DNA of 64,000 nt from Rhytidiadelphus loreus (taxonomy: Eukaryota > Streptophyta > Bryopsida > Hypnales > Hylocomiaceae). The translations under genes were made by a program, and so were the position numbers. Location of the stretch: NCBI GenBank assembly GCA_947034895.1, contig OX344762.1:52307087-52371086 (forward strand), in the 5' to 3' direction. This document shows, in pieces, positions 1 through 64,000 of the stretch (positions are counted from its first letter, which is position 1; each line of letters starts with the position of its first letter). The notes beneath the pieces were generated by a model. That model saw nothing but the letters and a program-made list of their open reading frames with translations, was not told where the DNA came from and ran no database searches.

Positions 1-1100
1 TTCTTCAATGATGCATTGTCTGAGTGCAAGCTCTGCAGTTGATTACGCATGGAACAGCATACGGATGCAATCAGTCCCAACTGAGATCCATCGTCAACAG
101 GATTCTCGAAGTATCTCATCCTGTAACTCAGAGGCCCCGAGTCAGGAGGAAATGAACTACTCCGCGCTTTCTCTACACTGCTGATGCTAATCTTGTCAAG
201 CACGAGAACTGGCAGTTTATAACCAAAAAAGTTGCCACTCCCCTCATTAGAGGGCATTTGCATCCCCCACTTCACCCGCCCCATTGCCTGCCTGCCTAGC
301 GGAATCGCGCTGTGCACAGTCAGCCCCCAACTGCGATGCACATTACCTGACCAGCTTTGAAGCAATCTACTTCTCCTCGCCTTAGATGGATCCTCCCTAA
401 AATCTGCACCCCCATCCGTTGCAGCAATAGCTCTATCCCCGTCAGGTTCATCCATGACCCCAGCGCCATCGTCGAGCATCTCCAACTCACCAGACCCATT
501 CCCAACATGATGCACATCTCCGTTACTGACAGGGCTACCAGGATCATAGCACTTCTTCTCTATAATCTTCACCTGGCCTAATCCTAAAGGACTAAGCCCA
601 CAGTCGTAATCAGTCTCATACGCAAGCCCATCACCCTGTGTAGGAGCACCAGACGGCCGGCTCGTCGAGTCAACCTCAACTTCCTCCTGGACCTGCCTGT
701 CAGAACTTCGTAGCTCTCGCCCGAAGTTTCCACTGGTGCTTAAGAAGTGTTTGCGAAAGCTGAAACTGCCAACCCGAGGCTTCAAACGGAGCGTGAATGA
801 TACATTCTCCCGGCGTGCTATGTTGAACTCCGCCGCGATAGTGAAAGGCGCCGCATGAGGGGATCCCCATAGCCCGAACCCTGTCTTCAACAACACGGCC
901 AGAGGGGATTGCGGATCGTTCGGCCTGTAGGAGAGGCTGCATGAAGGCCCGGCCTCCATGTTGGTGCCCAAATGTAATGCCAGTTCTTTCTCATCGCCCA
1001 CGCTGATGCCGGAGTAGAATGGCAGCCCGCCTACTTGCACCGGTACCTTGCCCCGCACCAGTGGTCGCTGCCCCTCCCTCACTTTCACCGATGCCTTCAT
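1..1100 (-). CDS. Conserved land-plant protein of unknown function (3' end beyond window)
   Basis: One uninterrupted frame runs leftward from the ATG at 1100-1098 to the window edge (about 366 codons, no stop), so the gene is partial. The N-terminus begins MKASVKVREGQRPLVRGKVP and contains the blocks GLPFYSGISVGDEKELAL, EAGPSCSLSYRPNDPQSP and LKTGFGLWGSP. I recall this pattern (short basic start, LPF.SG, ESGPS..YRPND, KTG.G.FG.P) from a plant-wide family of uncharacterised proteins, but cannot name it. A Ser/Asp/Gly-rich linker follows at about residues 150-240, then a second conserved-looking block (HSAIPLG, VKWGMQMP, LPVLVLDKISI) at about 265-320. No membrane helix or signal peptide is evident. 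The start is chosen because the frame is closed upstream. A two-codon upstream frame (ATG CGA TGA, 1105-1097) overlaps the start. Confidence 0.75.
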   Translation of the reverse strand, partial: MKASVKVREGQRPLVRGKVPVQVGGLPFYSGISVGDEKELALHLGTNMEAGPSCSLSYRPNDPQSPLAVLLKTGFGLWGSPHAAPFTIAAEFNIARRENVSFTLRLKPRVGSFSFRKHFLSTSGNFGRELRSSDRQVQEEVEVDSTSRPSGAPTQGDGLAYETDYDCGLSPLGLGQVKIIEKKCYDPGSPVSNGDVHHVGNGSGELEMLDDGAGVMDEPDGDRAIAATDGGADFREDPSKARRSRLLQSWSGNVHRSWGLTVHSAIPLGRQAMGRVKWGMQMPSNEGSGNFFGYKLPVLVLDKISISSVEKARSSSFPPDSGPLSYRMRYFENPVDDGSQLGLIASVCCSMRNQLQSLHSDNASLK

Positions 1101-1105
1101 CGCAT

Positions 1106-4100
1106 CCTATTCCTCCTCAAATCCTAAAAACACACCCTTCCGTGGTCTTCTCACCTACATAATGATGCCGCTCCAGTATTTCCTACACAAACATCAAGAG
1201 CCAACACCTTCATAAGGTAGAGGACAATAAAACCGTTAGAGACCTGGTCCCGTCTCCTATACCGCCCTCCATTGCCAACAGCAACTCAACTGTTCATACA
1301 CTTGGTTGTACTTATTAGCAAGAGGTGTGTACGTGACGAAGGGCAATCTGTACAGGGTAAAAGCACTGGAGTTCTAAGCAGTCTCTTCTGGAGTTCTATG
1401 TCATACACAAAATGGTTCCGAAGTGGAAGGATCTCCACAACGCATATTCCTGATAGAGCCTGATTCCTGATAGAGCCATTACAGAGCCTAAAAGGTCAAA
1501 ATCCTAAAATAAAGAAGTTTTGACATTGAAAATCATTCTCGATTGAAATAGCTATAAATTGAGGTTCCTGTAAAAAATTTGTACTTTGACTTCCATTCAG
1601 GCATTAATTTTGACTTTTGAATGTACTTTCAAAAACTACGGACATAAATTTTTAATTTTTAATTTTTAAATATATAAAAAATACCAAATATTCTGAATTT
1701 CCACACAAAGTGTACCATCCAGTAAAGAATGTGGGGAAAATATCCAACTAAAATAATGGCCTAATGAGTGTTGAGGGTTTCAAAAGTAAAAAATAATCTG
1801 AATATTTTGCATAATGTCGTAAGGTATGAGCACCCATTACCAACACTGTGAAAATATCACACCTAAATAATGACAATGAATGTTCAAGGAAGACACAATA
1901 AACCCATCAATAAAGGAAGTCATTGAAGTGTCATTCCGGGAATTCACCATTCTGGTGATCATTTCATTCTTTTCACATGTTTATTGTACTTGATTTCCAA
2001 GTGACGCTATTTATCAATTTTGGTGCTCTTATTGGTGCTCGACTCCAAAAAACTTTGAAAGTGGATATCTCTATTTTTTCAGCCAAATATGCTTTACTTC
2101 CACTTCAACACTTCAACAAGCCTAATTCCCAACTTGCAAAGAAACACACATTATTCTTCAATCCAAATTCCAAACAGTTTTTAAGTAATTTACAATAAAT
2201 GGCGATAATAGCGGTGCTCCTACCTCACAGAACGTACGAAAAAATCTCAATTAAAATTTCAACGATATGTAGAAATTATGGCCTACAGAGTGCTGACTAC
2301 TTTTCAGTCAAACACCTTTGCATGCTTTAAACGGTGAAACGAACTCACTCTGAGTATGTAAAAATATTCGGTAAAAACCATCTACCTTCGTCCATACATC
2401 ATTCCTCTGGGCATGCCAACTCTACGATTGAAGAAGAAAAGATTGCAAAGAAATCGAGTCGCAAGGAATGAGACAGGAACCATGCAAAAGCCCTGGCAGT
2501 AAACACCTTCCTATCCCAACAGTTCATGCTAACCCCAAAACACAGAAAACCGACTACCAAAGTAACCGTAAGAAGACAATAGGAAGCCAAGCACTCTACG
2601 CGTCGAAACCCTAGCGCACTCCGGTGATCAGCTACTACTCTGTGTAAGCGAGTAATCCCCCGTTCATTTCCACAACTATAACCATAGCAAGCGGAAACAC
2701 CTCCACATACCTAATTTGCAGCAAATGGCAGTTCCTCAGCGACGTCCTCTTGTTTCAACACCAGCACCTCGTAAGAATGTCGCAACGGCATACAAGGTCC
2801 TCCTCCAGCACCAAAATTTCCACCGCAACGGGAACCAGGCACGGAATCCTATAGAGTGCAACAGAGAAATCCACCTCGCAAGTCGAAATAGCCTTGATTG
2901 TCACCCGGTAAGATTCCGAGACGCGATGCTGGTGCAACAAACAGAATGAACAGGTGGACGAGAATGGGGAAGCGAAGCTGGCAAAAGGGAGAGACTGCGT
3001 CCATTGAACGCAAGACTGCGTCCAGCGGTCGGTGCTTGAGCTTCTCGACGGGGACCAATGAAGATACCCGAATGTGATACCCGGATGATCAATTTCTACA
3101 GTATTGGAGTACGTGGCTCAATTTTCGTGGCTGCTTTTGGGTGTTTTTATAAGTTGTGGTTCCTGGCCCTTTAGAATTTTTGAGAACGTGGGAAATACCA
3201 TGCCCATGTGGAAAACGAGACTAAAGTGAAATGAGCCTTTCTTCATGGAAGATTTTGGTGTTGTAAGGTAGAAGATCCTATTTGTGTCACGTGACTATTT
3301 GTGCTATTTTTGGCCATTATAGTATTTATATATCCCAAATGGCATCCAATGGAATTGCAACTCCAATTGTTAGGGTCCAACTATGCTTTTTAATGCAATA
3401 AAATTGTAGAGGGAGTGGAATTGGGGTTCAAAGGGAAGTACTGTAGTACCTTATAAAGTTCAGTATAAATTGTTGAATAATTAATAAAATTTCAGATTTC
3501 CACTTTGACAGTAAAAAAATATTTACTGGAAATTTCATCTTACAATATAGTTAAATTCTACCACTTTCGGCAAGTGTACCGTTTTTCAAAGAAATGTTGC
3601 AAAAATTATTGTTTTTTTCCACTACTTATTGCAAGTAATGATTTTTTTTCCACACTCCACTTATAGTAAAAGGACAATGAGTTGTGTGTAAGAATCTAGC
3701 CCCAAAAGCAACTTACATATAAGAGGAGGCTTGAAAACAATTCAAGCATTAAGAACCACCTCTATAGAAGTGCTCAAAACATTGCACAGGGATGTAGAAA
3801 TAGAACTGACTTTATATAGTGAGAAATTGCCATTCCATGTGTGTGGTTTTAGGCTATTGAGCAAGTGACATGGTTCACCATCATGTGTGGTTTTGCTCAT
3901 AATAAAGCCCTGAATTTGGTAAGATCTACAAAATGGCTTTGAAATGTCAAAAAATTGCAAGAAAAATTGCAAAAAACACATTAGAGGCTAAACCTCCTTC
4001 TATTAAAATGCTATTCAATCACTCATAACTTCTTGGATTGATGTGAAATTTTAAACCACAAAATCTAGACTAGTATGTACAACTTTTCTTAAATTTTTAA

Positions 4101-4889
4101 TTGGAAACAAACACTATATGGAGAAGAAACAAGCTGCCAAAGTTCACTGTAATCCAAAAATGTTTGGATTTTGAGCTTCGAATTGTTTCCAACAACTTGG
4201 ATTGACATGACATTTTACCACAATAACTAAATTGAAAAGGGAACATGATCCAACAAATTTTATTGAAAACTAACATTGAATGAAGGAGATAAAAGCTCCC
4301 AAAGTTGCAACCACGAAATGCAATTTGGTGGGCTCAAATTGAACTCGTAAAACTTGATTGGCTTCCAAAAATTCAGTACATCTTTTATTGATCTGAAAAT
4401 TTTATTACACAAACTAGAAGAGAGAGCACAAATTTCCAACAGGTTTTATTGAATTCAAACATCGGATGCAAAAGTTACAGCACTTTGAATTGGACTTAAA
4501 ACTATGTGAGGATACTTTTGGTTGTTTAGAAGTTGCAATAAATTTTGATTTACAATGAGAAATGAATGGAATGGAAACATATAAGCTTAGTGGATCATTC
4601 TTAGACTCACTTGCTCTATTCAAAGGTATGCTTGGGATCATTCTTAAACTCACTAGCTCCATTCAAAGCCATGTTTTAATTCATCACAATTGCACCTATG
4701 AGCATTAATAGGGACCTACGCACCTCTAACTTTGAAAAAACATATCTTATTCATTCCAAGTCAAAAAATTAAAATTAAAATTTCCACTATTGTATTCCTC
4801 ATTTTTCTTCTTCCTACAAAATTGTAAAAAATCTTTAGGCCCACCCATTATTGCACAAAGGGTCTTTCATCAATTAGATGTGTGTGAGA
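1106..4889. other. Gene-free upstream flank
   Basis: No frame here shows codon structure or a family motif. The stretch 2560-3060 is richer in G+C than its AT-rich surroundings and holds an AAACCCTAG telo-box at 2606-2614, a motif common in plant promoters and 5' leaders. It may be the promoter or an untranslated exon of the minus-strand gene at 1-1100. The remainder (3100-4880) is AT-rich and resembles decayed repeat DNA. Confidence 0.4.
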
Positions 4890-5420
4890 AAGATAAGCTC
4901 TTTATACAAATTGGATGGTATGAGGTAAAACAACCCATGTGGGATATATAAATGGTTAGGATTAGTAGGGGCTCAACCACTCAAGCATAGTTAAGTCAAA
5001 AGCAGGAATTGTGTTCAAAGTATAATTTCAAACTTCATTTAGGTAGTATAGAATAATTTTTTTCAAAACACTTTGAATTAAACTAATGTGGAGAATCAAG
5101 CTAGATTTCATTTCCAATTTTTTTTTTAAAGAGGCTCATAATCACAAAAGGATTTTGAAGATGTAATTTAGATTTCTTTTCCAAATTTTTTTTAAGAGGC
5201 TCATAATCACAAAAGGATTTTGAAGATGTAATTTAGATTTATTTTTCAACTTTTATGAGTTCAAAGTCTTTTGAAAAATGTTATTTTACTATGCCAAAAT
5301 GAAGTTTGAAGTTCTACTTTGAACACAATTACTACTTTTTGATTATGAACAATCAAGCTCTCATCTTCAAATTACCCCATATCCTTCGAGGGTTCATGAT
5401 GGACAATGAATTTCATTGTA
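4890..5420. repeat. Copy of a dispersed fold-back repeat family
   Basis: The segment is itself roughly palindromic: the motif around 5020-5050 (TTGTGTTCAAAGTATAATTT) recurs inverted around 5300-5330. It also matches, in reverse complement and with considerable divergence, 49150-49880 on the other side of the CACTA element. Shared blocks are ACTATGCC..AATGAAGTTTGAA and the run CATATCCTT next to ATCTTCAAATTA. The arms resemble the better preserved palindromes at 42260-42606 and 42713-43060. Confidence 0.5.
5104..5235. repeat. Two-copy tandem repeat, about 66 bp per unit
   Basis: Unit 1 (5104-5170) and unit 2 (5171-5235) both read GATTTC.TTTCCAA, a T-run, then AGAGGCTCATAATCACAAAA and GGATTTTGAAGATG. 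They differ by a few bases and T-run length, so this is a recent local duplication inside the fold-back repeat. Confidence 0.75.
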
Positions 5421-5519
5421 AATAAGATCTCTCTATCTTTCATTCTCACTAATGTCCATAATGAAATTGCTTCATGTTTCCATCAATGAAATTTTTGATG
5501 GTGGATAGTCATTGGACAA

Positions 5520-5550
5520 CACTACAAGGATCTGGGGGTATAAATGACTG
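5520..5550 (+). repeat. CACTA left terminal inverted repeat
   Basis: It starts CACTACAAGG and continues with GGGGGTATAAATGACTG. It pairs with 47799-47829 with two differences (positions 12-13). Confidence 0.9.
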
Positions 5551-6240
5551 TCCGAAATGACTGCAAAACTGTCATTTTGGACCACAATAACTGTAAAATG
5601 ACTTCAGACCTGTGAAGTCATTCCGGACAAGTCATTCTTTAAATGACTCTAGTTTTATTATCACCATCCAGTTGGGAGGAAGGATGAAGGCATGGATGGT
5701 AGTGTCTACGTGGCACAGCAGGGTCAGGGAATTTTTGAGCACTCGGTCGGGCAGAAGACCATTTTTTCATTAAATTTTGGATGCTACATTATAGAACTCA
5801 GCCATTTCTGCAGTCATTTTCTAGTCGCAATTGAGTCAACGACATGGTAACGTGGACATCCAAGTCATCCAATTATGGAGTCATTTTCCAGTTGACTTGA
5901 AGTCAACGCTGTGATGACGTGGATGTTGTCAGGAGATAATTATGGAGTCATTTTTTAGTCGTGCTAGTGTCCCTGAAGTGTTGACATGGGCACTGAAAAT
6001 TGTTTTCAATACTAGTCATTTCTAAGACATTTTTGAGTCAGATTGGAGTTCTTAGTTGCGACTGACAACATGGATGCCACTACTGGATGTAGTCATTCTT
6101 CAGTTCCTTCCGAGTCATAAATTGGACTACTAGGCTCATTCCAAAGTGAGTGCCTAATGCTTGTCTTGCGAGTTTAGGGGTTCTGGGCTTATCAATGCAT
6201 CCGGATGTTCACAGAGCAATATATCTTCACTTCTCAATGA
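5551..6240. repeat. CACTA left subterminal repeat zone
   Basis: Many copies of AATGACT/AGTCATT occur in alternating orientation, often as GAGTCATTTT or AAGTCATTCT. In this superfamily the TnpA-type protein binds short subterminal repeats of this kind. The assignment is inferred from position and repetition. Confidence 0.65.
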
Positions 6241-6615
6241 CTCCCTCATGTAACACCTGATGACTGCACTGAATGGATATACTTCACTGTAACACAACTC
6301 GCATAGATAACATGACTTCTGCGTTCAACATCATTATTTGGCACTAAATGGACGTCTTGAAAACATTGGCATGCAGTAGGATTCACAGACACAATAATGC
6401 ACGTATTGACGTAGGAGGCATAGGAAACATGTATTAAAAAGCACTGAAGCACCCTGGTAGTCATAAAATTCACAGCAAAGAGGTGGCAGGACATGGGTGC
6501 AGACAATATACTACAATTCCGACCTACCATCTATAGTCTTTTCACAATATTCAAAAACTCTGAATTGCCAAAAATTTGGGCCTCCCTGTACAGATGCTTT
6601 ACCAAGAAGGCGAAC

Positions 6616-8187
6616 TCAACTACTTAGCTTCAAGTATTTCTGGTCCCACACTGTACTTGTCCCTTTCACATGTTCTATATGTGTTTGCTCGTTTGTGGAA
6701 TCGGGGTACATAAGCGCCACACCTGCGTGCATGACCTCCCGAATGTCCACCTTCAACCATGTCTCCGGAATCTCCCGAAAGTGGAATTTGTGTTGGCCAG
6801 GCAATCCACTAATGTTTCCCATCGCCACTTTCTGCCTGATCGAACGTGGGTTCATGAGAAACACTTCGTCGCCGACCTTATACTGCACAGAAGTCAAGAA
6901 TTAAAGAACCTGTCATTATGGACATTTCAGGCTGATGTAACAAAGACATGGCCAACATTGGACTTATACGTGACTTCTACACGACTTTCACTTGACTTAC
7001 ATGTGACTTTGAAGAGTTGGCATGTCGCTTCTACGTCACTTTGTTTTTACTTCTATGTAACTAGTCCACTACCCTAACTTGCATTCAACCCGTACGGAAG
7101 TCTATGCACACAAGGAACAAAATTCGGATGCATAGCTTTACGTAGTACCAAAATGGACCTATGGATCACATTGTTCATGTCACCACAACACGGCATGCAT
7201 ATAGTTATGCACAACAGAGGTTTGGTAGAATCTACATGTGCATAACAAAACAAATACTATACAACAAGCTTGGAAGTCAGGCGCTTTACATGCCTGGCTG
7301 AAAGGATGCTTAAAGAGGGGTTAGGATCCACCAATGTAAGATCGTAACTTACCTTTAGTGTCCATTTGAAGACTTCCCGTATTTTAAGTAGACATTGGTC
7401 CTAAAATGTTTCATTTATAGAAGGCAGTGCTATACCAAAATCTTCTTCAGAACTCTCACTTACATCTGATGGAGACTGCTATGACGTGAAGACAAGAACG
7501 GAAAATTTGGTTAGTCCTATATAGGTTCAACTAACACGTTGACAAAGAAGATTGCCTACACGTGTTGCTGACAACCATTTCTTAAAAGAGGGATTTTGTT
7601 AGTAGGACTTGCTATTGAAACGGGCCATTGCCTTCCTTTGAAGGATGATTTAATTCTGCTGAAATACAACTTACGATGCACACATCACTGATGAGCGACT
7701 TCCACAGTTGCGTACTTGCTAGTTCATAGTGTTCTGACTTCACAAAATTTTTAAAATGACTTCACAAACTCTGGAAAATGACTTTACAATAACTACAATA
7801 CTACTTCTTCAAATAGGAAACCGAAACGCTCTACAGGCTTTGAATTCAACATACCTTCTTCACGGATGGTCCGGAACCTTTCTTGTCCGCTGCCGATGCT
7901 GCCTTGTTCTTTGGTTCTCGCTTCTGCGCCTTTCCCTACATGTGCAGAAGGCAGAAGCTAACTGTTAGATACAAACTTCAAAGGAAGGCGAGGGGACGCC
8001 GTGACATCTGCAACCCACTGCTTGGACAGTCCCCTCACCTTCCTCAATGTCCCAAAATTCATATGCTTTTCTAGTTCGTCGTCTCTGTAGCATTTCTGAC
8101 ATGGATTCGTTGACAAATTCTGGAAATTTGGATCGAAAGCTTGCCACATTTGGGCATTCTTGCCAAGCCTCCAATAGTGGCCACAAG
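6616..8187 (-). pseudogene. CACTA TnpA-like gene, 3' part (Tnp1-like C-terminus)
   Basis: This is the downstream half of a gene split by the hAT insertion. Right after the target duplication the reading continues LWPLLEAWQECPNVASF to about 8019. It is followed by a Lys-rich exon (7935-7855), an exon at 7475-7353 (PSDVSESSEEDF...VFKWTLK) and a last exon at 6882-6616 ending TAC...TGA. The last exon has the pattern YKVGDEVFLMNPRS..VA.GNISG, then WLKVDIREV and VWDQKYLKL. This resembles the C-terminal domain of plant Tnp1/En-Spm proteins, where 'G.V.L' and a final 'W' strand are typical. Junctions 7855/7475 and 7353/6882 keep phase 0 with GT..AG. An in-frame TAG lies at 7401-7403, so the copy is broken even apart from the insertion. 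In the CACTA system this protein binds subterminal repeats. Confidence 0.6.
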
Positions 8188-8235
8188 CAGGGTTGTCTTG
8201 TCTGACATATTTTTGGGTTTAGGCGTCATGTATGA

Positions 8236-8300
8236 CATCTGACGTCGCGTGTCGCATGTCACGAAGTGTCGAGTTTACTTGACATCACGTCGCGGAGGGG
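8236..8300. repeat. hAT left subterminal ACGTCGCG motifs
   Basis: The sequence holds CTGACGTCGCGTGTCGCATG and CATCACGTCGCGG. The same core occurs near the right end, as expected for transposase binding sites close to hAT termini. Function is inferred. Confidence 0.55.
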
Positions 8301-8374
8301 TAAAAAAATTTACCCCATGGTAAATAGATTTTGCCTACGTGGCAGGGCTTCGGAACTGACGTGGACAGCCAGCA

Positions 8375-8730
8375 TGGGCGACTGCGGGTGTGGGCGCGTG
8401 CAGGTCTGCCTTGGGCAACCTCGGGTGGAAAAATTGAGGCGACTACGGGTGAAGGGGCGACTGCGGGTCTAGGGCGCTAGGGCGACTTCGGGTGAAGGGG
8501 CGACCTCGGGTGGAAAAAATAGAGGCGACTGCGGGTTTAGGCTTGAAGGCGACTGCGGGTGAGTGGGTGACTGCGGGTTAGGGGCTTTAGGGCGACTTTG
8601 GGTGAAGGGGCGACCGCGGCTTCGGGTACTGAGGGTGACCGCGGGTCCGACAGGTAGGGGCGACTACGGGTTTCAGGGCGACTGCAGGTCGGAGCAGCAG
8701 ACAGCGACCGCGTGTTCCAGGGCTACCGCA
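8375..8730 (+). repeat. GCGACTGCGGGT cluster 1 (left end of hAT)
   Basis: Degenerate copies of GGGCGACTGCGGGTC, mostly in plus orientation, are spaced irregularly by 10-40 bp of G-rich sequence. It lies between the left terminus and the 3' end of the transposase gene, so here it is a terminal cluster rather than a promoter-proximal one. Confidence 0.8.
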
Positions 8731-9254
8731 GGTTCAGTTTAGGATTTGAGTTTGGCATATTCAGTCTTTGAAGTAACACGTCACATAGGTGTTTTATAAG
8801 CGCAGAATTAGGTGCTACGTTATATTGGGGTTTACAATTTACAAGTGCAAATAATAGAGCCCATGAAATGTAAATTGGACAAACTTCTCTAATCCCAAAA
8901 ATTCACCCAGTATAAGGCCACAATAATAATGTCAACAATGATTATATTAATAAGTCATCGATATTGCTTTCCGGCGGACTTCAAATGTAGCCATACTTGC
9001 ATTGCACTTTTATAACCTCGTTGCAGTCATCACCTAACTGCCTACCAATTAGAACTCAACATATATTTTAAAACCGGTAATCTGTCCCTCACTCTAATAT
9101 GCTCATATGCTTGATGAAGCATTACAAAATCCTTACACATCAGGATGAAGGCTCAAATCTTGAACTACAAAGATTTGCTACCTAACATATAAGCTAAAAC
9201 CTTATAACTATAATTATAACTATAACTATAATTATTGTCTACTTCTCTAGTACT
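8731..9254. other. AT-rich spacer 3' of the hAT transposase
   Basis: No coding frame is visible. The short TA-rich run around 9205-9237 (repeats of CTATAATTATAA) is low complexity. This would be the transposase 3' untranslated and terminator region. Confidence 0.4.
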
Positions 9255-10214
9255 CTAGTCACCAGGCGTGAATGTGGAATCGCTCGGCACCTCATCAGCA
9301 TTAGGGTCTGTATCTTCGTAAGACTCTTCGTTGCTCCTGTTGTCGCCCGAGCTTTCGATTTCATCATCTTCCCTTGTTACTACTTCAATTTGTACCTCAC
9401 GCTCTACCTCTGAGTTCAGATTTCGAACTTCTGTATCTACACCACTGAACCCTTCAGTTTGCACAAGTCGTTTCGTGAGCCTCAACGCATCCGTAGTTCC
9501 ATCCATGTTGGATGCAGGGTGTCGCCCTCCTCTACTTGATTGTCCAACATTCTGGGTGGAACATCCCGCTCCAATGGTACACCGTTGGACAATTTGAGTG
9601 GGTCGTTTAGGATTTCGAGGTCCCCTCTCGTCAACCCTCCTAATATGGCTTTTTTGGCCTCTACTGTTGCGCCCCTGGATTCCTAATGATGATTCGCCAG
9701 GGCCAGACACGGATGAAGGTTGAGTGGGTTGTGGAGCTGAGCCGTGAACCTCTTCATCAATCGTCCATAGAGCACCTCCACGCACCGGTGGCCTTGTTGG
9801 AAGGGTTGGGGTAGACCTCCTCACTGTTGCCACATTTGTAGTCGTCTCTGGATTCAACGGCACATTCCGACTTCGATTCATAACATATGCCAATGGCACA
9901 TCATCATCATCATCTGTAGTAACAGTTGTTCCAAGGGTAGATGCGTTCAATACAACGGGATTTGGTATTCCCTCGTGTACAACTTCATTGACTTCGATGG
10001 CCTCTTTTTCATGTTTGCTTCTCATTGAAACTTGTGCACTGCTTCTTAAATTGCGGGCCATATTTGGAGGCGAACTAGTTGATATTAGAGATCTAGCTTC
10101 TTCCTCTACGGGTGCCATGGGAATAGGTACGCCTTCGTCGTTGTTGTCGGGGGTGCTTTCCCTCCTCAGTGATGCATGTGCCGGCGAAATTGCATCCATA
10201 TTGTGCACGACGTT
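9255..10214 (-). CDS. Open reading-frame extension after the TAG of the hAT transposase
   Basis: Directly after the TAG at 10217-10215 the same frame stays open for 319 codons to a stop at 9255. The sequence is rich in Ser, Thr, Pro, Arg and Asp/Glu, with a run DDDDD near codon 100 and an acidic tail (EESYEDTDPNADEVPSD). It has no recognised domain, looks disordered and may be a C-terminal tail of the transposase. A 319-codon frame is unlikely by chance, which suggests the TAG is a later mutation or a readthrough point. An intron removing the TAG is a third option. The first ATG after the TAG is at about 10199, but I would not call it an independent gene. Confidence 0.5.
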   Translation of the reverse strand, partial: NVVHNMDAISPAHASLRRESTPDNNDEGVPIPMAPVEEEARSLISTSSPPNMARNLRSSAQVSMRSKHEKEAIEVNEVVHEGIPNPVVLNASTLGTTVTTDDDDDVPLAYVMNRSRNVPLNPETTTNVATVRRSTPTLPTRPPVRGGALWTIDEEVHGSAPQPTQPSSVSGPGESSLGIQGRNSRGQKSHIRRVDERGPRNPKRPTQIVQRCTIGAGCSTQNVGQSSRGGRHPASNMDGTTDALRLTKRLVQTEGFSGVDTEVRNLNSEVEREVQIEVVTREDDEIESSGDNRSNEESYEDTDPNADEVPSDSTFTPGD

Positions 10215-12535
10215 CTACGGTGGACTGCGTACAGGTGAATTTCCAGGAGAAACATACCCATCGTCACTAAAATCAAATGTATTCCCGTATATTGGTCGTG
10301 GAGGACTATGTGGCGGCCTAACCATTGCATTCCAAGGATTATTGCGCAACCAATCCTCTTCATCCCTGCGGTTCTCGCGTTCTCTCATAAAATCTGGAAC
10401 AACGTCGTCTTCTTCCCCTGAAGACAAAGGCCCATCACGCTCGTCCTCATCGTTTCCATCTGCAAGCATCTGGTCGTAAAAAATGGCTGGGTTGTGTCCA
10501 CGTTTTTGACGTTCAAGTTTGCTGTTCGCGTAGATATACACCAATGTCTCTGCCTTTGTCGTGGCCAAGCGGTTTCGCACTTTATTGTGCACAAAGGAAT
10601 ACATGCTCCAATTCCTTTCACACGAAGATGCAGAGCACGTCAAACCGAGAATTCGCTTTGCAATTTTTGGAAGAGCATTGCCCCCCACACGATTCCACCA
10701 TTGATGAGGCAATAATTGACATTCAATGATATCGGGAGCCTCATGTAAAGGATTGAATGCACCTGTCTTCTCTTCAAATTGAGTTAGCTCCTGCATTGCT
10801 TCCACCACTGACACGTTCAATGGTACGCTCAGTTTTCGTATGACTCGATTCAAAGCTCCCTTCGCGTAGCCATTGTTATGAATAGCCTCCACATCACTCA
10901 AGTATGGATTTAGTAGTGCCCCCGCATAGTGTAGGTCAGTGATCATCAACTTCCAGCGAGCATCAAATTGTTTCTCATATCGTGTTGCCACCACTGGATC
11001 AAGGAAAAATGGAGCATTCTTGAGAGAATAAATGTGCTCCTTCAAGGCTGTCATCATTACTAAAGCTTTCGGCATTTCCGGGACTTTTCCATCAAAATGA
11101 TGAAGACAAAGCAGCACAAGCTCTACCATATGGAGGAAATTGTCGCACTGAACCCAGAACTCTTCTGAACGGATATCTTGCCTTGCAAGTTTGGCCTTGC
11201 CTTGCAAGTTTGGCCTTGCCTTGCAAGTTTGGCCTTGCCTATAATGAAATGTCCATTTCTGCGGTTTTGCAAACTCAACTCGAACGTCATATATGTCTCA
11301 TCCAGTGTCACATTGTGCACTGCTTGCTTGCAGTCTACCAAACGATCAATCATCAAGAAATTTGTGGCAAAACGTGTTTTGCTTGGAAGTCTCAACACTT
11401 TGTTTGGTGAAAATCTCCGAAACAACGCCAAAGTATGTTGGTATTTCTTGATGAACTTCACAATTGATGAAGCCTTTTTTACCAACTCCTTTACTTTCTG
11501 ATCCTTTCCCCAGTCTTCTAAGAGTAAGTCCAAAATGTGTGCCGCACAACCTTGCCTATAAATGTGAGGGTACCTTTCTTCCAACCTTGCCATCGCCCCC
11601 GTCATGACTGCAGCATTGTCCATACACAATTGCACAACGTTGGTAGGCCCAACTTCCTCAATGTATCGTGCCATCGTCTCAGTCGTGTAAGATATATCCT
11701 TCTTCTTCCCAGTACTATCCACTGATCCCAAAAAGACATCCCCGGCGGGACACACCAACATCATATTTAGTAATGGCCGCGAATTAGTATCGGACCAACC
11801 ATCTGAACAAATTATCGCTCCATACTGACTTATTGAAACCCTCGTCCGCTCCGAGACCATGGCTTCAACCGATGCCTTCTTAACATCTATCATTTTTGTG
11901 CGAATCGCATTATACGGTGGCGGTTGGTACACGAATCCAACTGCTGCAGTTTGTTTAACAGCATTCACGAAGGCCGGGTGGCGCACAACATTAAATGAAA
12001 TGTTTGCCTTGTAAAAGAAAGAAGCCCACAACCTATCCAACTCTTGTCTGCGGCCCGTCTGTAATGATTCATCCATGCTTTTTTGCCGAGAAACAGATGG
12101 CATGTTCCTCCTTCTCTCAAGTGTTGTTCCAGTAGAATCTACTGAATCAGGCGTAGGATTTGGTCTTGCATTTGATTCAAAGGGATTGAGAGACCCTTCT
12201 TCTTCGACATCCAACGCAGGTGCGACAATAGACTCTGCAACATTAACTGGTGCATCATGTCTAGCCGGTGCATCATACATCTCTTCGTAACTCATGGACC
12301 TTGGAACTTGCCCCTCGCCAGTCTGAAACTTTTCTCGTACAATTCTAGGGATCTCCTTACAACGCTCCGATGTAGTCGAGCCGCCATAGCCAAAGTGAAT
12401 CAATGCTCTCTTTCGTACAAATGCTTTGCTCCACCCACAAAACACGCATTTTCGAGCATGGGGGAAATTATCAATTGGGGTACACGGTACTAGCCAAGGG
12501 TCCCAATCCTTTGTGGACCTTCGCGTATCATTCAT
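10215..12535 (-). pseudogene. hAT transposase (BED finger, DUF659, hATC), frameshifted
   Basis: It starts at ATG 12535 (MNDTRRSTKDWDPW). A BED-type zinc finger follows: KCVFCGWSKAFVRKRALIHF then C..IP. The RNase-H-like core shows IICSDGWSDTNSRP and VQLCMDNAAVMTGA (putative catalytic Asp residues) and GCAAHILDLLLEDW, typical of DUF659/hAT. The second part has the hATC dimerisation domain with ILGLTCSASSCERNWS (the Glu completes the DDE set) and NRLATTKAETLVYIYAN. The two parts are in different frames. The break lies in three 19-bp repeats at 11183-11239. With one copy the frame is continuous (GKAKLARQDIRSEEFW); two extra copies add 38 bp and shift it. The gene would have supplied transposition of this element; as written it is inactive. 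A 15-bp-motif cluster lies about 285 bp upstream. Confidence 0.85.
11183..11239 (-). repeat. 19-bp tandem repeat x3 that frameshifts the transposase
   Basis: Minus-strand unit GGCAAGGCCAAACTTGCAA occurs three times with no differences, followed by GGCAAG and then the conserved coding sequence. The lack of divergence between copies implies recent expansion. Confidence 0.9.
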
Positions 12536-12818
12536 GGTCCCCCCCCCTCCCAACACCTTGTCCAGCCATGTAGTAGATCAACACTAGGTCTTCAAAGAAA
12601 ATGACTACAATAATCACACTAATACTATGGAAGATGTAATGACAAAGCAACCCGCTTAGAGTGGTCTTGTAAACCCTTCTAAACACGGTTGTTGCCCTCC
12701 GAAGAAGTTAAACGTCCGCATGAAGCCTCTTTCGAAGGTCCAAGACAAGAGTTTTATCAACGGAGCCAAGGTGATAAAACAAGGGGTACCCCTAGAACTT
12801 TATACAAGAAAACTCCTT

Positions 12819-13152
12819 GGACCCGCGGTCGCCCCATGAGAGAATGCGGGTCCAAAAACCTGAAATCAGTCAGGTGATGGGCGACTACGGGTCCAAGATT
12901 GGGCGACAGCGGGTCCAAGATTGGGCGACTGCGGATCCAGGAGTGGGCGACTGCGGGTCCAGGAGTGGGCGACTGCGGGTCCAGGAGTGGGCGACTGCGG
13001 GTCCAGAAGTGGGCGCCACGGGTCCAGTAATGGGCGACTGCAGGTCCAGAAACAGGCGACTGCGGGTCAGGAACGGGCGACTGCGGGTCCAGTAATGGGC
13101 GACTGCGGGTCCAAAAATAGGCGACTGCGGGTCCAGGAACGGGCGACTGCCA
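12819..13152 (+). repeat. GCGACTGCGGGT cluster 2 (upstream of hAT transposase)
   Basis: After one inverted copy (ACCCGCGGTCGCCCC at about 12820) the unit GGGCGACTGCGGGTCCAG repeats with a period near 18-22 bp in plus orientation. It is the most regular of the seven clusters. It lies between the transposase start (12535, minus strand) and the 3' end of the next gene. Confidence 0.9.
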
Positions 13153-13627
13153 TTTGTTTGGATAATTCTTGCATCCCCTGGGGTAATTTGGGGCCTATAA
13201 TTGAAACTATGAATTCAGAATTTCCACAAAAAAAATAAGCCTTGAAAATAAAAAATTCTAGTGTTTGCCCTGGAGTGGCAATAAGTAGGTCAATTCACCC
13301 TAGCCATGACAATTGCTCTGAACTTCAATAACAAGTTCTTTTCCAATCCGGCAAGTTTTTAATTTTCCTTTTTTTTTAATTCTCTTTTAATTCCGAAAGT
13401 CCGAACTCCCAAGGTCATTTTCCTGCCAAAATTCCTAGAATATTCAAGTATTCACAACATTGCAAACATAAATAACCAAAAATTCATATCTATATTTATG
13501 TACTCTTGTCAAGGAACTACATAGAATTCAATGTGCTTGCATTGGAATGTTCAAAATGGATAATATCCTTTTATATATACATAAGATGGAATATACATAG
13601 TCCTCAAAAATGTGCTAAAAATGAAAA
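13153..13627. other. AT-rich spacer
   Basis: No gene is visible. This is the probable 3' untranslated region of the minus-strand gene that ends at 13628. Confidence 0.4.
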
Positions 13628-15235
13628 TCATTCAACATCCATTTTGGCCTTTTCTTTGCGGTCATGAGCCTCACGTTCCATCTCATACAAGACTTTCCTA
13701 CCTTCCAACTGCAAAATCCTAAGGTATCGATCATCCTTCCCCAACTTCTTTTCCAACCAAAATTGCTTGTATGATTTTTGGAACTTCAAAACCGCCTTCA
13801 GTGCATCCCGATGTTCTTCCAATTTTGGATCCAATGACAAAGAAACCCCAAGCTTCTTTTTCAAGTCAACTACTTCCGTAAGAGACAATGCTTGTTTAGT
13901 AGCCACGTCTTTCCAACCACACATTTCTGCAACACGGTCAAGGGGGGCTTTGTCCTTTAATGCTTTCAAGGAATTTAATCTTGATTGTGCTTCTTCCACC
14001 CCTCGCTTCTCCAAGTCTATCTGATCTTCCTCCAGCTTGCATGCTTCCATAATTTTGGCAAGCCGTGATTTCGCAAACTCATTGCTAGAAGAACTAGATC
14101 CTCCAGCATGCCGAGAAGAGAATCTAAGGTAAAATGCTTCCAAGTCTAAAATCTTTGTTATTTGCGTTGACAAAAGAACTTGCCGACTTTCAAGTTCAGC
14201 ACGTAAGCTATTTACAATATCTCCACTCAAAGTTTGCGTTTCTTGATTGCGAAGCTTCTCACATTCTAGATGCTTTTCATCCAACTCATTTAGAAGCTTC
14301 TTGAGTTGAGCTTTGTAAACAACTTTGGTGTCCAACATTACTGTGTCAGGGACAGTTCTATCTTCAACAAATTCCTCACTTCGGTACATGTCATCAACAC
14401 AATCCAATTGGAACAAAGAAGGCTTCACATCTTCTTCTGTTTCCATCTCTGTCCAAAAAACATCATCTTCTGCTTCTTGCATGCATGCAAGCACATACTG
14501 CAAAACTTCGTCTTCTTCAGTGCAAGGGACTGTAATCGGATTCACCATAGCAAGAGGCAAAATATCGAGATTTTGTGGTTGCCTAGCTGGTTCACCCTCT
14601 TCTTCCATTCTCGGGGGAGGTAAATTTTGTGAAGTAGAAGCCACCATCGCCATGTTTTGGGGCTGCATTGGAGGGTCTTCACCAAGGTTGTCTTCCTCTC
14701 CCGAAGATGAATCAGATGACGTCCAATGAAACTGCTCATCGGGCACTCCCTCCTTCAAGTTTTTCTTCTGGCCTAGCCCTTCACGTGGATTGGCAGAAAG
14801 AGCTGCCCTTGGGATGTCTTTTGTCGGTGGAAGGCGAGTATGCTTCACTCCCTTGATTGAACTCCAATCCACGCTTCGAAACAAAATGAGTTCCGTATAC
14901 ACCATTGCACATATGAAATACGGGACTTCGTTCATGGGCACTGAATATGTGCCATACAAGTATCGATAAATTTCGATACAACGTTGCACAAATGCATCAT
15001 TACGGCATGGATGCAAATTGGCCGTATTATTGCGCCGATTCATGTAGTGCCGATGATAGGGGAATAACTTGTCGATGTGGCACCACCCCACGAAGGACTT
15101 ACAAGTCTTGGCGGTCCAGTGGCCCGTAATTCGATTCCAACCTCGGTAGGCCACACACGCTGGGTCCAAAAGGATGCGTTGTTGCCTAGGGTGCATGGCT
15201 CCTTTTGCCTTGGTCTTCTTCTTGTGGTCCGCCAT
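13628..15235 (-). CDS. hAT cargo protein with W/C/H-rich N-terminal domain and coiled coil (paralogue 1)
   Basis: This is a 535-residue open frame from ATG 15235 (MADHKKKTKAKGAMHPRQQR). The alternative start further upstream is not ATG. Residues about 30-135 form a conserved domain shared with two other genes in the same element: Trp-Asn, then Trp, then SFVGWCHIDKLFPYHRHYMN, NNTANLHPC, a Phe-x2-Arg-Cys helix and VDWSSIKG. Its Trp/Cys/His/Asn spacing could suit a metal or nucleic-acid site, but this is inference. An acidic linker (SSDSSSGEED) follows at about residue 180, then a long heptad-like region (about 325-535) rich in Leu, Lys and Glu, probably a coiled coil. There is no signal peptide or membrane helix. 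I do not recognise the family. A 15-bp-motif cluster begins about 230 bp upstream. It is intact, unlike its neighbours. Confidence 0.65.
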   Translation of the reverse strand: MADHKKKTKAKGAMHPRQQRILLDPACVAYRGWNRITGHWTAKTCKSFVGWCHIDKLFPYHRHYMNRRNNTANLHPCRNDAFVQRCIEIYRYLYGTYSVPMNEVPYFICAMVYTELILFRSVDWSSIKGVKHTRLPPTKDIPRAALSANPREGLGQKKNLKEGVPDEQFHWTSSDSSSGEEDNLGEDPPMQPQNMAMVASTSQNLPPPRMEEEGEPARQPQNLDILPLAMVNPITVPCTEEDEVLQYVLACMQEAEDDVFWTEMETEEDVKPSLFQLDCVDDMYRSEEFVEDRTVPDTVMLDTKVVYKAQLKKLLNELDEKHLECEKLRNQETQTLSGDIVNSLRAELESRQVLLSTQITKILDLEAFYLRFSSRHAGGSSSSSNEFAKSRLAKIMEACKLEEDQIDLEKRGVEEAQSRLNSLKALKDKAPLDRVAEMCGWKDVATKQALSLTEVVDLKKKLGVSLSLDPKLEEHRDALKAVLKFQKSYKQFWLEKKLGKDDRYLRILQLEGRKVLYEMEREAHDRKEKAKMDVE

Positions 15236-15465
15236 TGGAGATGCTCTTGAGATTTGGGGCAAGGAATCTAAACTTAACCCTAAACCGCAAAGTATTATCT
15301 AGCGATTAGTGAGTGATGGAGTAAAATCAAGAACATGAGCTACATGTAAGTGAAACTCAAAACCCAAGCTCCCGGGCACGCAATCAGCCACTGTAAAGTA
15401 GGTGAAAGGCAGTACGCAGCAAGAAGGGAAAGTGGCGAAGTCGAGTGGGGAGACAGCTAATTAAT

Positions 15466-15765
15466 CCGCAATCGCCCTGGGGCGAGTGCGGGAAGGGGCG
15501 CGTGCAGGTCTGAGAGCGACTGCGGGTAGGGCGACTGCGGGTCTAAGGGGCCGACTGCGAAGGCGACTGCGGGTAGGGCGACTGCGGGTCTGGGGCTACT
15601 GGGGATGGGCGACCGCGGGTCGATGGCTATAGAAGTACTGGGGTCCTGCGCGACTACGGATAGGGCGACTGCGGGTCTGGGGCTACTGGGGATGGGCGAC
15701 CGCGTGTGGAGCACCACAGAGTAATTTCTGGACCCCTACAGTGGGGCGACTGTGGGTACAGGGCG
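15466..15765 (+). repeat. GCGACTGCGGGT cluster 3 (upstream of cargo paralogue 1)
   Basis: Copies of GGGCGACTGCGGGTCT alternate with GGGGCTACTGGGGATGGGCG. An approximately 90-bp block appears twice (about 15565-15630 and 15660-15720), so the cluster grows by local tandem duplication. Confidence 0.85.
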
Positions 15766-17022
15766 GGATTTTGAATTTCTGAACCTCTAAGACTTTCACT
15801 TTGAAGTTCTCTTACACAAAATTGTGGACATAAATTTTAGTTACCAATGCACTTCATAAAAATGTATTGCACCTTTTCATCTTTTATTTAAAAATTTGGG
15901 TTATGCATCTTTAGCCATTTTATTAATTATTGTTGCAACTTATTAGATTTGACATGCAAAAAGAGGATTCCCACCCTAACATCACTTCTGCAATTTCAAT
16001 AAGAAAATAATCAAACATAAGAAATTTACCATCCATGATTCACATGGTTGCGTTTTATTTTCCAATGCAATCTCTATTATGTTTAGTTTGAATTTGTATG
16101 GTGAATCCATTGTAAAACAAGATCCAACTATGAAGAATGTGGAATTCTTGATCAATGTAGACCACTTTCGGAGAGCTCCAAAAGAAGGGGTTTGGGAATT
16201 GAGGGATAAATACCTTTTATTCATTTATGGTCAAGTGTGATTGACACATTATAAATTGCGTGAGAGAACAAAACTCAATATAATCAATTATACAATGCAT
16301 AGGATAGGTGTAGTAAGATGGTTGTTCAAATATCTCATAAGGATTGGGTGTGACAGCATGAGCTCCCATATAACTTTCATCATGTGCTTCATCAAGCACC
16401 GTGAAGGTGTAGTTGGGAACTAATTGTCACAATTAATTGTCATAGCTATTTCCCAGCTGATTTCATGGTTTTGTTCAAATTTTATTTATCTGTACATTCA
16501 TAGGTATCCAAACAATAAAACTTGTTTCATATTAATTAAAAGTGTAGCCATCATATTTACAAACAAAGGGATTAAATCAAGGGCATACATTTGTACATTT
16601 TCAATATTTGGGGATTTCAAACTTGTGAACCAAGAATAACAAGCCACAACATTTATGGGTATATATTTTATTGGGGGGGTCACATTTATGGGTATATATT
16701 TTTTGGGAGGGGTCACATATGTAAACCATTAAAGTATTGGGCACTAATCAATTAAACATTCATATACCATGGACTGTTTAGCAAAATATGATCATCCATC
16801 TGAGATAAACAATCCATGCATTGTTTAGCAAAATCATAGTATAGAAATGTAAAATGAAGTTCTTTGTCAAGCACATTGCTATTTCACATGTCTAGCATGA
16901 CTTTAGTACTATTATCTTCATAAATAACTTATTTCTTTTTATGATCCCAACTCAAAAATCAAAATAGGGTCTTATGCCATGGTACAAGGCTGCCGTTTGA
17001 TGCACCACAACAATGTCTCTAG
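15766..17022. other. AT-rich spacer in hAT
   Basis: No convincing coding sequence. A short direct repeat of TTTATGGGTATATATTTT occurs at about 16650 and 16686. Confidence 0.4.
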
Positions 17023-18338
17023 TCACGAACGATTTGCCTGTGGCACAAGGTTGTCCAAGTTTGCGCGAGCTTGGTTTAACCTATTATTGGTCTGCTCAAA
17101 GATATCCGTGGTGTTGATTTGAACGCTCAGAGATTGTGTAAATGCGCGTTCCGTCCCGTGCTCATCATCCTAAGGTGGAATTGTCATTAGTACATATGAT
17201 ATTCACAGAATGGGGTACAAACAATACTAACCTAGCAAGTATATTAACTCGTGTTGTAGTATTGCACTAACCTTAATGAGTTGTAACAACAAGCATCCAT
17301 TCTCAGACTCGGAAAGTTTCTCGACATCCTCAAATTCTTCTAATAAAGCCCTGCATCTCCTGGCCCCCCATATCAATGAATATTAAAACATAACAACTAC
17401 ATATGGGTATTTTTAGCATATAATCTTATAATACAAGTTCTATACTAGAACAACCGAACCTGAGGTTTGTGCAATCTTTTCCTTGCCGAACCCACACATA
17501 TTCTTCCATCATGGCCCACCCCTCCCTAATGGCCTCATAAAATTTGGCTCCTCAAACAATATCGCATGTGTTTTGTATCAAACACATCACTCGTCCTGCA
17601 GCAAATAAGCACTAATAGTGAGATGAAATGTCCACCACTAACTATCCAACTAGAAATGTTCATTAATACATGTTCATTTCATTATTCAAGGATTCAAATC
17701 ACCTATACAAAATGAAGGGCAATATTTTACTCACCCATTTTGCTGGCTTGGAAATGGCCTTTGGACTCATTGCATTGGCCATAATGAGCAAAGCAATACA
17801 ATTTGTAGCCTTTCCAAAAGTCCTTAATCCTATTTCAAAGATCACAAATCAATTCCAATAGAATAGTCATTGTCATGGTGATTCTCCCACCTATTAAAAA
17901 GACATTGTCTACAATACAAGTGGATGACAATAAGGAAGTCAAAGGCAAACTAAACAAATTTTTACCGGAAATATTCATGGTCGAGAATAATTATGACTTC
18001 CTCTGAGCACTTGCTAAATTGAACACCTGCCATTAAGCCTGTAAGGAGCCAAATAACTAATCATTAGCAATGCAAGAAGATTAAATTTGAATAGGCTACA
18101 TAACAATTGAGGCCCCCCTACGTTACTATAACACCCAAAAATGAAAGAGAATCAATGAAGAACCAAATGAATCATTTTCATTTGAATTGCTAATTGTTTT
18201 AAATGTGAATTTAGTGTACCCTTTTTTGGTGACTTCACACCCATTTGTGTGTGCATCCTTATTATTCAACAACTTTGCCACAATGAATGCAATTGCCGTT
18301 TCAAGGCCCTCTACATCAAATGGCTTTGATATTCTCAC
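17023..18338 (-). pseudogene. Decayed multi-exon cargo gene of unknown function
   Basis: Several minus-strand exons with plausible GT..AG borders can be joined: about 18338-18200 (RISKPFDVEGLETAIAF), about 18035-17968 (LMAGVQFSKCSEEVIIILDH), 17829 leftward (IKDFWKGYKLYCFAHYGQCN), about 17590-17460 (EAIREGWAMMEEYVWVRQGK), about 17360-17280 (EEFEDVEKLSESENGCLLLQ) and a last exon ending at 17023 (RANLDNLVPQANRS then TGA). The 17829 exon joins the previous one through a split Arg codon. A TGA at 17554-17552 interrupts the 17590-17460 exon, consistent with CGA to TGA decay. No domain is recognised. Cluster 4 lies just upstream, as for the other genes of the element. Confidence 0.45.
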
Positions 18339-18520
18339 TATCCTAAACTAATGGAAAAGATTTTGGGTTCATTGAAGTATACAAGAAGTGTCTGCTGTAT
18401 TGTTGGCTGTTTGTGGGAAACCAAAAAAACCACGAGACCTCCACAACATTGGGCCCACATTCAGCCACTACAAGGCGCAGTTATGAAAATTATGGACCAC
18501 AGGCTGGAACAGCCCATGAA

Positions 18521-19091
18521 ATACCCGCGGTCGCCAGGGGCGCATGCGCTAACCCTAACACGGATACTAGGGCGACAGCGCATGGGGCGACTGCGCGTGG
18601 GGTGACCGCGGGTCCGGTCCAAGGATCCCTCGCGTCTTTCAAGGGCGACCTCGGGTCCTCGAGGGGGAAACACATTTCAAAATCCCCCCTCCATCAGGGC
18701 AACTGCGCATAGGGGGCGACTGCGGGTCAAGGAGAAAATGCAAACTCCTTGACCCGCAGTCGCCCCCTACGCGCAGTCGCCCATATGGAAGGGGAGGGAG
18801 ACACCAAATACTTTTCCGCCCTCTATCAGGGTGACTGCGCGTAGGGGGCGACTGCAGGTCAAGGTGGGAGACACCAAAAATTTCGAAAATGCAATCTCCC
18901 CCCTTCCATCAGGGCGACTGCGCGTAGGGGGTGACTACGGGTCAAGGTGGGAGACACCAAAAATTTTGAAAATGCAATCTCCCCCCTTCCATCAGGGCGA
19001 CTTCGCGTAGGGGGCGACTGCGGGTCCCCAGATCACTTCCAAAATCAGACCTGGGGTTCTAGGGCGACTGCGCTTTGGGTGACTGTGGGTA
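18521..19091. repeat. GCGACTGCGGGT cluster 4, with inverted copies
   Basis: It contains GGGCGACTGCGGGTC and the variant GGGCGACTGCGCGTAG in pairs. Around 18831-19030 a unit of about 80-95 bp (motif pair plus AAGGTGGGAGACACCAAAAA) is repeated in tandem. It lies between the minus-strand decayed gene and the plus-strand kinase gene. Confidence 0.85.
18697..18782. repeat. Strong hairpin made from inverted 15-bp motifs
   Basis: Arms 18697-18734 and 18745-18782 are nearly perfect inverted complements (core GGCGACTGCGGGTCAAGGAG), separated by a 10-base loop AAAATGCAAA. Confidence 0.85.
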
Positions 19092-19665
19092 TGGGCATGT
19101 TTCACAAGATTAATTTTTTTTTTGGGACCCCTCTCCCTTATTGTTTCTAATTCCCTTTAATCATATGTTACTTCCTCCATTTTGTTTACAAATTCAACAA
19201 GACAAACAAATCCTAGGTTTTGCATTAGCTCTCCAACACTCCTTTGGCAAGAAGTTCCAAATAAAAGTTTTATGTACATTCTAATAGTGGGGAGGTGTAA
19301 TTAGATTTATTTGGGCATGATTAGATTTATTTGGGCATGTTTCACGAGATGGTGTTTTTTTTTGGACCTCTCCCTTATTGTTTCTAATTCCCTTTAATCA
19401 TATGTTACTTCCTCCATTTTGTTTACAAATTCAACAAGACAAACAAATCCTAGGTTTTGCATTAGCTCTCCAACATTCCTTTGGCAAGAAGTTCTAAATG
19501 AAAGTTTTATGTACATTCTAATAGTGGGGAGGTGTAATTAGATTTATTTGGGCATGTTTCACGAGATGGTGTTTTTTTTGGGACCTCTCCCTTATTGTTT
19601 CTAATTTCCTTTAATCATATGTTACTTCCTCCATTTTGTTTACAAATTCAACAAGACAAAAAAGA
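19092..19665 (+). repeat. About 2.5 tandem copies of a roughly 225-bp unit
   Basis: Each unit runs from GGGCATGTTTCAC.AGAT through CCTCTCCCTTATTGTTTCTA and ACAAATCCTAGGTTTTGCAT to GGGGAGGTGTAATTAG. Starts lie near 19092, 19334 and 19550. Copies are very similar, so this is a recent expansion. Confidence 0.8.
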
Positions 19666-19774
19666 CATGATTCTGTTTTAGGTCTAAAACACTACATCTC
19701 GTGTAGGATGTGTAAGTATTTTATGTAGGTTTAAGGATTTGATTCTAGATAAAAGTTGTATTATTGTTTTCCAA

Positions 19775-19803
19775 GGTCTAGGGTCTAGGGTTTAGGGTTT
19801 GGG
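19775..19803 (+). repeat. Short interstitial telomere-like repeat
   Basis: It reads CTAGGGTCTAGGGTTTAGGG, matching the plant telomere unit TTTAGGG with variants. Confidence 0.6.
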
Positions 19804-19964
19804 AAACCCTTCACATTATGAGAATAATTCTTCCATTGCCTTGCTATGTCTTTGATATGAACTGACGCCTAACATTTATTACCAATTTAGTATGTGAGAT
19901 AAGGAAAAATCAATTAGAATATGCTGCAGATGCTAATTAGTGTTGGGTCAGATTGGTTGTTGGT

Positions 19965-20461
19965 TTAGGGCGACCTCGGGTCAGGGGCGACCGCGGGTCA
20001 TTGACGAAGCAAAAAACACATTTGAATCGGGGCGACTGCGCGTAGGGGGCGACTGCGGGTCAAGGAGGGAGACTAATATTTTGGAAAATGCAAACTCAAT
20101 CTCCAGTAGGGCGACTGCGCGTAGGGGGCGACTGCGGGTCAAGGAGGGAGACTGATTTTTTGGAAAATGCAAACTCAATCTCCAGTGGGGCGACTGCGCG
20201 TAGGGGGCGACTGCGGGTCGAAGAGACTTCTTTGTGGGCGACCGCATGTGCAAATTTCGGGATGGTTTAGTTGGTACCCGCGGTCGCCCACGATCCGCAG
20301 TCGCCCATTTCAGCGCTCCAAAAACGCGCAGTCGCCCATTCCCGTTGTCTTCAGACCCGCAGTCGCCCCTCCTCAGACCCGTAGTCGCCCCACTTCAGAC
20401 CCGCAGTCGCCCCCTCCTGACCCGCAGTCACCCAAACGCACGCGCCCTGAGGCGACTTGAT
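19965..20461. repeat. GCGACTGCGGGT cluster 5 (upstream of kinase gene)
   Basis: Plus-oriented copies up to about 20222, including three tandem units of about 79 bp (motif pair plus AATGCAAACTCAATCTCCAG), are followed from about 20277 by inverted copies (GACCCGCAGTCGCCCC). It ends about 185 bp before the kinase start codon. Confidence 0.9.
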
Positions 20462-20646
20462 TCGGGTACTTAAGCATTAGCCCCACTTCCGATTCTCACC
20501 TTACTTTAGCCTTGCGCACTGTCTTTCACCTACCTTCAGGTGGCTGGATGCGTGCCCGTGGGCTGGGGTTTCAATTGGGGGGGGAATTTTTACCCTTTCA
20601 ATCTACGAATTTTAAACTACGGTTTTGAATTGTTTTTAAGTACAAC

Positions 20647-22239
20647 ATGGCTTTTCCACATGAAGGCAACACTACAAGGATAAAGTCTTTATGGGATCTG
20701 GACCTCGATGATCCAATTTTTTTCGAGGTTCCGATAGCTGTAAATGAAAACGAAGAAGGAGGGAGTCAAGAGCGACGGAAGGGCAAGAAGCAGAAGTCAG
20801 CACATGACAAGGACTCCAATTATCCTCCCCCAAGTTATACCCGATATGCATACGAAGCGTGTCTCCAGTGGTTCGCAGGGAAAAGTGTACAATTCTTGGA
20901 GGCAAGCTATTTGAGGTGTCCTACAACTGGTAGTGTGGCCTTGCCAAACGATTTACAAGCACGGATTTTAACCAAGCTAAAGGGATCCGATGATTTCGCA
21001 GACATTGACTTGACATATTCTTCGAGACTATTTGAATGGCTTGATAACACATTGAAAGCGGTGATGTTCAATACCAAGAAATTGATGGAGGAACATCGAT
21101 CGTTTCTTCCGATAGTAGAGGAATCAGAAGACATCAAGGCATTCCGCCAAAAAATGGAGTGGTGGTCCAGCGCAGTGAAGAAATTGGCAAGAGGCTCCGC
21201 AAGGGGTTTTAAGTGGAAAAATGCAGCGGTGCAGGCAGCATTTGCACGAGATGGTGGATTGTGTATCACGTGGATCCCCGATACGGCGAAAGTGGTGCCC
21301 CTTAGTGCTTTTGAACGTGAAGGGGGGTATGCAAAAGTGCGTAAGGTACGCATTGAAGGAATGGATACAATTCCAAGCTACATCGCTTTTGCTGGGAAAG
21401 TATCCAAGGCAATAAACCCGCGCGAGGGGAGAGCGCAACGATCCATGGAGGCCTTTGCATGCCCCTTGAACCACCCTGGCATCATTAAGTTTTTTGCCAT
21501 TCATTCTCGTACGAATGAAGCGTACACTTTGTGGTGGAATGGGGGCCATTTGAATGAGTTGAGGCATTTAGATCGTTCTGTATCACCAACCATTGACTGG
21601 CATGAAATGCAAAAAGCCACAAGACTTCCTGAAGAGAAACAAAAAGAACTTGGTCTCTTCCGAAGGCACAAGGCAAAGTTGGCATGGGCTTTAGTATATG
21701 TGACAAATCTCATGCACAAGTGCCGCGTGCTACACAATGACTTGTCTCCCATGAACATCATGTTGCATTTTCCGGATTATTCAAACGACATAATCAACAT
21801 TGGAATTTGTGATTTTGGAATATCAAGTCGTTTTGACGAAAACGCGCCTTCACATTTTGGAAAGCCATCTGAGGCCGAGAGGAATCAATACCGAGAAGGT
21901 CGTTGGTGGGTTGCCCCGGAGTTGTTTTATGCATATGGACCTCCAAATTCCGATACAAGCATACCGATCATGCAACAACGGTATAAATATACGCAACAGT
22001 CAGACTCGTATTCTATTGGGAAGTTGACCGAATGGATGAGAATTGGTGATATGGACGATTGGGACAAGGATTTGTTCAAGAACCGCGAGGGATCAATGTA
22101 CTTTGGAATGAAGTTGCGTGAACTCATGAACACTGACCCAAAGAAGAGACCAACGTGTATAGAGATCACAAATTCCCTTATGTCTCCACCATGGTCCATG
22201 ATGCCCCCCGAATTGGTGTTCCGAGACTCACCTTTGTAA
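20647..22239 (+). CDS. Protein kinase carried by the hAT element
   Basis: This is an intact 530-residue single-exon frame from ATG 20647. Residues 1-210 are a variable region with a basic stretch (RRKGKKQK) near 43-50. The kinase fold occupies about 220-520. A glycine-rich-loop-like EREGGYAKVRKV lies near 223-234. A candidate Lys is in AGKVSK (about 251-254). The catalytic loop is HNDLSPMN with Asp365 and Asn370 (HRD changed to HND). DFG is at 389-391 and APE at 423-425. The alphaF Asp is D453 (SDSYSIG) and the final Arg is in KKRPT near 501. All residues needed for phosphotransfer seem present, so it may be active. Preferred substrate is unknown. Such a gene is not part of the hAT mobility machinery and is best read as captured cargo. 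Cluster 5 lies directly upstream. Confidence 0.75.
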   Translation: MAFPHEGNTTRIKSLWDLDLDDPIFFEVPIAVNENEEGGSQERRKGKKQKSAHDKDSNYPPPSYTRYAYEACLQWFAGKSVQFLEASYLRCPTTGSVALPNDLQARILTKLKGSDDFADIDLTYSSRLFEWLDNTLKAVMFNTKKLMEEHRSFLPIVEESEDIKAFRQKMEWWSSAVKKLARGSARGFKWKNAAVQAAFARDGGLCITWIPDTAKVVPLSAFEREGGYAKVRKVRIEGMDTIPSYIAFAGKVSKAINPREGRAQRSMEAFACPLNHPGIIKFFAIHSRTNEAYTLWWNGGHLNELRHLDRSVSPTIDWHEMQKATRLPEEKQKELGLFRRHKAKLAWALVYVTNLMHKCRVLHNDLSPMNIMLHFPDYSNDIINIGICDFGISSRFDENAPSHFGKPSEAERNQYREGRWWVAPELFYAYGPPNSDTSIPIMQQRYKYTQQSDSYSIGKLTEWMRIGDMDDWDKDLFKNREGSMYFGMKLRELMNTDPKKRPTCIEITNSLMSPPWSMMPPELVFRDSPL

Positions 22240-23996
22240 TAGGATAGTCTAGAGCAAGAGTTTAGTGGTGCAAGCAATGAGCTTGGTGGCCAATTATGTG
22301 TTGCTTACTTTGTAATATTTTCCTATAATATATGAAGGAATTTTATGCTACGCGCCTTGTCTTTAGAAAAACAATTACTCAATGGGCTATTTGTCAAATT
22401 GTATATATTGAATATGGCCTTTTACACATTGTTATGCAAAGTATAACAACTTTTGAATTCAAATGTTCTTGGTCCTTTTTGATTCCGTAGTATATAATGG
22501 ACGCAAGGAAAATAAGAAAATGAAAATAAATTACTTGGTAATTGATGTTGAAGACTTGTATTATTTCTTGAATAAAATGTGCTAGTATGCACTTGAAAGG
22601 AGTTTTACTTTCATGGTCATTGAATTCAAATAGTTGTTTTTTCAATCCCTAAAAAAATGTAAGTCATACATCATTTACATTCTCTTATTATTTTTTCTAT
22701 TTCCAAAAATAAAAGCAAGTTTTTTTTTTTTTCCTATTTATTCTAATTCAAATATAGGAAACATACATTTTAGACTTTTTTAGACTTTTCCTTTTTATTC
22801 GTACTTTACCTATTTCAAAATAGATGAGAGATGTTTTTATTTATTTATTTAACCTTTTTCGCTCTCTTCCTATTTATTTTATTTGGAAAAAGGAAGTTCA
22901 TTGACTTCTTGCGACCCTTTTTTTTTTTTTTGACAATAAAACAAGAGTGGATATTGCAAAAAAGATATGTAGCCATAATCTTTGTCATTTATTAAACACG
23001 CAATTCGAGAAAACTTGGATGAATTCAATAATAAATGTAAATTTGGTTTTACCATATATATTATTCCTAGTAGCATAATGTTTTCCTACCATATTCTTTT
23101 TTTTGGTATATGTCATCCAAATTGATAAAAACACACATTCTTTCATAGATGGTTGGAGTATGATATAAGTCCAACAATGACTTTCATTTATAGATTTGTG
23201 TCCGTACAAGAAATTTAGTTATTAGGCATGTAATTTACCAAAATTAGTGTGTGTAACATAGTATGTAATTTGAGTCTACATCCAAAAATACATAATGAAC
23301 ATCTCATGTCAAAACAATTACAAAGACATTATTGTTACAATTGCAATGGTTAATAATCATAACATTGGTTATTAACAATTGAATTAGTTATTAACAATAA
23401 AATTAGTCAGTAACAATGAAATAAGTCATTTACAATAAAATTAAAAATTAACAATGAAATTAATTAATAAGAAAAAAATTAGTTAACAACAACTTCTTCT
23501 AAAACAATTGCAAAGATTTAACTTCTGTTCAGATAATCAATAAGGAATCCATTTGTACCACAACCGACCTCAACCCTAATGGCTCCCCAAATATAGTATA
23601 AAGTATAAACTAGTATTCCATAAATTTTGCAACACAAATGGGATTGAGCTCACAATCCTTTTTTTTTCCCTTGAGATTTGGTGCTCAAAAGCAACAAAAA
23701 ATTTAGGCTAGCTATAAGCTATAGGAATTTTTTAGGAAAATTTTGGATGAAATTGCTAGAAAAACTTCAACTTCTAGAAAAGTCTTTGATGAAATCGCCA
23801 CAATGTAAATGAAAATAGAATTTTAGATACTTAGTATTACATTTTCTATCTAGTACGTGGATGAATGTTGAAGCTTGGAGCCCCTCCGTAACATTTAGTA
23901 TCGCCACTTTCCCAGTGCAAGGAAAAATGGAAAAAAATATCACAATCTATAAACATGTACTAAGAAAGAAAAGAAAAGTCCATGCATTAATAGATG
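22240..23996. other. AT-rich spacer with poly-T tracts
   Basis: No gene is visible. The first 150 bases are probably the kinase 3' untranslated region. The remainder is low-complexity AT-rich DNA with T-runs and a degenerate AACAATxAAATTAGT repeat around 23350-23480. Confidence 0.4.
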
Positions 23997-24140
23997 GACC
24001 CGCGGTCGCCTAGGACCCGAGGTCGCCCAGGACCCGCTGTCGCCCAGGACCCGCGGTCGCCTTCGCAAAGTGGACCCGTGGTCGTCCTGGACCCGCGGTC
24101 ACCTAGGATCCGCAATCGCCCTGGACCCAAAGTCGCCCTT
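23997..24140 (-). repeat. GCGACTGCGGGT cluster 6 (abuts cargo paralogue 2)
   Basis: About eight inverted copies (GGACCCGCGGTCGCC and variants) with a period near 18 bp end at the first recognisable codons of the following gene. Confidence 0.85.
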
Positions 24141-25375
24141 TGCACGTGAAGTCTAATAAGGCAAATTTGGCTTACTGCAAGAGTGTTGTCTTCCAGCGAA
24201 GGTGTTTGGAGGTATGGCAACAACTCTATTTGGAGTCCCAGCCTTATCGAAATGACAACTTCTCTTTCTATCTTGTGCAAATGGTGTACGTTGAAGTTCA
24301 ATTGAAGAAAAAGGTAGATTGGACAACCTTGAAGGAGCTTTCTATCGGTGACCGCCCGGACAGACCGATAGTGCTAGATGAAGAAGGACTTCTTCAAGCA
24401 AATCAGAAGCTTTTAGAGTCAAAGCCTGGCAAGTTGGCTGTTGGTGATGACCAAGTTCAATGGTCTTCAACTTCTAGCTCAGATGAGCACACTCACGAAT
24501 ACGATGGATATTCTTTTGAGAGTGACGACGAAGACATTGACAAAGAAAAACAAGAGGCGGCTGAAGACGTTCAAGTTGACAAGAAGGGAAAGAGGAAGCT
24601 TGAGGAGCCGCAATCATTGTCCAAGATTCAAAAACAAAGCTTAGATGTTCATGTACCGATCAATGTGGACCGTTCTGGGGCAGACATTGGGTCTAGCGGA
24701 AGCAGTGACAATGATTCGGAAGACAATTTGGAGATGTTGGGCACTAAGATCGAAAGTGCACGAGCAGCTTTGACTTCAACAGTAGCGGATCTTATGAATT
24801 TGAAAGAGAAGGTACAACATCTTCCAGTGAATCCAACTGTTGTGGATGGGTTGAAGAAGGAGTTAGAGGCGACTGAAAACGCCATTGCTGAAAATGAGAA
24901 GATTTACTCTAAGTTAAACAAAAGTAGAATAAATTATTTCAAGAAGATCAAAGACGGGCGAGCACACATTTCCGATGATTTAGCGGTGCTTCAAAATAAA
25001 CTTGATCTTTTGCAACGTGATAAATGGTCCCATCAAAGCGAAAGGAGAAGCTTGAATCTTCAAATACGTGAGCTAGAGATGGAATATTATGATGATGCCT
25101 TAAAAGAAGCCAAAAAAGAGGGCATCTTGGCTTTAGCTCCGGATTATGGTAGCAATACAGAAGAAAGAGCAACGCTTTTTTATTTGGTGAAGCTACTGGA
25201 GAAAAAACAAGAGTTGTTGCACGAGGGCATATTGGACTTGGAGCGCCACATCCTTTATTTTAAGGAATGGCGCAAGTGGGCCTATGAAGGCATAGGTGCC
25301 ACCCGTGCGGAACTTCAAAGAATGAGACCGGAGCCCAAAGAAAGTGACTTTGTGAATAGTGAAAAAAATGCTTAG
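24140..25375 (+). CDS. hAT cargo coiled-coil protein, 5'-truncated (paralogue 2)
   Basis: The frame from about 24140 to the TAG at 25375 begins inside the shared domain: SNKANLAYC, RRCLEVWQQLY and KKVDWTTLKE align with paralogues 1 and 3. The first part of that domain (WCHI..FP..RHH) is missing, and the 15-bp-motif cluster sits exactly at the break. No ATG precedes the conserved part; the first in-frame ATG is at 24281. An acidic Ser-rich linker (SSTSSSDEHTHEYD) follows, then a Lys/Glu-rich segment and a long coiled-coil-like region (from about codon 190 to the end). It is either a truncated gene still translated from 24281 or a pseudogene. Function is unknown. Confidence 0.55.
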   Translation: MHVKSNKANLAYCKSVVFQRRCLEVWQQLYLESQPYRNDNFSFYLVQMVYVEVQLKKKVDWTTLKELSIGDRPDRPIVLDEEGLLQANQKLLESKPGKLAVGDDQVQWSSTSSSDEHTHEYDGYSFESDDEDIDKEKQEAAEDVQVDKKGKRKLEEPQSLSKIQKQSLDVHVPINVDRSGADIGSSGSSDNDSEDNLEMLGTKIESARAALTSTVADLMNLKEKVQHLPVNPTVVDGLKKELEATENAIAENEKIYSKLNKSRINYFKKIKDGRAHISDDLAVLQNKLDLLQRDKWSHQSERRSLNLQIRELEMEYYDDALKEAKKEGILALAPDYGSNTEERATLFYLVKLLEKKQELLHEGILDLERHILYFKEWRKWAYEGIGATRAELQRMRPEPKESDFVNSEKNA

Positions 25376-27047
25376 TGGTTGGATCTAGTGTAGTAGAAAA
25401 AAACAATTTGGCCTTCCAATTTTTGATTTTCCAAAGGTTTTGTGGAATAAAGAAATTCACACCTTTGTTTTTGAAATGTACATATGTTTTTATTATATTT
25501 TGAATACAAGGGCTATGAATTTGGTGTCTTTGCAAGAATGGATGTCAGAGATGGTACCTACGGGCTGAAATTTGGGACTGAATTTTTGAAACTTTATTTG
25601 AAGATAGAAAAAACAATTACCTTTGTGGTAATATAACTTTTTTTCCAATCAGTGCCCGGGAACAAAAGTTATGCCCATATAGTCCAAACTCCAAAGCAGG
25701 GGAGAATGGGCAGCAAAAAAATGTGACAAGCATTTGAATTTATTTTTTTAAGTTTTTTTCCCTCATAGATTATAATTTTGTCTATCCGGAAAGCTTTTTT
25801 TCATTTCATTTGGATATTTTATGAGAAAGTTATGGACAATCTTGTTTATTGGGCAATTAGAGCTTCTGGTGGGAAAAATACCTTGTAAGATTAATTTAGG
25901 AACGCAATTTTGGCAATTGTTCAAGAAAAGAAGTTTGACATGGTTTAGTTTGCTTGCAACAACAATTTGACTGTGGGGATTAGTGCATTTTAATTCTATC
26001 TTAGAAAGAGAATAGATTTTCATTCAATCTCATATGTACTTCTATTCTACAAGTTTTTTAAGAATGAAAATTAAGTTTTTTTGAAAACTTTTTATTTATT
26101 TAGACTCTCAACTCAATTCTCCACTATATTTGTTTAAAGCTCAAAACTCTGTAGTGCAAGAAATTAAAGTGAAAAATGTTAAAAGTCAAATAATGTAGTC
26201 TAGCAATGTGCTGAAAAAATTGTTTTTTTCACTCTAAATGTGGATATCTTGCAATCTGTAAGATGAAAAATTCTGAAATTTTTTCCACACATTCTCATAC
26301 TAGTAAGGTGTAAGATCCTATGGTTATGTGTGGGAAAAAAACAATTTTCAAAAACAATTTTGGATACTTTAAGAAATTGTTGAGTAGAAGTAGGTAAGAT
26401 GTAGTTGTAAAATTTAAATAATGAATATCTCTAAAATGAAATGAAAATGGTGAGAGTGTGCTATCAAGTGAAGTTAACTATGTGACCGGACCTAATTTTT
26501 TTTTAGATTGTAGAAATTGCCTGGAGAAACAAATCCTACAAGCAACTTTTAAAAGAAGAAGCTATAGATTCAAGTTGCCCGCCAAACAAAATGGTCCATA
26601 ACTTTCTCATAAAAAATCTGAATGGAATGAATCAAATTTTTCCATGTAAACAAAAACATGTTGTATGAGAAAAAAATCCAAAAGGAAAAAATTCATTAAA
26701 AGATTTGAAGATAGCAATTTTGTGGGGACTGTGTATGGAATCATTGTGCGAGGCATTACAACAAATGTATTTGCATTTCACCAATTACATTTTAGGCTAC
26801 AAATGTATAAGTATGCCCAAACCTTCAAAACCAAAGCAATAGAAGGTTGTTGTCCATAAGCATAGTAGTACAATACACAGCCAAGGCGGTATAGTTTTAG
26901 AAGCCAACATCTTAACCCTAACTTTTGCTAGAGTACTACATTGTGCGAGTATGGATATACTATGGCCCTTATACTATGGGCCTTACATCTTGTATACTAC
27001 TATGATTAACTAGAACCACCGTTGAAGTAAGTATCTCATAGAAATAT
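25376..27047. other. AT-rich spacer with a dispersed repeat
   Basis: No gene is visible. The segment 26060-26345 matches 50140-50420 in reverse complement (for example GTGTAAGATCCTATGGTTAT here, and CATAGGATCTTACAC there), so both are copies of one repeat family. Confidence 0.5.
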
Positions 27048-29360
27048 TTAGTTCAAGTCCATTGGATTGTTCTGAGAACCACTCGTTGCACCTTGTTCAT
27101 AATCATTGGACTCTCCAACAACGAGTTTCTTCTTAGCACGAGTCCTTGAAGCAGGTCCATCTGCTTCTAAAATAGATTCCAAGACATTGGAGTTCTTGAG
27201 AGCTTCAAGTGTCCTTTTAGTTTGCGGAGAGTGTAACTCCAATAGATAATCGAGTGCTTGGCTTTGATAATAAGGCCCGTATGTTGAGTCGAGGTAAGCC
27301 ATACTATTCAAGTCTTCTGGAGTGGCATTTTCATCACGATTAGCCCCTTGTTCACCTTCAAAATTCCAACGGTGTCCTTCCGGATGAGCACCCCACTTGA
27401 AGGTTTGGGATGTCTTATCAAAATATCCACCAAGGCATTGAAAAAAAAACGCCCTCTTCCCTGCATTGTGAGTTCCTTTTCCCATAAGGTTGAATGCCAC
27501 TCTTAGAATTTCACGCGGGTCCGTTTCCCAATTCAATTGTGAGGCAGCAACTCCCATTTCTTGATCATGTAGGCCTTCTGGCCAACTCCAAAGCAAGTCT
27601 CGTCCCCAAAATCGTGTCTCTGCCGTCGTGTCTCTATTGTGTTCCCAAGAAGGTGGCATGTAAGTCATCAAGTTGAACATGGTATACAAGCGATCATGGA
27701 ATGGTGCTGCACAAATCACACGTCGTCGTCTAATCAGACATTGAGTGATGAGACACTGAGGATGGTATACATGTGTACATGATCCAAGTGCCCATCCTCC
27801 TTCTGGCCCAAATTGTTCTAGACATATGGGACATTTGGTATGATCCAAGACGAAATGAGCTGGCTTTGGCCACAATAGACTTTGGTCTTTTTCGTTGAAG
27901 TGACTAGACATCTGATTTCCATGGTCCCAACCATTTTGTGCCCAGTCTATGACATTTTTTTCCACCACGTCAAGCATGGACATGTTATCCGGAAACATGT
28001 CCTCCATCAATGCCCATGATGTCAATCCATTCTCTTGTTTAGGGGCATTTGCTACAAAGTTCTTCGAAACTTTGTCTAGCTCTTTCGCAACTTGTTGAGA
28101 TCGATCCACGGAGAGAATGCACGCGACCTTCCAATGATAGTATGTCGCTGCCAACACTACCAACTTCTCTCGAAGCATTCTATTTTCCTCAGCCAAATCA
28201 AGTTCCTTTGATGATTGTAGATGTGGAATGGCAGGAAACGAAAGTGAATCCTGAGTCCCTTGCAAACCATCAACGTGCGGATTGCTAGAATCTCTTGAGA
28301 CGAACGGAAGTGGTGCCATTGGAAGAATTGAAGAACGCTTCGTACGCTTGGCAGGGGGAGAAAGGTGAATGACATCGCTGGTGAGGTCCCCAACAAGCTT
28401 GTCCAAGTGATGTGGATCCTGCTCAACAAAGGTTTCGTCCATGTCCGACAATGTGAAAGTCTGACGCTCTTTTTCTCGAAGGCCTTGTAATTCTTTGGAT
28501 TGTTGAGAAATGAGAGCATTTTTTTGTTCACATGTAGACCGCCATTTCTTCACATCACCTTCTAAGGTTGCAATTTGTACATCCTTGGTCTTCAAGAGGT
28601 CGAGAGCCTTCGCCAACGTCATCGCATTGTGAACAACATTAGATTCAGACTGTGGAATGGGAATGTGACTTGTGGCACATACGAGCGAGTCGTCACTTAA
28701 AGCAAAGTCGAAGACGTTGCTGGCGTCTTGTGGTGGCAAGATTGGAGTCGCAATTGTGATTGAGGCTGATGCCAATCTAATTTTCGTGGTGGACCGTTGC
28801 ACCTTGGCAGGATGTTTCATCTTTTTTCCCCGCGATGATGAAGCGGCTTGAACATTTGGATCTGGAACTGGAACTGGAACTGGAACTTGGACGGGGGTGA
28901 TAATCTGCTCCTTCACTCGTACAAGCTTAGGAATCCGTGTGCCATCTGAATCATTATCCTCTTCTGATCCTTCTGTGTCCACCTCTTGAGTTTCTTTGTT
29001 TTGTGGATCACTTCGAAAAGGCCCAAGTCCACCCTCCGGAAATTTCAGAACCCCTCTTGGAATTATTCCAACTTCTGGACGCTCCACGTAGGTACTTTCT
29101 TTGATCGTGGTCCAGTCAACTTGTTTGTTCAAGGCGACCTCAGCATAGGCACCTCTAGCAATGAACAAAGGGGCCTCATTCCTATCTACAAAAGGGGTTT
29201 TGTAGAGGACCTGCCACAATTCTAAACACCTTCGTATGAAAGCAGGATTTTCACAATACTTCAAATTTGCCTTGTTATTGTGTCGGTTGTGATGATGGCG
29301 CCATGCCGGAAAGAACTTCCCGATGTGACACCATTCAATGTAGTCTTCGCACACCTGCAT
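27048..29360 (-). CDS. hAT cargo protein with shared N-domain, coiled coil and RING-like finger (paralogue 3)
   Basis: This is a 770-residue frame from ATG 29360 (MQVCEDYIEWCHIGKFFPAW). The shared domain continues with HHHNRHNNKANLKYC, RRCLELWQ and VDWTTIKES. An acidic linker follows at about 125-140, a VPVPVPVP run near 160, a likely coiled coil at 250-300 and a basic patch PPAKRTKR near 335. A RING-type finger lies at about 510-555: C510 P I C513, C528 T H530, H533, C536 and C550. The last ligand expected two residues after C550 is Pro, so the site is incomplete or atypical. RING proteins usually act as ubiquitin ligases; activity here is uncertain. Upstream, the same frame stays open to 29579 except for TAGs at 29366-29364 and 29387-29385. 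Both align with Trp codons of paralogue 1, so the original N-terminus was longer and is now cut off. Confidence 0.65.
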   Translation of the reverse strand: MQVCEDYIEWCHIGKFFPAWRHHHNRHNNKANLKYCENPAFIRRCLELWQVLYKTPFVDRNEAPLFIARGAYAEVALNKQVDWTTIKESTYVERPEVGIIPRGVLKFPEGGLGPFRSDPQNKETQEVDTEGSEEDNDSDGTRIPKLVRVKEQIITPVQVPVPVPVPDPNVQAASSSRGKKMKHPAKVQRSTTKIRLASASITIATPILPPQDASNVFDFALSDDSLVCATSHIPIPQSESNVVHNAMTLAKALDLLKTKDVQIATLEGDVKKWRSTCEQKNALISQQSKELQGLREKERQTFTLSDMDETFVEQDPHHLDKLVGDLTSDVIHLSPPAKRTKRSSILPMAPLPFVSRDSSNPHVDGLQGTQDSLSFPAIPHLQSSKELDLAEENRMLREKLVVLAATYYHWKVACILSVDRSQQVAKELDKVSKNFVANAPKQENGLTSWALMEDMFPDNMSMLDVVEKNVIDWAQNGWDHGNQMSSHFNEKDQSLLWPKPAHFVLDHTKCPICLEQFGPEGGWALGSCTHVYHPQCLITQCLIRRRRVICAAPFHDRLYTMFNLMTYMPPSWEHNRDTTAETRFWGRDLLWSWPEGLHDQEMGVAASQLNWETDPREILRVAFNLMGKGTHNAGKRAFFFQCLGGYFDKTSQTFKWGAHPEGHRWNFEGEQGANRDENATPEDLNSMAYLDSTYGPYYQSQALDYLLELHSPQTKRTLEALKNSNVLESILEADGPASRTRAKKKLVVGESNDYEQGATSGSQNNPMDLN

Positions 29361-29717
29361 ACTCTAAGGCTCTGGCTCCTCGTTCTACTCTTTGAAAGCT
29401 AGGTGGTTATCATTGTTCAACACATGCCATCGCTTCTTGTGAATGTTACCCCTCCTTTTTCTAGTCTTGTCTTTGGCAGCCTTCCTAATTGCACCAGGAG
29501 TGCGTATAGTGGAAAAACCCGGAAGGGACCCATCACTGCTACCTCCAGTTGCTATGAGATTTGCGGACGTCGCAAAATTCTAAGAACCAAATGATAGCAA
29601 AAAATAGTATATATATTATCCAAAAGGGTCACGCATGCAGCCAACAAAGGTTGCAAGACAGAAAGCCTCAATGGAAAATGAAGGTGATAGCATGATGATG
29701 GGCTACTGGCTATATAG

Positions 29718-30055
29718 GGCGAGTGACTTCGATCTAGGGGGGCGAGTACGGATAGGGCAACTGCGTATCCAGCGACTGCGGGTCTGGGTAGGGCGACAGC
29801 GAGTCTCGAGAGGGCGACAGCGGGTCCAAATTGAGCGACTTCGGGTCCACCACCGGGTCTAGGTACCTTTTGCGCACCCGCGGTCGCCCACCCAAGAACA
29901 CTTCCTGAACCCGCAGTCTCCCTGCCAAACCCGCAGTTGCCCACCCGCGGTCTCCCTCAGAAATCCGCAGTCGCCCACCCGCAGTCGCCCTCTTCCACCC
30001 GCAGTCGCCCACCCGCAGTCGCCCCTACCCGCACTCTCCTACCCGTACGCGCCCT
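29718..30055. repeat. GCGACTGCGGGT cluster 7 (right end of hAT, upstream of paralogue 3)
   Basis: Plus-oriented copies up to about 29865 are followed by inverted copies (CACCCGCAGTCGCCC) to 30055. It lies both upstream of the RING-like gene and inside the right terminus, mirroring cluster 1 at the left end. Confidence 0.9.
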
Positions 30056-30118
30056 CCAGTTTGCCAAGTGGATGCCATGTGGCATCCACCTGGAGGGGGG
30101 TAATTTCCTGTAAAGTCA

Positions 30119-30216
30119 AAGGTAAATTTGACTTTTCGTGACGTCGCGCGGGCTCTACTAGACGTCGCGCGACGTCTATCTGTCGCGGTGTCGCGCTGTC
30201 GCAGCGAACAACCCTG
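30119..30216. repeat. hAT right subterminal ACGTCGCG motifs and terminus
   Basis: It contains GTGACGTCGCGCG, a palindrome GACGTCGCGCGACGTC, TGTCGCGG and TGTCGCGC within 90 bp of the terminus CGAACAACCCTG. Confidence 0.6.
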
Positions 30217-33200
30217 GCCACAAGGACCGTTCCAAGTACTCCTTGTCCTCTGCCAATGTAGAAATCCACTCCACATAGAAAGGGGGGCTGATGATCACAT
30301 TAGCATCTGGGTTGGTAGCCACCCTATTATGCCTACTATCTACTACTAAAGTGTTTTCACAACTAAACGTGGGCCATGTTGCATAAACTGTCGATAAATT
30401 CTTCACAAGCTCGCTGCCTGACCCATCTTGTACATCTTGCCACTCACAACGTTTACCAGACCAAGTAAACAGTGGGGCTGCACCTATACCGCTGAAGCCA
30501 ACAAGTACTGCTGTAACAACATCATCCATATATGCTTGACTCTTGCTACCCCAAAAAGCAACATAAAATTTTTGGAAGCATTTGAATAGAAATGGTTTCA
30601 ACCAAGGCCTGAAAACCACTCTCCTCAACTCAGTTTTGATGCTAATCCTAATTTTAGTGTTTGGATTTTCCGCAACCAACAAACTACAATCTAGAAGCGT
30701 ACCATAGACATTAAAGATTACTAATTTGGAAGGTCGTTGTTTTGAAAATGGGATCAGGTCGCGCGGTGCATCGGAAGGACTCACCTCCCTCAACGTTACC
30801 GGAGAAACGTCGGTCCATGAATTTACCTTTATCGGTGACTTCGGTGGTTTCTTGGACTTCTTCTGCGGGAGCTCTAGTGTGGCTTCTTCTTCGGCATTTC
30901 CTTTGGAGCCTTCAACGTCGACTGCAGCTTTGTCCACAGCCTCAACTTCAGCGCCCACATCTTCTTCATTAGCCGGGCTGCCCGAGTTCAGTTCATTGGT
31001 CGAGGGAGGAATGTTCGTGTTGTCTACGGGCTTCACTGTGTCCTGTCCGGAGGAATCCTTTGCTGCAATATTTTCCTCGGCGGTGTCATTATTCTCCGCC
31101 AATACTTCCATTCCAGTAGTTGTAGTTACTTCTACTGGTGTTTCGTCTTCATTAGGGGTGATGTCCACAACGGACTTTTGTTGTGGTGCAGGTGCTGGAT
31201 TTTGAGCTATTGATACCGGAGGAGTAACTTCTTTAGGACAGGACTTCTCCTCTTCAGTCACAGATTTGGTGTTCACTCCCTTCCCCTGTTGCTTGCCTGA
31301 CTTCTTCTGTAATGCCGTCCTCTGTGTCTTAGGTAGCTCAGAGTCTGAGGAATCAAGGGTAATGTTTGAAGCTTTTGCAATGGTGTCGTCGTCCACTTTC
31401 TTCACAGGTGGTTGGCTGCTTCGACGTTTCTCTTTGAAGGCCCCACTGTCTTTGTGAGTGATGGCATCCATGGCTATACCTTTTTTTGGTGGATGAGGTA
31501 GAAATCCGCCAGCTCGACCCTCTTGATGTGCGCGCGTCTCTTCATTTTCTAGCACTGATTGTGTGATGGATGGGTTGGCATCGTCTCTGTGTTTTTTGTT
31601 GCCCATATACTCCTGGAACATGAACCGCAGCTCATCTATTGCCTTGCCTTGGGCTGTACTGCTGGAGACCAATTTGTCGAACTTAACGTCCACATCTGCC
31701 TTCCAAGCCTCCATCACTAGCCACCGGCCCGAATCATCTACCCACACCATCTTGTAACCCACAACCGCAGATGAAAATATTATCAGTCATTTCAATGTTA
31801 GGTACAAGTCACCGCAATGTACAAGATGACTGACACGTGACTTCTGCGTAACAAAGGTGCGACTTCTGGCTTGTGCAAGTCATACATCACAACTTAGGGC
31901 GACTTATATATGACTTGGGACAACATGCGTGAAGAAGACATAGATGCAGACCGCCATGGATGTGGCCCTTCCACGTAGTACACTTTCCGCATAGAAAAGA
32001 AGATGGAAAGTGCTTGATTTACCCGACGTTGTGTGAACAATACTTGAGGTACAACTTCCCTAAGCGCACTTGTGGCTAAAGTAGACAATAAGGAATGTTG
32101 TGACTATGGAACGCTTAAGGGTCTACCTAGTTTGGCCAATGCAATCTACTGAAAGAAGACTTTCTTTGGGTGGTCAGTCAAAAAAACAACTACTACATTA
32201 CTTTGTTAGCCCCATACTCATACATGACAAATTCAAGTACGTGAATGAAACAAGAGACCTTTTGTTCCCTATGACCTTCGCTTTACTTTTGAATTGTAAG
32301 AAGTATACAAAAGCGTGGACTTCCAACACCATGGAATTGATTGAACCGAACATAACTAAGGTGACACCAAAGACAACCAACTTCAACGAAGGATCTTACC
32401 GTGTCTGCAGATCCAAACCCTGCTGTTGACCGCCTCCCCTCAGCTATATCTGTGATGCTCGGGTTCAGATTCCCTCCTACCCTCTACAAAGTACACAGAA
32501 GACAGACATTACTTGGGACCGCATTTATGATTACAATGAAGCTATGCCAAGCTACAATAAGGCATACTTTGAAAACCATTAAGGAACTCAAACAATTTGC
32601 ATGGAACACTTACTGCTTGTGCATCTTTTCCGGCCTTGCCTTTCCTCCCTACGAGGTCATAATTCTTGACGCTCCGACATGCTGCGGCCATCTTTTGTGC
32701 CTTTTCCTGTTGGGCTGGAGTATTCCAATACTCAATGAGTCGGTCCCACTGCTTTGGATCCACGCGAAGAGGAGCTTTCACTGCTCCCTTTTCAACCATC
32801 TTCAAGTACCGTGTTTTAAGCCGAGATCTTTCGGCCTTCAGATGCCTGGTCACTATCCCTCGAAAAGCACTCATGCTCAAGGGGGTGCCCACGTACTCAA
32901 ACTCCGCATCAAGGGCTTCTCTCAGTTTCTTCACAGTGTGAGGCAACTGCTCCTTCCAGTCCACAATGCTCATGTCTAGAGTCTTTGGGACTAAGTCCTT
33001 AAGGGCTTCGTCCCATGCATTCTTTCCCTCGCAGTTCCCGTCCACTTCCCCGCTTGGCAACACAGTCACTCGGTTTGGTTTGATTCCAGAGTAGGTCCGC
33101 TCCCGACTGCCTTGGTCATATGCTGTTTTCCTCTTGCGCCGCGACAAGCGTTCTTCAGTTTCGTGGGACATGGTTGCTGAAAATTGCTCCTGCATTGCTG

Positions 33201-34899
33201 ATGGTTGGCCCGGCCACACCCCTGGCAATGCCGATGGGGGGGCGCTACACCAAGGACCACTTGATGGCGCCTGACTTGGCATGTAGTGCCCTGGGACCCA
33301 ATTCCATGAAGGTTGACCGTAAAAATTCCTTTCTGCGAGCGGTTTCGGTGGCTGAGAAAGTGGTTCGGCTAGTATCCGAGTTGATGATGGCGACTGCGGC
33401 ACCTGTCTTGTTCGCTTTGCCCTCGGATCGATCAGTGGTTCTTCATCTACTCCATTGAATTCATCGTCGGATGAGTCTACTATTGGGAGTTGAGCATCTA
33501 CAAATGAAATATGACCAATATGCAATGAGTGAGATTGGGCAAGTGCAGTTTGCATAGTACCCACCTGCGACATCTGACCCCCTAAATTGTCGGCAATTGA
33601 ATGCTTCGGCGGTACACATGGACGCTAAGTGCATAAACCTGTTGCCCTATCCGGTACCAATTTAGAAAACCCTAACATGAACCAGAGTAGAAAAAAGCGC
33701 TACGCCAATCCATCGAACCCTAACACGAACCACAGTACAAAGAAGCGTTATGCCAATGTACCTGTAGTAGTTGCCTTGGAGTTCGATTCCCGCTCAACTA
33801 GTTTACAAGCAATTGCGAGATTCATCATACCTTTCGCGATTTCTTCCTCATTAGACTCTGTCGCCTCCGACGACGAACCGTACTCGCTACTCATGTCTGG
33901 ATTTGTAGTAGCTCCTTGACGCCGCTGGCTTGCACGCTTGTTTCCTGCCTCATGTCCTAAATCTCCCTTTCGCCTCGAACTCCGCCGCAAGGGACCCAAT
34001 TCTTGCTTCTTCTTCACAGGAGACTTCTGCTGCTTCCGCTTGGCTTTGTCGTTGTCCCTATAGCGCAATAATTGGAAGCCTTAGTTTACATGAAAGGCTT
34101 AATTCTAGATTGCACATATGAGCACAGAGATGGTATGGCAGAGGGGTTGTGAGACCAGATTGAAGTGCTGCTAATCTCCTAACCGGAAATGTGACAATGG
34201 GTAGGGTTTCCTAGACATCTACGAGGTAGGTTGCTTCTACAAGCAAGACGCAGAAGGCTTCCACGTGGCCATAGCAACTATTAATGACGACTTCTGGAGT
34301 TTTGGCATGCGTGACTGTGACTGCACTAGTATGCAACTAAAAAATGACTGTAAGGCAGTTGCAAAACCATCTGAAGACATTTAATGTGACTTAGAGGTCA
34401 CACACGGTCAACTACAGAACAACTCATGCGCCGTGCAATGCCTCAACCATTTCAAAGTCCACCAAAACCCTAGGGTATCGCCTTCATTCTGCATTGGAAT
34501 GCGTGCAAGAATTAATTACGAAAACAACGGTCAAACAGAGGCGCCCCCAAAACTGCTCTTAGTCTATTTCCAAGGCCTTCGACCAAGCATGCAAAAGAGA
34601 CTCCTGACATTCAGCCCTCTCCATACTCTACAACTTTTTGCTACTTTGCTTACACTAGAAGTTCGTATCATGAGCAGTGCTTGAATTGAGTGTACAGAAG
34701 GTAAGAGATTTTACATCTCCTGTCTCAATGCTAAAGCGGGCCCAAGCTTTTTCAAATTCTCCGCAACATTTCGATCTCGTGCAAGCTCATAGTCGCCCTT
34801 CTCGGGCGGCGGACTCTCCATCGCGGAATCTGCTGACATCGGTAAGTCGCCGCTAATCCAACACCTCATTCTCTTCTTGCTAATCTGCAGTATCAACGC

Positions 34900-35488
34900 T
34901 CAGAATTCTTTAGATCAACGCACTCCGTCTTGATTGTACGTCCTCACGCATTGGACACGAACTTCATGAAGCTCGATCGCCTGGACACAGCGCTAAAAGC
35001 TACAGTTGGTCTCATGCACTTGTTTTCACAACAAGGATGCAGTGCAAATGAAACGTGTAGGCTCCCAGAGCTTCAGGAAGTGGCGGTGGGACTGGACGCT
35101 GCATGATGAATGAGGCTGGTTTTGGCGGCCTGTAATTAAGTGCTTATTTCAGTAATTAGTGATGTGACTGTAAGACAGCATGGATTGGCACATTCAGCCT
35201 CTAATGTGGATTTGAGTGCATGTATTGCAATAGAAATGACAAGTAGGCTATGAAGGTAATCATTACTAAACTATATGTTTTTACACAAAGTCATATATGT
35301 CTCTAATGAGTCTCATACTATCCAGAAAACTTGGTTTTGAAAATGGTGGCTTACCATTTACCAAACATGCTTAAAGTCTTTTTCAAAGTTAATTACTTGA
35401 AAAAGTCATTGTTCAGTGATGTTGTAGTACGAAAATTAGCATGACTAAAACATCACTTGTAGAAGTCATTTTGAAGTCACAGGGTTAT
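34900..35488. other. CACTA intron sequence
   Basis: No gene is visible. It contains scattered GACTT/AAGTC motifs like those elsewhere in the CACTA backbone and ends at the GTTAT target duplication (35484-35488). Confidence 0.4.
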
Positions 35489-38400
35489 TGTCGTACGCGT
35501 AATACTGTAGTAAGCGCTCTTAACCACAAAAACGTGGCAAGATGACACAGAATATCGTCCCAGGGAACCCCAGAGGGTGTTCTAAATTCCGTCTAATCCG
35601 GTTTATTGTAACTACTTCAATTTTCACTCCCCAACCGGATTCTATCTCTATCCGGACTCTCTACCGGATCCGGATTATCACAAACACCAGATCCGTAGCT
35701 TTAACACACGGTTTTCGATACCTCTGTTTTACCTTCAGAGGGTCCTCACTGACTTTTCCGGAGGGGTAAGGACAACACCACTCCTTGTATTTCACTAATT
35801 CTAACTTCCTAATGACACGTACCCAAAGATCTTTCCGTCACAAACAAGGAACAGACTGGCTGACCCTCACAACTTCGGATTTCTCCAGAAGCAGGTCACT
35901 CAGAATACAACCCGACTCCCCTTGCTACAACGACAAATACAAGACTTACCCGGAAACTGAGACGGGGTCCGGTACTAGCACTCCAACTTGTGTTTTGCAG
36001 ACGGACGGAACTTTCCGGGTGAGCGGGGGTTTTCCACAGACGGTTGCTTATCTCCGCACGGAACCCTCCCTGGCCTTCCGGACTCGCACCCACACCACCA
36101 ACGCCGGACTCCGCACAACTTCCTACACACGCTAGAACTGCTTCCCTGGACAACACACAGTTCACAGACCCGGGAAACCCTGAATCCGGACTCCTCCTTA
36201 CCACCTCTCTACTCTGTAGCCAAAACCTTCAAGCAAGCGCCCAAGCAACCTTCAAACTCCCAAAGAACAAGAAACCAAGGACCCACACAGAAAACTAAGG
36301 TAATGAGTAAAAAGACAATAAAAAAATGCACACATATATTTACTGCTCAAAATAAGGAATAGCAAGAAAAGGAATCCAAGACCACAAGCGGTCCCTTTCT
36401 TTTATAAGCAAAACAACATGCCGTAAAACCCGCGGAAAGTGCCACTAAACACCATCCTAAACTGCCCTAAAAATCTGGGTGGATAAGTTAACTGAAACTT
36501 ACCCCTGAAAATCCGGAATCCGGGTTCTGACTAAGACCCGGAACTCTAAGTCTAACAAAAAGATAACTAAAAACACTATGAGTCTAACTATCTACTTTCC
36601 CTTCCGCTGTTTCTTTGAACTACTGTCAAACCCTAACTGCCCCCAGGTGCTGGTCTTGCCTTGGGGTGTACGGAGGGACACTCGGGTGATGATCGACGTC
36701 TTCCGGACCGGAGGACTGTCAGAATCCGTCTCGTCCGTATGGACGAGAGACCGGTCCGCCTTCTCCAACGACTTCGGATCTTCCGCCACTTCTGCTTCTT
36801 CTGCTTCCGGTTCCTCCGCTTCCGCCTCCTCCGATATCTCGATGGGATCCGGTGTAGGTAAGGGCATCGGTGGAGTAGGTTCGATATCCTCGAACTGCTC
36901 CGGATGCGTCCGTGCCGGATTCTGGACAAGGTCGATCCGGGCATCCAAACTGCTCTGGACCGGCATATCCTGTCCCAGAAATCCAGATGAAGGCCCCCCT
37001 TGAGTGACGATGTTTATCAGTGACCCAAACTGACCTGTCCGTTTGATGGGCGAGATGGGAGGTTGCGTTGCCGGAGTTGCGATGACATCCGGAACTTCCG
37101 GAAATCCCCCGAAGTCGAAAGGCTTGTTCGGATCCATGTTCGTCATCATGGACCGGAACTCCTTCAACGATGCCTCCATCCTTCCGGACATCTCCACCAT
37201 CACCCGGACTATCTTCGTGTTTGTGAGGGCCGCGGACGTCTTCTGCATTTCGTCATACAGCGCCGCCTTGTGGTAGAGATTTGCCGGACTGACCATCCAT
37301 TTCTGGAAGGTCTGGAACGCTTGGTACGCCTTCTGCGTCGCCCCTTGAGACTGGTGCAGCTCTTCTTCCGTCCAGATCAGCTTCCCCTTGAGCGCGTCCC
37401 GTTCCGTCTTCAGGTTCCGGATTTCTGTCCTCATCTCGTTCCATTCCGACTCGGCCGGTAACGCCTTCAACGCGTCCACCAGGTTCTCCGGTTCGCACTT
37501 CACCACTTCCGCGGACCGGAGTACGATCTCCGTGAGCCTGTCGTGGTAATCCTTGGCGGTCCGGATCCAGTCTTCTCCGCACTCGAAGAAGCGGGGTCCT
37601 TCCCACTCTTGTTTATCCTGGATGAGAAAGGGACCCGGGAGTTTACCTCTGGAAGCCGGAAGTGTCGACTTCCGTCTTTTGCTTCCCGACGCTTGCTCCC
37701 GTTCCTCCTTCTCCCTCTACTTCGGTTCCGGTTCCGGCTTCTCTTCCTTGATCTCCGGCTTCACTTCCGGCTTGGCTTCTTCCTCCTCATCCTCAGAATC
37801 CTGCGTTTCCTGCTCCTCGTCGTCAGAGCAGTGGCATTGGAGCATGATGAGCCCGGTCTCGTAATCCGTCGCCTCGTCTTCCGTCAAGAGTTCCCGGTGC
37901 TGGTACAGGTGGAGCAGGTACGTGCTGAGCGGGTTCGGCTTGTTCTTCGCCAAGTTTCCGGTGCAACGCCCCACCACGCTCGCCACGATCCGGCCCCAGT
38001 TCACGACCCGGTCCTGAAACGCCCCGAAGATCGTGTTGGCCATGGTTACCGTAACCCGGGAACTCTTGTCCGGGTACAGAATCGGAAGCAGGAACCGCAG
38101 CAGTCGCCTGTGCCTCTCGTCCCGGCAGTCCTTGATCGCGTAGCCCTCCTTCGCGTGCGGTGGGTTCACGAACTTGTGCTGGTGGTACTGGTCTGTCCGG
38201 GCAGCGAATCCGCTTCCGGTTTGGGAGAACCCGTACACTTCCGCCCACAGCTCCTCCGTCCACTGGTCCGGATGCCCACGTACGGTCTGGTCGTACTGGT
38301 TCGGAGCACCTGCCGCCAACTTCCGGAGTACCTGGTCGCTCTGGATGTTCCAGGGTTTCTTCAGCAGACCTGCACAACCTAACACAACCAAATCGTCTTC

Positions 38401-38917
38401 TAAATGCCGCAAGTGCAGCGGATCTTCCGGATATACCGGACTAATCTTCCGGGCCGGTACTGTATACCAAGTATTAACCCCTGCCATCCGTCTCACCTCT
38501 CCTATCGCGGTAACCCTAACTCACCACACTTTCTCTCACTATCAGCCAGATGCAGAGCAACTGAAAGAGGGCGAGAAATGAGGAGGAACTCGGTTTATAT
38601 AGAATTCCTGCGCCCAACGTTCACTGTAACGGGAACGCAGGCTACGGAACGCCGTAACGTATCCTTAGTCTACCGCCGCAAGCTATTGAATTTAATGCCT
38701 GCGTTCCGAGTTCCTGTGTTCCGGCTCCTGAATCCGTCCACCCGGATGTCAAGTTCTGTCATACTTCCGTACTAGTTCCGGAACGAAGTCTAAACTAATT
38801 CTAAGTATTTATTTGTTTCCGCTAGTCTATGCCTAAACTAATTTTTTTTCAATTTTGATCTATTTTAATTTTTCTTAGTCTATTAAGGTCCGTACTAAGC
38901 TATTATGGATTCCGACA
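35489..38917 (-). mobile_element. TG...CA element with 5-bp target duplication (LTR-like, coding)
   Basis: The boundaries are TGTCG (35489) and CGACA (38917), flanked by GTTAT at 35484-35488 and 38918-38922. TG...CA ends with a 5-bp duplication are the signature of LTR retroelement integration. No second long terminal repeat is found inside, so it resembles a solo LTR of 3,429 bp. Yet it contains a TATA box on the minus strand (CTATATAAACC at about 38600) followed by one long open frame. The base composition differs from the surroundings, with frequent TCCGG/CCGGA. It could also be a gag-only non-autonomous element whose repeats are too short or diverged to see. Confidence 0.7.
36592..38487 (-). 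pseudogene. Gag-like or unknown retroelement protein with internal TAG
   Basis: It starts at ATG 38487 (MAGVNTWYTVPARKISPVYP) about 110 bp after the TATA box. The first 256 codons form a globular-looking part (LLKKPWNIQSD, ELWAEVYGFSQTGSG, RRLLRFLLPILYPDKSSRVT) ending in an acidic tail rich in PEVKPEIKEEKPEPEPK. A TAG at 37719-37717 follows, after which the same frame stays open for 374 codons to 36592. The second part has a coiled-coil-like helix (EIRNLKTERDALKGKLIWTE) and a Pro/Glu-rich C-terminus. No protease, reverse transcriptase, integrase or zinc knuckle is seen. The position resembles a Gag capsid protein, but the sequence is not recognised. The TAG may be a mutation or a programmed stop. 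Confidence 0.5.
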
Positions 38918-39238
38918 GTTATATAGAATATGAGGCTCCTAGCACAAAACCAAGTTCTGAAGTAGTCATTTTGTTTTTGTAGTCACGTAAATTTGGGTCC
39001 GTTTCACCATGCAATGGGAAGAGATTTCAATGCTAATTTGGGTCCGCTTCACCACTGCCTTGTATTGAAACTACTCGTAAAGATTGCACTCTTACCTACC
39101 AAAAATTAGAAGGCTAACCTCTTTTGTCATTGGAAGCTTCAGAAAGGACTTCTCGACTCTGGGAAGCTTATCCCGAGCTACCTTGTCTGCGAAGGATAAC
39201 TTCCCACACAACAAGTTTTTTAAAGCTTGTGCGTCCAT

Positions 39239-40571
39239 TACCTAGAATTGTTGTGCAAATGGATGTGTAACACTTTGATTTCTTTCTTTTCTATGAGTAC
39301 GAACTATTGACCTGTCTTGTAAATTTTAAAGGGGAAGTGCACTTCTATTCCCCATTTTTTTGGGGCCTCCTCTTAGAATAGCACTTTCTACCTGAAACAC
39401 TGTAAGTGTCTTTGTGAGTTCAATAACACGAGACCCGCCTTTGGTCCATCGATGTGCAGGCCTAATCTGAACCCCCAAGTGCAAAAGACATTCCTCCCAA
39501 GGTTGAAACCAGGACGTATTGTCAGGTATTGAATCCAATTCACTACCCTAAACCATGTATACACGTAGGTGAGCCACTGCCACAAAAGTGTCCCACCCGA
39601 AACTCCTGTAAACTACTAGCAATGCCAAAGCGTAGGGTTCTCAGAGCTGCCCCATTGTTCCGTCGTCAAAGACGGAGACTGCCTAGCCTGGATTCAAATG
39701 AAGACATCCACGTCCCAGACTGCAATTGTTCCTCACGTCTGTCCATTTTGAAGGCTACAGTTGCACAGGGGGGCTTAAACCAAAATGCAACACCAGACTC
39801 CGAAGAGAGTTATGTACACCCAGTGGTCACATGTTCCTCTAAAGGAGGCCTAATAGAAGATAGTACGTCTCAAAAAAACAGAGAGCTAGACCGTCGCTTC
39901 CATTTTTGGTTAGAACTAGCACTAGGCCATACTACAATGGTAGAAGGAGAAAATGGAGACGTTAGCACGGAAGCCTTGATTGAAGGAGCTTCTTAATGTC
40001 CACTCCTATTGGAAGTGCGTCTTCTTCTAAGAGCAAGGATGTACAGTAGCCAGAGTTGTAAATGAGTCCATACTAATGGAAGTTAGACAGGAATTCTGGC
40101 TTTGTCCAATTTTCTCTTTCATGAATATTTTAGTACCGAAAACTTGTTCCCTCACAATTCTTTCTTGTTGTAGGTTGTGGCATTGGCTATCTTCCTTGCT
40201 TCCGTTGGTTATGAGTGATTAGACTTGGAAGATTACATGCAATTCTAAACTTTAGGACCACCATTTTTGGCCGTCAATTCCCTTCCATAAAGGTGTATAG
40301 AGTTTGGAAGAATGTTGTGCTCATAATTGAGTGCAACTGTGTTGTATGTATTGCAGTGACAATGCAGTCGCAGAAGACATGTGTCAGTCATTGAAGAGTG
40401 ACTGAAGACATATATAAGTTATGTAACAATGACTTCAATCTTATAGCAAAGGAGGTCCAGTTCTTCCAGTTTTGATGCTAATTTCCTACTCTCCATCTTG
40501 TCCCTCGAGCAAGTTGTTTCTATCAAGTATTTCCAGCAGAAGGCTTGTTATTCTTTCAATTCTGCAACGCC
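39239..40571. promoter_or_regulatory. Divergent intergenic region between TnpA-like and TnpD-like genes
   Basis: The minus-strand TnpA start (39238) and the plus-strand TnpD start (40572) face away from each other, so this 1.3-kb stretch should hold both promoters. No clear TATA pair could be assigned. Confidence 0.4.
39622..39996 (+). CDS. Possible small Arg-rich protein
   Basis: A 124-codon frame from ATG 39622 begins MPKRRVLRAAPLFRRQRRRL and then becomes acidic/Ser-rich. It lies in the divergent promoter region and could be an upstream exon or leader frame of the TnpD gene. No family is recognised and chance is possible. Confidence 0.25.
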   Translation: MPKRRVLRAAPLFRRQRRRLPSLDSNEDIHVPDCNCSSRLSILKATVAQGGLNQNATPDSEESYVHPVVTCSSKGGLIEDSTSQKNRELDRRFHFWLELALGHTTMVEGENGDVSTEALIEGAS

Positions 40572-42259
40572 ATGATACCTGCACGATTTCCATTAACCGA
40601 TAGCCGGAGACAAAGACTACGAGATGACCACTTGTGGATTCGTGAGTTGCAGAGGGCGACTGAGTACAATGTGAAACACTTGCATTGCCCATGTACAAAA
40701 TGTCGAGGCCGCAAGGTTCTATTTGTTCGCAATGTACGAGAGCACCTCATTCGCAATGGCAGGGATTCAACTTGTCGGACTTGGAGAGGTCTAGGCATTC
40801 GAGACTCCTCAGATGAAGAATGGGAACAACAATTTTGGAAACCTCTTACAGAGGAACCACAAAATTTGGATGCTACAGTTGACACTCGTAGGATGGTCGA
40901 CCAAGCCATGACTCCACCGCTCGAGGACACTTTTTCAGCAGAGGATCAGCAAGAGGAAGCGAGGGAACCGCAGGAGGAAACTTGTTCAGCAAAGAGATTG
41001 GCTGAGGAAGTGAGGGATGCCTTTGCCACTGCAGACTCTTTCCACGAAGACTGCATGGAAGGCTTAGTAGGGGACGTAGCAGATACTGCAGAATGTCGCG
41101 ACGAAGAGCAAGCTGGACAACAAGCTAGGGATGGAGGCAACGAGAATTCAGACTTTGACGCCAGAGTACTTGAGGAGTCCCTACAATAGTTGTATGATGG
41201 GGCTAAATCCAGCAAGCTTGCAGCTACTATACTCCTTATGAACCTATGCACAATACATGGCGTCAGCAACCACTGCGCCAACAAATTGTTCAGCATTTTG
41301 CATGCTCATCTGCTACCAGAGAACAACACCCTACCAAAGACCTATCATGCAGCGAATACCTTGACTAAAAAATTGGGGTTGACATATAACACGATCCATG
41401 CGTGTGAACGTGGGTGTGTACTATTCTATGGCACTCATGAGAATGCCATTTGTTGTCCTAAGTGCGGCGGACGTAGATACAAAGACGAAGAGAAGCGCGC
41501 GTTTCCAGTGAAGGTGCTCCGTCACTTTCCCATCATCCCCCGTCTGCAAAGAATGTTCATGAGTCCCAAGATCTCACAGCTCATGGTTTGGCATGCGGAA
41601 AACCGCAGTGACAAAGAAGGAGGTGATGGCCTTGTGAAGCATCCGTGTGACTCAAAAGCTTGGAAGCACTTTGAAGAGAATGTGGATCCATCATTTGGAA
41701 ATGATCCCCGAAATGTTCATTTTGCGTTGGCAGCTGACGGAGTGAATCCTTTTAAGCAAAACCACTCGTCATGGTCCACATGGCCTGTCTTGCTATTGAA
41801 TTACAACTTACCGCTGTGGTTGACAACGAAGAAGTTTTTTATGTTACTGGCCTTGTTGATTCCCGGGAGAGAATCCGTCACAGCTGAAGTATTTGATGTA
41901 TATTTAGAGCCACTCGTGGATGAATTGCTAGACACTAGTAGAAAATGATGTCCAAATCAACAAAAAATCGTCAATTTTTTGTTAATGTGGGCACTGTATC
42001 GACCATTTTCACAATTTTTTGTTGATTTGGCACAAGGTAACAAAATGGTTAAATTTTTTTGTTAATTTTGGTAGTACAACGTCCAAATCAATAAAACTAT
42101 AAACACTTTTTTGTTCATTTTCACAATTTTTTGTTGAATTGGCACAAGATAACAAAATGGTTAAATTTTTTTGTTACTTTTGGTAGGTCAACGTCCAAAT
42201 CAACAAAACAATCAACAATTTAACACTTTCTTACTCACAATTCTGTGTTTTTTGAACTC

Positions 42260-42606
42260 AGCAGACTTTGGTGACCTTTTTGGCATAGTAAAACACTTTT
42301 TTTGAAAAAACTTTGAACTAAGAAAGGTTAGACAATAAAGCTAAATTTCACCTCCAAAAATCCGTTTGACATTTTAAGTCTCCAATCAAAAGTTATGAAC
42401 AAAATTCAGAGCGGGTGTTTAAAAATGTCAACAAAAAATTTCATTTCAACCCCGCTCTGAATTTTGTCCATAACTTTTGATTGGAGACTTTAAATGTTAA
42501 ACAGATTTTTGGAGGTGAAAATTAGCTTGATTATCTAACTTTTTTTAGTTTAAAGTTTCTTGAAAAGAAGTATTTTACTATGCCCAAATGGTCACCAAAG
42601 TCTGCT
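42260..42606. repeat. Palindromic fold-back repeat, copy A
   Basis: Arms begin AGCAGACTTTGGTGACC and end GGTCACCAAAGTCTGCT, with inner arms including CCAATCAAAAGTTATG and its complement. The centre is near 42430. Confidence 0.85.
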
Positions 42607-42712
42607 GTTCTTACAAAACACACAAAATTATTAATTCAAGAACTACATGTCTATTGTAGAGTTTGAATTACATTTATATTGTTTTTGCATTTTTTTTTTT
42701 TTTTTGTAAGAA

Positions 42713-43060
42713 CAGCAGTCTTTGGTGAACGTTTTGGCATAGTAAAATATGTTTTTTCAAGAAACTTTTAACAAAGAAAAGTTAGACAATAAAGCTAAAT
42801 TTCACCTCCAAAAATCCGTTTAACATTTAAAGTCTCCAATCAAAAGTTATGGACAAAATTCAGAGCGGGGTTGAAATGAAATTTTTTGTTGACATTTTTA
42901 AACACCCGCTCTGATTTTTGTTCATAACTTTTGATTGGAGACTTAAAATGTCAAAAGGATTTTTGGAGGTGAAAGTCAGCTTGATTATCTAACTTTTCTT
43001 AGTTCAAAGTTTTTTCAAACAAAGTGTTTTACTATTCCAAAAAGGTCACCAAAGTCTTCT
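42713..43060. repeat. Palindromic fold-back repeat, copy B
   Basis: It has the same arms as copy A (AGCAGTCTTTGGTGAAC...GGTCACCAAAGTCTTCT) and very high similarity along its length. Confidence 0.85.
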
Positions 43061-43127
43061 GTTCTTACAAAAAAAATGGAAAACAATATAAATGTAATTC
43101 TAATTTTCATTTTAACATGTAGAATTC

Positions 43128-43285
43128 GGGGTGATTCAATGGTTGGAGTCTTGGACCCCAACCATGAGGTTCAAGGTTCGAACCTCCACGGTGGTGGTTG
43201 CCTATGTGGCATTGGTGTGCCACATGGCGGGTTGCCATGTGGTGTGATGTGGCCTTGCCACGTGGCATTTAAAAAAAATTAATTT
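43128..43285 (+). repeat. tRNA-derived SINE-like unit
   Basis: A tRNA-like head starts GGGGTGATTCAATGGTTGGA (near A-box) and has a perfect B-box GGTTCGAACC at 43175-43184. A body with TGTGGCATTGGTGTGCCACA follows, then an A-rich tail. Too diverged for a working tRNA. Confidence 0.5.
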
Positions 43286-43842
43286 TTAAATTTAAATTTA
43301 AAAATATATATATATATATATTATTGACCAAATTAACAAGAAAAGTAACAAAAAAATCAACACTTTCTTGTTTCATAGTGTCCAAGTCAACACGTCCAAA
43401 TCAACAGAAAATGAACTAACAAAATCAACACTTTCTTGTCTATTTTTTGTTGATTTGGACGCAGATTTTCTACTAGTGAGAATTATGGTCTGGAGTTCCG
43501 GCATATGACGTATCTAAAGATGCTGGCAACAGGGTTTTCCAATTATGAGCCATGTTGTTGTGGACTATCCATGATTTCCCGGGTTACGGCACAGTTGGCG
43601 GATTTTCACATCAGGGGTATGCGGCTTGCCCATGGTGCGGCAAGGATTTAGGCGCTGAACATTCTACAGAACTCGGTAAACAAACTTATGCTAGAACGCG
43701 TCGTTGGCTCCATGAAGATCATCCGTACCGGTCAGTAGAAATGAAGGACCACTTTGATGGGTGCATGGAAAACCGCCCAAAACCGCACGCAGTGACAGTG
43801 GAGGAACAAATCCAGCATGCATTGGAGTGCGAAGCTTGGAGA

Positions 43843-43992
43843 CACTACTAGAAAATTCTGTTTTTTTGTTGATTTGGACGTGTTGATTTGGACAGAAATC
43901 AACAGTTTTTTGTTCAAATCAACACTTTACTGTTGATTTCTGTCCAAATCAACACGTCCAAATCAACAAAAAAACAGAATTTTCTAGTAGTG
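43843..43992. mobile_element. 150-bp CACTA-type MITE inside TnpD exon
   Basis: The ends are CACTACTAGAAAATTCTG and its complement, forming arms of roughly 70 bp that share GTTGATTTGGACGTG with the larger element at 41933-43478. The target duplication is AGA (43840-43842 and 43993-43995). Confidence 0.92.
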
Positions 43993-46243
43993 AGAGCTGC
44001 TGGAAACAGAGATGGTGCTGCTGGAGACCCATCTAAATTACATGGCTTGAAGCGTCTGAGCATTCTTTTCAGATTGCCATATTGGAAGGTGAGTTTTATA
44101 AGTCCTTCCCTTAGTTGGAAGAAATGACTGATAGGTAACCTAAATGCAACTACTATGGTATATAAAAGTAGCAAGTTAGTAATTGACCAATCGCAGAATA
44201 GAGGTAGTCATGTTTCCTGACTCAACAATGACTAGTTTATGACCTCGTTATGAGTAGAAACTAATACCGCATCTCTGTCTGCATTTTTAGTATCTCCTCA
44301 TTCGAAACACGCTTGATGTTATGCATTGCGAACTCAACTTGGCAAAGAAATTCTTGAAAACAATTACCAGGAAGAAAGACACTGTCAAAGTCCGCAGAGA
44401 CTTGCAAAGGAGAAATGTCAAGCTGCACTTGTGGCTAACTCCGCACCCACGAAAGGCAGGGAAGATGGTGAAGCCAAGGGCATCATATGTTATGACGGAT
44501 CTGGAGTTTGAGAAGTTTGTCAAGTGCATAGAGTCATTGAAGACACCCAGTGGATATTCATCTGACCTTGGGAAGTGCATCCGCAAGAAAAACTTTGGGG
44601 GGTTGAAGTCTCATGATTACCACGTTCTAATGCAGCAAGTGATGCCCTTAGCTCTCCGTGGAATACTGCAACCTGGCCCTCGCATGGCTGTCATGAGGAT
44701 GTGCAAAGTATTTAGGCGTCTTTGCACGAAGGTATACAATCCTGCAGACTTTCTTTCACTAGAGGCTGACGTGGCAGAGAGCATGGCATTGGTGGAAATT
44801 GAGTTTCCACCATCCTTTTTCGACATCATGACGCATCTCCCATACCATCTTGCGAAGGAGCTGGACTTGTGTGGACCAGTGAGTGCAAGGTGGATGTATC
44901 TGGTGGAACGGTACATGAAAGTGCTCAAAAACCATGTTCGCAATTTAGCACGACCGGAGGCTTGCATGGCAGAGGGATACTTAAAGGATGAGTGCATTGG
45001 ATTCATCACGGAGTACCTCCACAGATTTGAGCCCACCCAGAGACGTGTATGGGACGAAGATGAAGAGTACGGAGATGCCGAAGAGGTTCTACAAGGAGCT
45101 GGAAAGCCATATGTGATGAGCGTAGAGATGAGAGACATGGCACACCAGTATGTGTTGTCCAATGTCTTGATTTTGCAGCCTTTTGTCGCGTAAGTTGTAC
45201 CTTTAACCCTTCTGTGTGAAATGATCATATTCAATTATGCTTAACCTCCTTAAGTAGTGTTCTTCATGCATCTATAAGTGAATCTTGCCTTGTAGCAACA
45301 CAATGGATTTTACCAAGTCATTCATGAGTCATGTCCCCATGAATGTCTTTGTAGTGACTTAATTGTGACTGGTGGAAGTCACGTACAAGTTAGAAAATGA
45401 GGTGCAAGTCATATTTTTAGTCTGGACCTAAACAAGTACTCTCCTAAGCTTGTTGTGACTTGGTGTCCTTGTCCTGTCCTGTGCTCATCACAAAACTTTT
45501 GGTGAATGTGCAGGCAATGGAAAACTGAATTAGAAGAAAATCCGAGTACTCCAACATTGGCAGAGTGGATGCAAAGGACGATGCGAGATGTTGACAGCAA
45601 TTTGGGGAACCCAGAGGACATGGACCGCTTTTTCCTTAGCACGAAACCATCACAAAGAGCCACCCGGTATGCGAGGGTCATCGCATTTGGAAACCACTTT
45701 CGCGTTGAAGATTCGAGCAGCGTACACTTGGTCAGCTACAATAGCGGAATAGCTTCTGTTTTTCAGCATTCAACTGAAAATTCCGAGGAATCAACAGTGA
45801 ATTATGTGGGAGTATTAAAGGATGTTTTGGAGTTGGATTATGGTGCTTTGAGTACACCCATCATTTTATTGCGTTGTGAGTGGATTAAGACCCACGATAG
45901 TCGAGGTAACTCGACATATGTTAGGGACGATTCTGGATTCCTTTTGGTGAACTTCCGCCACAAACTAGCTCGTATGGCAGATCCCTTCATATTTCCAAGC
46001 CAGGCCACGCAAGTATTCTTTTCCGATGTTGTGGAAAGACCTGGCTGGAAAGTGGTCTTACGCAAAGAAGCAAGAGCGAGACGGGAAGTCGTGGACAGTG
46101 CGGACGCATTCATTACCACTACAATGGAGAGCACAGGCCTCAGAGCTCCTCTTCAATTGTCGATTCCACTGCACATAGTTAATCTAGTCGGAGCTATAGA
46201 ATTATCAGAGGAGGATAACTTACTAGCTCAAGAAGGTTACTAG

Positions 46244-47798
46244 GTTGTGAGCGTCACAAGTAACTGGCATGAGTGCCCATGTAGACTTCCACTGTGGTTT
46301 GGTTTGTTATACCTTGAATTTAAATGAATGCTAAAGTGACGAACTTGAGGCCCTTGTAACACTGGATGAGGACTGCCTCTGGAGGCCTAGCAGCAATTGT
46401 ACGTCCGTCTTCACATTAACCTTAGACTTTGATTCCCCAAATTCATACTGAATTGAAGACCATGAAATGTCCTCCTATAGTAGAAACCTCTGTGTATAGA
46501 GGAGTCACCAAAAAGTTCCACAGAAGTTGTAAAGAAGTTGAAAACCACTTCCGCTTCTAGTTGCAGAGAAGTACTGTATCAGTTGGCCAGAAGTTGCATA
46601 TAAGTGCCGTATCAGTTTAGGGTAAGTTGCAAAGAAGTATCAGAAAACTTTTGCCGGAATTGCACATTCTGGATTTGAGGTTGCTTCAAACCGGAGTAGC
46701 ACAGGAATTGCAGAAGAGTGCCCGGAAACTGGAGTTACAGTTATGCACGAAAGACCATATTCAAAATTAGATAGGGCTGGGTACTGATATGTAGAAGAAA
46801 TTCTAACATTTTGAGAAAGTCCTCAATCTTCACAGTTTAATGTCATGGACAACTACAACAGGTGCATGTGCCTTGCAAACTAATGAGGGAACAAAAAGGT
46901 TGGCAAACAATCATTTCAGGTAGCATGATGCAACATTGAGATGAACTCGCATATCTAACGGCAGCCCTACAGCCCCTACCTTTTGCAATGGAGACTCAAT
47001 ATTGATAACTCCATTACTCTCCTTGCATGTGTTCACCGTTTAGCAACCTTATAATGCTACCCACTGTTCATTACACTCAATCCTAATGATGAAAGCAGCA
47101 AAATTTGCACCTTCCTTAATTTCAAATAATCAAAGAAGGGCACTGGGTATCCAGAAGTTGTCTCTTTAGCTGGAAATTTTGAAACCATTTGGATTAAGGG
47201 TTCAAGGTTCCTGCATGGCTATCATAAATACCCCAAATATAATGAACCCTAAACTGCTTGTAAATTCAAGGTCTTTAATCGAAGACTTCCAAAATGTGCT
47301 AGTGGTAGTAGACCTGTCTTCAGATATACCTAAACCGCTTGTAACACTTTATATGTCATTTCTAGGTAAACCTTAAACAACACTGGAGAGGGCACTATCG
47401 CAACTGAGTTACTATAAAAAATGACTACCGTCGTTTTTAAAAAAAATGCCCTGCCCGTCGTTTCCCTAGCAAATTTAAGCCTGCCCGAGCCTAAACCATT
47501 GAGTCATTTAGTAGTAATAGAAGACTCAGTGGACAGGCCGCAGTCGTAATGTTTGACATTCGTACGTCTTCTTAATGACTCCAGCGGCCACATCCTAAAT
47601 AAAGCGCACCCCTCCAACAGAGACATGACAAAGTCAACAGAAAATGCATCAACGAAGGTCGTTCTTAGTGACTACATCATCTTGGAGTCGTAGCCATGAC
47701 TGCAACACCACTTAGACCTTCAGACCAGCTCCCGGATGGTGCAATTACAGAGTAATCAGTCATTCTTTAGTCAAAGCGGACAAGTAGTCATTTGTGCC
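46244..47798. other. CACTA right-hand non-coding and subterminal zone
   Basis: 46244-47400 shows no gene. From about 46500 there are repeated AGAAGTTGCA/AGTTGCA motifs, and from 47400 dense AATGACT/AGTCATT motifs as at the left end. Confidence 0.5.
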
Positions 47799-47829
47799 CA
47801 GTCATTTATACCCCCAATTCCTTGTAGTG
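47799..47829 (-). repeat. CACTA right terminal inverted repeat
   Basis: It ends CCTTGTAGTG at 47829 and is complementary to 5520-5550 with two differences. Confidence 0.9.
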
Positions 47830-48070
47830 CTATTGGTTATAGTTTTCAAATGTATAGGGCTTAGGGTGCAAGACGTACTAGTGGTGAACTGAAGTGGTGA
47901 TAATTTTATTACCTTCAAGAACGCGTAAAATCGTAAGGTTTGTTAACATTTGAGTAGTGAATTCTAGAGTGATCTAACTATAGACGCCCCTCCCCCCAAT
48001 TAGTGTGAAGTGTTCGGCTTGAACCTAAGTCAAAAGGTTGCCTATGGTTCTACCCAAGCTCTTTCAAGCA

Positions 48071-48081
48071 TGGTATCAGAG
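48071..48081 (+). repeat. Remnant of a Ty1/copia primer-binding site
   Basis: TGGTATCAGAG directly after ...CA is the usual initiator-tRNA-Met primer site next to a plant copia 5' LTR. No coding domains follow, so it is a remnant at best. Confidence 0.35.
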
Positions 48082-49255
48082 TTTTTACTCTATTGTAAAT
48101 TGCCTTGTACAAGTTGCCTCATGTCCATTGAAAACAACATTTTTTTGCATAACTTTGTATGGAAAAATTCAAATTAAAAAAAAAATTGGTGCAGTGGAAA
48201 AGTACTCCTCATCTCCACATCCCAAAAAAAATTCAAAAAATTACTATTTCTGTTCATAGTCATAGTGGTCTACTCCAAAATTTTATATTCCCAAAAAATG
48301 TTATCCATTGCAAACCTTGATTTTATTAGAGTTGGAAGGGATTAAAGATGACCTCAAATGCATTGAATCTTGGAGGGGGGGGATTTACATTGGAATTTCA
48401 TTTAAAAAAATTATAGATTAGATTTTCAAAAGTTCTAAATAGATTACGAATGTTATGTCATTTAACCTTATACTCTTTTTTATGACCTCAATTTTAGATT
48501 TGACATGTAAAAAGAAGCTTGAAAGATTTCAAATCACTTATATAACACCTTGTTGATTAAACATTCTAATTTTTCAATCCATAAATGATATTGTTTTGTT
48601 TTTTCCTATATGATCCACAACACATCTACTTTAAACTCATACAATTATAATTTAAAAATAAATAAATAAATAGGACTTTTTGTTTAGTTTTTAGCAAATT
48701 CTAAAACACTCAAAAAATGCCCAATATAACATTTAGTAGCCTTCAAAGAGGTTGCCTTTTTCTCTGTCAAGTCTTCATCTACAAAGTTCAATCAAAGCAT
48801 ATCATGAAGATTATAGTAAGCTTTGATACTAGTGTGGTGGCTAAACATTTATGGTGGCAAAATATACCATACCTAGATAGCAACTTTGGGTCAAATTAAT
48901 TTTAAAAAGTGCCAATTTTTTTCCTAATTTTGGAACTAGACAACCAAATCTAAAAATATAATCTAAATATGGTTAGCCAAAAATGTAAAGATGGTGCTAA
49001 GTCAAATATCCAAAGCATCCATCAAATCAAGTACCAATTTGTCATTTGACCATCTACATTTAAGAAAAAAAATTGATGGCAAAAATGAAGAAATGACTTC
49101 ATTGATATATTGTAGGAATGAAAAAGAAAGAGGTCAGTTTTAGAATAAAATCTGTTGTTTGTCATAAATCCTCAAAGGATATGGGATAATTTGAAGATGA
49201 GATCTTGACTGCTCATTGTCAAAATGTAGGAATTGTGGTCAAAGTAAAATTTTAA

Positions 49256-49409
49256 CACTACAAGAAAATGAAGGCAATTACTAAATGCCCACTATGACTT
49301 CACCAACAAAAATGACCGCAAAACGACTACAAAGCAGTCATTTTGCAGTCGTTTTTGTTGGTAAAGTCATAGTGGACAAGTAGTATTTGCCCTCATTTTT
49401 TTTGTAGTG
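49256..49409. mobile_element. 154-bp CACTA-type MITE
   Basis: The ends are CACTACAAGAAAATGA (49256) and TTTTTGTAGTG (49409), with target duplication TAA on both sides (49253-49255, 49410-49412). The interior is palindromic: AACAAAAATGACCGCAAAAC against its complement around 49325-49365. Its CACTACAAG terminus resembles the giant CACTA element, which could have moved it. Confidence 0.88.
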
Positions 49410-49880
49410 TAAACCTCATGTTGGCATAGTAGAATAATTTTTTTCCAAAAGACTTTGAATAGAGAAAAATTGAGAAATCTAGATAATTGTCATCTCCAAA
49501 AACTTGTTTGTGCTTTTGAGCCTCCAAAAAAGAGTTATGCATAAAATTTAGAGTGGATGTTTGAGAAAATGTCCCTTCTAAAGCCTCTCTAAACATTCTT
49601 CGTAACTTTTGATTGGAGGCATAAAATCTCAAATGGATTTTTGGAGATGAAAGTTAGCTTGATTTCCCAAACAAATGTGGATCAAAGTTTTTGAAAAAAG
49701 TTATTCTATTATATCTAAATGAAGTTTGAAATTCTACTTTGAACACAATTTTTGCTTTTGACTTAACTATGAGTAGTTAAGCTTTTACTAATCCTAAGTT
49801 ACATATCCCACATAGATTGTTTTACCTCCTACTACCCCATTTGTATATAAAGAATTTGTCTTTTCATCTCAATACACAAA
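49410..49880. repeat. Diverged fold-back repeat
   Basis: With 49150-49255 (split by the MITE) it matches 4890-5420 in reverse complement and has the same palindromic core (GTAACTTTTGATTGGAGGC) as 42260-43060. Confidence 0.5.
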
Positions 49881-50139
49881 AAATAAGTGACTTTTGAAGC
49901 TACATGAGAGAGTTGTTGGATATTATTTTCTCTTTGAATTTCATGTTGAGTTTTCTAAAAGTTATATCTTAGATCACCAAAGCTTATTTTGTACTTTAAT
50001 TTATATATATATTCGGCACCATAGAGTTGAAACTTGAAACTACTACCTGTTCCGGCACTCACCATTCTTGAACTTAACTCCTAAAGGACCAAGGATCCAA
50101 GGCCGTTTATCTTGCCGAAAAACACTTAGAACTGCCATT

Positions 50140-50420
50140 TCTATAGCAAAGAGTAAAAAAATTTGAAAACCGTTTTTTTGCACATCTAACCATAGGATCT
50201 TACACGTTACTAGTATGAGAATGTGTCCGGGAATGTGTTGAAAAAATTTCAGAAATTTTGACTACACAGATTGCAAGATATTTGAGTTTAAAGTGAAAAA
50301 AACAAGTTGTATAGCACATTGTAGGACTAGATTATTTGACTTTAAAAATTGAGAGTCTAAGAAAAACAAAAAAATCTCAAAAAAATCTTCCTTTTCATTC
50401 TTTAAAAAATCATTAAATAA
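50140..50420. repeat. Copy of the 26-kb dispersed repeat, inverted
   Basis: It matches 26060-26345 in reverse complement (TGACTTTAAAAATTGAGAGT and CATAGGATCTTACAC blocks). Confidence 0.5.
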
Positions 50421-52797
50421 AAGTAGGTATGATGTAGAAGGAAATTCTAAATTTATTAATATCTCACGCCAAGATATTCCCTGATAAGAAATCATCGCTT
50501 TTTAGCGAAACATCGCTCAAAAGAAACACCCACTTGGAACCTCCTTTCACATCCCAGCGTGAAAATATTGAAAAAAAAATGCCATTCTAATAATAGCAAC
50601 AAGGCGCAGTATCCAAAAGTGTCGGTTTTGGGCGGAGTATTGTTGAATACTGTTTTATGCATGGGACACACACTTACTCAGACACTTTCACAAATAGTTT
50701 CCTCACGAGAATCTTCGCATACGAATACACGTGTACCAAGTCAAAATTCCAGCCTCCCAACTTGGCAGCGCACTGCTATCAGAGCCTCTATCATGGCGAG
50801 CACGTGCACCCAAGTCGTCCCTCTTCCAACATCACTCCCTCCAAATAAGGTATAACATGTTAACATCCATGACGTTCCTACCCTTTTAATTTCCACTAGA
50901 AACAAATATGAAAAATATCTTTCCATGTCCGTTTTTGCATGTCACGGCTGAGCGCTTGCTTTCGAAACTTCCCTAAAGAAATTTAAAAAAAAATCCGTTT
51001 TTCCAGCAATGAGCTCGGTCCATTTGTGTCCCCAAGAAAAAAGAAAAAACCTTCATTTGGATTAACGAAAATAATAGAAATCTGGTGCCCATGAAAATAA
51101 TACAACCCTTGCATTATTATAAGGATCACGTGTGTCAGCTGCTTCGATGAAGTCGCACGAGGTCAACTTCTGATCCCTGGTGTACTGTAAGCTTACCGCA
51201 GTTGCGCAGTCTGTGCTTATTATTGCATTAAGTTACTGAACGAACAAAGGACTGTACCAATTGCAATTGGATGATACCTTATCATTTCGGAATTTTTCCT
51301 GTGTTGTACAGTAGAGCGTCTTGGCATCAATCGGTACCATCGATCTGTCACCCGGTGCGCATCATGATAGCTTGAGAAATGAACGCAGTAGATCTCGTCC
51401 TATCTGTCGGAGATTCCATACACACCGAAGCTCTCATCAACATATAGATTAGCTAGCGAGATCGACTTTCGTCGAAAGGTGCTGAATTTCTGCACCAGGA
51501 GTACGTGGCACCACTCCTGAGACGAAGACACAGTCACTCCGCATCGATCAGTATCTCACTGGACGCGCGGATCGGAACCGGTGAATTCAACTCACGTTCT
51601 GATGCATGGAGTGCACTTAGAGAGCGCTTGCAAGGGGTTCCAAGTGGCAAGTGGTATATGTATGTGCACGTGGTATTGTCAAGTTTACGTATGGGGAGGC
51701 TTTAGTATATATGTCAGGGATTTTCTTAATTAGATGATAGGCGATAGATTTTTCAAAGATGGGCTCCGGTTCCTCTTGAATCCATGTCGATCTGGAGCAG
51801 AAATTTAGGAAGAAAGAGTCGGGGGTGGTGCAAGCCGCAATTCAACTGTTGCTGGAGTAGAGGAATCATGCGTAATAGTGGTTCATTTTCGTCGATTTAA
51901 TTCGACCTGGAGCATGCAGAAACGTTGACATAATTAGCTCGAAATTGAAATTAAGGGGTAACTCGTGCAAGTTGTGAAGCAGCTCGAAAGTTCATGGAGT
52001 CCGTGAAGGAATCGAGAGAGAGAGAGTGCTCAGTGCTGGAATATAATGAATGGAATGGGACAATTATATTCGAGTTTTTTCGCCTTTTGGGGGTGTACCT
52101 TTGAAAAAGAGCTAGTTGCAGACTTGCAATAGATGAGAGAGTACGTACTACGTACGTACGTAGGTCCCTGCAAGTTGGGAAGAAACTAATTATTGGCAAG
52201 TGTTGCTGGAGCGAGTGAAAGAAATCAAAAAATGCAGAGGGAGTGCTGGAATGTAATTAATGAACCCCTTGGAGATTGACAGGGACAATTACATTGGAAG
52301 CATCCGGCTTGTACGTGTGAAGATTATCAAACAGCTAGTTCCAGCAGATGAGAGTAAGCTAGTAGCTAGGGACCCGGGGCCGTGCAAGTTTTGAAGACCC
52401 CAGTTGCATATTTTGAAGGGACGAGTGAAGAAATTCAGAGGGAGTGGGACAATTACTATTCATTTGAATCATTAATTCGGCTTGTGTGCAGAATAGATAG
52501 CTAGTTCCAGCTAGTGAATTTTCTTGTTACCGACTTACCGTACATAGCGATTTGAATCCAGAAATGTGGTCCGTGCAAGTTGTGAAAGAGTTGCAAATGT
52601 TGAATGATATATGGATTGAGTGAAGGACTCCAGAGGGCGCGGAGAGGTGGAATTCATGTAATGAATGCTTTTAATTTGGAGACTGACTGATCGAGAGTAT
52701 ACGTAGTATTCAATTCAGAGTGCACGTACTTGTGAAGAATTGAAGAGCTTTGTACTTGCAGTCGGTGAGACGAAAAAAAATAGTTCGATAGGACGAG
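50421..52797. other. Upstream region of the MYB gene
   Basis: No gene is visible. An ACGTACGTACGTACGT run lies at about 52148-52163, and near 51950-52630 short related segments recur (for example GCAAGTTGTGAA and GGACAATTA), suggesting local repeats in the promoter or leader. Confidence 0.35.
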
Positions 52798-54910
52798 ATG
52801 GTGAGGTCACCTGGGACAGGCGCTAGTAAGGCTTTTGGAGATGCTGGTGGAGGATCCAGTACTGTGGTAATGAACAAGGGACCGTGGACGGAGGCGGAAG
52901 ACGAGATTCTGTCGGCGCATATGAAGGCGCACGGCGAAGGCAACTGGAGATTCATCCCCAAACTAGCTGGTCTGCAACTACTGAACCTTCCTCTTGCTTC
53001 GTCGCAGACGTTATAAGTAACCCTTGAAGGACGAGGACTACCATATTTTGGCCTCATATTTTTTTAGCGGTTTTGAACTTTTTTTATCAGGATTTTTAGT
53101 TGTTCAATGAAGTATTTTTCTGAACCAACATATACTATGTTCTTCAATCAACCTTGTGATATGAATTTTATCCCCATTTAAATTGTACTTTCGACAAATT
53201 TCCAAAGATTGGCACATGCATGTCCGGGTGCCCTTCTGGAGCATCGATATTAGATCGACACCAGTCTTAGTTTTTCGAGCTCTATGCACTTGAAAGTACG
53301 TCGCAATTCTGATACTATGTTGAACGAATATTGCCATTCATTCAGATAAAGTTTCATGCTAGCTAGCTCCGAGTCCAGGAAATTCGCTTGGACGTTACCG
53401 ACAGGTAGTTCGTTGGTACCGCATACGACTTGGATCGATGAAACTTCCGAATCCTATCCGTTTACTTCACTCATTACACATTCGGAACGAATTGCACTGT
53501 TAATATATAGTACTGGTTGGCTTGTAGAATATATAGAGATCACCACATGGATTGATCGAAATATGTTGTTTAGAACATGCAAATTGCAGTGGAAGTGTAA
53601 TCTGATGTCTACACGACATGAAAGATTCTGAGGATAGTCGTGGAGTGCAATTACAGAGCGTCATTCGCTAAAAAGGGTTGAATTTAGTTTACAATGATTT
53701 TCCTCTTACCATAACTCTGGAAGTGAAATTTGCAGGGCTTGCTCGGTGTGGGAAGAGCTGTCGGTTGCGGTGGATCAACTATTTGCGTCCCAACCTGAAG
53801 CGAGGCAACTTCTCACTGGACGAGGATAACCTCATTCTCACTCTCCATGCTCTCCTGGGAAACAGGTCCTCCTCCTAACTCGCATTATTTTTCCCTTCGT
53901 GAGTAATAACCACGCTTGGTTGTACGTGAGTGTTTAATCTATACTCAGCTTAAGGTTCAAAAACCGTTTCAAATCAATCTCAAATTGATTCAATATATCA
54001 AATTTCAATTCAATTATATAATGCAGTGTATGGTCTACTAGCCTGGACCAGCAGTTTTACGGACAACTTCGTTAAATTGGCACGATTTTAATTGGACGTC
54101 TAAAATTGTCACATTCACCTGCACGAAGCTAAACAAATTTTAACAGGCAAAGATTTAAGTTTCATGCGGACTAGCTAGACAGTATGAATGCGGTACAGTA
54201 CATAGATATATCACCAAAAGTCAACAATTTCATCTAAATACGTATGTTGAGTATGTCTGTCTCAACTGTCGATTCGGTTGTATGCTCTGTGCAGGTGGTC
54301 CTTGATAGCGGGCCGTATACCGGGTCGCTCAGACAACGAGATCAAAAACTACTGGAACACGCATTTGCGACGCAAGCTGCGAAGCCTGGGCATCGATCCC
54401 GCGAAGTACAAAGTCGGCCTCACGCTCACCACAGACACAAATCCACAACAGATCAATACTGACTTCGATCCATCCCCACCGTTCTCCTCACCAACAGCAC
54501 CAGATCGATTAAAAAACCAAACAAAAACAGCAGCAGCAGCAGCAACAACAACGGCAAGTTCCCAACAAGTGTCCAGTCCCAGCAACTCCTCGTCCACGTC
54601 CACCAGCTACGAGAGCACCAGTGGGGATTCCGTTCCCGGAGGTTTCCAGCTCCAATTGCAAGAGCCCTGGTCATCTGTTGGGAACTTCAATAATTTGCAG
54701 AGTTCTAATAATCCTTGCTTGGTGGATCAGGGGGGGCATGTTAGTAGTGGGTGGGATTTCGATCAGTTTCGGATGGAGCATTTGCAACTTCTGGATCCGC
54801 TGGAATTTGCAGGGCCCGACCCGGTGCAGCCTCTGGAAGTAGCGGCGCACGTCCAGGGAGACAAATGGTCGACTGCCTCAGGAAGCTTTTTTGATGCACT
54901 CTTAGATTGA
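52798..54910 (+). CDS. R2R3-MYB transcription factor
   Basis: Exons are 52798-52969, 53736-53865 and 54295-54910 (GT..AG; phases 1 and 2), giving 305 residues. The two introns sit at the positions typical of plant R2R3-MYB genes. A 25-residue leader precedes R2 ([20 protein letters not shown] ... [20 protein letters not shown]) and R3 ([11 protein letters not shown] ... [20 protein letters not shown] then [11 protein letters not shown]). The DNA-contacting recognition helices are intact. After R3 comes [11 protein letters not shown], like the GIDP element of several plant MYB subgroups, then a Ser/Thr/Gln/Ala-rich tail with acidic stretches near the end, possibly an activation region. The bHLH-partner signature in R3 is weakened: the expected acidic and basic residues are Asn and Thr. 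Nuclear by family. Exact subgroup is uncertain. It converges with the gene at 55735. Confidence 0.92.
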
Positions 54911-55734
54911 TAAATTTGTATTGTACATGAGGTTGTTTTTGTTACCATGGCTTACCAGTGCTGAGAGCTTGAAAAATCAGGGCTTAGTCTGATATAGATT
55001 TCTGAAGAAACATGGTGGTTTCTTGCAATTCTGTGTTTTTTAAGGAAGGGTTGCATGGTGATTGCTTTTTGATATGCAGTCTGCAAGTAAGTTGTGAGCA
55101 ATCACAGGCTCTGAGCACATTTCGGTCAAGAGTTTTGAATCTCATACTCGTCATACCCGTCCTCGTAGTGTGTTTGCACTACTTAACAAATATCTCTAAT
55201 GCATAAACAGTGATTGTTTTGATTTACATACGTCCGACCTACAATGAGCTCAAGATTGAATAGGAAAAGAATCCAGATTTTTTTTCCGAGGTGTTTAGGC
55301 AATTCCTCAAGTAGGACATGAGTAGGGGAACTAAAGTACCAATTAAAAGCATCCAAATAAGCATTCAATATGGTTGGTATTACTAAAGTACCTAAAATTC
55401 TTTGAATCTTACCATTGACTCTTACCAAGCGGATTCAAATGTCTCTTACCGTCTATTTTAAAGTTCTGATTATAAACGTACCTATCATCAACCCTGATCC
55501 AGATCGTGTGCATTTTAGACAACCTGCCTTGTTAATCAATATTCTGGAATGTTGCAATTGAGCCTTTGCGCTACGCTCCCTTAATCCCGAACTTAATTAA
55601 GTTGCATAAGAATCCAGCTTCTCTCGGAAAGCAAATTCATTTCCTCGTTATTGCAATGTTGCAAGCACTAAATTAATGCTTTGAAGTAAAATCATCTAGC
55701 TTGTCACAGAGTCAAATACTGGCTCTACAATTGC
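54911..55734. other. Convergent intergenic region
   Basis: The 3' flanks of the MYB gene (+) and the ASNSD1-like gene (-) meet here. No further gene is visible. Confidence 0.5.
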
Positions 55735-58700
55735 CTACGCTGAGCGCACAATACCAGGAAGTAATGCACTGCCTGCAGAAGCCTGATTAGCAGCACGGTT
55801 ACTTCCGAACTCCCTCTTGTTCGATTCTCGTGCTATACGGCTCCCAAACTGCAAAAGAGAATCAGTGTTATCATACTCGCACCATCACATCCAGTCCCTC
55901 ACAATGTGGTAACAAGTACTATGACCTTCAGGTATCTATTCCCGTTTTACAAAAGAAATTGCAGATTTGATAAATCCATTGACCTGTGTTCTTCTCAATA
56001 TTCGACTACAAACCTTATTGTCTATGACCTCAAAATTTCTCAGAAATATTTTGACACATGCATATACTGTATGAGCAGTTGCTTAAAGTGAGGCAAATAG
56101 ACCTCTGTAATTCAAGTGCTCTTCCAAACTATGTGCAATGGAGTAATTACTCTCTAGAAAATGAAAAATTACTCTCTACCTGGATTGCTCGCTTCGGTAA
56201 TGAAGCAGCACCTGGCAGACTCAAGCTCATGGCCACCTGCACAGAAACAAAACCAAGGAGAACCGTCCTGATTACTAGAAGAGGTCAAAGAACGGAATTC
56301 GTTGATTTCCTATTCCTCAAAAGAAAAAAATAATAAGCAAATCAACATCATGATGCTACATGGGATTTACGAGGTTACCACACACGCAAATTTGAGAATG
56401 AGCAGACATACCTCACGAAGAATTCTTTTATCACCATTCCCAATTGGTAACCGCAGATCCACAATGTCCCACAGAGGCAGATCCAACAGGGTTTCGACTA
56501 CTGCTTCATCAAGAAACGGAAACCTAGCCTGCCGAGCAAACAACCAATGCAGTCACGATCAGAAAACCACATTGTAGAGTAGTGAGCATAACGTGATTCT
56601 TTACCAAGCAACATGCGATTGACTCGTGCTCTGATAACAAAAACACTCGTGTTACTCGGCCGGTAACAAAAACTAACCCTTAAAAGGTTCATAGTTATAA
56701 AATGGACAGTTTCATTAAATGTATTGTGAAAATTAGAATTTAGCATGAAGTTCAAATAGGGATTCTAGAATTTAACATTGTCATTCTTCTTTGTTACCTC
56801 TTTACCCAAATCGGCCATGCATCGATCATCTCTCCCCAGATTTCGTTTCCAAATGCGTTGCATGTCAGTTCTCATCTCGGCTTGTAATGCTGACCATCTG
56901 CATCCCCAGCACCAGACGTTGTTACTGGTAAACCTCAGCTTTGGGGGTCAATAATTAACAAGCTTAGCTATGTCAATTATTTGGAGGCTGTCTAGGAGTG
57001 GTAGGTAAAACTAGCTATTAAGGTATTTGATGGGGACAGTATGAAGAAAAAAACGACCTTACCCCCCAAGCCTATATTTTGTGCGATGTCGTCCATAGCC
57101 TCCACATTGCTCGTCAGCTCCAGCTCCAACTAACAACACTCGTGCAGTCGACCTGTAGAAAGTTCTACCCCTAGTAGAGTCAGTTTCTTCCTGTGAATCG
57201 TGCAAATATCCTTCTCCTCTTGCAGCAAGCCACAAAGCCGTTCCAATATTGAGATCCTGCGCAAATAAAGAGGCTAATCATAAGTTCAAATATCAATAGC
57301 CAGCTATTCAATATCCAGGGAGCAAATGAAGCAAGCACAAGTTCCAAGCGATTCAGAATCGTAAAAATAGCTTACAGAGGATTCGAAGAACCGCTCGCAT
57401 ACAGTTACCATTTCCAAAACCAAACTAAAACTGAATAGCTAACCCATTCAAAGATAGCGGTATGAATCTACAGAAAATGAAAATGCTCACCATGAATGTA
57501 TTGGAAGGACATATGAGGGACTGTAGATGGGTGCGGTGTGAATCCATTGCTGCTAGGTCAGCATCAACCTTCACCAATCTCCATCTGCAAATCATTTGCA
57601 CCTCAAAAACGTCAGTTGCACCTCTGGCAACAGGACTCTTCATTACTCTTTTCATTTAATTATGAATGATTGATTAATCATAGATCAACAAACTCAACTG
57701 TAAAATCCATTACACAAATTTTAATAGCATTGTAGACTATCTCGACAACAATTTTTTGGATAATAAACTGTGTATTACTAATAATTTCCAAGGTTTTACA
57801 AAAGCGACCAATCGGAAGTATCACTACTCAAAACAAACTGTGTACGTCTCTTTCTTCTGAATTTATAATTTTAAGAAAATATTACAGTTTAACCCCTAAA
57901 CGTCCACATCCTTCTCCAGAATTGAAGATTTGGGAAAAATCATCATAAAGTACTATTTGGAAGATTATTTTGGAATTCATATACAAATAAAAGTTGTAGA
58001 TTTTGAGTTTTAGATTTCATCCATACAGTTAGATTCACCAATGCTGCCACCAATATTTTTTTATAAATTTTGAAAGAGAAATTTCAGAATTCCTTCTAAA
58101 TTCAATTACAAGCAAAATATTATCATTTTTTGAGTAAAATTTGTTGAAATGCATTTAAAATGAGGTTCTCTTGACATGGTGATTTTTTGAAATTTTTGTG
58201 TTCTTAAAATCTATTGACCTCATTTTTGCAAATCCAGTTTTGAACTAGAGTCAATGCAATTTTGGCTTGGTCAACCACTTGACATTCTTCCACATTTGTA
58301 ATTTTAGAAAAATATGTACACTAACAACAACAAATCCAACCGTTAGATACGACAACAACTTCATAAAGTATCTCCACAAATTAGGATGACTTTCATCCAA
58401 GCAGAATGAGGAAGAAACAAGAGTTTCAATCTGTTCATCGTCTATAAATTGGAAGTCGCATTGCTTAGGGGTTAAATTTGAGGTTAAATTTGAGACTTCA
58501 TTAAAGCATTAGTTGAGACTTGACGTAGCTTTATCAAGAGAGGCCATCATTACAGTTTTGGACGATATTAGGAACATTTACGGTTGTTTATTTTCGGTCG
58601 TTCTTAATCCACAACCCTCCCCGCTCCGGTGGGTTCGAATTCAATAAACCTTCCCTAAAAGGAATTGACCAATAAATGCAATAAACACATGTGTAAATTT

Positions 58701-61700
58701 CGAACATTTCTGTCACCCAGAGAAAGGAGAAAAAGTAACTCAGGTCAACAGAAAATTATTATTTAGTGGTCTGAAAAGTGAAGTTCAGAAGGATTGCCTT
58801 CTGATAGGTGAAACGCGCTCAAGCTCAGCAAGGCCTGCAACGGCTGATATTCGATCTGGTGCAGTAGAACCCTCAAAGCTAACATTAAGCAGATCGATCC
58901 CATCTGCAACACACCACACACATCAATCATTTCGCGAACACCATCTTGCGATGGATAGAAGCTAACTTACAAACAGGACCATATGTACGATTCGTCAGAG
59001 AAATCATAGAGAGACTACTTACAATCAGGTTGTAGGCACTCATCCAACAATGCGGCTAATATCATCGAATCTAAGCCTCCAGAAAACAGGACAGCAACAG
59101 GAGTATATGCATCATCCCCTTCCACTAGGCCTTCCTGGGAAGTGCTTCTCACCAACTCCTGCCAGACAACCGTCATAAAACTTATTAGCTCTACTCCTAA
59201 AAGGACCAGAGATTTTATGGCTTCAAAATGGAGAATTCGATTGATAATTTTGTGAAAAATATATTTCAGACGAGGTCAAGTCTTATATCAACGCCATCAT
59301 TAAAGAATATTGCATATGATGGTAAAAAATGAATAAAAAAAAGATCCTCGAAAAACATGACGCCCGATTTGGTCCTCCTGGTCCTTTAGGAGCTAGATAA
59401 GCAGTATTTTCTTCTGAATATTCTGAAAATATCAATTTGGCACTCTGCTGACCTGCTGCCGTTTCCTTATGTCACTAGTTCGCTTTTTCACTGAACTCCG
59501 TAGCACTTTCAATACAGAATCAGAGGAGGTTTCTTTTCCTCGTGGATTGATCTGAAGAGGAAGGATACTGCTAGGGTCAAAATATTGCCGATCCCACGTG
59601 ACCAGTTTCCGCAAAAGGGGGTCATCCCACTCATGCAGTTGAGTCAGTCCTATGAAAGAAGCATTCGGCCTGCCTTGGAATTTAAATGACAAGCTATGGA
59701 TACCACACTGCAACTCCTCCCAATATTGAAAAGCTTGAACATCTTCTTTGGCTTCTGTTGCAACGGTACTTTCGGCAGGGGCAACGGATGCCAACAGAAA
59801 ACGAGAATCTGATGGTGACGGTCTATGCAAGAGGAGACTTCGCCGTCCTAGAACATCCCTTCCAAACCAGAGTAATTGGTTTTTAGCCTGAATCAGGGAA
59901 ACCAAATAAAGAAATGTAAACTTAAATTCCTGACGTGCTAGTGCACACACCGTCTACAATGCCCAATTTCTCCAACAGTTAGGTTAGCATTTAAGATGGT
60001 TAGAGCAGATAGACTTAGCTCAAATATCACGGCAGAAGATGTCGAGTACTCTTTAAATTTGCAGAAATATGTAGGAGTAATACGCACATCTCAAAGAATC
60101 CCCTAGTAGATTTACAAAGTTATTAATGGTAAATTGAAGTTCATTTAATAGAACATTAGATCAACAATAAGATAATATTAAATTATCGTCAAGTTAACAA
60201 TGAATTAATGTTAACTAAATAATTGCAAGTGTATTATCAAATTAGTGTCAAGGAAACTAAGACCACACGAATATTAACTTAACACCATTTAAGTTACACT
60301 AACAGTAACTCAATATGAGGATTTTATGAATCGACAGACTATTAACTTAACAATAAAAACTTTGGCAATTTTTGGAGGGGGACTTTGTGCACGACACGTA
60401 ACTAGGTAAAGAATCCTCATATCAGGTGTAGGACGAATAGGACTTGAGAACACAAATCATGGTTACAAGCATTTACCTGCCAGTAGACAAGAGCCCAAGG
60501 CCCTCTCAAAGCAGAGAGCGTTCCCTGTACAGTCTCATGTGAGCCCGTTGCTGTATCCTGTGTGTTGCAAGCACAAAGATTGTCACTGGGAGTGGAATGG
60601 CAAGCACAAGCACAGCACGTGCCCAAAGCTTCCATCAGAAGTAGCGTGTCATTTTCGCCTGGCTGCATTTGCAGGCCTCCGAATATTTCCCCTGTTCCAT
60701 CAATTTGACAGAAAATAACCAAATCATCACCATCAAGCACCAAATAAAAGTCTTCTCTATTCAATCTAAGCTTCAAAATGAACTGAACACGAAACTCACC
60801 GTTGTAGACAAGTATATTGCCTGCAGCATCTTTGAGAGGTTGCGAAACCGGACGATCACCACGTAGCGATAATAAGGCACCGACAAAATCAATATCAATG
60901 CAATGTGCACCATTTCTCTTTTCCTCAACCATTAGGTCAGCCTGAACATGTGCATCTCCGGAGCTCTTTGCAATAGCATCATTCTGAAGCTCACGGGAGG
61001 ATTGAACGGTTGTCACACAAATCGTCTCCTTGTTTAGAGAATCCGGACCCCTGCGCTTCAGCCCCTCAGAAAGATCTGCAATGCTAGGTCCCTTGAAGCA
61101 AAAACCCTGATGTAGGCAACATTAATTGTAAGAAAGCAGCAGAGACAACGAAAAATAACACCTTAAACGTCATGAATTCCACTTTTTCTCATTTTCAAGG
61201 GTTACTTCTTACAGAATTTCTTCCAGCGCATAATAATTCATATCAAAATGAAGCCCCAAACCTCACTTGAGTAGATTATTGAAGTATGTCGATAGGTTCA
61301 AAGTAGGCCATCAAGAAAATGACGTTCCAAACCTATTTTGAGCTTAGAATGATAAAATAGATCTAAAATTAGATTATTTTAAATGAAACATGCATTTGAA
61401 ACACTTTGAAAAACAGTCACAATTATAGAAAAGCCTATGGATTTATGGATGATCAAAGTTCAGATATGAAACATTCATAATCACCCCTGATAGTAGTCAT
61501 TTTTACACAATTGAAAGTGGATTTTGGAAATTAGAGGAAAAATGAGTGTCTGACTTAGTTTAGCTCAAAAGCATTTGAAATCAACATTTTTGCGAATGAC
61601 CTCTCCAGCCACATGTGATGTTTAAGGTTTGAATTGCAGCTCAGATCAACAACCATTCGTTCAACATTTACAGAAGTACCCACGACATGGAGGCACATAG

Positions 61701-61895
61701 AGAAGCTATGGAGAGAGAGACAGTTTGGATTGGCATTAGCAAAACGTCAGCTCTACCTGCCAAAAAGGAAGTCAAGCAAGTTATGTGCTTCATACGCACC
61801 TCTTGTTGCTCTACGGTAGGAATTCCATGGTCAGAGGTGACACCTAAATGACCCTCAATGTGAACCCCAGAGAGGCTTAATGCGATGCCACACAT
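55735..61895 (-). CDS. ASNSD1: Asparagine-synthetase domain-containing protein 1-like (12 exons)
   Basis: Exons (minus): 61895-61800, 61106-60800, 60691-60477, 59887-59453, 59158-59023, 58903-58798, 57584-57491, 57256-57063, 56897-56798, 56528-56412, 56236-56180, 55848-55735. The sum is 1,971 nt, 656 residues, close to the usual length. It begins MCGI: Cys2 is the glutaminase nucleophile position. GLKRRGPDS, YNGEIFGG (across exons 2/3) and FGRDVLGRRSLL belong to the class II amidotransferase fold. The synthetase half has the PP-loop VLFSGGLDS (about 374-382), LAGLAEL-type APDRIS, VGAGADEQCGGYGRH (506-520) and WKRNLGRDDRC. The C-terminus has ARFPFLDE, LPKRAIQFGSRIARESN. All junctions are GT..AG and in phase except intron 6, which starts GC. 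Members lack a proven asparagine-forming role. A Cys-rich loop (six Cys, residues 160-176) is notable. Confidence 0.93.
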
Positions 61896-62327
61896 GTTGA
61901 GCACCGAGCAATTACTCTGTTGTCACACACATCATAGAAATTGTCAGGGACTTCAAAATTTTATTATTAAACGTACTAGAGGTTTCATGCAATGATCGAC
62001 TCCCAAGCAGTAATATGTGTACCAGTGCCGTATTATGATTCACTAAACCCTAATTGCTGTGCCGGACATAATTGTCATATTCATCGGATTCAACCACTGC
62101 TGTCATATAGTAGGATGTTCTTTAGAAGGCTTATTGTATATTGCCAGACTCAGGAATTTCTGACAGTTGTTTACAGCACCAATGCATGCTCTCCTGTATT
62201 ATGGAATTTCCAAAATCACAAGTATGCCGATAATTCTCTTTGTTCATAATTTAGGTTTAGGGTTTAGGGTTTGTAGTTCAGTCGTCTCTTGCATATCAAC
62301 TTCAAAAAAACTGTGAATGACATATAC
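61896..62327. other. Spacer upstream of ASNSD1-like gene
   Basis: It should contain the promoter of the minus-strand gene. A short telomere-like stretch TTTAGGGTTTAGGGTTT lies at 62256-62272. Confidence 0.5.
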
Positions 62328-62700
62328 TATAGCTCATCTAATTTATATCCAAACCTCATAGGCAATTAAGGCTTATAGCGATTCTTACTTCATAAAATTC
62401 ACGAGAATTAGAGATCAAGTTACATTCTTGCTCATTGTGTCAAGTCGTTAAAAAAAAGAAATTTTGAGGTAGACAAAATACAACGCAGGCCTGATGCTTG
62501 ATCGTAACCCGAAACAGAGAATTGCAATATTTCAAGTCTATGAATCAACCGGAATGCACCATAGTTTCAATGCAAAGTACCAAAGAGCCCTGGAAAGGAG
62601 ATTCCAACTTACAAAAAAAAACCTAAAGTACAGTATTCTTCGAAACTGGCGGAGCATCACTTGTTGTGGCTCTCAAGAGGGATTTGCGCACAAGATCTGT
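62328..62700. repeat. Tandem duplicate, copy 1 (decayed 3' end of LYR gene)
   Basis: From TATAGCTCATCTAATTTATA to AGCATCACTTGTTGTGGCTC, AAGAGGGATTTGCG it parallels 62701-63090. Its right end matches the last codons and stop of the LYR gene (Tyr-Asn-Lys-stop region), which is therefore partly duplicated. Confidence 0.8.
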
Positions 62701-63090
62701 ATTATAGCTCATCTAAGTTATATCCGAACCTCATTGGCATTATGGGTTTATAACGATTCTTACTTCACCATAAAATTCACTAGAGTTATAGATCACATTA
62801 CAGTTTTGCTTACTGACAAAAGTCGTTAAGTAAAGGAGATTAAAGCACAATTGAGGTAGACAAAACACAATGCAGGTCTAATGCTTGCTCGCAACCCGAA
62901 ACACATAATTGCATTATTTTGAGTCTGTGCATTGATCGAAATGCACCATAGCTGCATTGCAAAGCACCAAAGAGCTTAGAAAGAAGATTCCAACTTACAA
63001 GTAGAGTATTCTTAAAGAACCCTAAAATAAAGTATTCTTCGAAATTGGCTGAGCATCACTTGTTGTAGCTCTCGCGAGGGATTTGGCCCT
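62701..63090. repeat. Tandem duplicate, copy 2 (joined to intact LYR gene)
   Basis: It matches copy 1 with about 80-85 percent identity by eye, with small insertions and deletions. Shared blocks are GTCGTTAA, GAGGTAGACAAAA, GCACCATAG and GATTCCAACTTACAA. Confidence 0.8.
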
Positions 63091-63334
63091 TACGTAACAG
63101 CGTGAGCGTGTACTCCGCCGCGTCGATCAAGTCGCGAATGTTGTGTTTCGACCGCTCCTGGGCGCCCATGTCAAAAACCTCCCGCACATGCGCCTTCTGC
63201 GTCTCTTGAGCTGCCAAGCCCAGCCCTAATTTCTCCGACCTCAAAGCGCGCAGGTACTGTCGGTAGAGAGACAACACGAGGGGCTTGCTACGTGACAGAT
63301 CTTCTGCCGTGGACCACAGCAATCCTCTCCCCAT
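63056..63334 (-). CDS. LYR-motif (Complex1_LYR-like) protein
   Basis: A 92-residue single-exon frame from ATG 63334 to TGA 63058-63056. It has the LYR signature LVLSLYRQYLRALRSEK at about residues 19-35, followed by a basic helix pair (REVFDMGAQERSKHNIRDL, IDAAEYTLTLLRKGQ), the three-helix plan of LYRM proteins, normally 80-120 residues. LYR proteins are mitochondrial adaptors that bind the acyl carrier protein and help Fe-S delivery or assembly of respiratory complexes. Which client this one serves (for example an SDHAF1-like or other LYRM role) cannot be decided. There is no long N-terminal presequence. Same strand as the ASNSD1-like gene, about 1.2 kb upstream of it. Confidence 0.82.
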   Translation of the reverse strand: MGRGLLWSTAEDLSRSKPLVLSLYRQYLRALRSEKLGLGLAAQETQKAHVREVFDMGAQERSKHNIRDLIDAAEYTLTLLRKGQIPRESYNK

Positions 63335-64000
63335 GAAGCCCGAAAAGGAAAGCAGGAAGCTAACCCTAAGAAATTACGATTCCTGTGAAATCTCGAAGGA
63401 AAGGGAATTGCTGTGACAATGGTGATTGCTGGTGGTTCCTCTGAAATGGAAACGGAGCAAATCAGCTATGATTCTTGAGGGATCGGGGTACAAAACAATT
63501 GGATAACCCTAAAACCCACTTTCTGGAGCTCCACCGGAAGCAAAGCCAGGGTTTTAGACCACGGCACATTCAGTTGGAATGATTCACCACAAGTGTATTT
63601 ATATATTATTTAAATCGAAAAATAACTTAAAAACTTTTCGGCAAATTCCACTACAGTACTGTACCGGTGGGTACCCCCAAATCGCACTATGCCTTAACTA
63701 AAATACCCTCCATGAAGGTCAGATTTGGCAGAAGCTAAGTTATTTTGGGAAAAAGTGACACATGTCATTTTATTAATGGTCTAAGTGTCTTGGACCCTTG
63801 AGAATTTGATGTGGAAACTCAATTTCAGCACTCAAGTGTTGAATCAAACCTTCACGTACAATAAGCCCCAAAATGGTTTAAACACATATTGAAAATTGTC
63901 AATGAGTGAGATATGGAGGCTTTTGATTATGTCAATGTTACTATTACAACACATGTGCCAAACTTTGAAGTTTACATAACTTGAGGATTTAAGTTTTTGA
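63335..64000. other. Upstream region of the LYR gene
   Basis: The first 230 bases on the minus-strand upstream side are relatively G+C-rich and contain AACCCTAA/AAACCC elements common in plant promoters. The remainder is AT-rich with no gene visible. Confidence 0.4.

Follow-up and report, generated by a model that had tools for sequence, protein, structure and literature searches.

Plant cut-and-paste transposons are usually thought to be minimal, consisting of a transposase and two ends, and the subterminal repeats of hAT elements are often bound by the transposase. The element described here resembles Ac/Ds and Tam3 in its 8-bp duplication, its short CAGGG-type inverted repeat, the hAT dimerisation domain, the subterminal repeats and the presence of shorter companions with related ends. 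Starships and Teratorn are, according to their descriptions, giant eukaryotic transposons with many genes, as is the present element. The VANDAL elements, whose transposase is Mutator-like, provide another point of reference. In the published account, these also have dense arrays of short motifs in non-coding DNA, partly tandem and upstream of genes, and carry genes beside the transposase (PMC5735166). ToxhAT is likewise a long transposon with non-mobility cargo that was first called a hAT element; its authors regard it as misclassified and likely Tc1/mariner (PMC12506042). No report of a giant or multi-gene hAT element in plants or mosses was found in the open-access literature.

The window (the whole stretch of 64,000 nucleotides that was analysed) contains a giant hAT element of 22,029 bp (positions 8188-30216), which was inserted as one unit. 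The sequence CAGGGTTGT starts at 8188 and its complement ends at 30216, and these are its only two occurrences in the window; the terminal inverted repeats are thus 9 bp long, within the range for hAT elements (5 to 27 bp, as quoted in PMC12506042). The element is flanked on both sides by GCCACAAG (8/8 bases), and five empty related sites elsewhere have a single GCCACAAG. The hAT-type termini and the perfect 8-bp duplication of the earlier note were thereby confirmed; empty sites, which it had proposed to look for in related accessions, were found at these related sites. The features of the element are listed in Table 1.

Table 1. Features of the giant hAT element and its flanks (positions in the window)
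Feature	Position	Strand	Evidence or remark
Target-site duplication GCCACAAG, left copy	8180..8187	.	one copy only in five empty sites
Left terminal inverted repeat CAGGGTTGT (9 bp)	8188..8196	+	30-mer at 677 places genome-wide
Left-end array, 15 units	8378..8715	+	
hAT transposase region	9258..12577	-	DUF659 frame 11126-12577, dimerisation-domain frame 10218-11297, long tail frame 9258-10214
Array upstream of transposase, 13 units	12821..13132	.	
Gene A, shared N-terminal domain	13631..15298	-	BLASTP, profile comparison
Array upstream of A, 11 units	15464..15757	.	
Array without assigned gene, 15 units	18523..19090	.	
Array upstream of kinase, 15 units	19970..20431	.	
Gene K, divergent protein kinase, long N-terminal part	20647..22236	+	Pkinase E=7.2e-12 (Pfam)
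Array upstream of D, 7 units here, 17 in second copy	23998..24136	.	
Gene D, shared N-terminal domain	24107..25372	+	frame of 422 codons here vs 501 in second copy
Gene G, shared N-terminal domain and RING	27051..29363	-	771 codons here vs 843 in many other copies
Right-end array, also upstream of G, 13 units	29772..30038	.	
Right terminal inverted repeat	30208..30216	-	33-mer at 306 places genome-wide
Target-site duplication GCCACAAG, right copy	30217..30224	.	empty sites

By its psaB, the genome is probably that of a moss. The end sequences were searched genome-wide with at most 3 mismatches, which gave 677 matches for the left-end 30-mer, 306 for the right-end 33-mer and 0 for the reversed-pattern controls. 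Flanks matched at 7/8 or 8/8 bases in 29 of 30 end-paired elements, as expected for the 8-bp duplication of hAT elements (24 perfect and 2 at 7/8 by script, 1 by hand, the window copy at 8/8 and the C1 copy at 7/8). By script, 26 of the 28 further end pairs had flanks matching at 7/8 or better, versus 0 of 756 mismatched pairs. The 30 end-paired elements included 14 of 22.0-23.3 kb, all of which contained kinase DNA, and 11 short ones. The kinase signature was counted 274 times in the genome and the transposase signature (33-base signature) 266 times, with 0 for the controls; a transposase signature lay within 50 kb of 61 of 84 kinase signatures, versus 0.71 by chance. All five genes were read together in only two copies, the second of which was colinear with the window copy at about 97% identity. 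Since copies recur with matching flanks, kinase DNA and colinear order, the genes travel with the element rather than having been inserted into it afterwards. We regard it as nearly certain that the 22,029 bp make up a single DNA transposon of the hAT type, with five genes and seven arrays, from a recently amplified family with about 270 kinase-bearing copies. Both of the further searches proposed earlier, for other copies with the same termini and 8-bp duplications and for recurrence of the gene set between copies, gave positive results; the boundaries are common to other copies and the genes are not separate insertions, so that neither outcome named beforehand as fatal to the reading was observed.

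Eleven of the end pairs were 5-16 kb apart, and three of these short elements were read. The left ~240 bp were common to 3/3 and the right ~215 bp to 2/3 (85-88% identity), with other interiors. The three read were therefore rejected as deletion derivatives, since they differ in the interior and are alike in the end regions only; another of the 11, of 10.9 kb and with gene A, may be a deletion derivative.

The transposase frames near the left end matched DUF659 (E=4.6e-35) and the hAT dimerisation region PF05699 (E=1.6e-5, 25.1 bits vs a cut-off of 21.4) in Pfam, the latter being C-terminal as in the hAT superfamily, which bears out the hAT transposase that had been placed near one end. No Mutator-like transposase of the VANDAL type was found, DUF659 and hAT dimerisation being the only Pfam matches of these frames, and no Pfam match to a tyrosine recombinase, the mobility gene of Starships, was obtained among the element frames scanned. 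Candidate catalytic-triad residues were noted by eye in the transposase frames.

The single kinase reported earlier was recovered with Pfam (Table 1). In 32 aligned kinase sequences, K252, E269 and D390 were invariant and D366 and N371 were conserved at 90% or more, as in eukaryotic protein kinases; we take these five to be the catalytic lysine, glutamate, loop and metal-site positions. A second high-copy kinase family is present in the same genome. Environmental relatives were found for the kinase, RING and A proteins; in IMG/VR and GTDB genomes, a search of limited sensitivity gave pattern matches to the kinase, none of which was confirmed.

An N-terminal domain that opens with a basic stretch is common to A, D and G (BLASTP 3e-29, 3e-17 and 3e-13; profile-profile comparison of A with the RING family, 5.7e-54). 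Of the three related proteins, one RING-like, that were described before, the relationship was upheld; the RING was detected (zf-RING_2 at E<=0.01) in 17 of 21 aligned members of the G family, and the window copy, whose RING is minus one cysteine, fell below the Pfam cut-off. A decayed multi-exon gene, also proposed in the earlier note, was not borne out: for seven frames of 71-121 codons examined at 15.98-18.71 kb, the best Pfam match (E=0.045) is below the cut-off, and a sixth gene was ruled unsupported.

A short repeat, GCGACTGCGGGT, forms seven arrays of tandem repeats, at both ends and upstream of genes, with 89 units in the element and 1 in the remaining window. An array edge was located 114-286 bp upstream of 5/5 gene frames (P=0.00015 for random placement; the right-end array was counted twice, as an end and as the promoter of G). 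Only 2 of the 89 units were in coding frames (0.33 expected), and the D-G interval contained no GCGACTGCGGGT arrays. Three short elements, unlike in other respects but with related ends, had arrays as well. The occurrence of GCGACTGCGGGT arrays both at the ends and upstream of all five genes is new.

From this arrangement, we give about an even chance to the reading that the element is a self-regulated multi-gene hAT transposon whose own proteins bind the arrays. The transposase would cut and paste the element, and element proteins, most likely A, D and G with their basic N-terminal domain, or the transposase, would bind the GCGACTGCGGGT arrays. Because the arrays lie at the ends and just upstream of the genes, such binding would place end recognition and the expression of the five genes under one control. 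The kinase and the RING protein would be enzymes of the circuit, modifying or removing proteins of the element or of the host (silencing proteins), and A, D and G would have a role comparable to that of the VANC anti-silencing proteins, although they lie outside the VANC family. The position of arrays upstream of each gene raises the plausibility of such a control or anti-silencing circuit encoded by the element.

The transposase alone could bind the arrays, as hAT transposases often bind subterminal repeats, and the other four genes would then have been captured from the host and carried because the ends work. This is a rather unlikely reading. In agreement with it, stops were present in 18 of 81 kinase copies and in 17 of 20 kinase copies outside the top list, and within-genome selection on the kinase was modest (overall ratio 0.83, p=0.11), singleton variants being neutral (0.94); shared variants, however, were constrained (0.60, p=0.03), and an array upstream of every gene is not expected for passengers. 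Because the kinase and transposase are nearly equal in number and mostly linked, and because the families have relatives elsewhere, K, RING and A look more like element genes than captured passengers.

It is unlikely, too, that the genes are of use to host or element in some way other than array binding, the RING protein and the kinase modifying, for example, the transposase or its target choice. The arrays would then be no more than enhancers, or would have arisen incidentally by tandem duplication. Tandem repeats can indeed spread by slippage, and both proteins belong to protein-modification enzymes; yet the D-G interval has no arrays, coding DNA has hardly any, and every gene start has one. 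A chance composite of unrelated insertions between two hAT ends is extremely improbable. The flanking gene is itself a repeat, as such a composite might have, but the composite is already refuted by the empty sites and by the fact that elements alike in size class, ends and genes recur at unlinked sites, each time with another duplication. That the genes were inserted separately and later was ruled out by the size class, the flank matches, the kinase-transposase linkage and the empty sites.

This element of about 22 kb with a few hundred copies offers a defined and testable case of possible self-regulation of a DNA transposon or of its possible resistance to host silencing, and it adds gene families to be characterised biochemically. 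For annotation it is a caution: in a genome of this kind, 'kinase genes' by the hundred are transposon genes. As to the class of giant cargo hAT elements suggested earlier, a family with common ends and genes stands, and 'cargo' is probably the wrong word. A wider class of giant hAT elements, in mosses and perhaps other plants, with conserved kinase, RING and array-binding proteins as a counter-silencing apparatus, is a tentative extension that we regard as possible rather than probable; this genome would then contain two or more such families, each amplified to many copies and with kinases that are only distantly related to each other. If it were true, a cut-and-paste transposon would have signalling-type enzymes, a kinase and a RING protein, among its core genes; to our knowledge, this is the case in no described element.

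We know of no counterpart of the kinase and RING in VANDAL elements. The VANDAL motif is another one (PMC5735166), the present element has a hAT transposase, and VANC is an anti-silencing protein, whereas A, D and G are candidates for such a role. ToxhAT is fungal, 14 kb long and single copy per genome, with a TA duplication and 74-bp inverted repeats, unlike the present element (PMC12506042). As described, Starships use a tyrosine recombinase and Teratorn is a piggyBac-like fusion of 180 kb, both without the hAT ends of the present element. Ac/Ds and Tam3 are a few kb long, whereas the present element is 22 kb, has four further genes and carries its subterminal repeat also in arrays upstream of each gene.

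The 22,029-bp hAT element lies exactly between the ends assigned in the earlier note: the terminal inverted repeat, CAGGGTTGT, is 9 bp in length, and this 9-mer has no further copies in the 64-kb window. The target-site duplication, GCCACAAG, directly adjoins the element on both outer sides (8/8 match, perfect as claimed), and the insertion splits an open frame coding for a NIF-type phosphatase domain; the frame comprises 594 codons once only one GCCACAAG is kept. The flanking-gene stretch gave 46 matches genome-wide (scoring covered 40 among 101 candidates, with identities of 64-100%), and five loci were excised from the best-matching places (92.9-99.5% identity over about 1.6 kb). All five of these other loci in the same genome aligned across the site without the element and with a single GCCACAAG; thus, empty sites, which the note had proposed to look for in related accessions, exist within this genome, and the 22,029 bp were inserted as one unit. 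The interrupted gene is a repeat in its own right: an inverted copy (L119) with 99.5% identity lies about 9 kb beyond the window's left edge, and the gene may be part of a further large mobile element.

Coordinates of the features in the window (W) and in the assembly (G000)
Feature	Location	Strand	Remark
hAT element	W 8188-30216		CAGGGTTGT starts at 8188; complement ends at 30216
Tandem repeat	W 11177-11240		perfect, 19 bp, 3.4 units; junction of both transposase frames
Array without assigned gene	W 18523-19090
RING of G	W ~27720-27722		RRRRVIC vs RRRCVIC in second copy and relatives; one RING cysteine changed
Interrupted NIF phosphatase-like gene	W 30225-31786 and left of 8180	-
CACTA-type transposon remains	W 40482-46240	+	Transposase-associated domain, Transposase_21, DUF4218, DUF4216
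Inverted repeat	W 43843-43992		perfect, 64 bp; 22-bp spacer
Second-family kinase, example	G000, C2:55464720-55466180	+	P0021 search

Copies were searched for in the 407-Mb assembly (489 contigs, five large; psaA and psaB are on a 115-kb contig). The best scores for psaB were obtained with PDB chains 8htu, 6l35, and 7ksq of Physcomitrium patens (1700-1704 bits, compared with 1663 for the next), which makes a moss the likely source. With up to 3 mismatches, the left 30-mer occurred 677 times, a count that takes in companion elements with different interiors, and the right 33-mer 306 times; the reversed-pattern controls gave 0 for both. When the matches listed (left ends, 125; right ends, 123; kinase, 81; A, 78; RING, 58) were chained in order, 30 left-to-right end pairs were obtained among them, of which 14 measured 22.0-23.3 kb, four 25.8-26.4 kb, one 45 kb, and the remaining 11 between 5.3 and 16.4 kb. 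Flanks were fetched for 28 pairs, that is, all except the window copy and the second copy at C1:34996691 (C1 and C2 are contigs). The 8-bp duplications expected at other copies were found by script at 7/8 or better in 26 of the 28 (24 perfect, two at 7/8), whereas 0 of 756 mismatched pairs reached 7/8. The flanks of a 22,596-bp pair did not match; in a 23,322-bp pair, the end of which begins with CAAGG and was misread by the script, ATGATTGT was recognized by eye on both sides. The flanks of the second copy matched at 7/8, and this copy was alignable with the window copy over nearly the full length, mostly at 97-98%. The mean pairwise difference of kinase copies was 1.0% in a 30-copy set and 2.6% in a 20-copy set, so the family was amplified recently. 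Approximately 270 copies of about 22 kb, supposing that each is full-length, would take up 1.5% of the assembly (about 6 Mb).

The genes recur between the ends, a point that the note had proposed to test. Kinase DNA was present in all 14 pairs of 22.0-23.3 kb (eight from chaining and six from fetched sequence, in two of which it was only partly inside the fetched stretch); A, kinase, and RING were all together in two pairs among the matches listed. There were 274 occurrences of a 33-base kinase signature and 266 of a transposase signature (up to 3 mismatches; controls, 0). On C1 and C2, 61 of 84 exact kinase matches had a transposase match (0-1 mismatch) within 50 kb in the element's orientation, and 46 of the 84 had one at 9-12.5 kb; 0.71 pairings within 50 kb are expected for random positions. 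The 23 partnerless kinases may have lost the transposase or have a transposase match with more mismatches.

The transposase region contained DUF659 and the hAT dimerisation region (Pfam), in agreement with the hAT assignment; the 19-bp tandem repeat there is perhaps linked to an intron. The product of K, likewise correctly recognized in the note, is a divergent kinase with 57 relatives among environmental proteins (27-69% identity); when K was aligned with 31 of the 57, the catalytic lysine and glutamate and the metal-site aspartate were invariant. For the note's three related, putatively coiled-coil proteins, one RING-like, the relatedness is borne out by an N-terminal domain common to A, D, and G (at most about 170 residues long and basic at its start), and so is the RING in G, which has 25 relatives at 31-71% identity; zf-RING_2 matched 17 of 21 aligned sequences (G and 20 relatives). 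A had four relatives (38-43% identity) and no match in Pfam, NCBIfam, or PDB.

Among the matches listed, 63 of 81 kinase places were stop-free. Among the 169 changes in the 30 top-scoring copies, 100 were non-synonymous or created a stop, where 121.7 would be expected given the mutation types observed (ratio, 0.60); none of 2000 simulations reached a value this low. This set is biased to intact proteins by its choice on highest protein score. In the 20-copy set, taken entirely from places outside the listed 81, 17 copies had stops; singletons were neutral (0.94, p=0.39), shared variants were constrained (0.60, p=0.03), and all variants gave 0.83 (p=0.11). These data fit a mobile gene that is selected in multiplying copies and decays elsewhere, with modest evidence within the genome; conservation among the relatives is the stronger evidence. 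A search with P0021, an environmental kinase relative, gave at least 84 places (those scored among 1189 candidates) that were about 40% identical to this protein; a 552-codon frame was present in nearly all of the 84 listed, and 63 were without a stop. They did not overlap the 81 listed first-family kinases and had no consistent closeness to first-family ends. This second high-copy family is perhaps another giant element.

The unit GCGACTGCGGGT (up to 2 mismatches) occurred 89 times in the element vs once in the remaining 42 kb of the window; only two of the 89 were inside the main coding frames, which occupy 46% of the element, and the expectation from first-order Markov sequences is 0.33. 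Both the window copy and the second copy had seven clusters in identical order. All five genes of the second copy have an array edge upstream of their start, taken as the frame start or the first ATG (transposase, 114 bp; A, 201 bp; K, 180 bp; D, 286 bp; G, 193 bp; P=0.00015 for random placement in non-coding DNA, 20,000 trials). The array upstream of G is the right-end array as well, another is at the left end, and the convergent D-G interval is without arrays. Three short elements (L127, L128-L129, and L130; 5.4, 11.4, and 6.5 kb) have related ends, perfect 8-bp duplications, and different interiors with the same arrays, the GCGACTGCGGGT units being near the left end and inside; judging from these features, they can be regarded as non-autonomous companions.

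In this element, which moves as a unit with recurring genes and arrays, element-encoded proteins may bind the GCGACTGCGGGT arrays, and such binding would tie recognition of the ends to the expression of all five genes. No report of a giant multi-gene hAT in plants was found in the open-access literature, and to our knowledge ToxhAT is the sole long 'hAT' with cargo. Its target duplications are TA, and its own authors deem it misclassified (PMC12506042). The array anatomy resembles that of the VANC targets in VANDAL elements, where a short motif in dense non-coding arrays is bound by the element's own protein (PMC5735166); however, the present element is not a VANDAL, because its transposase is of the hAT type.
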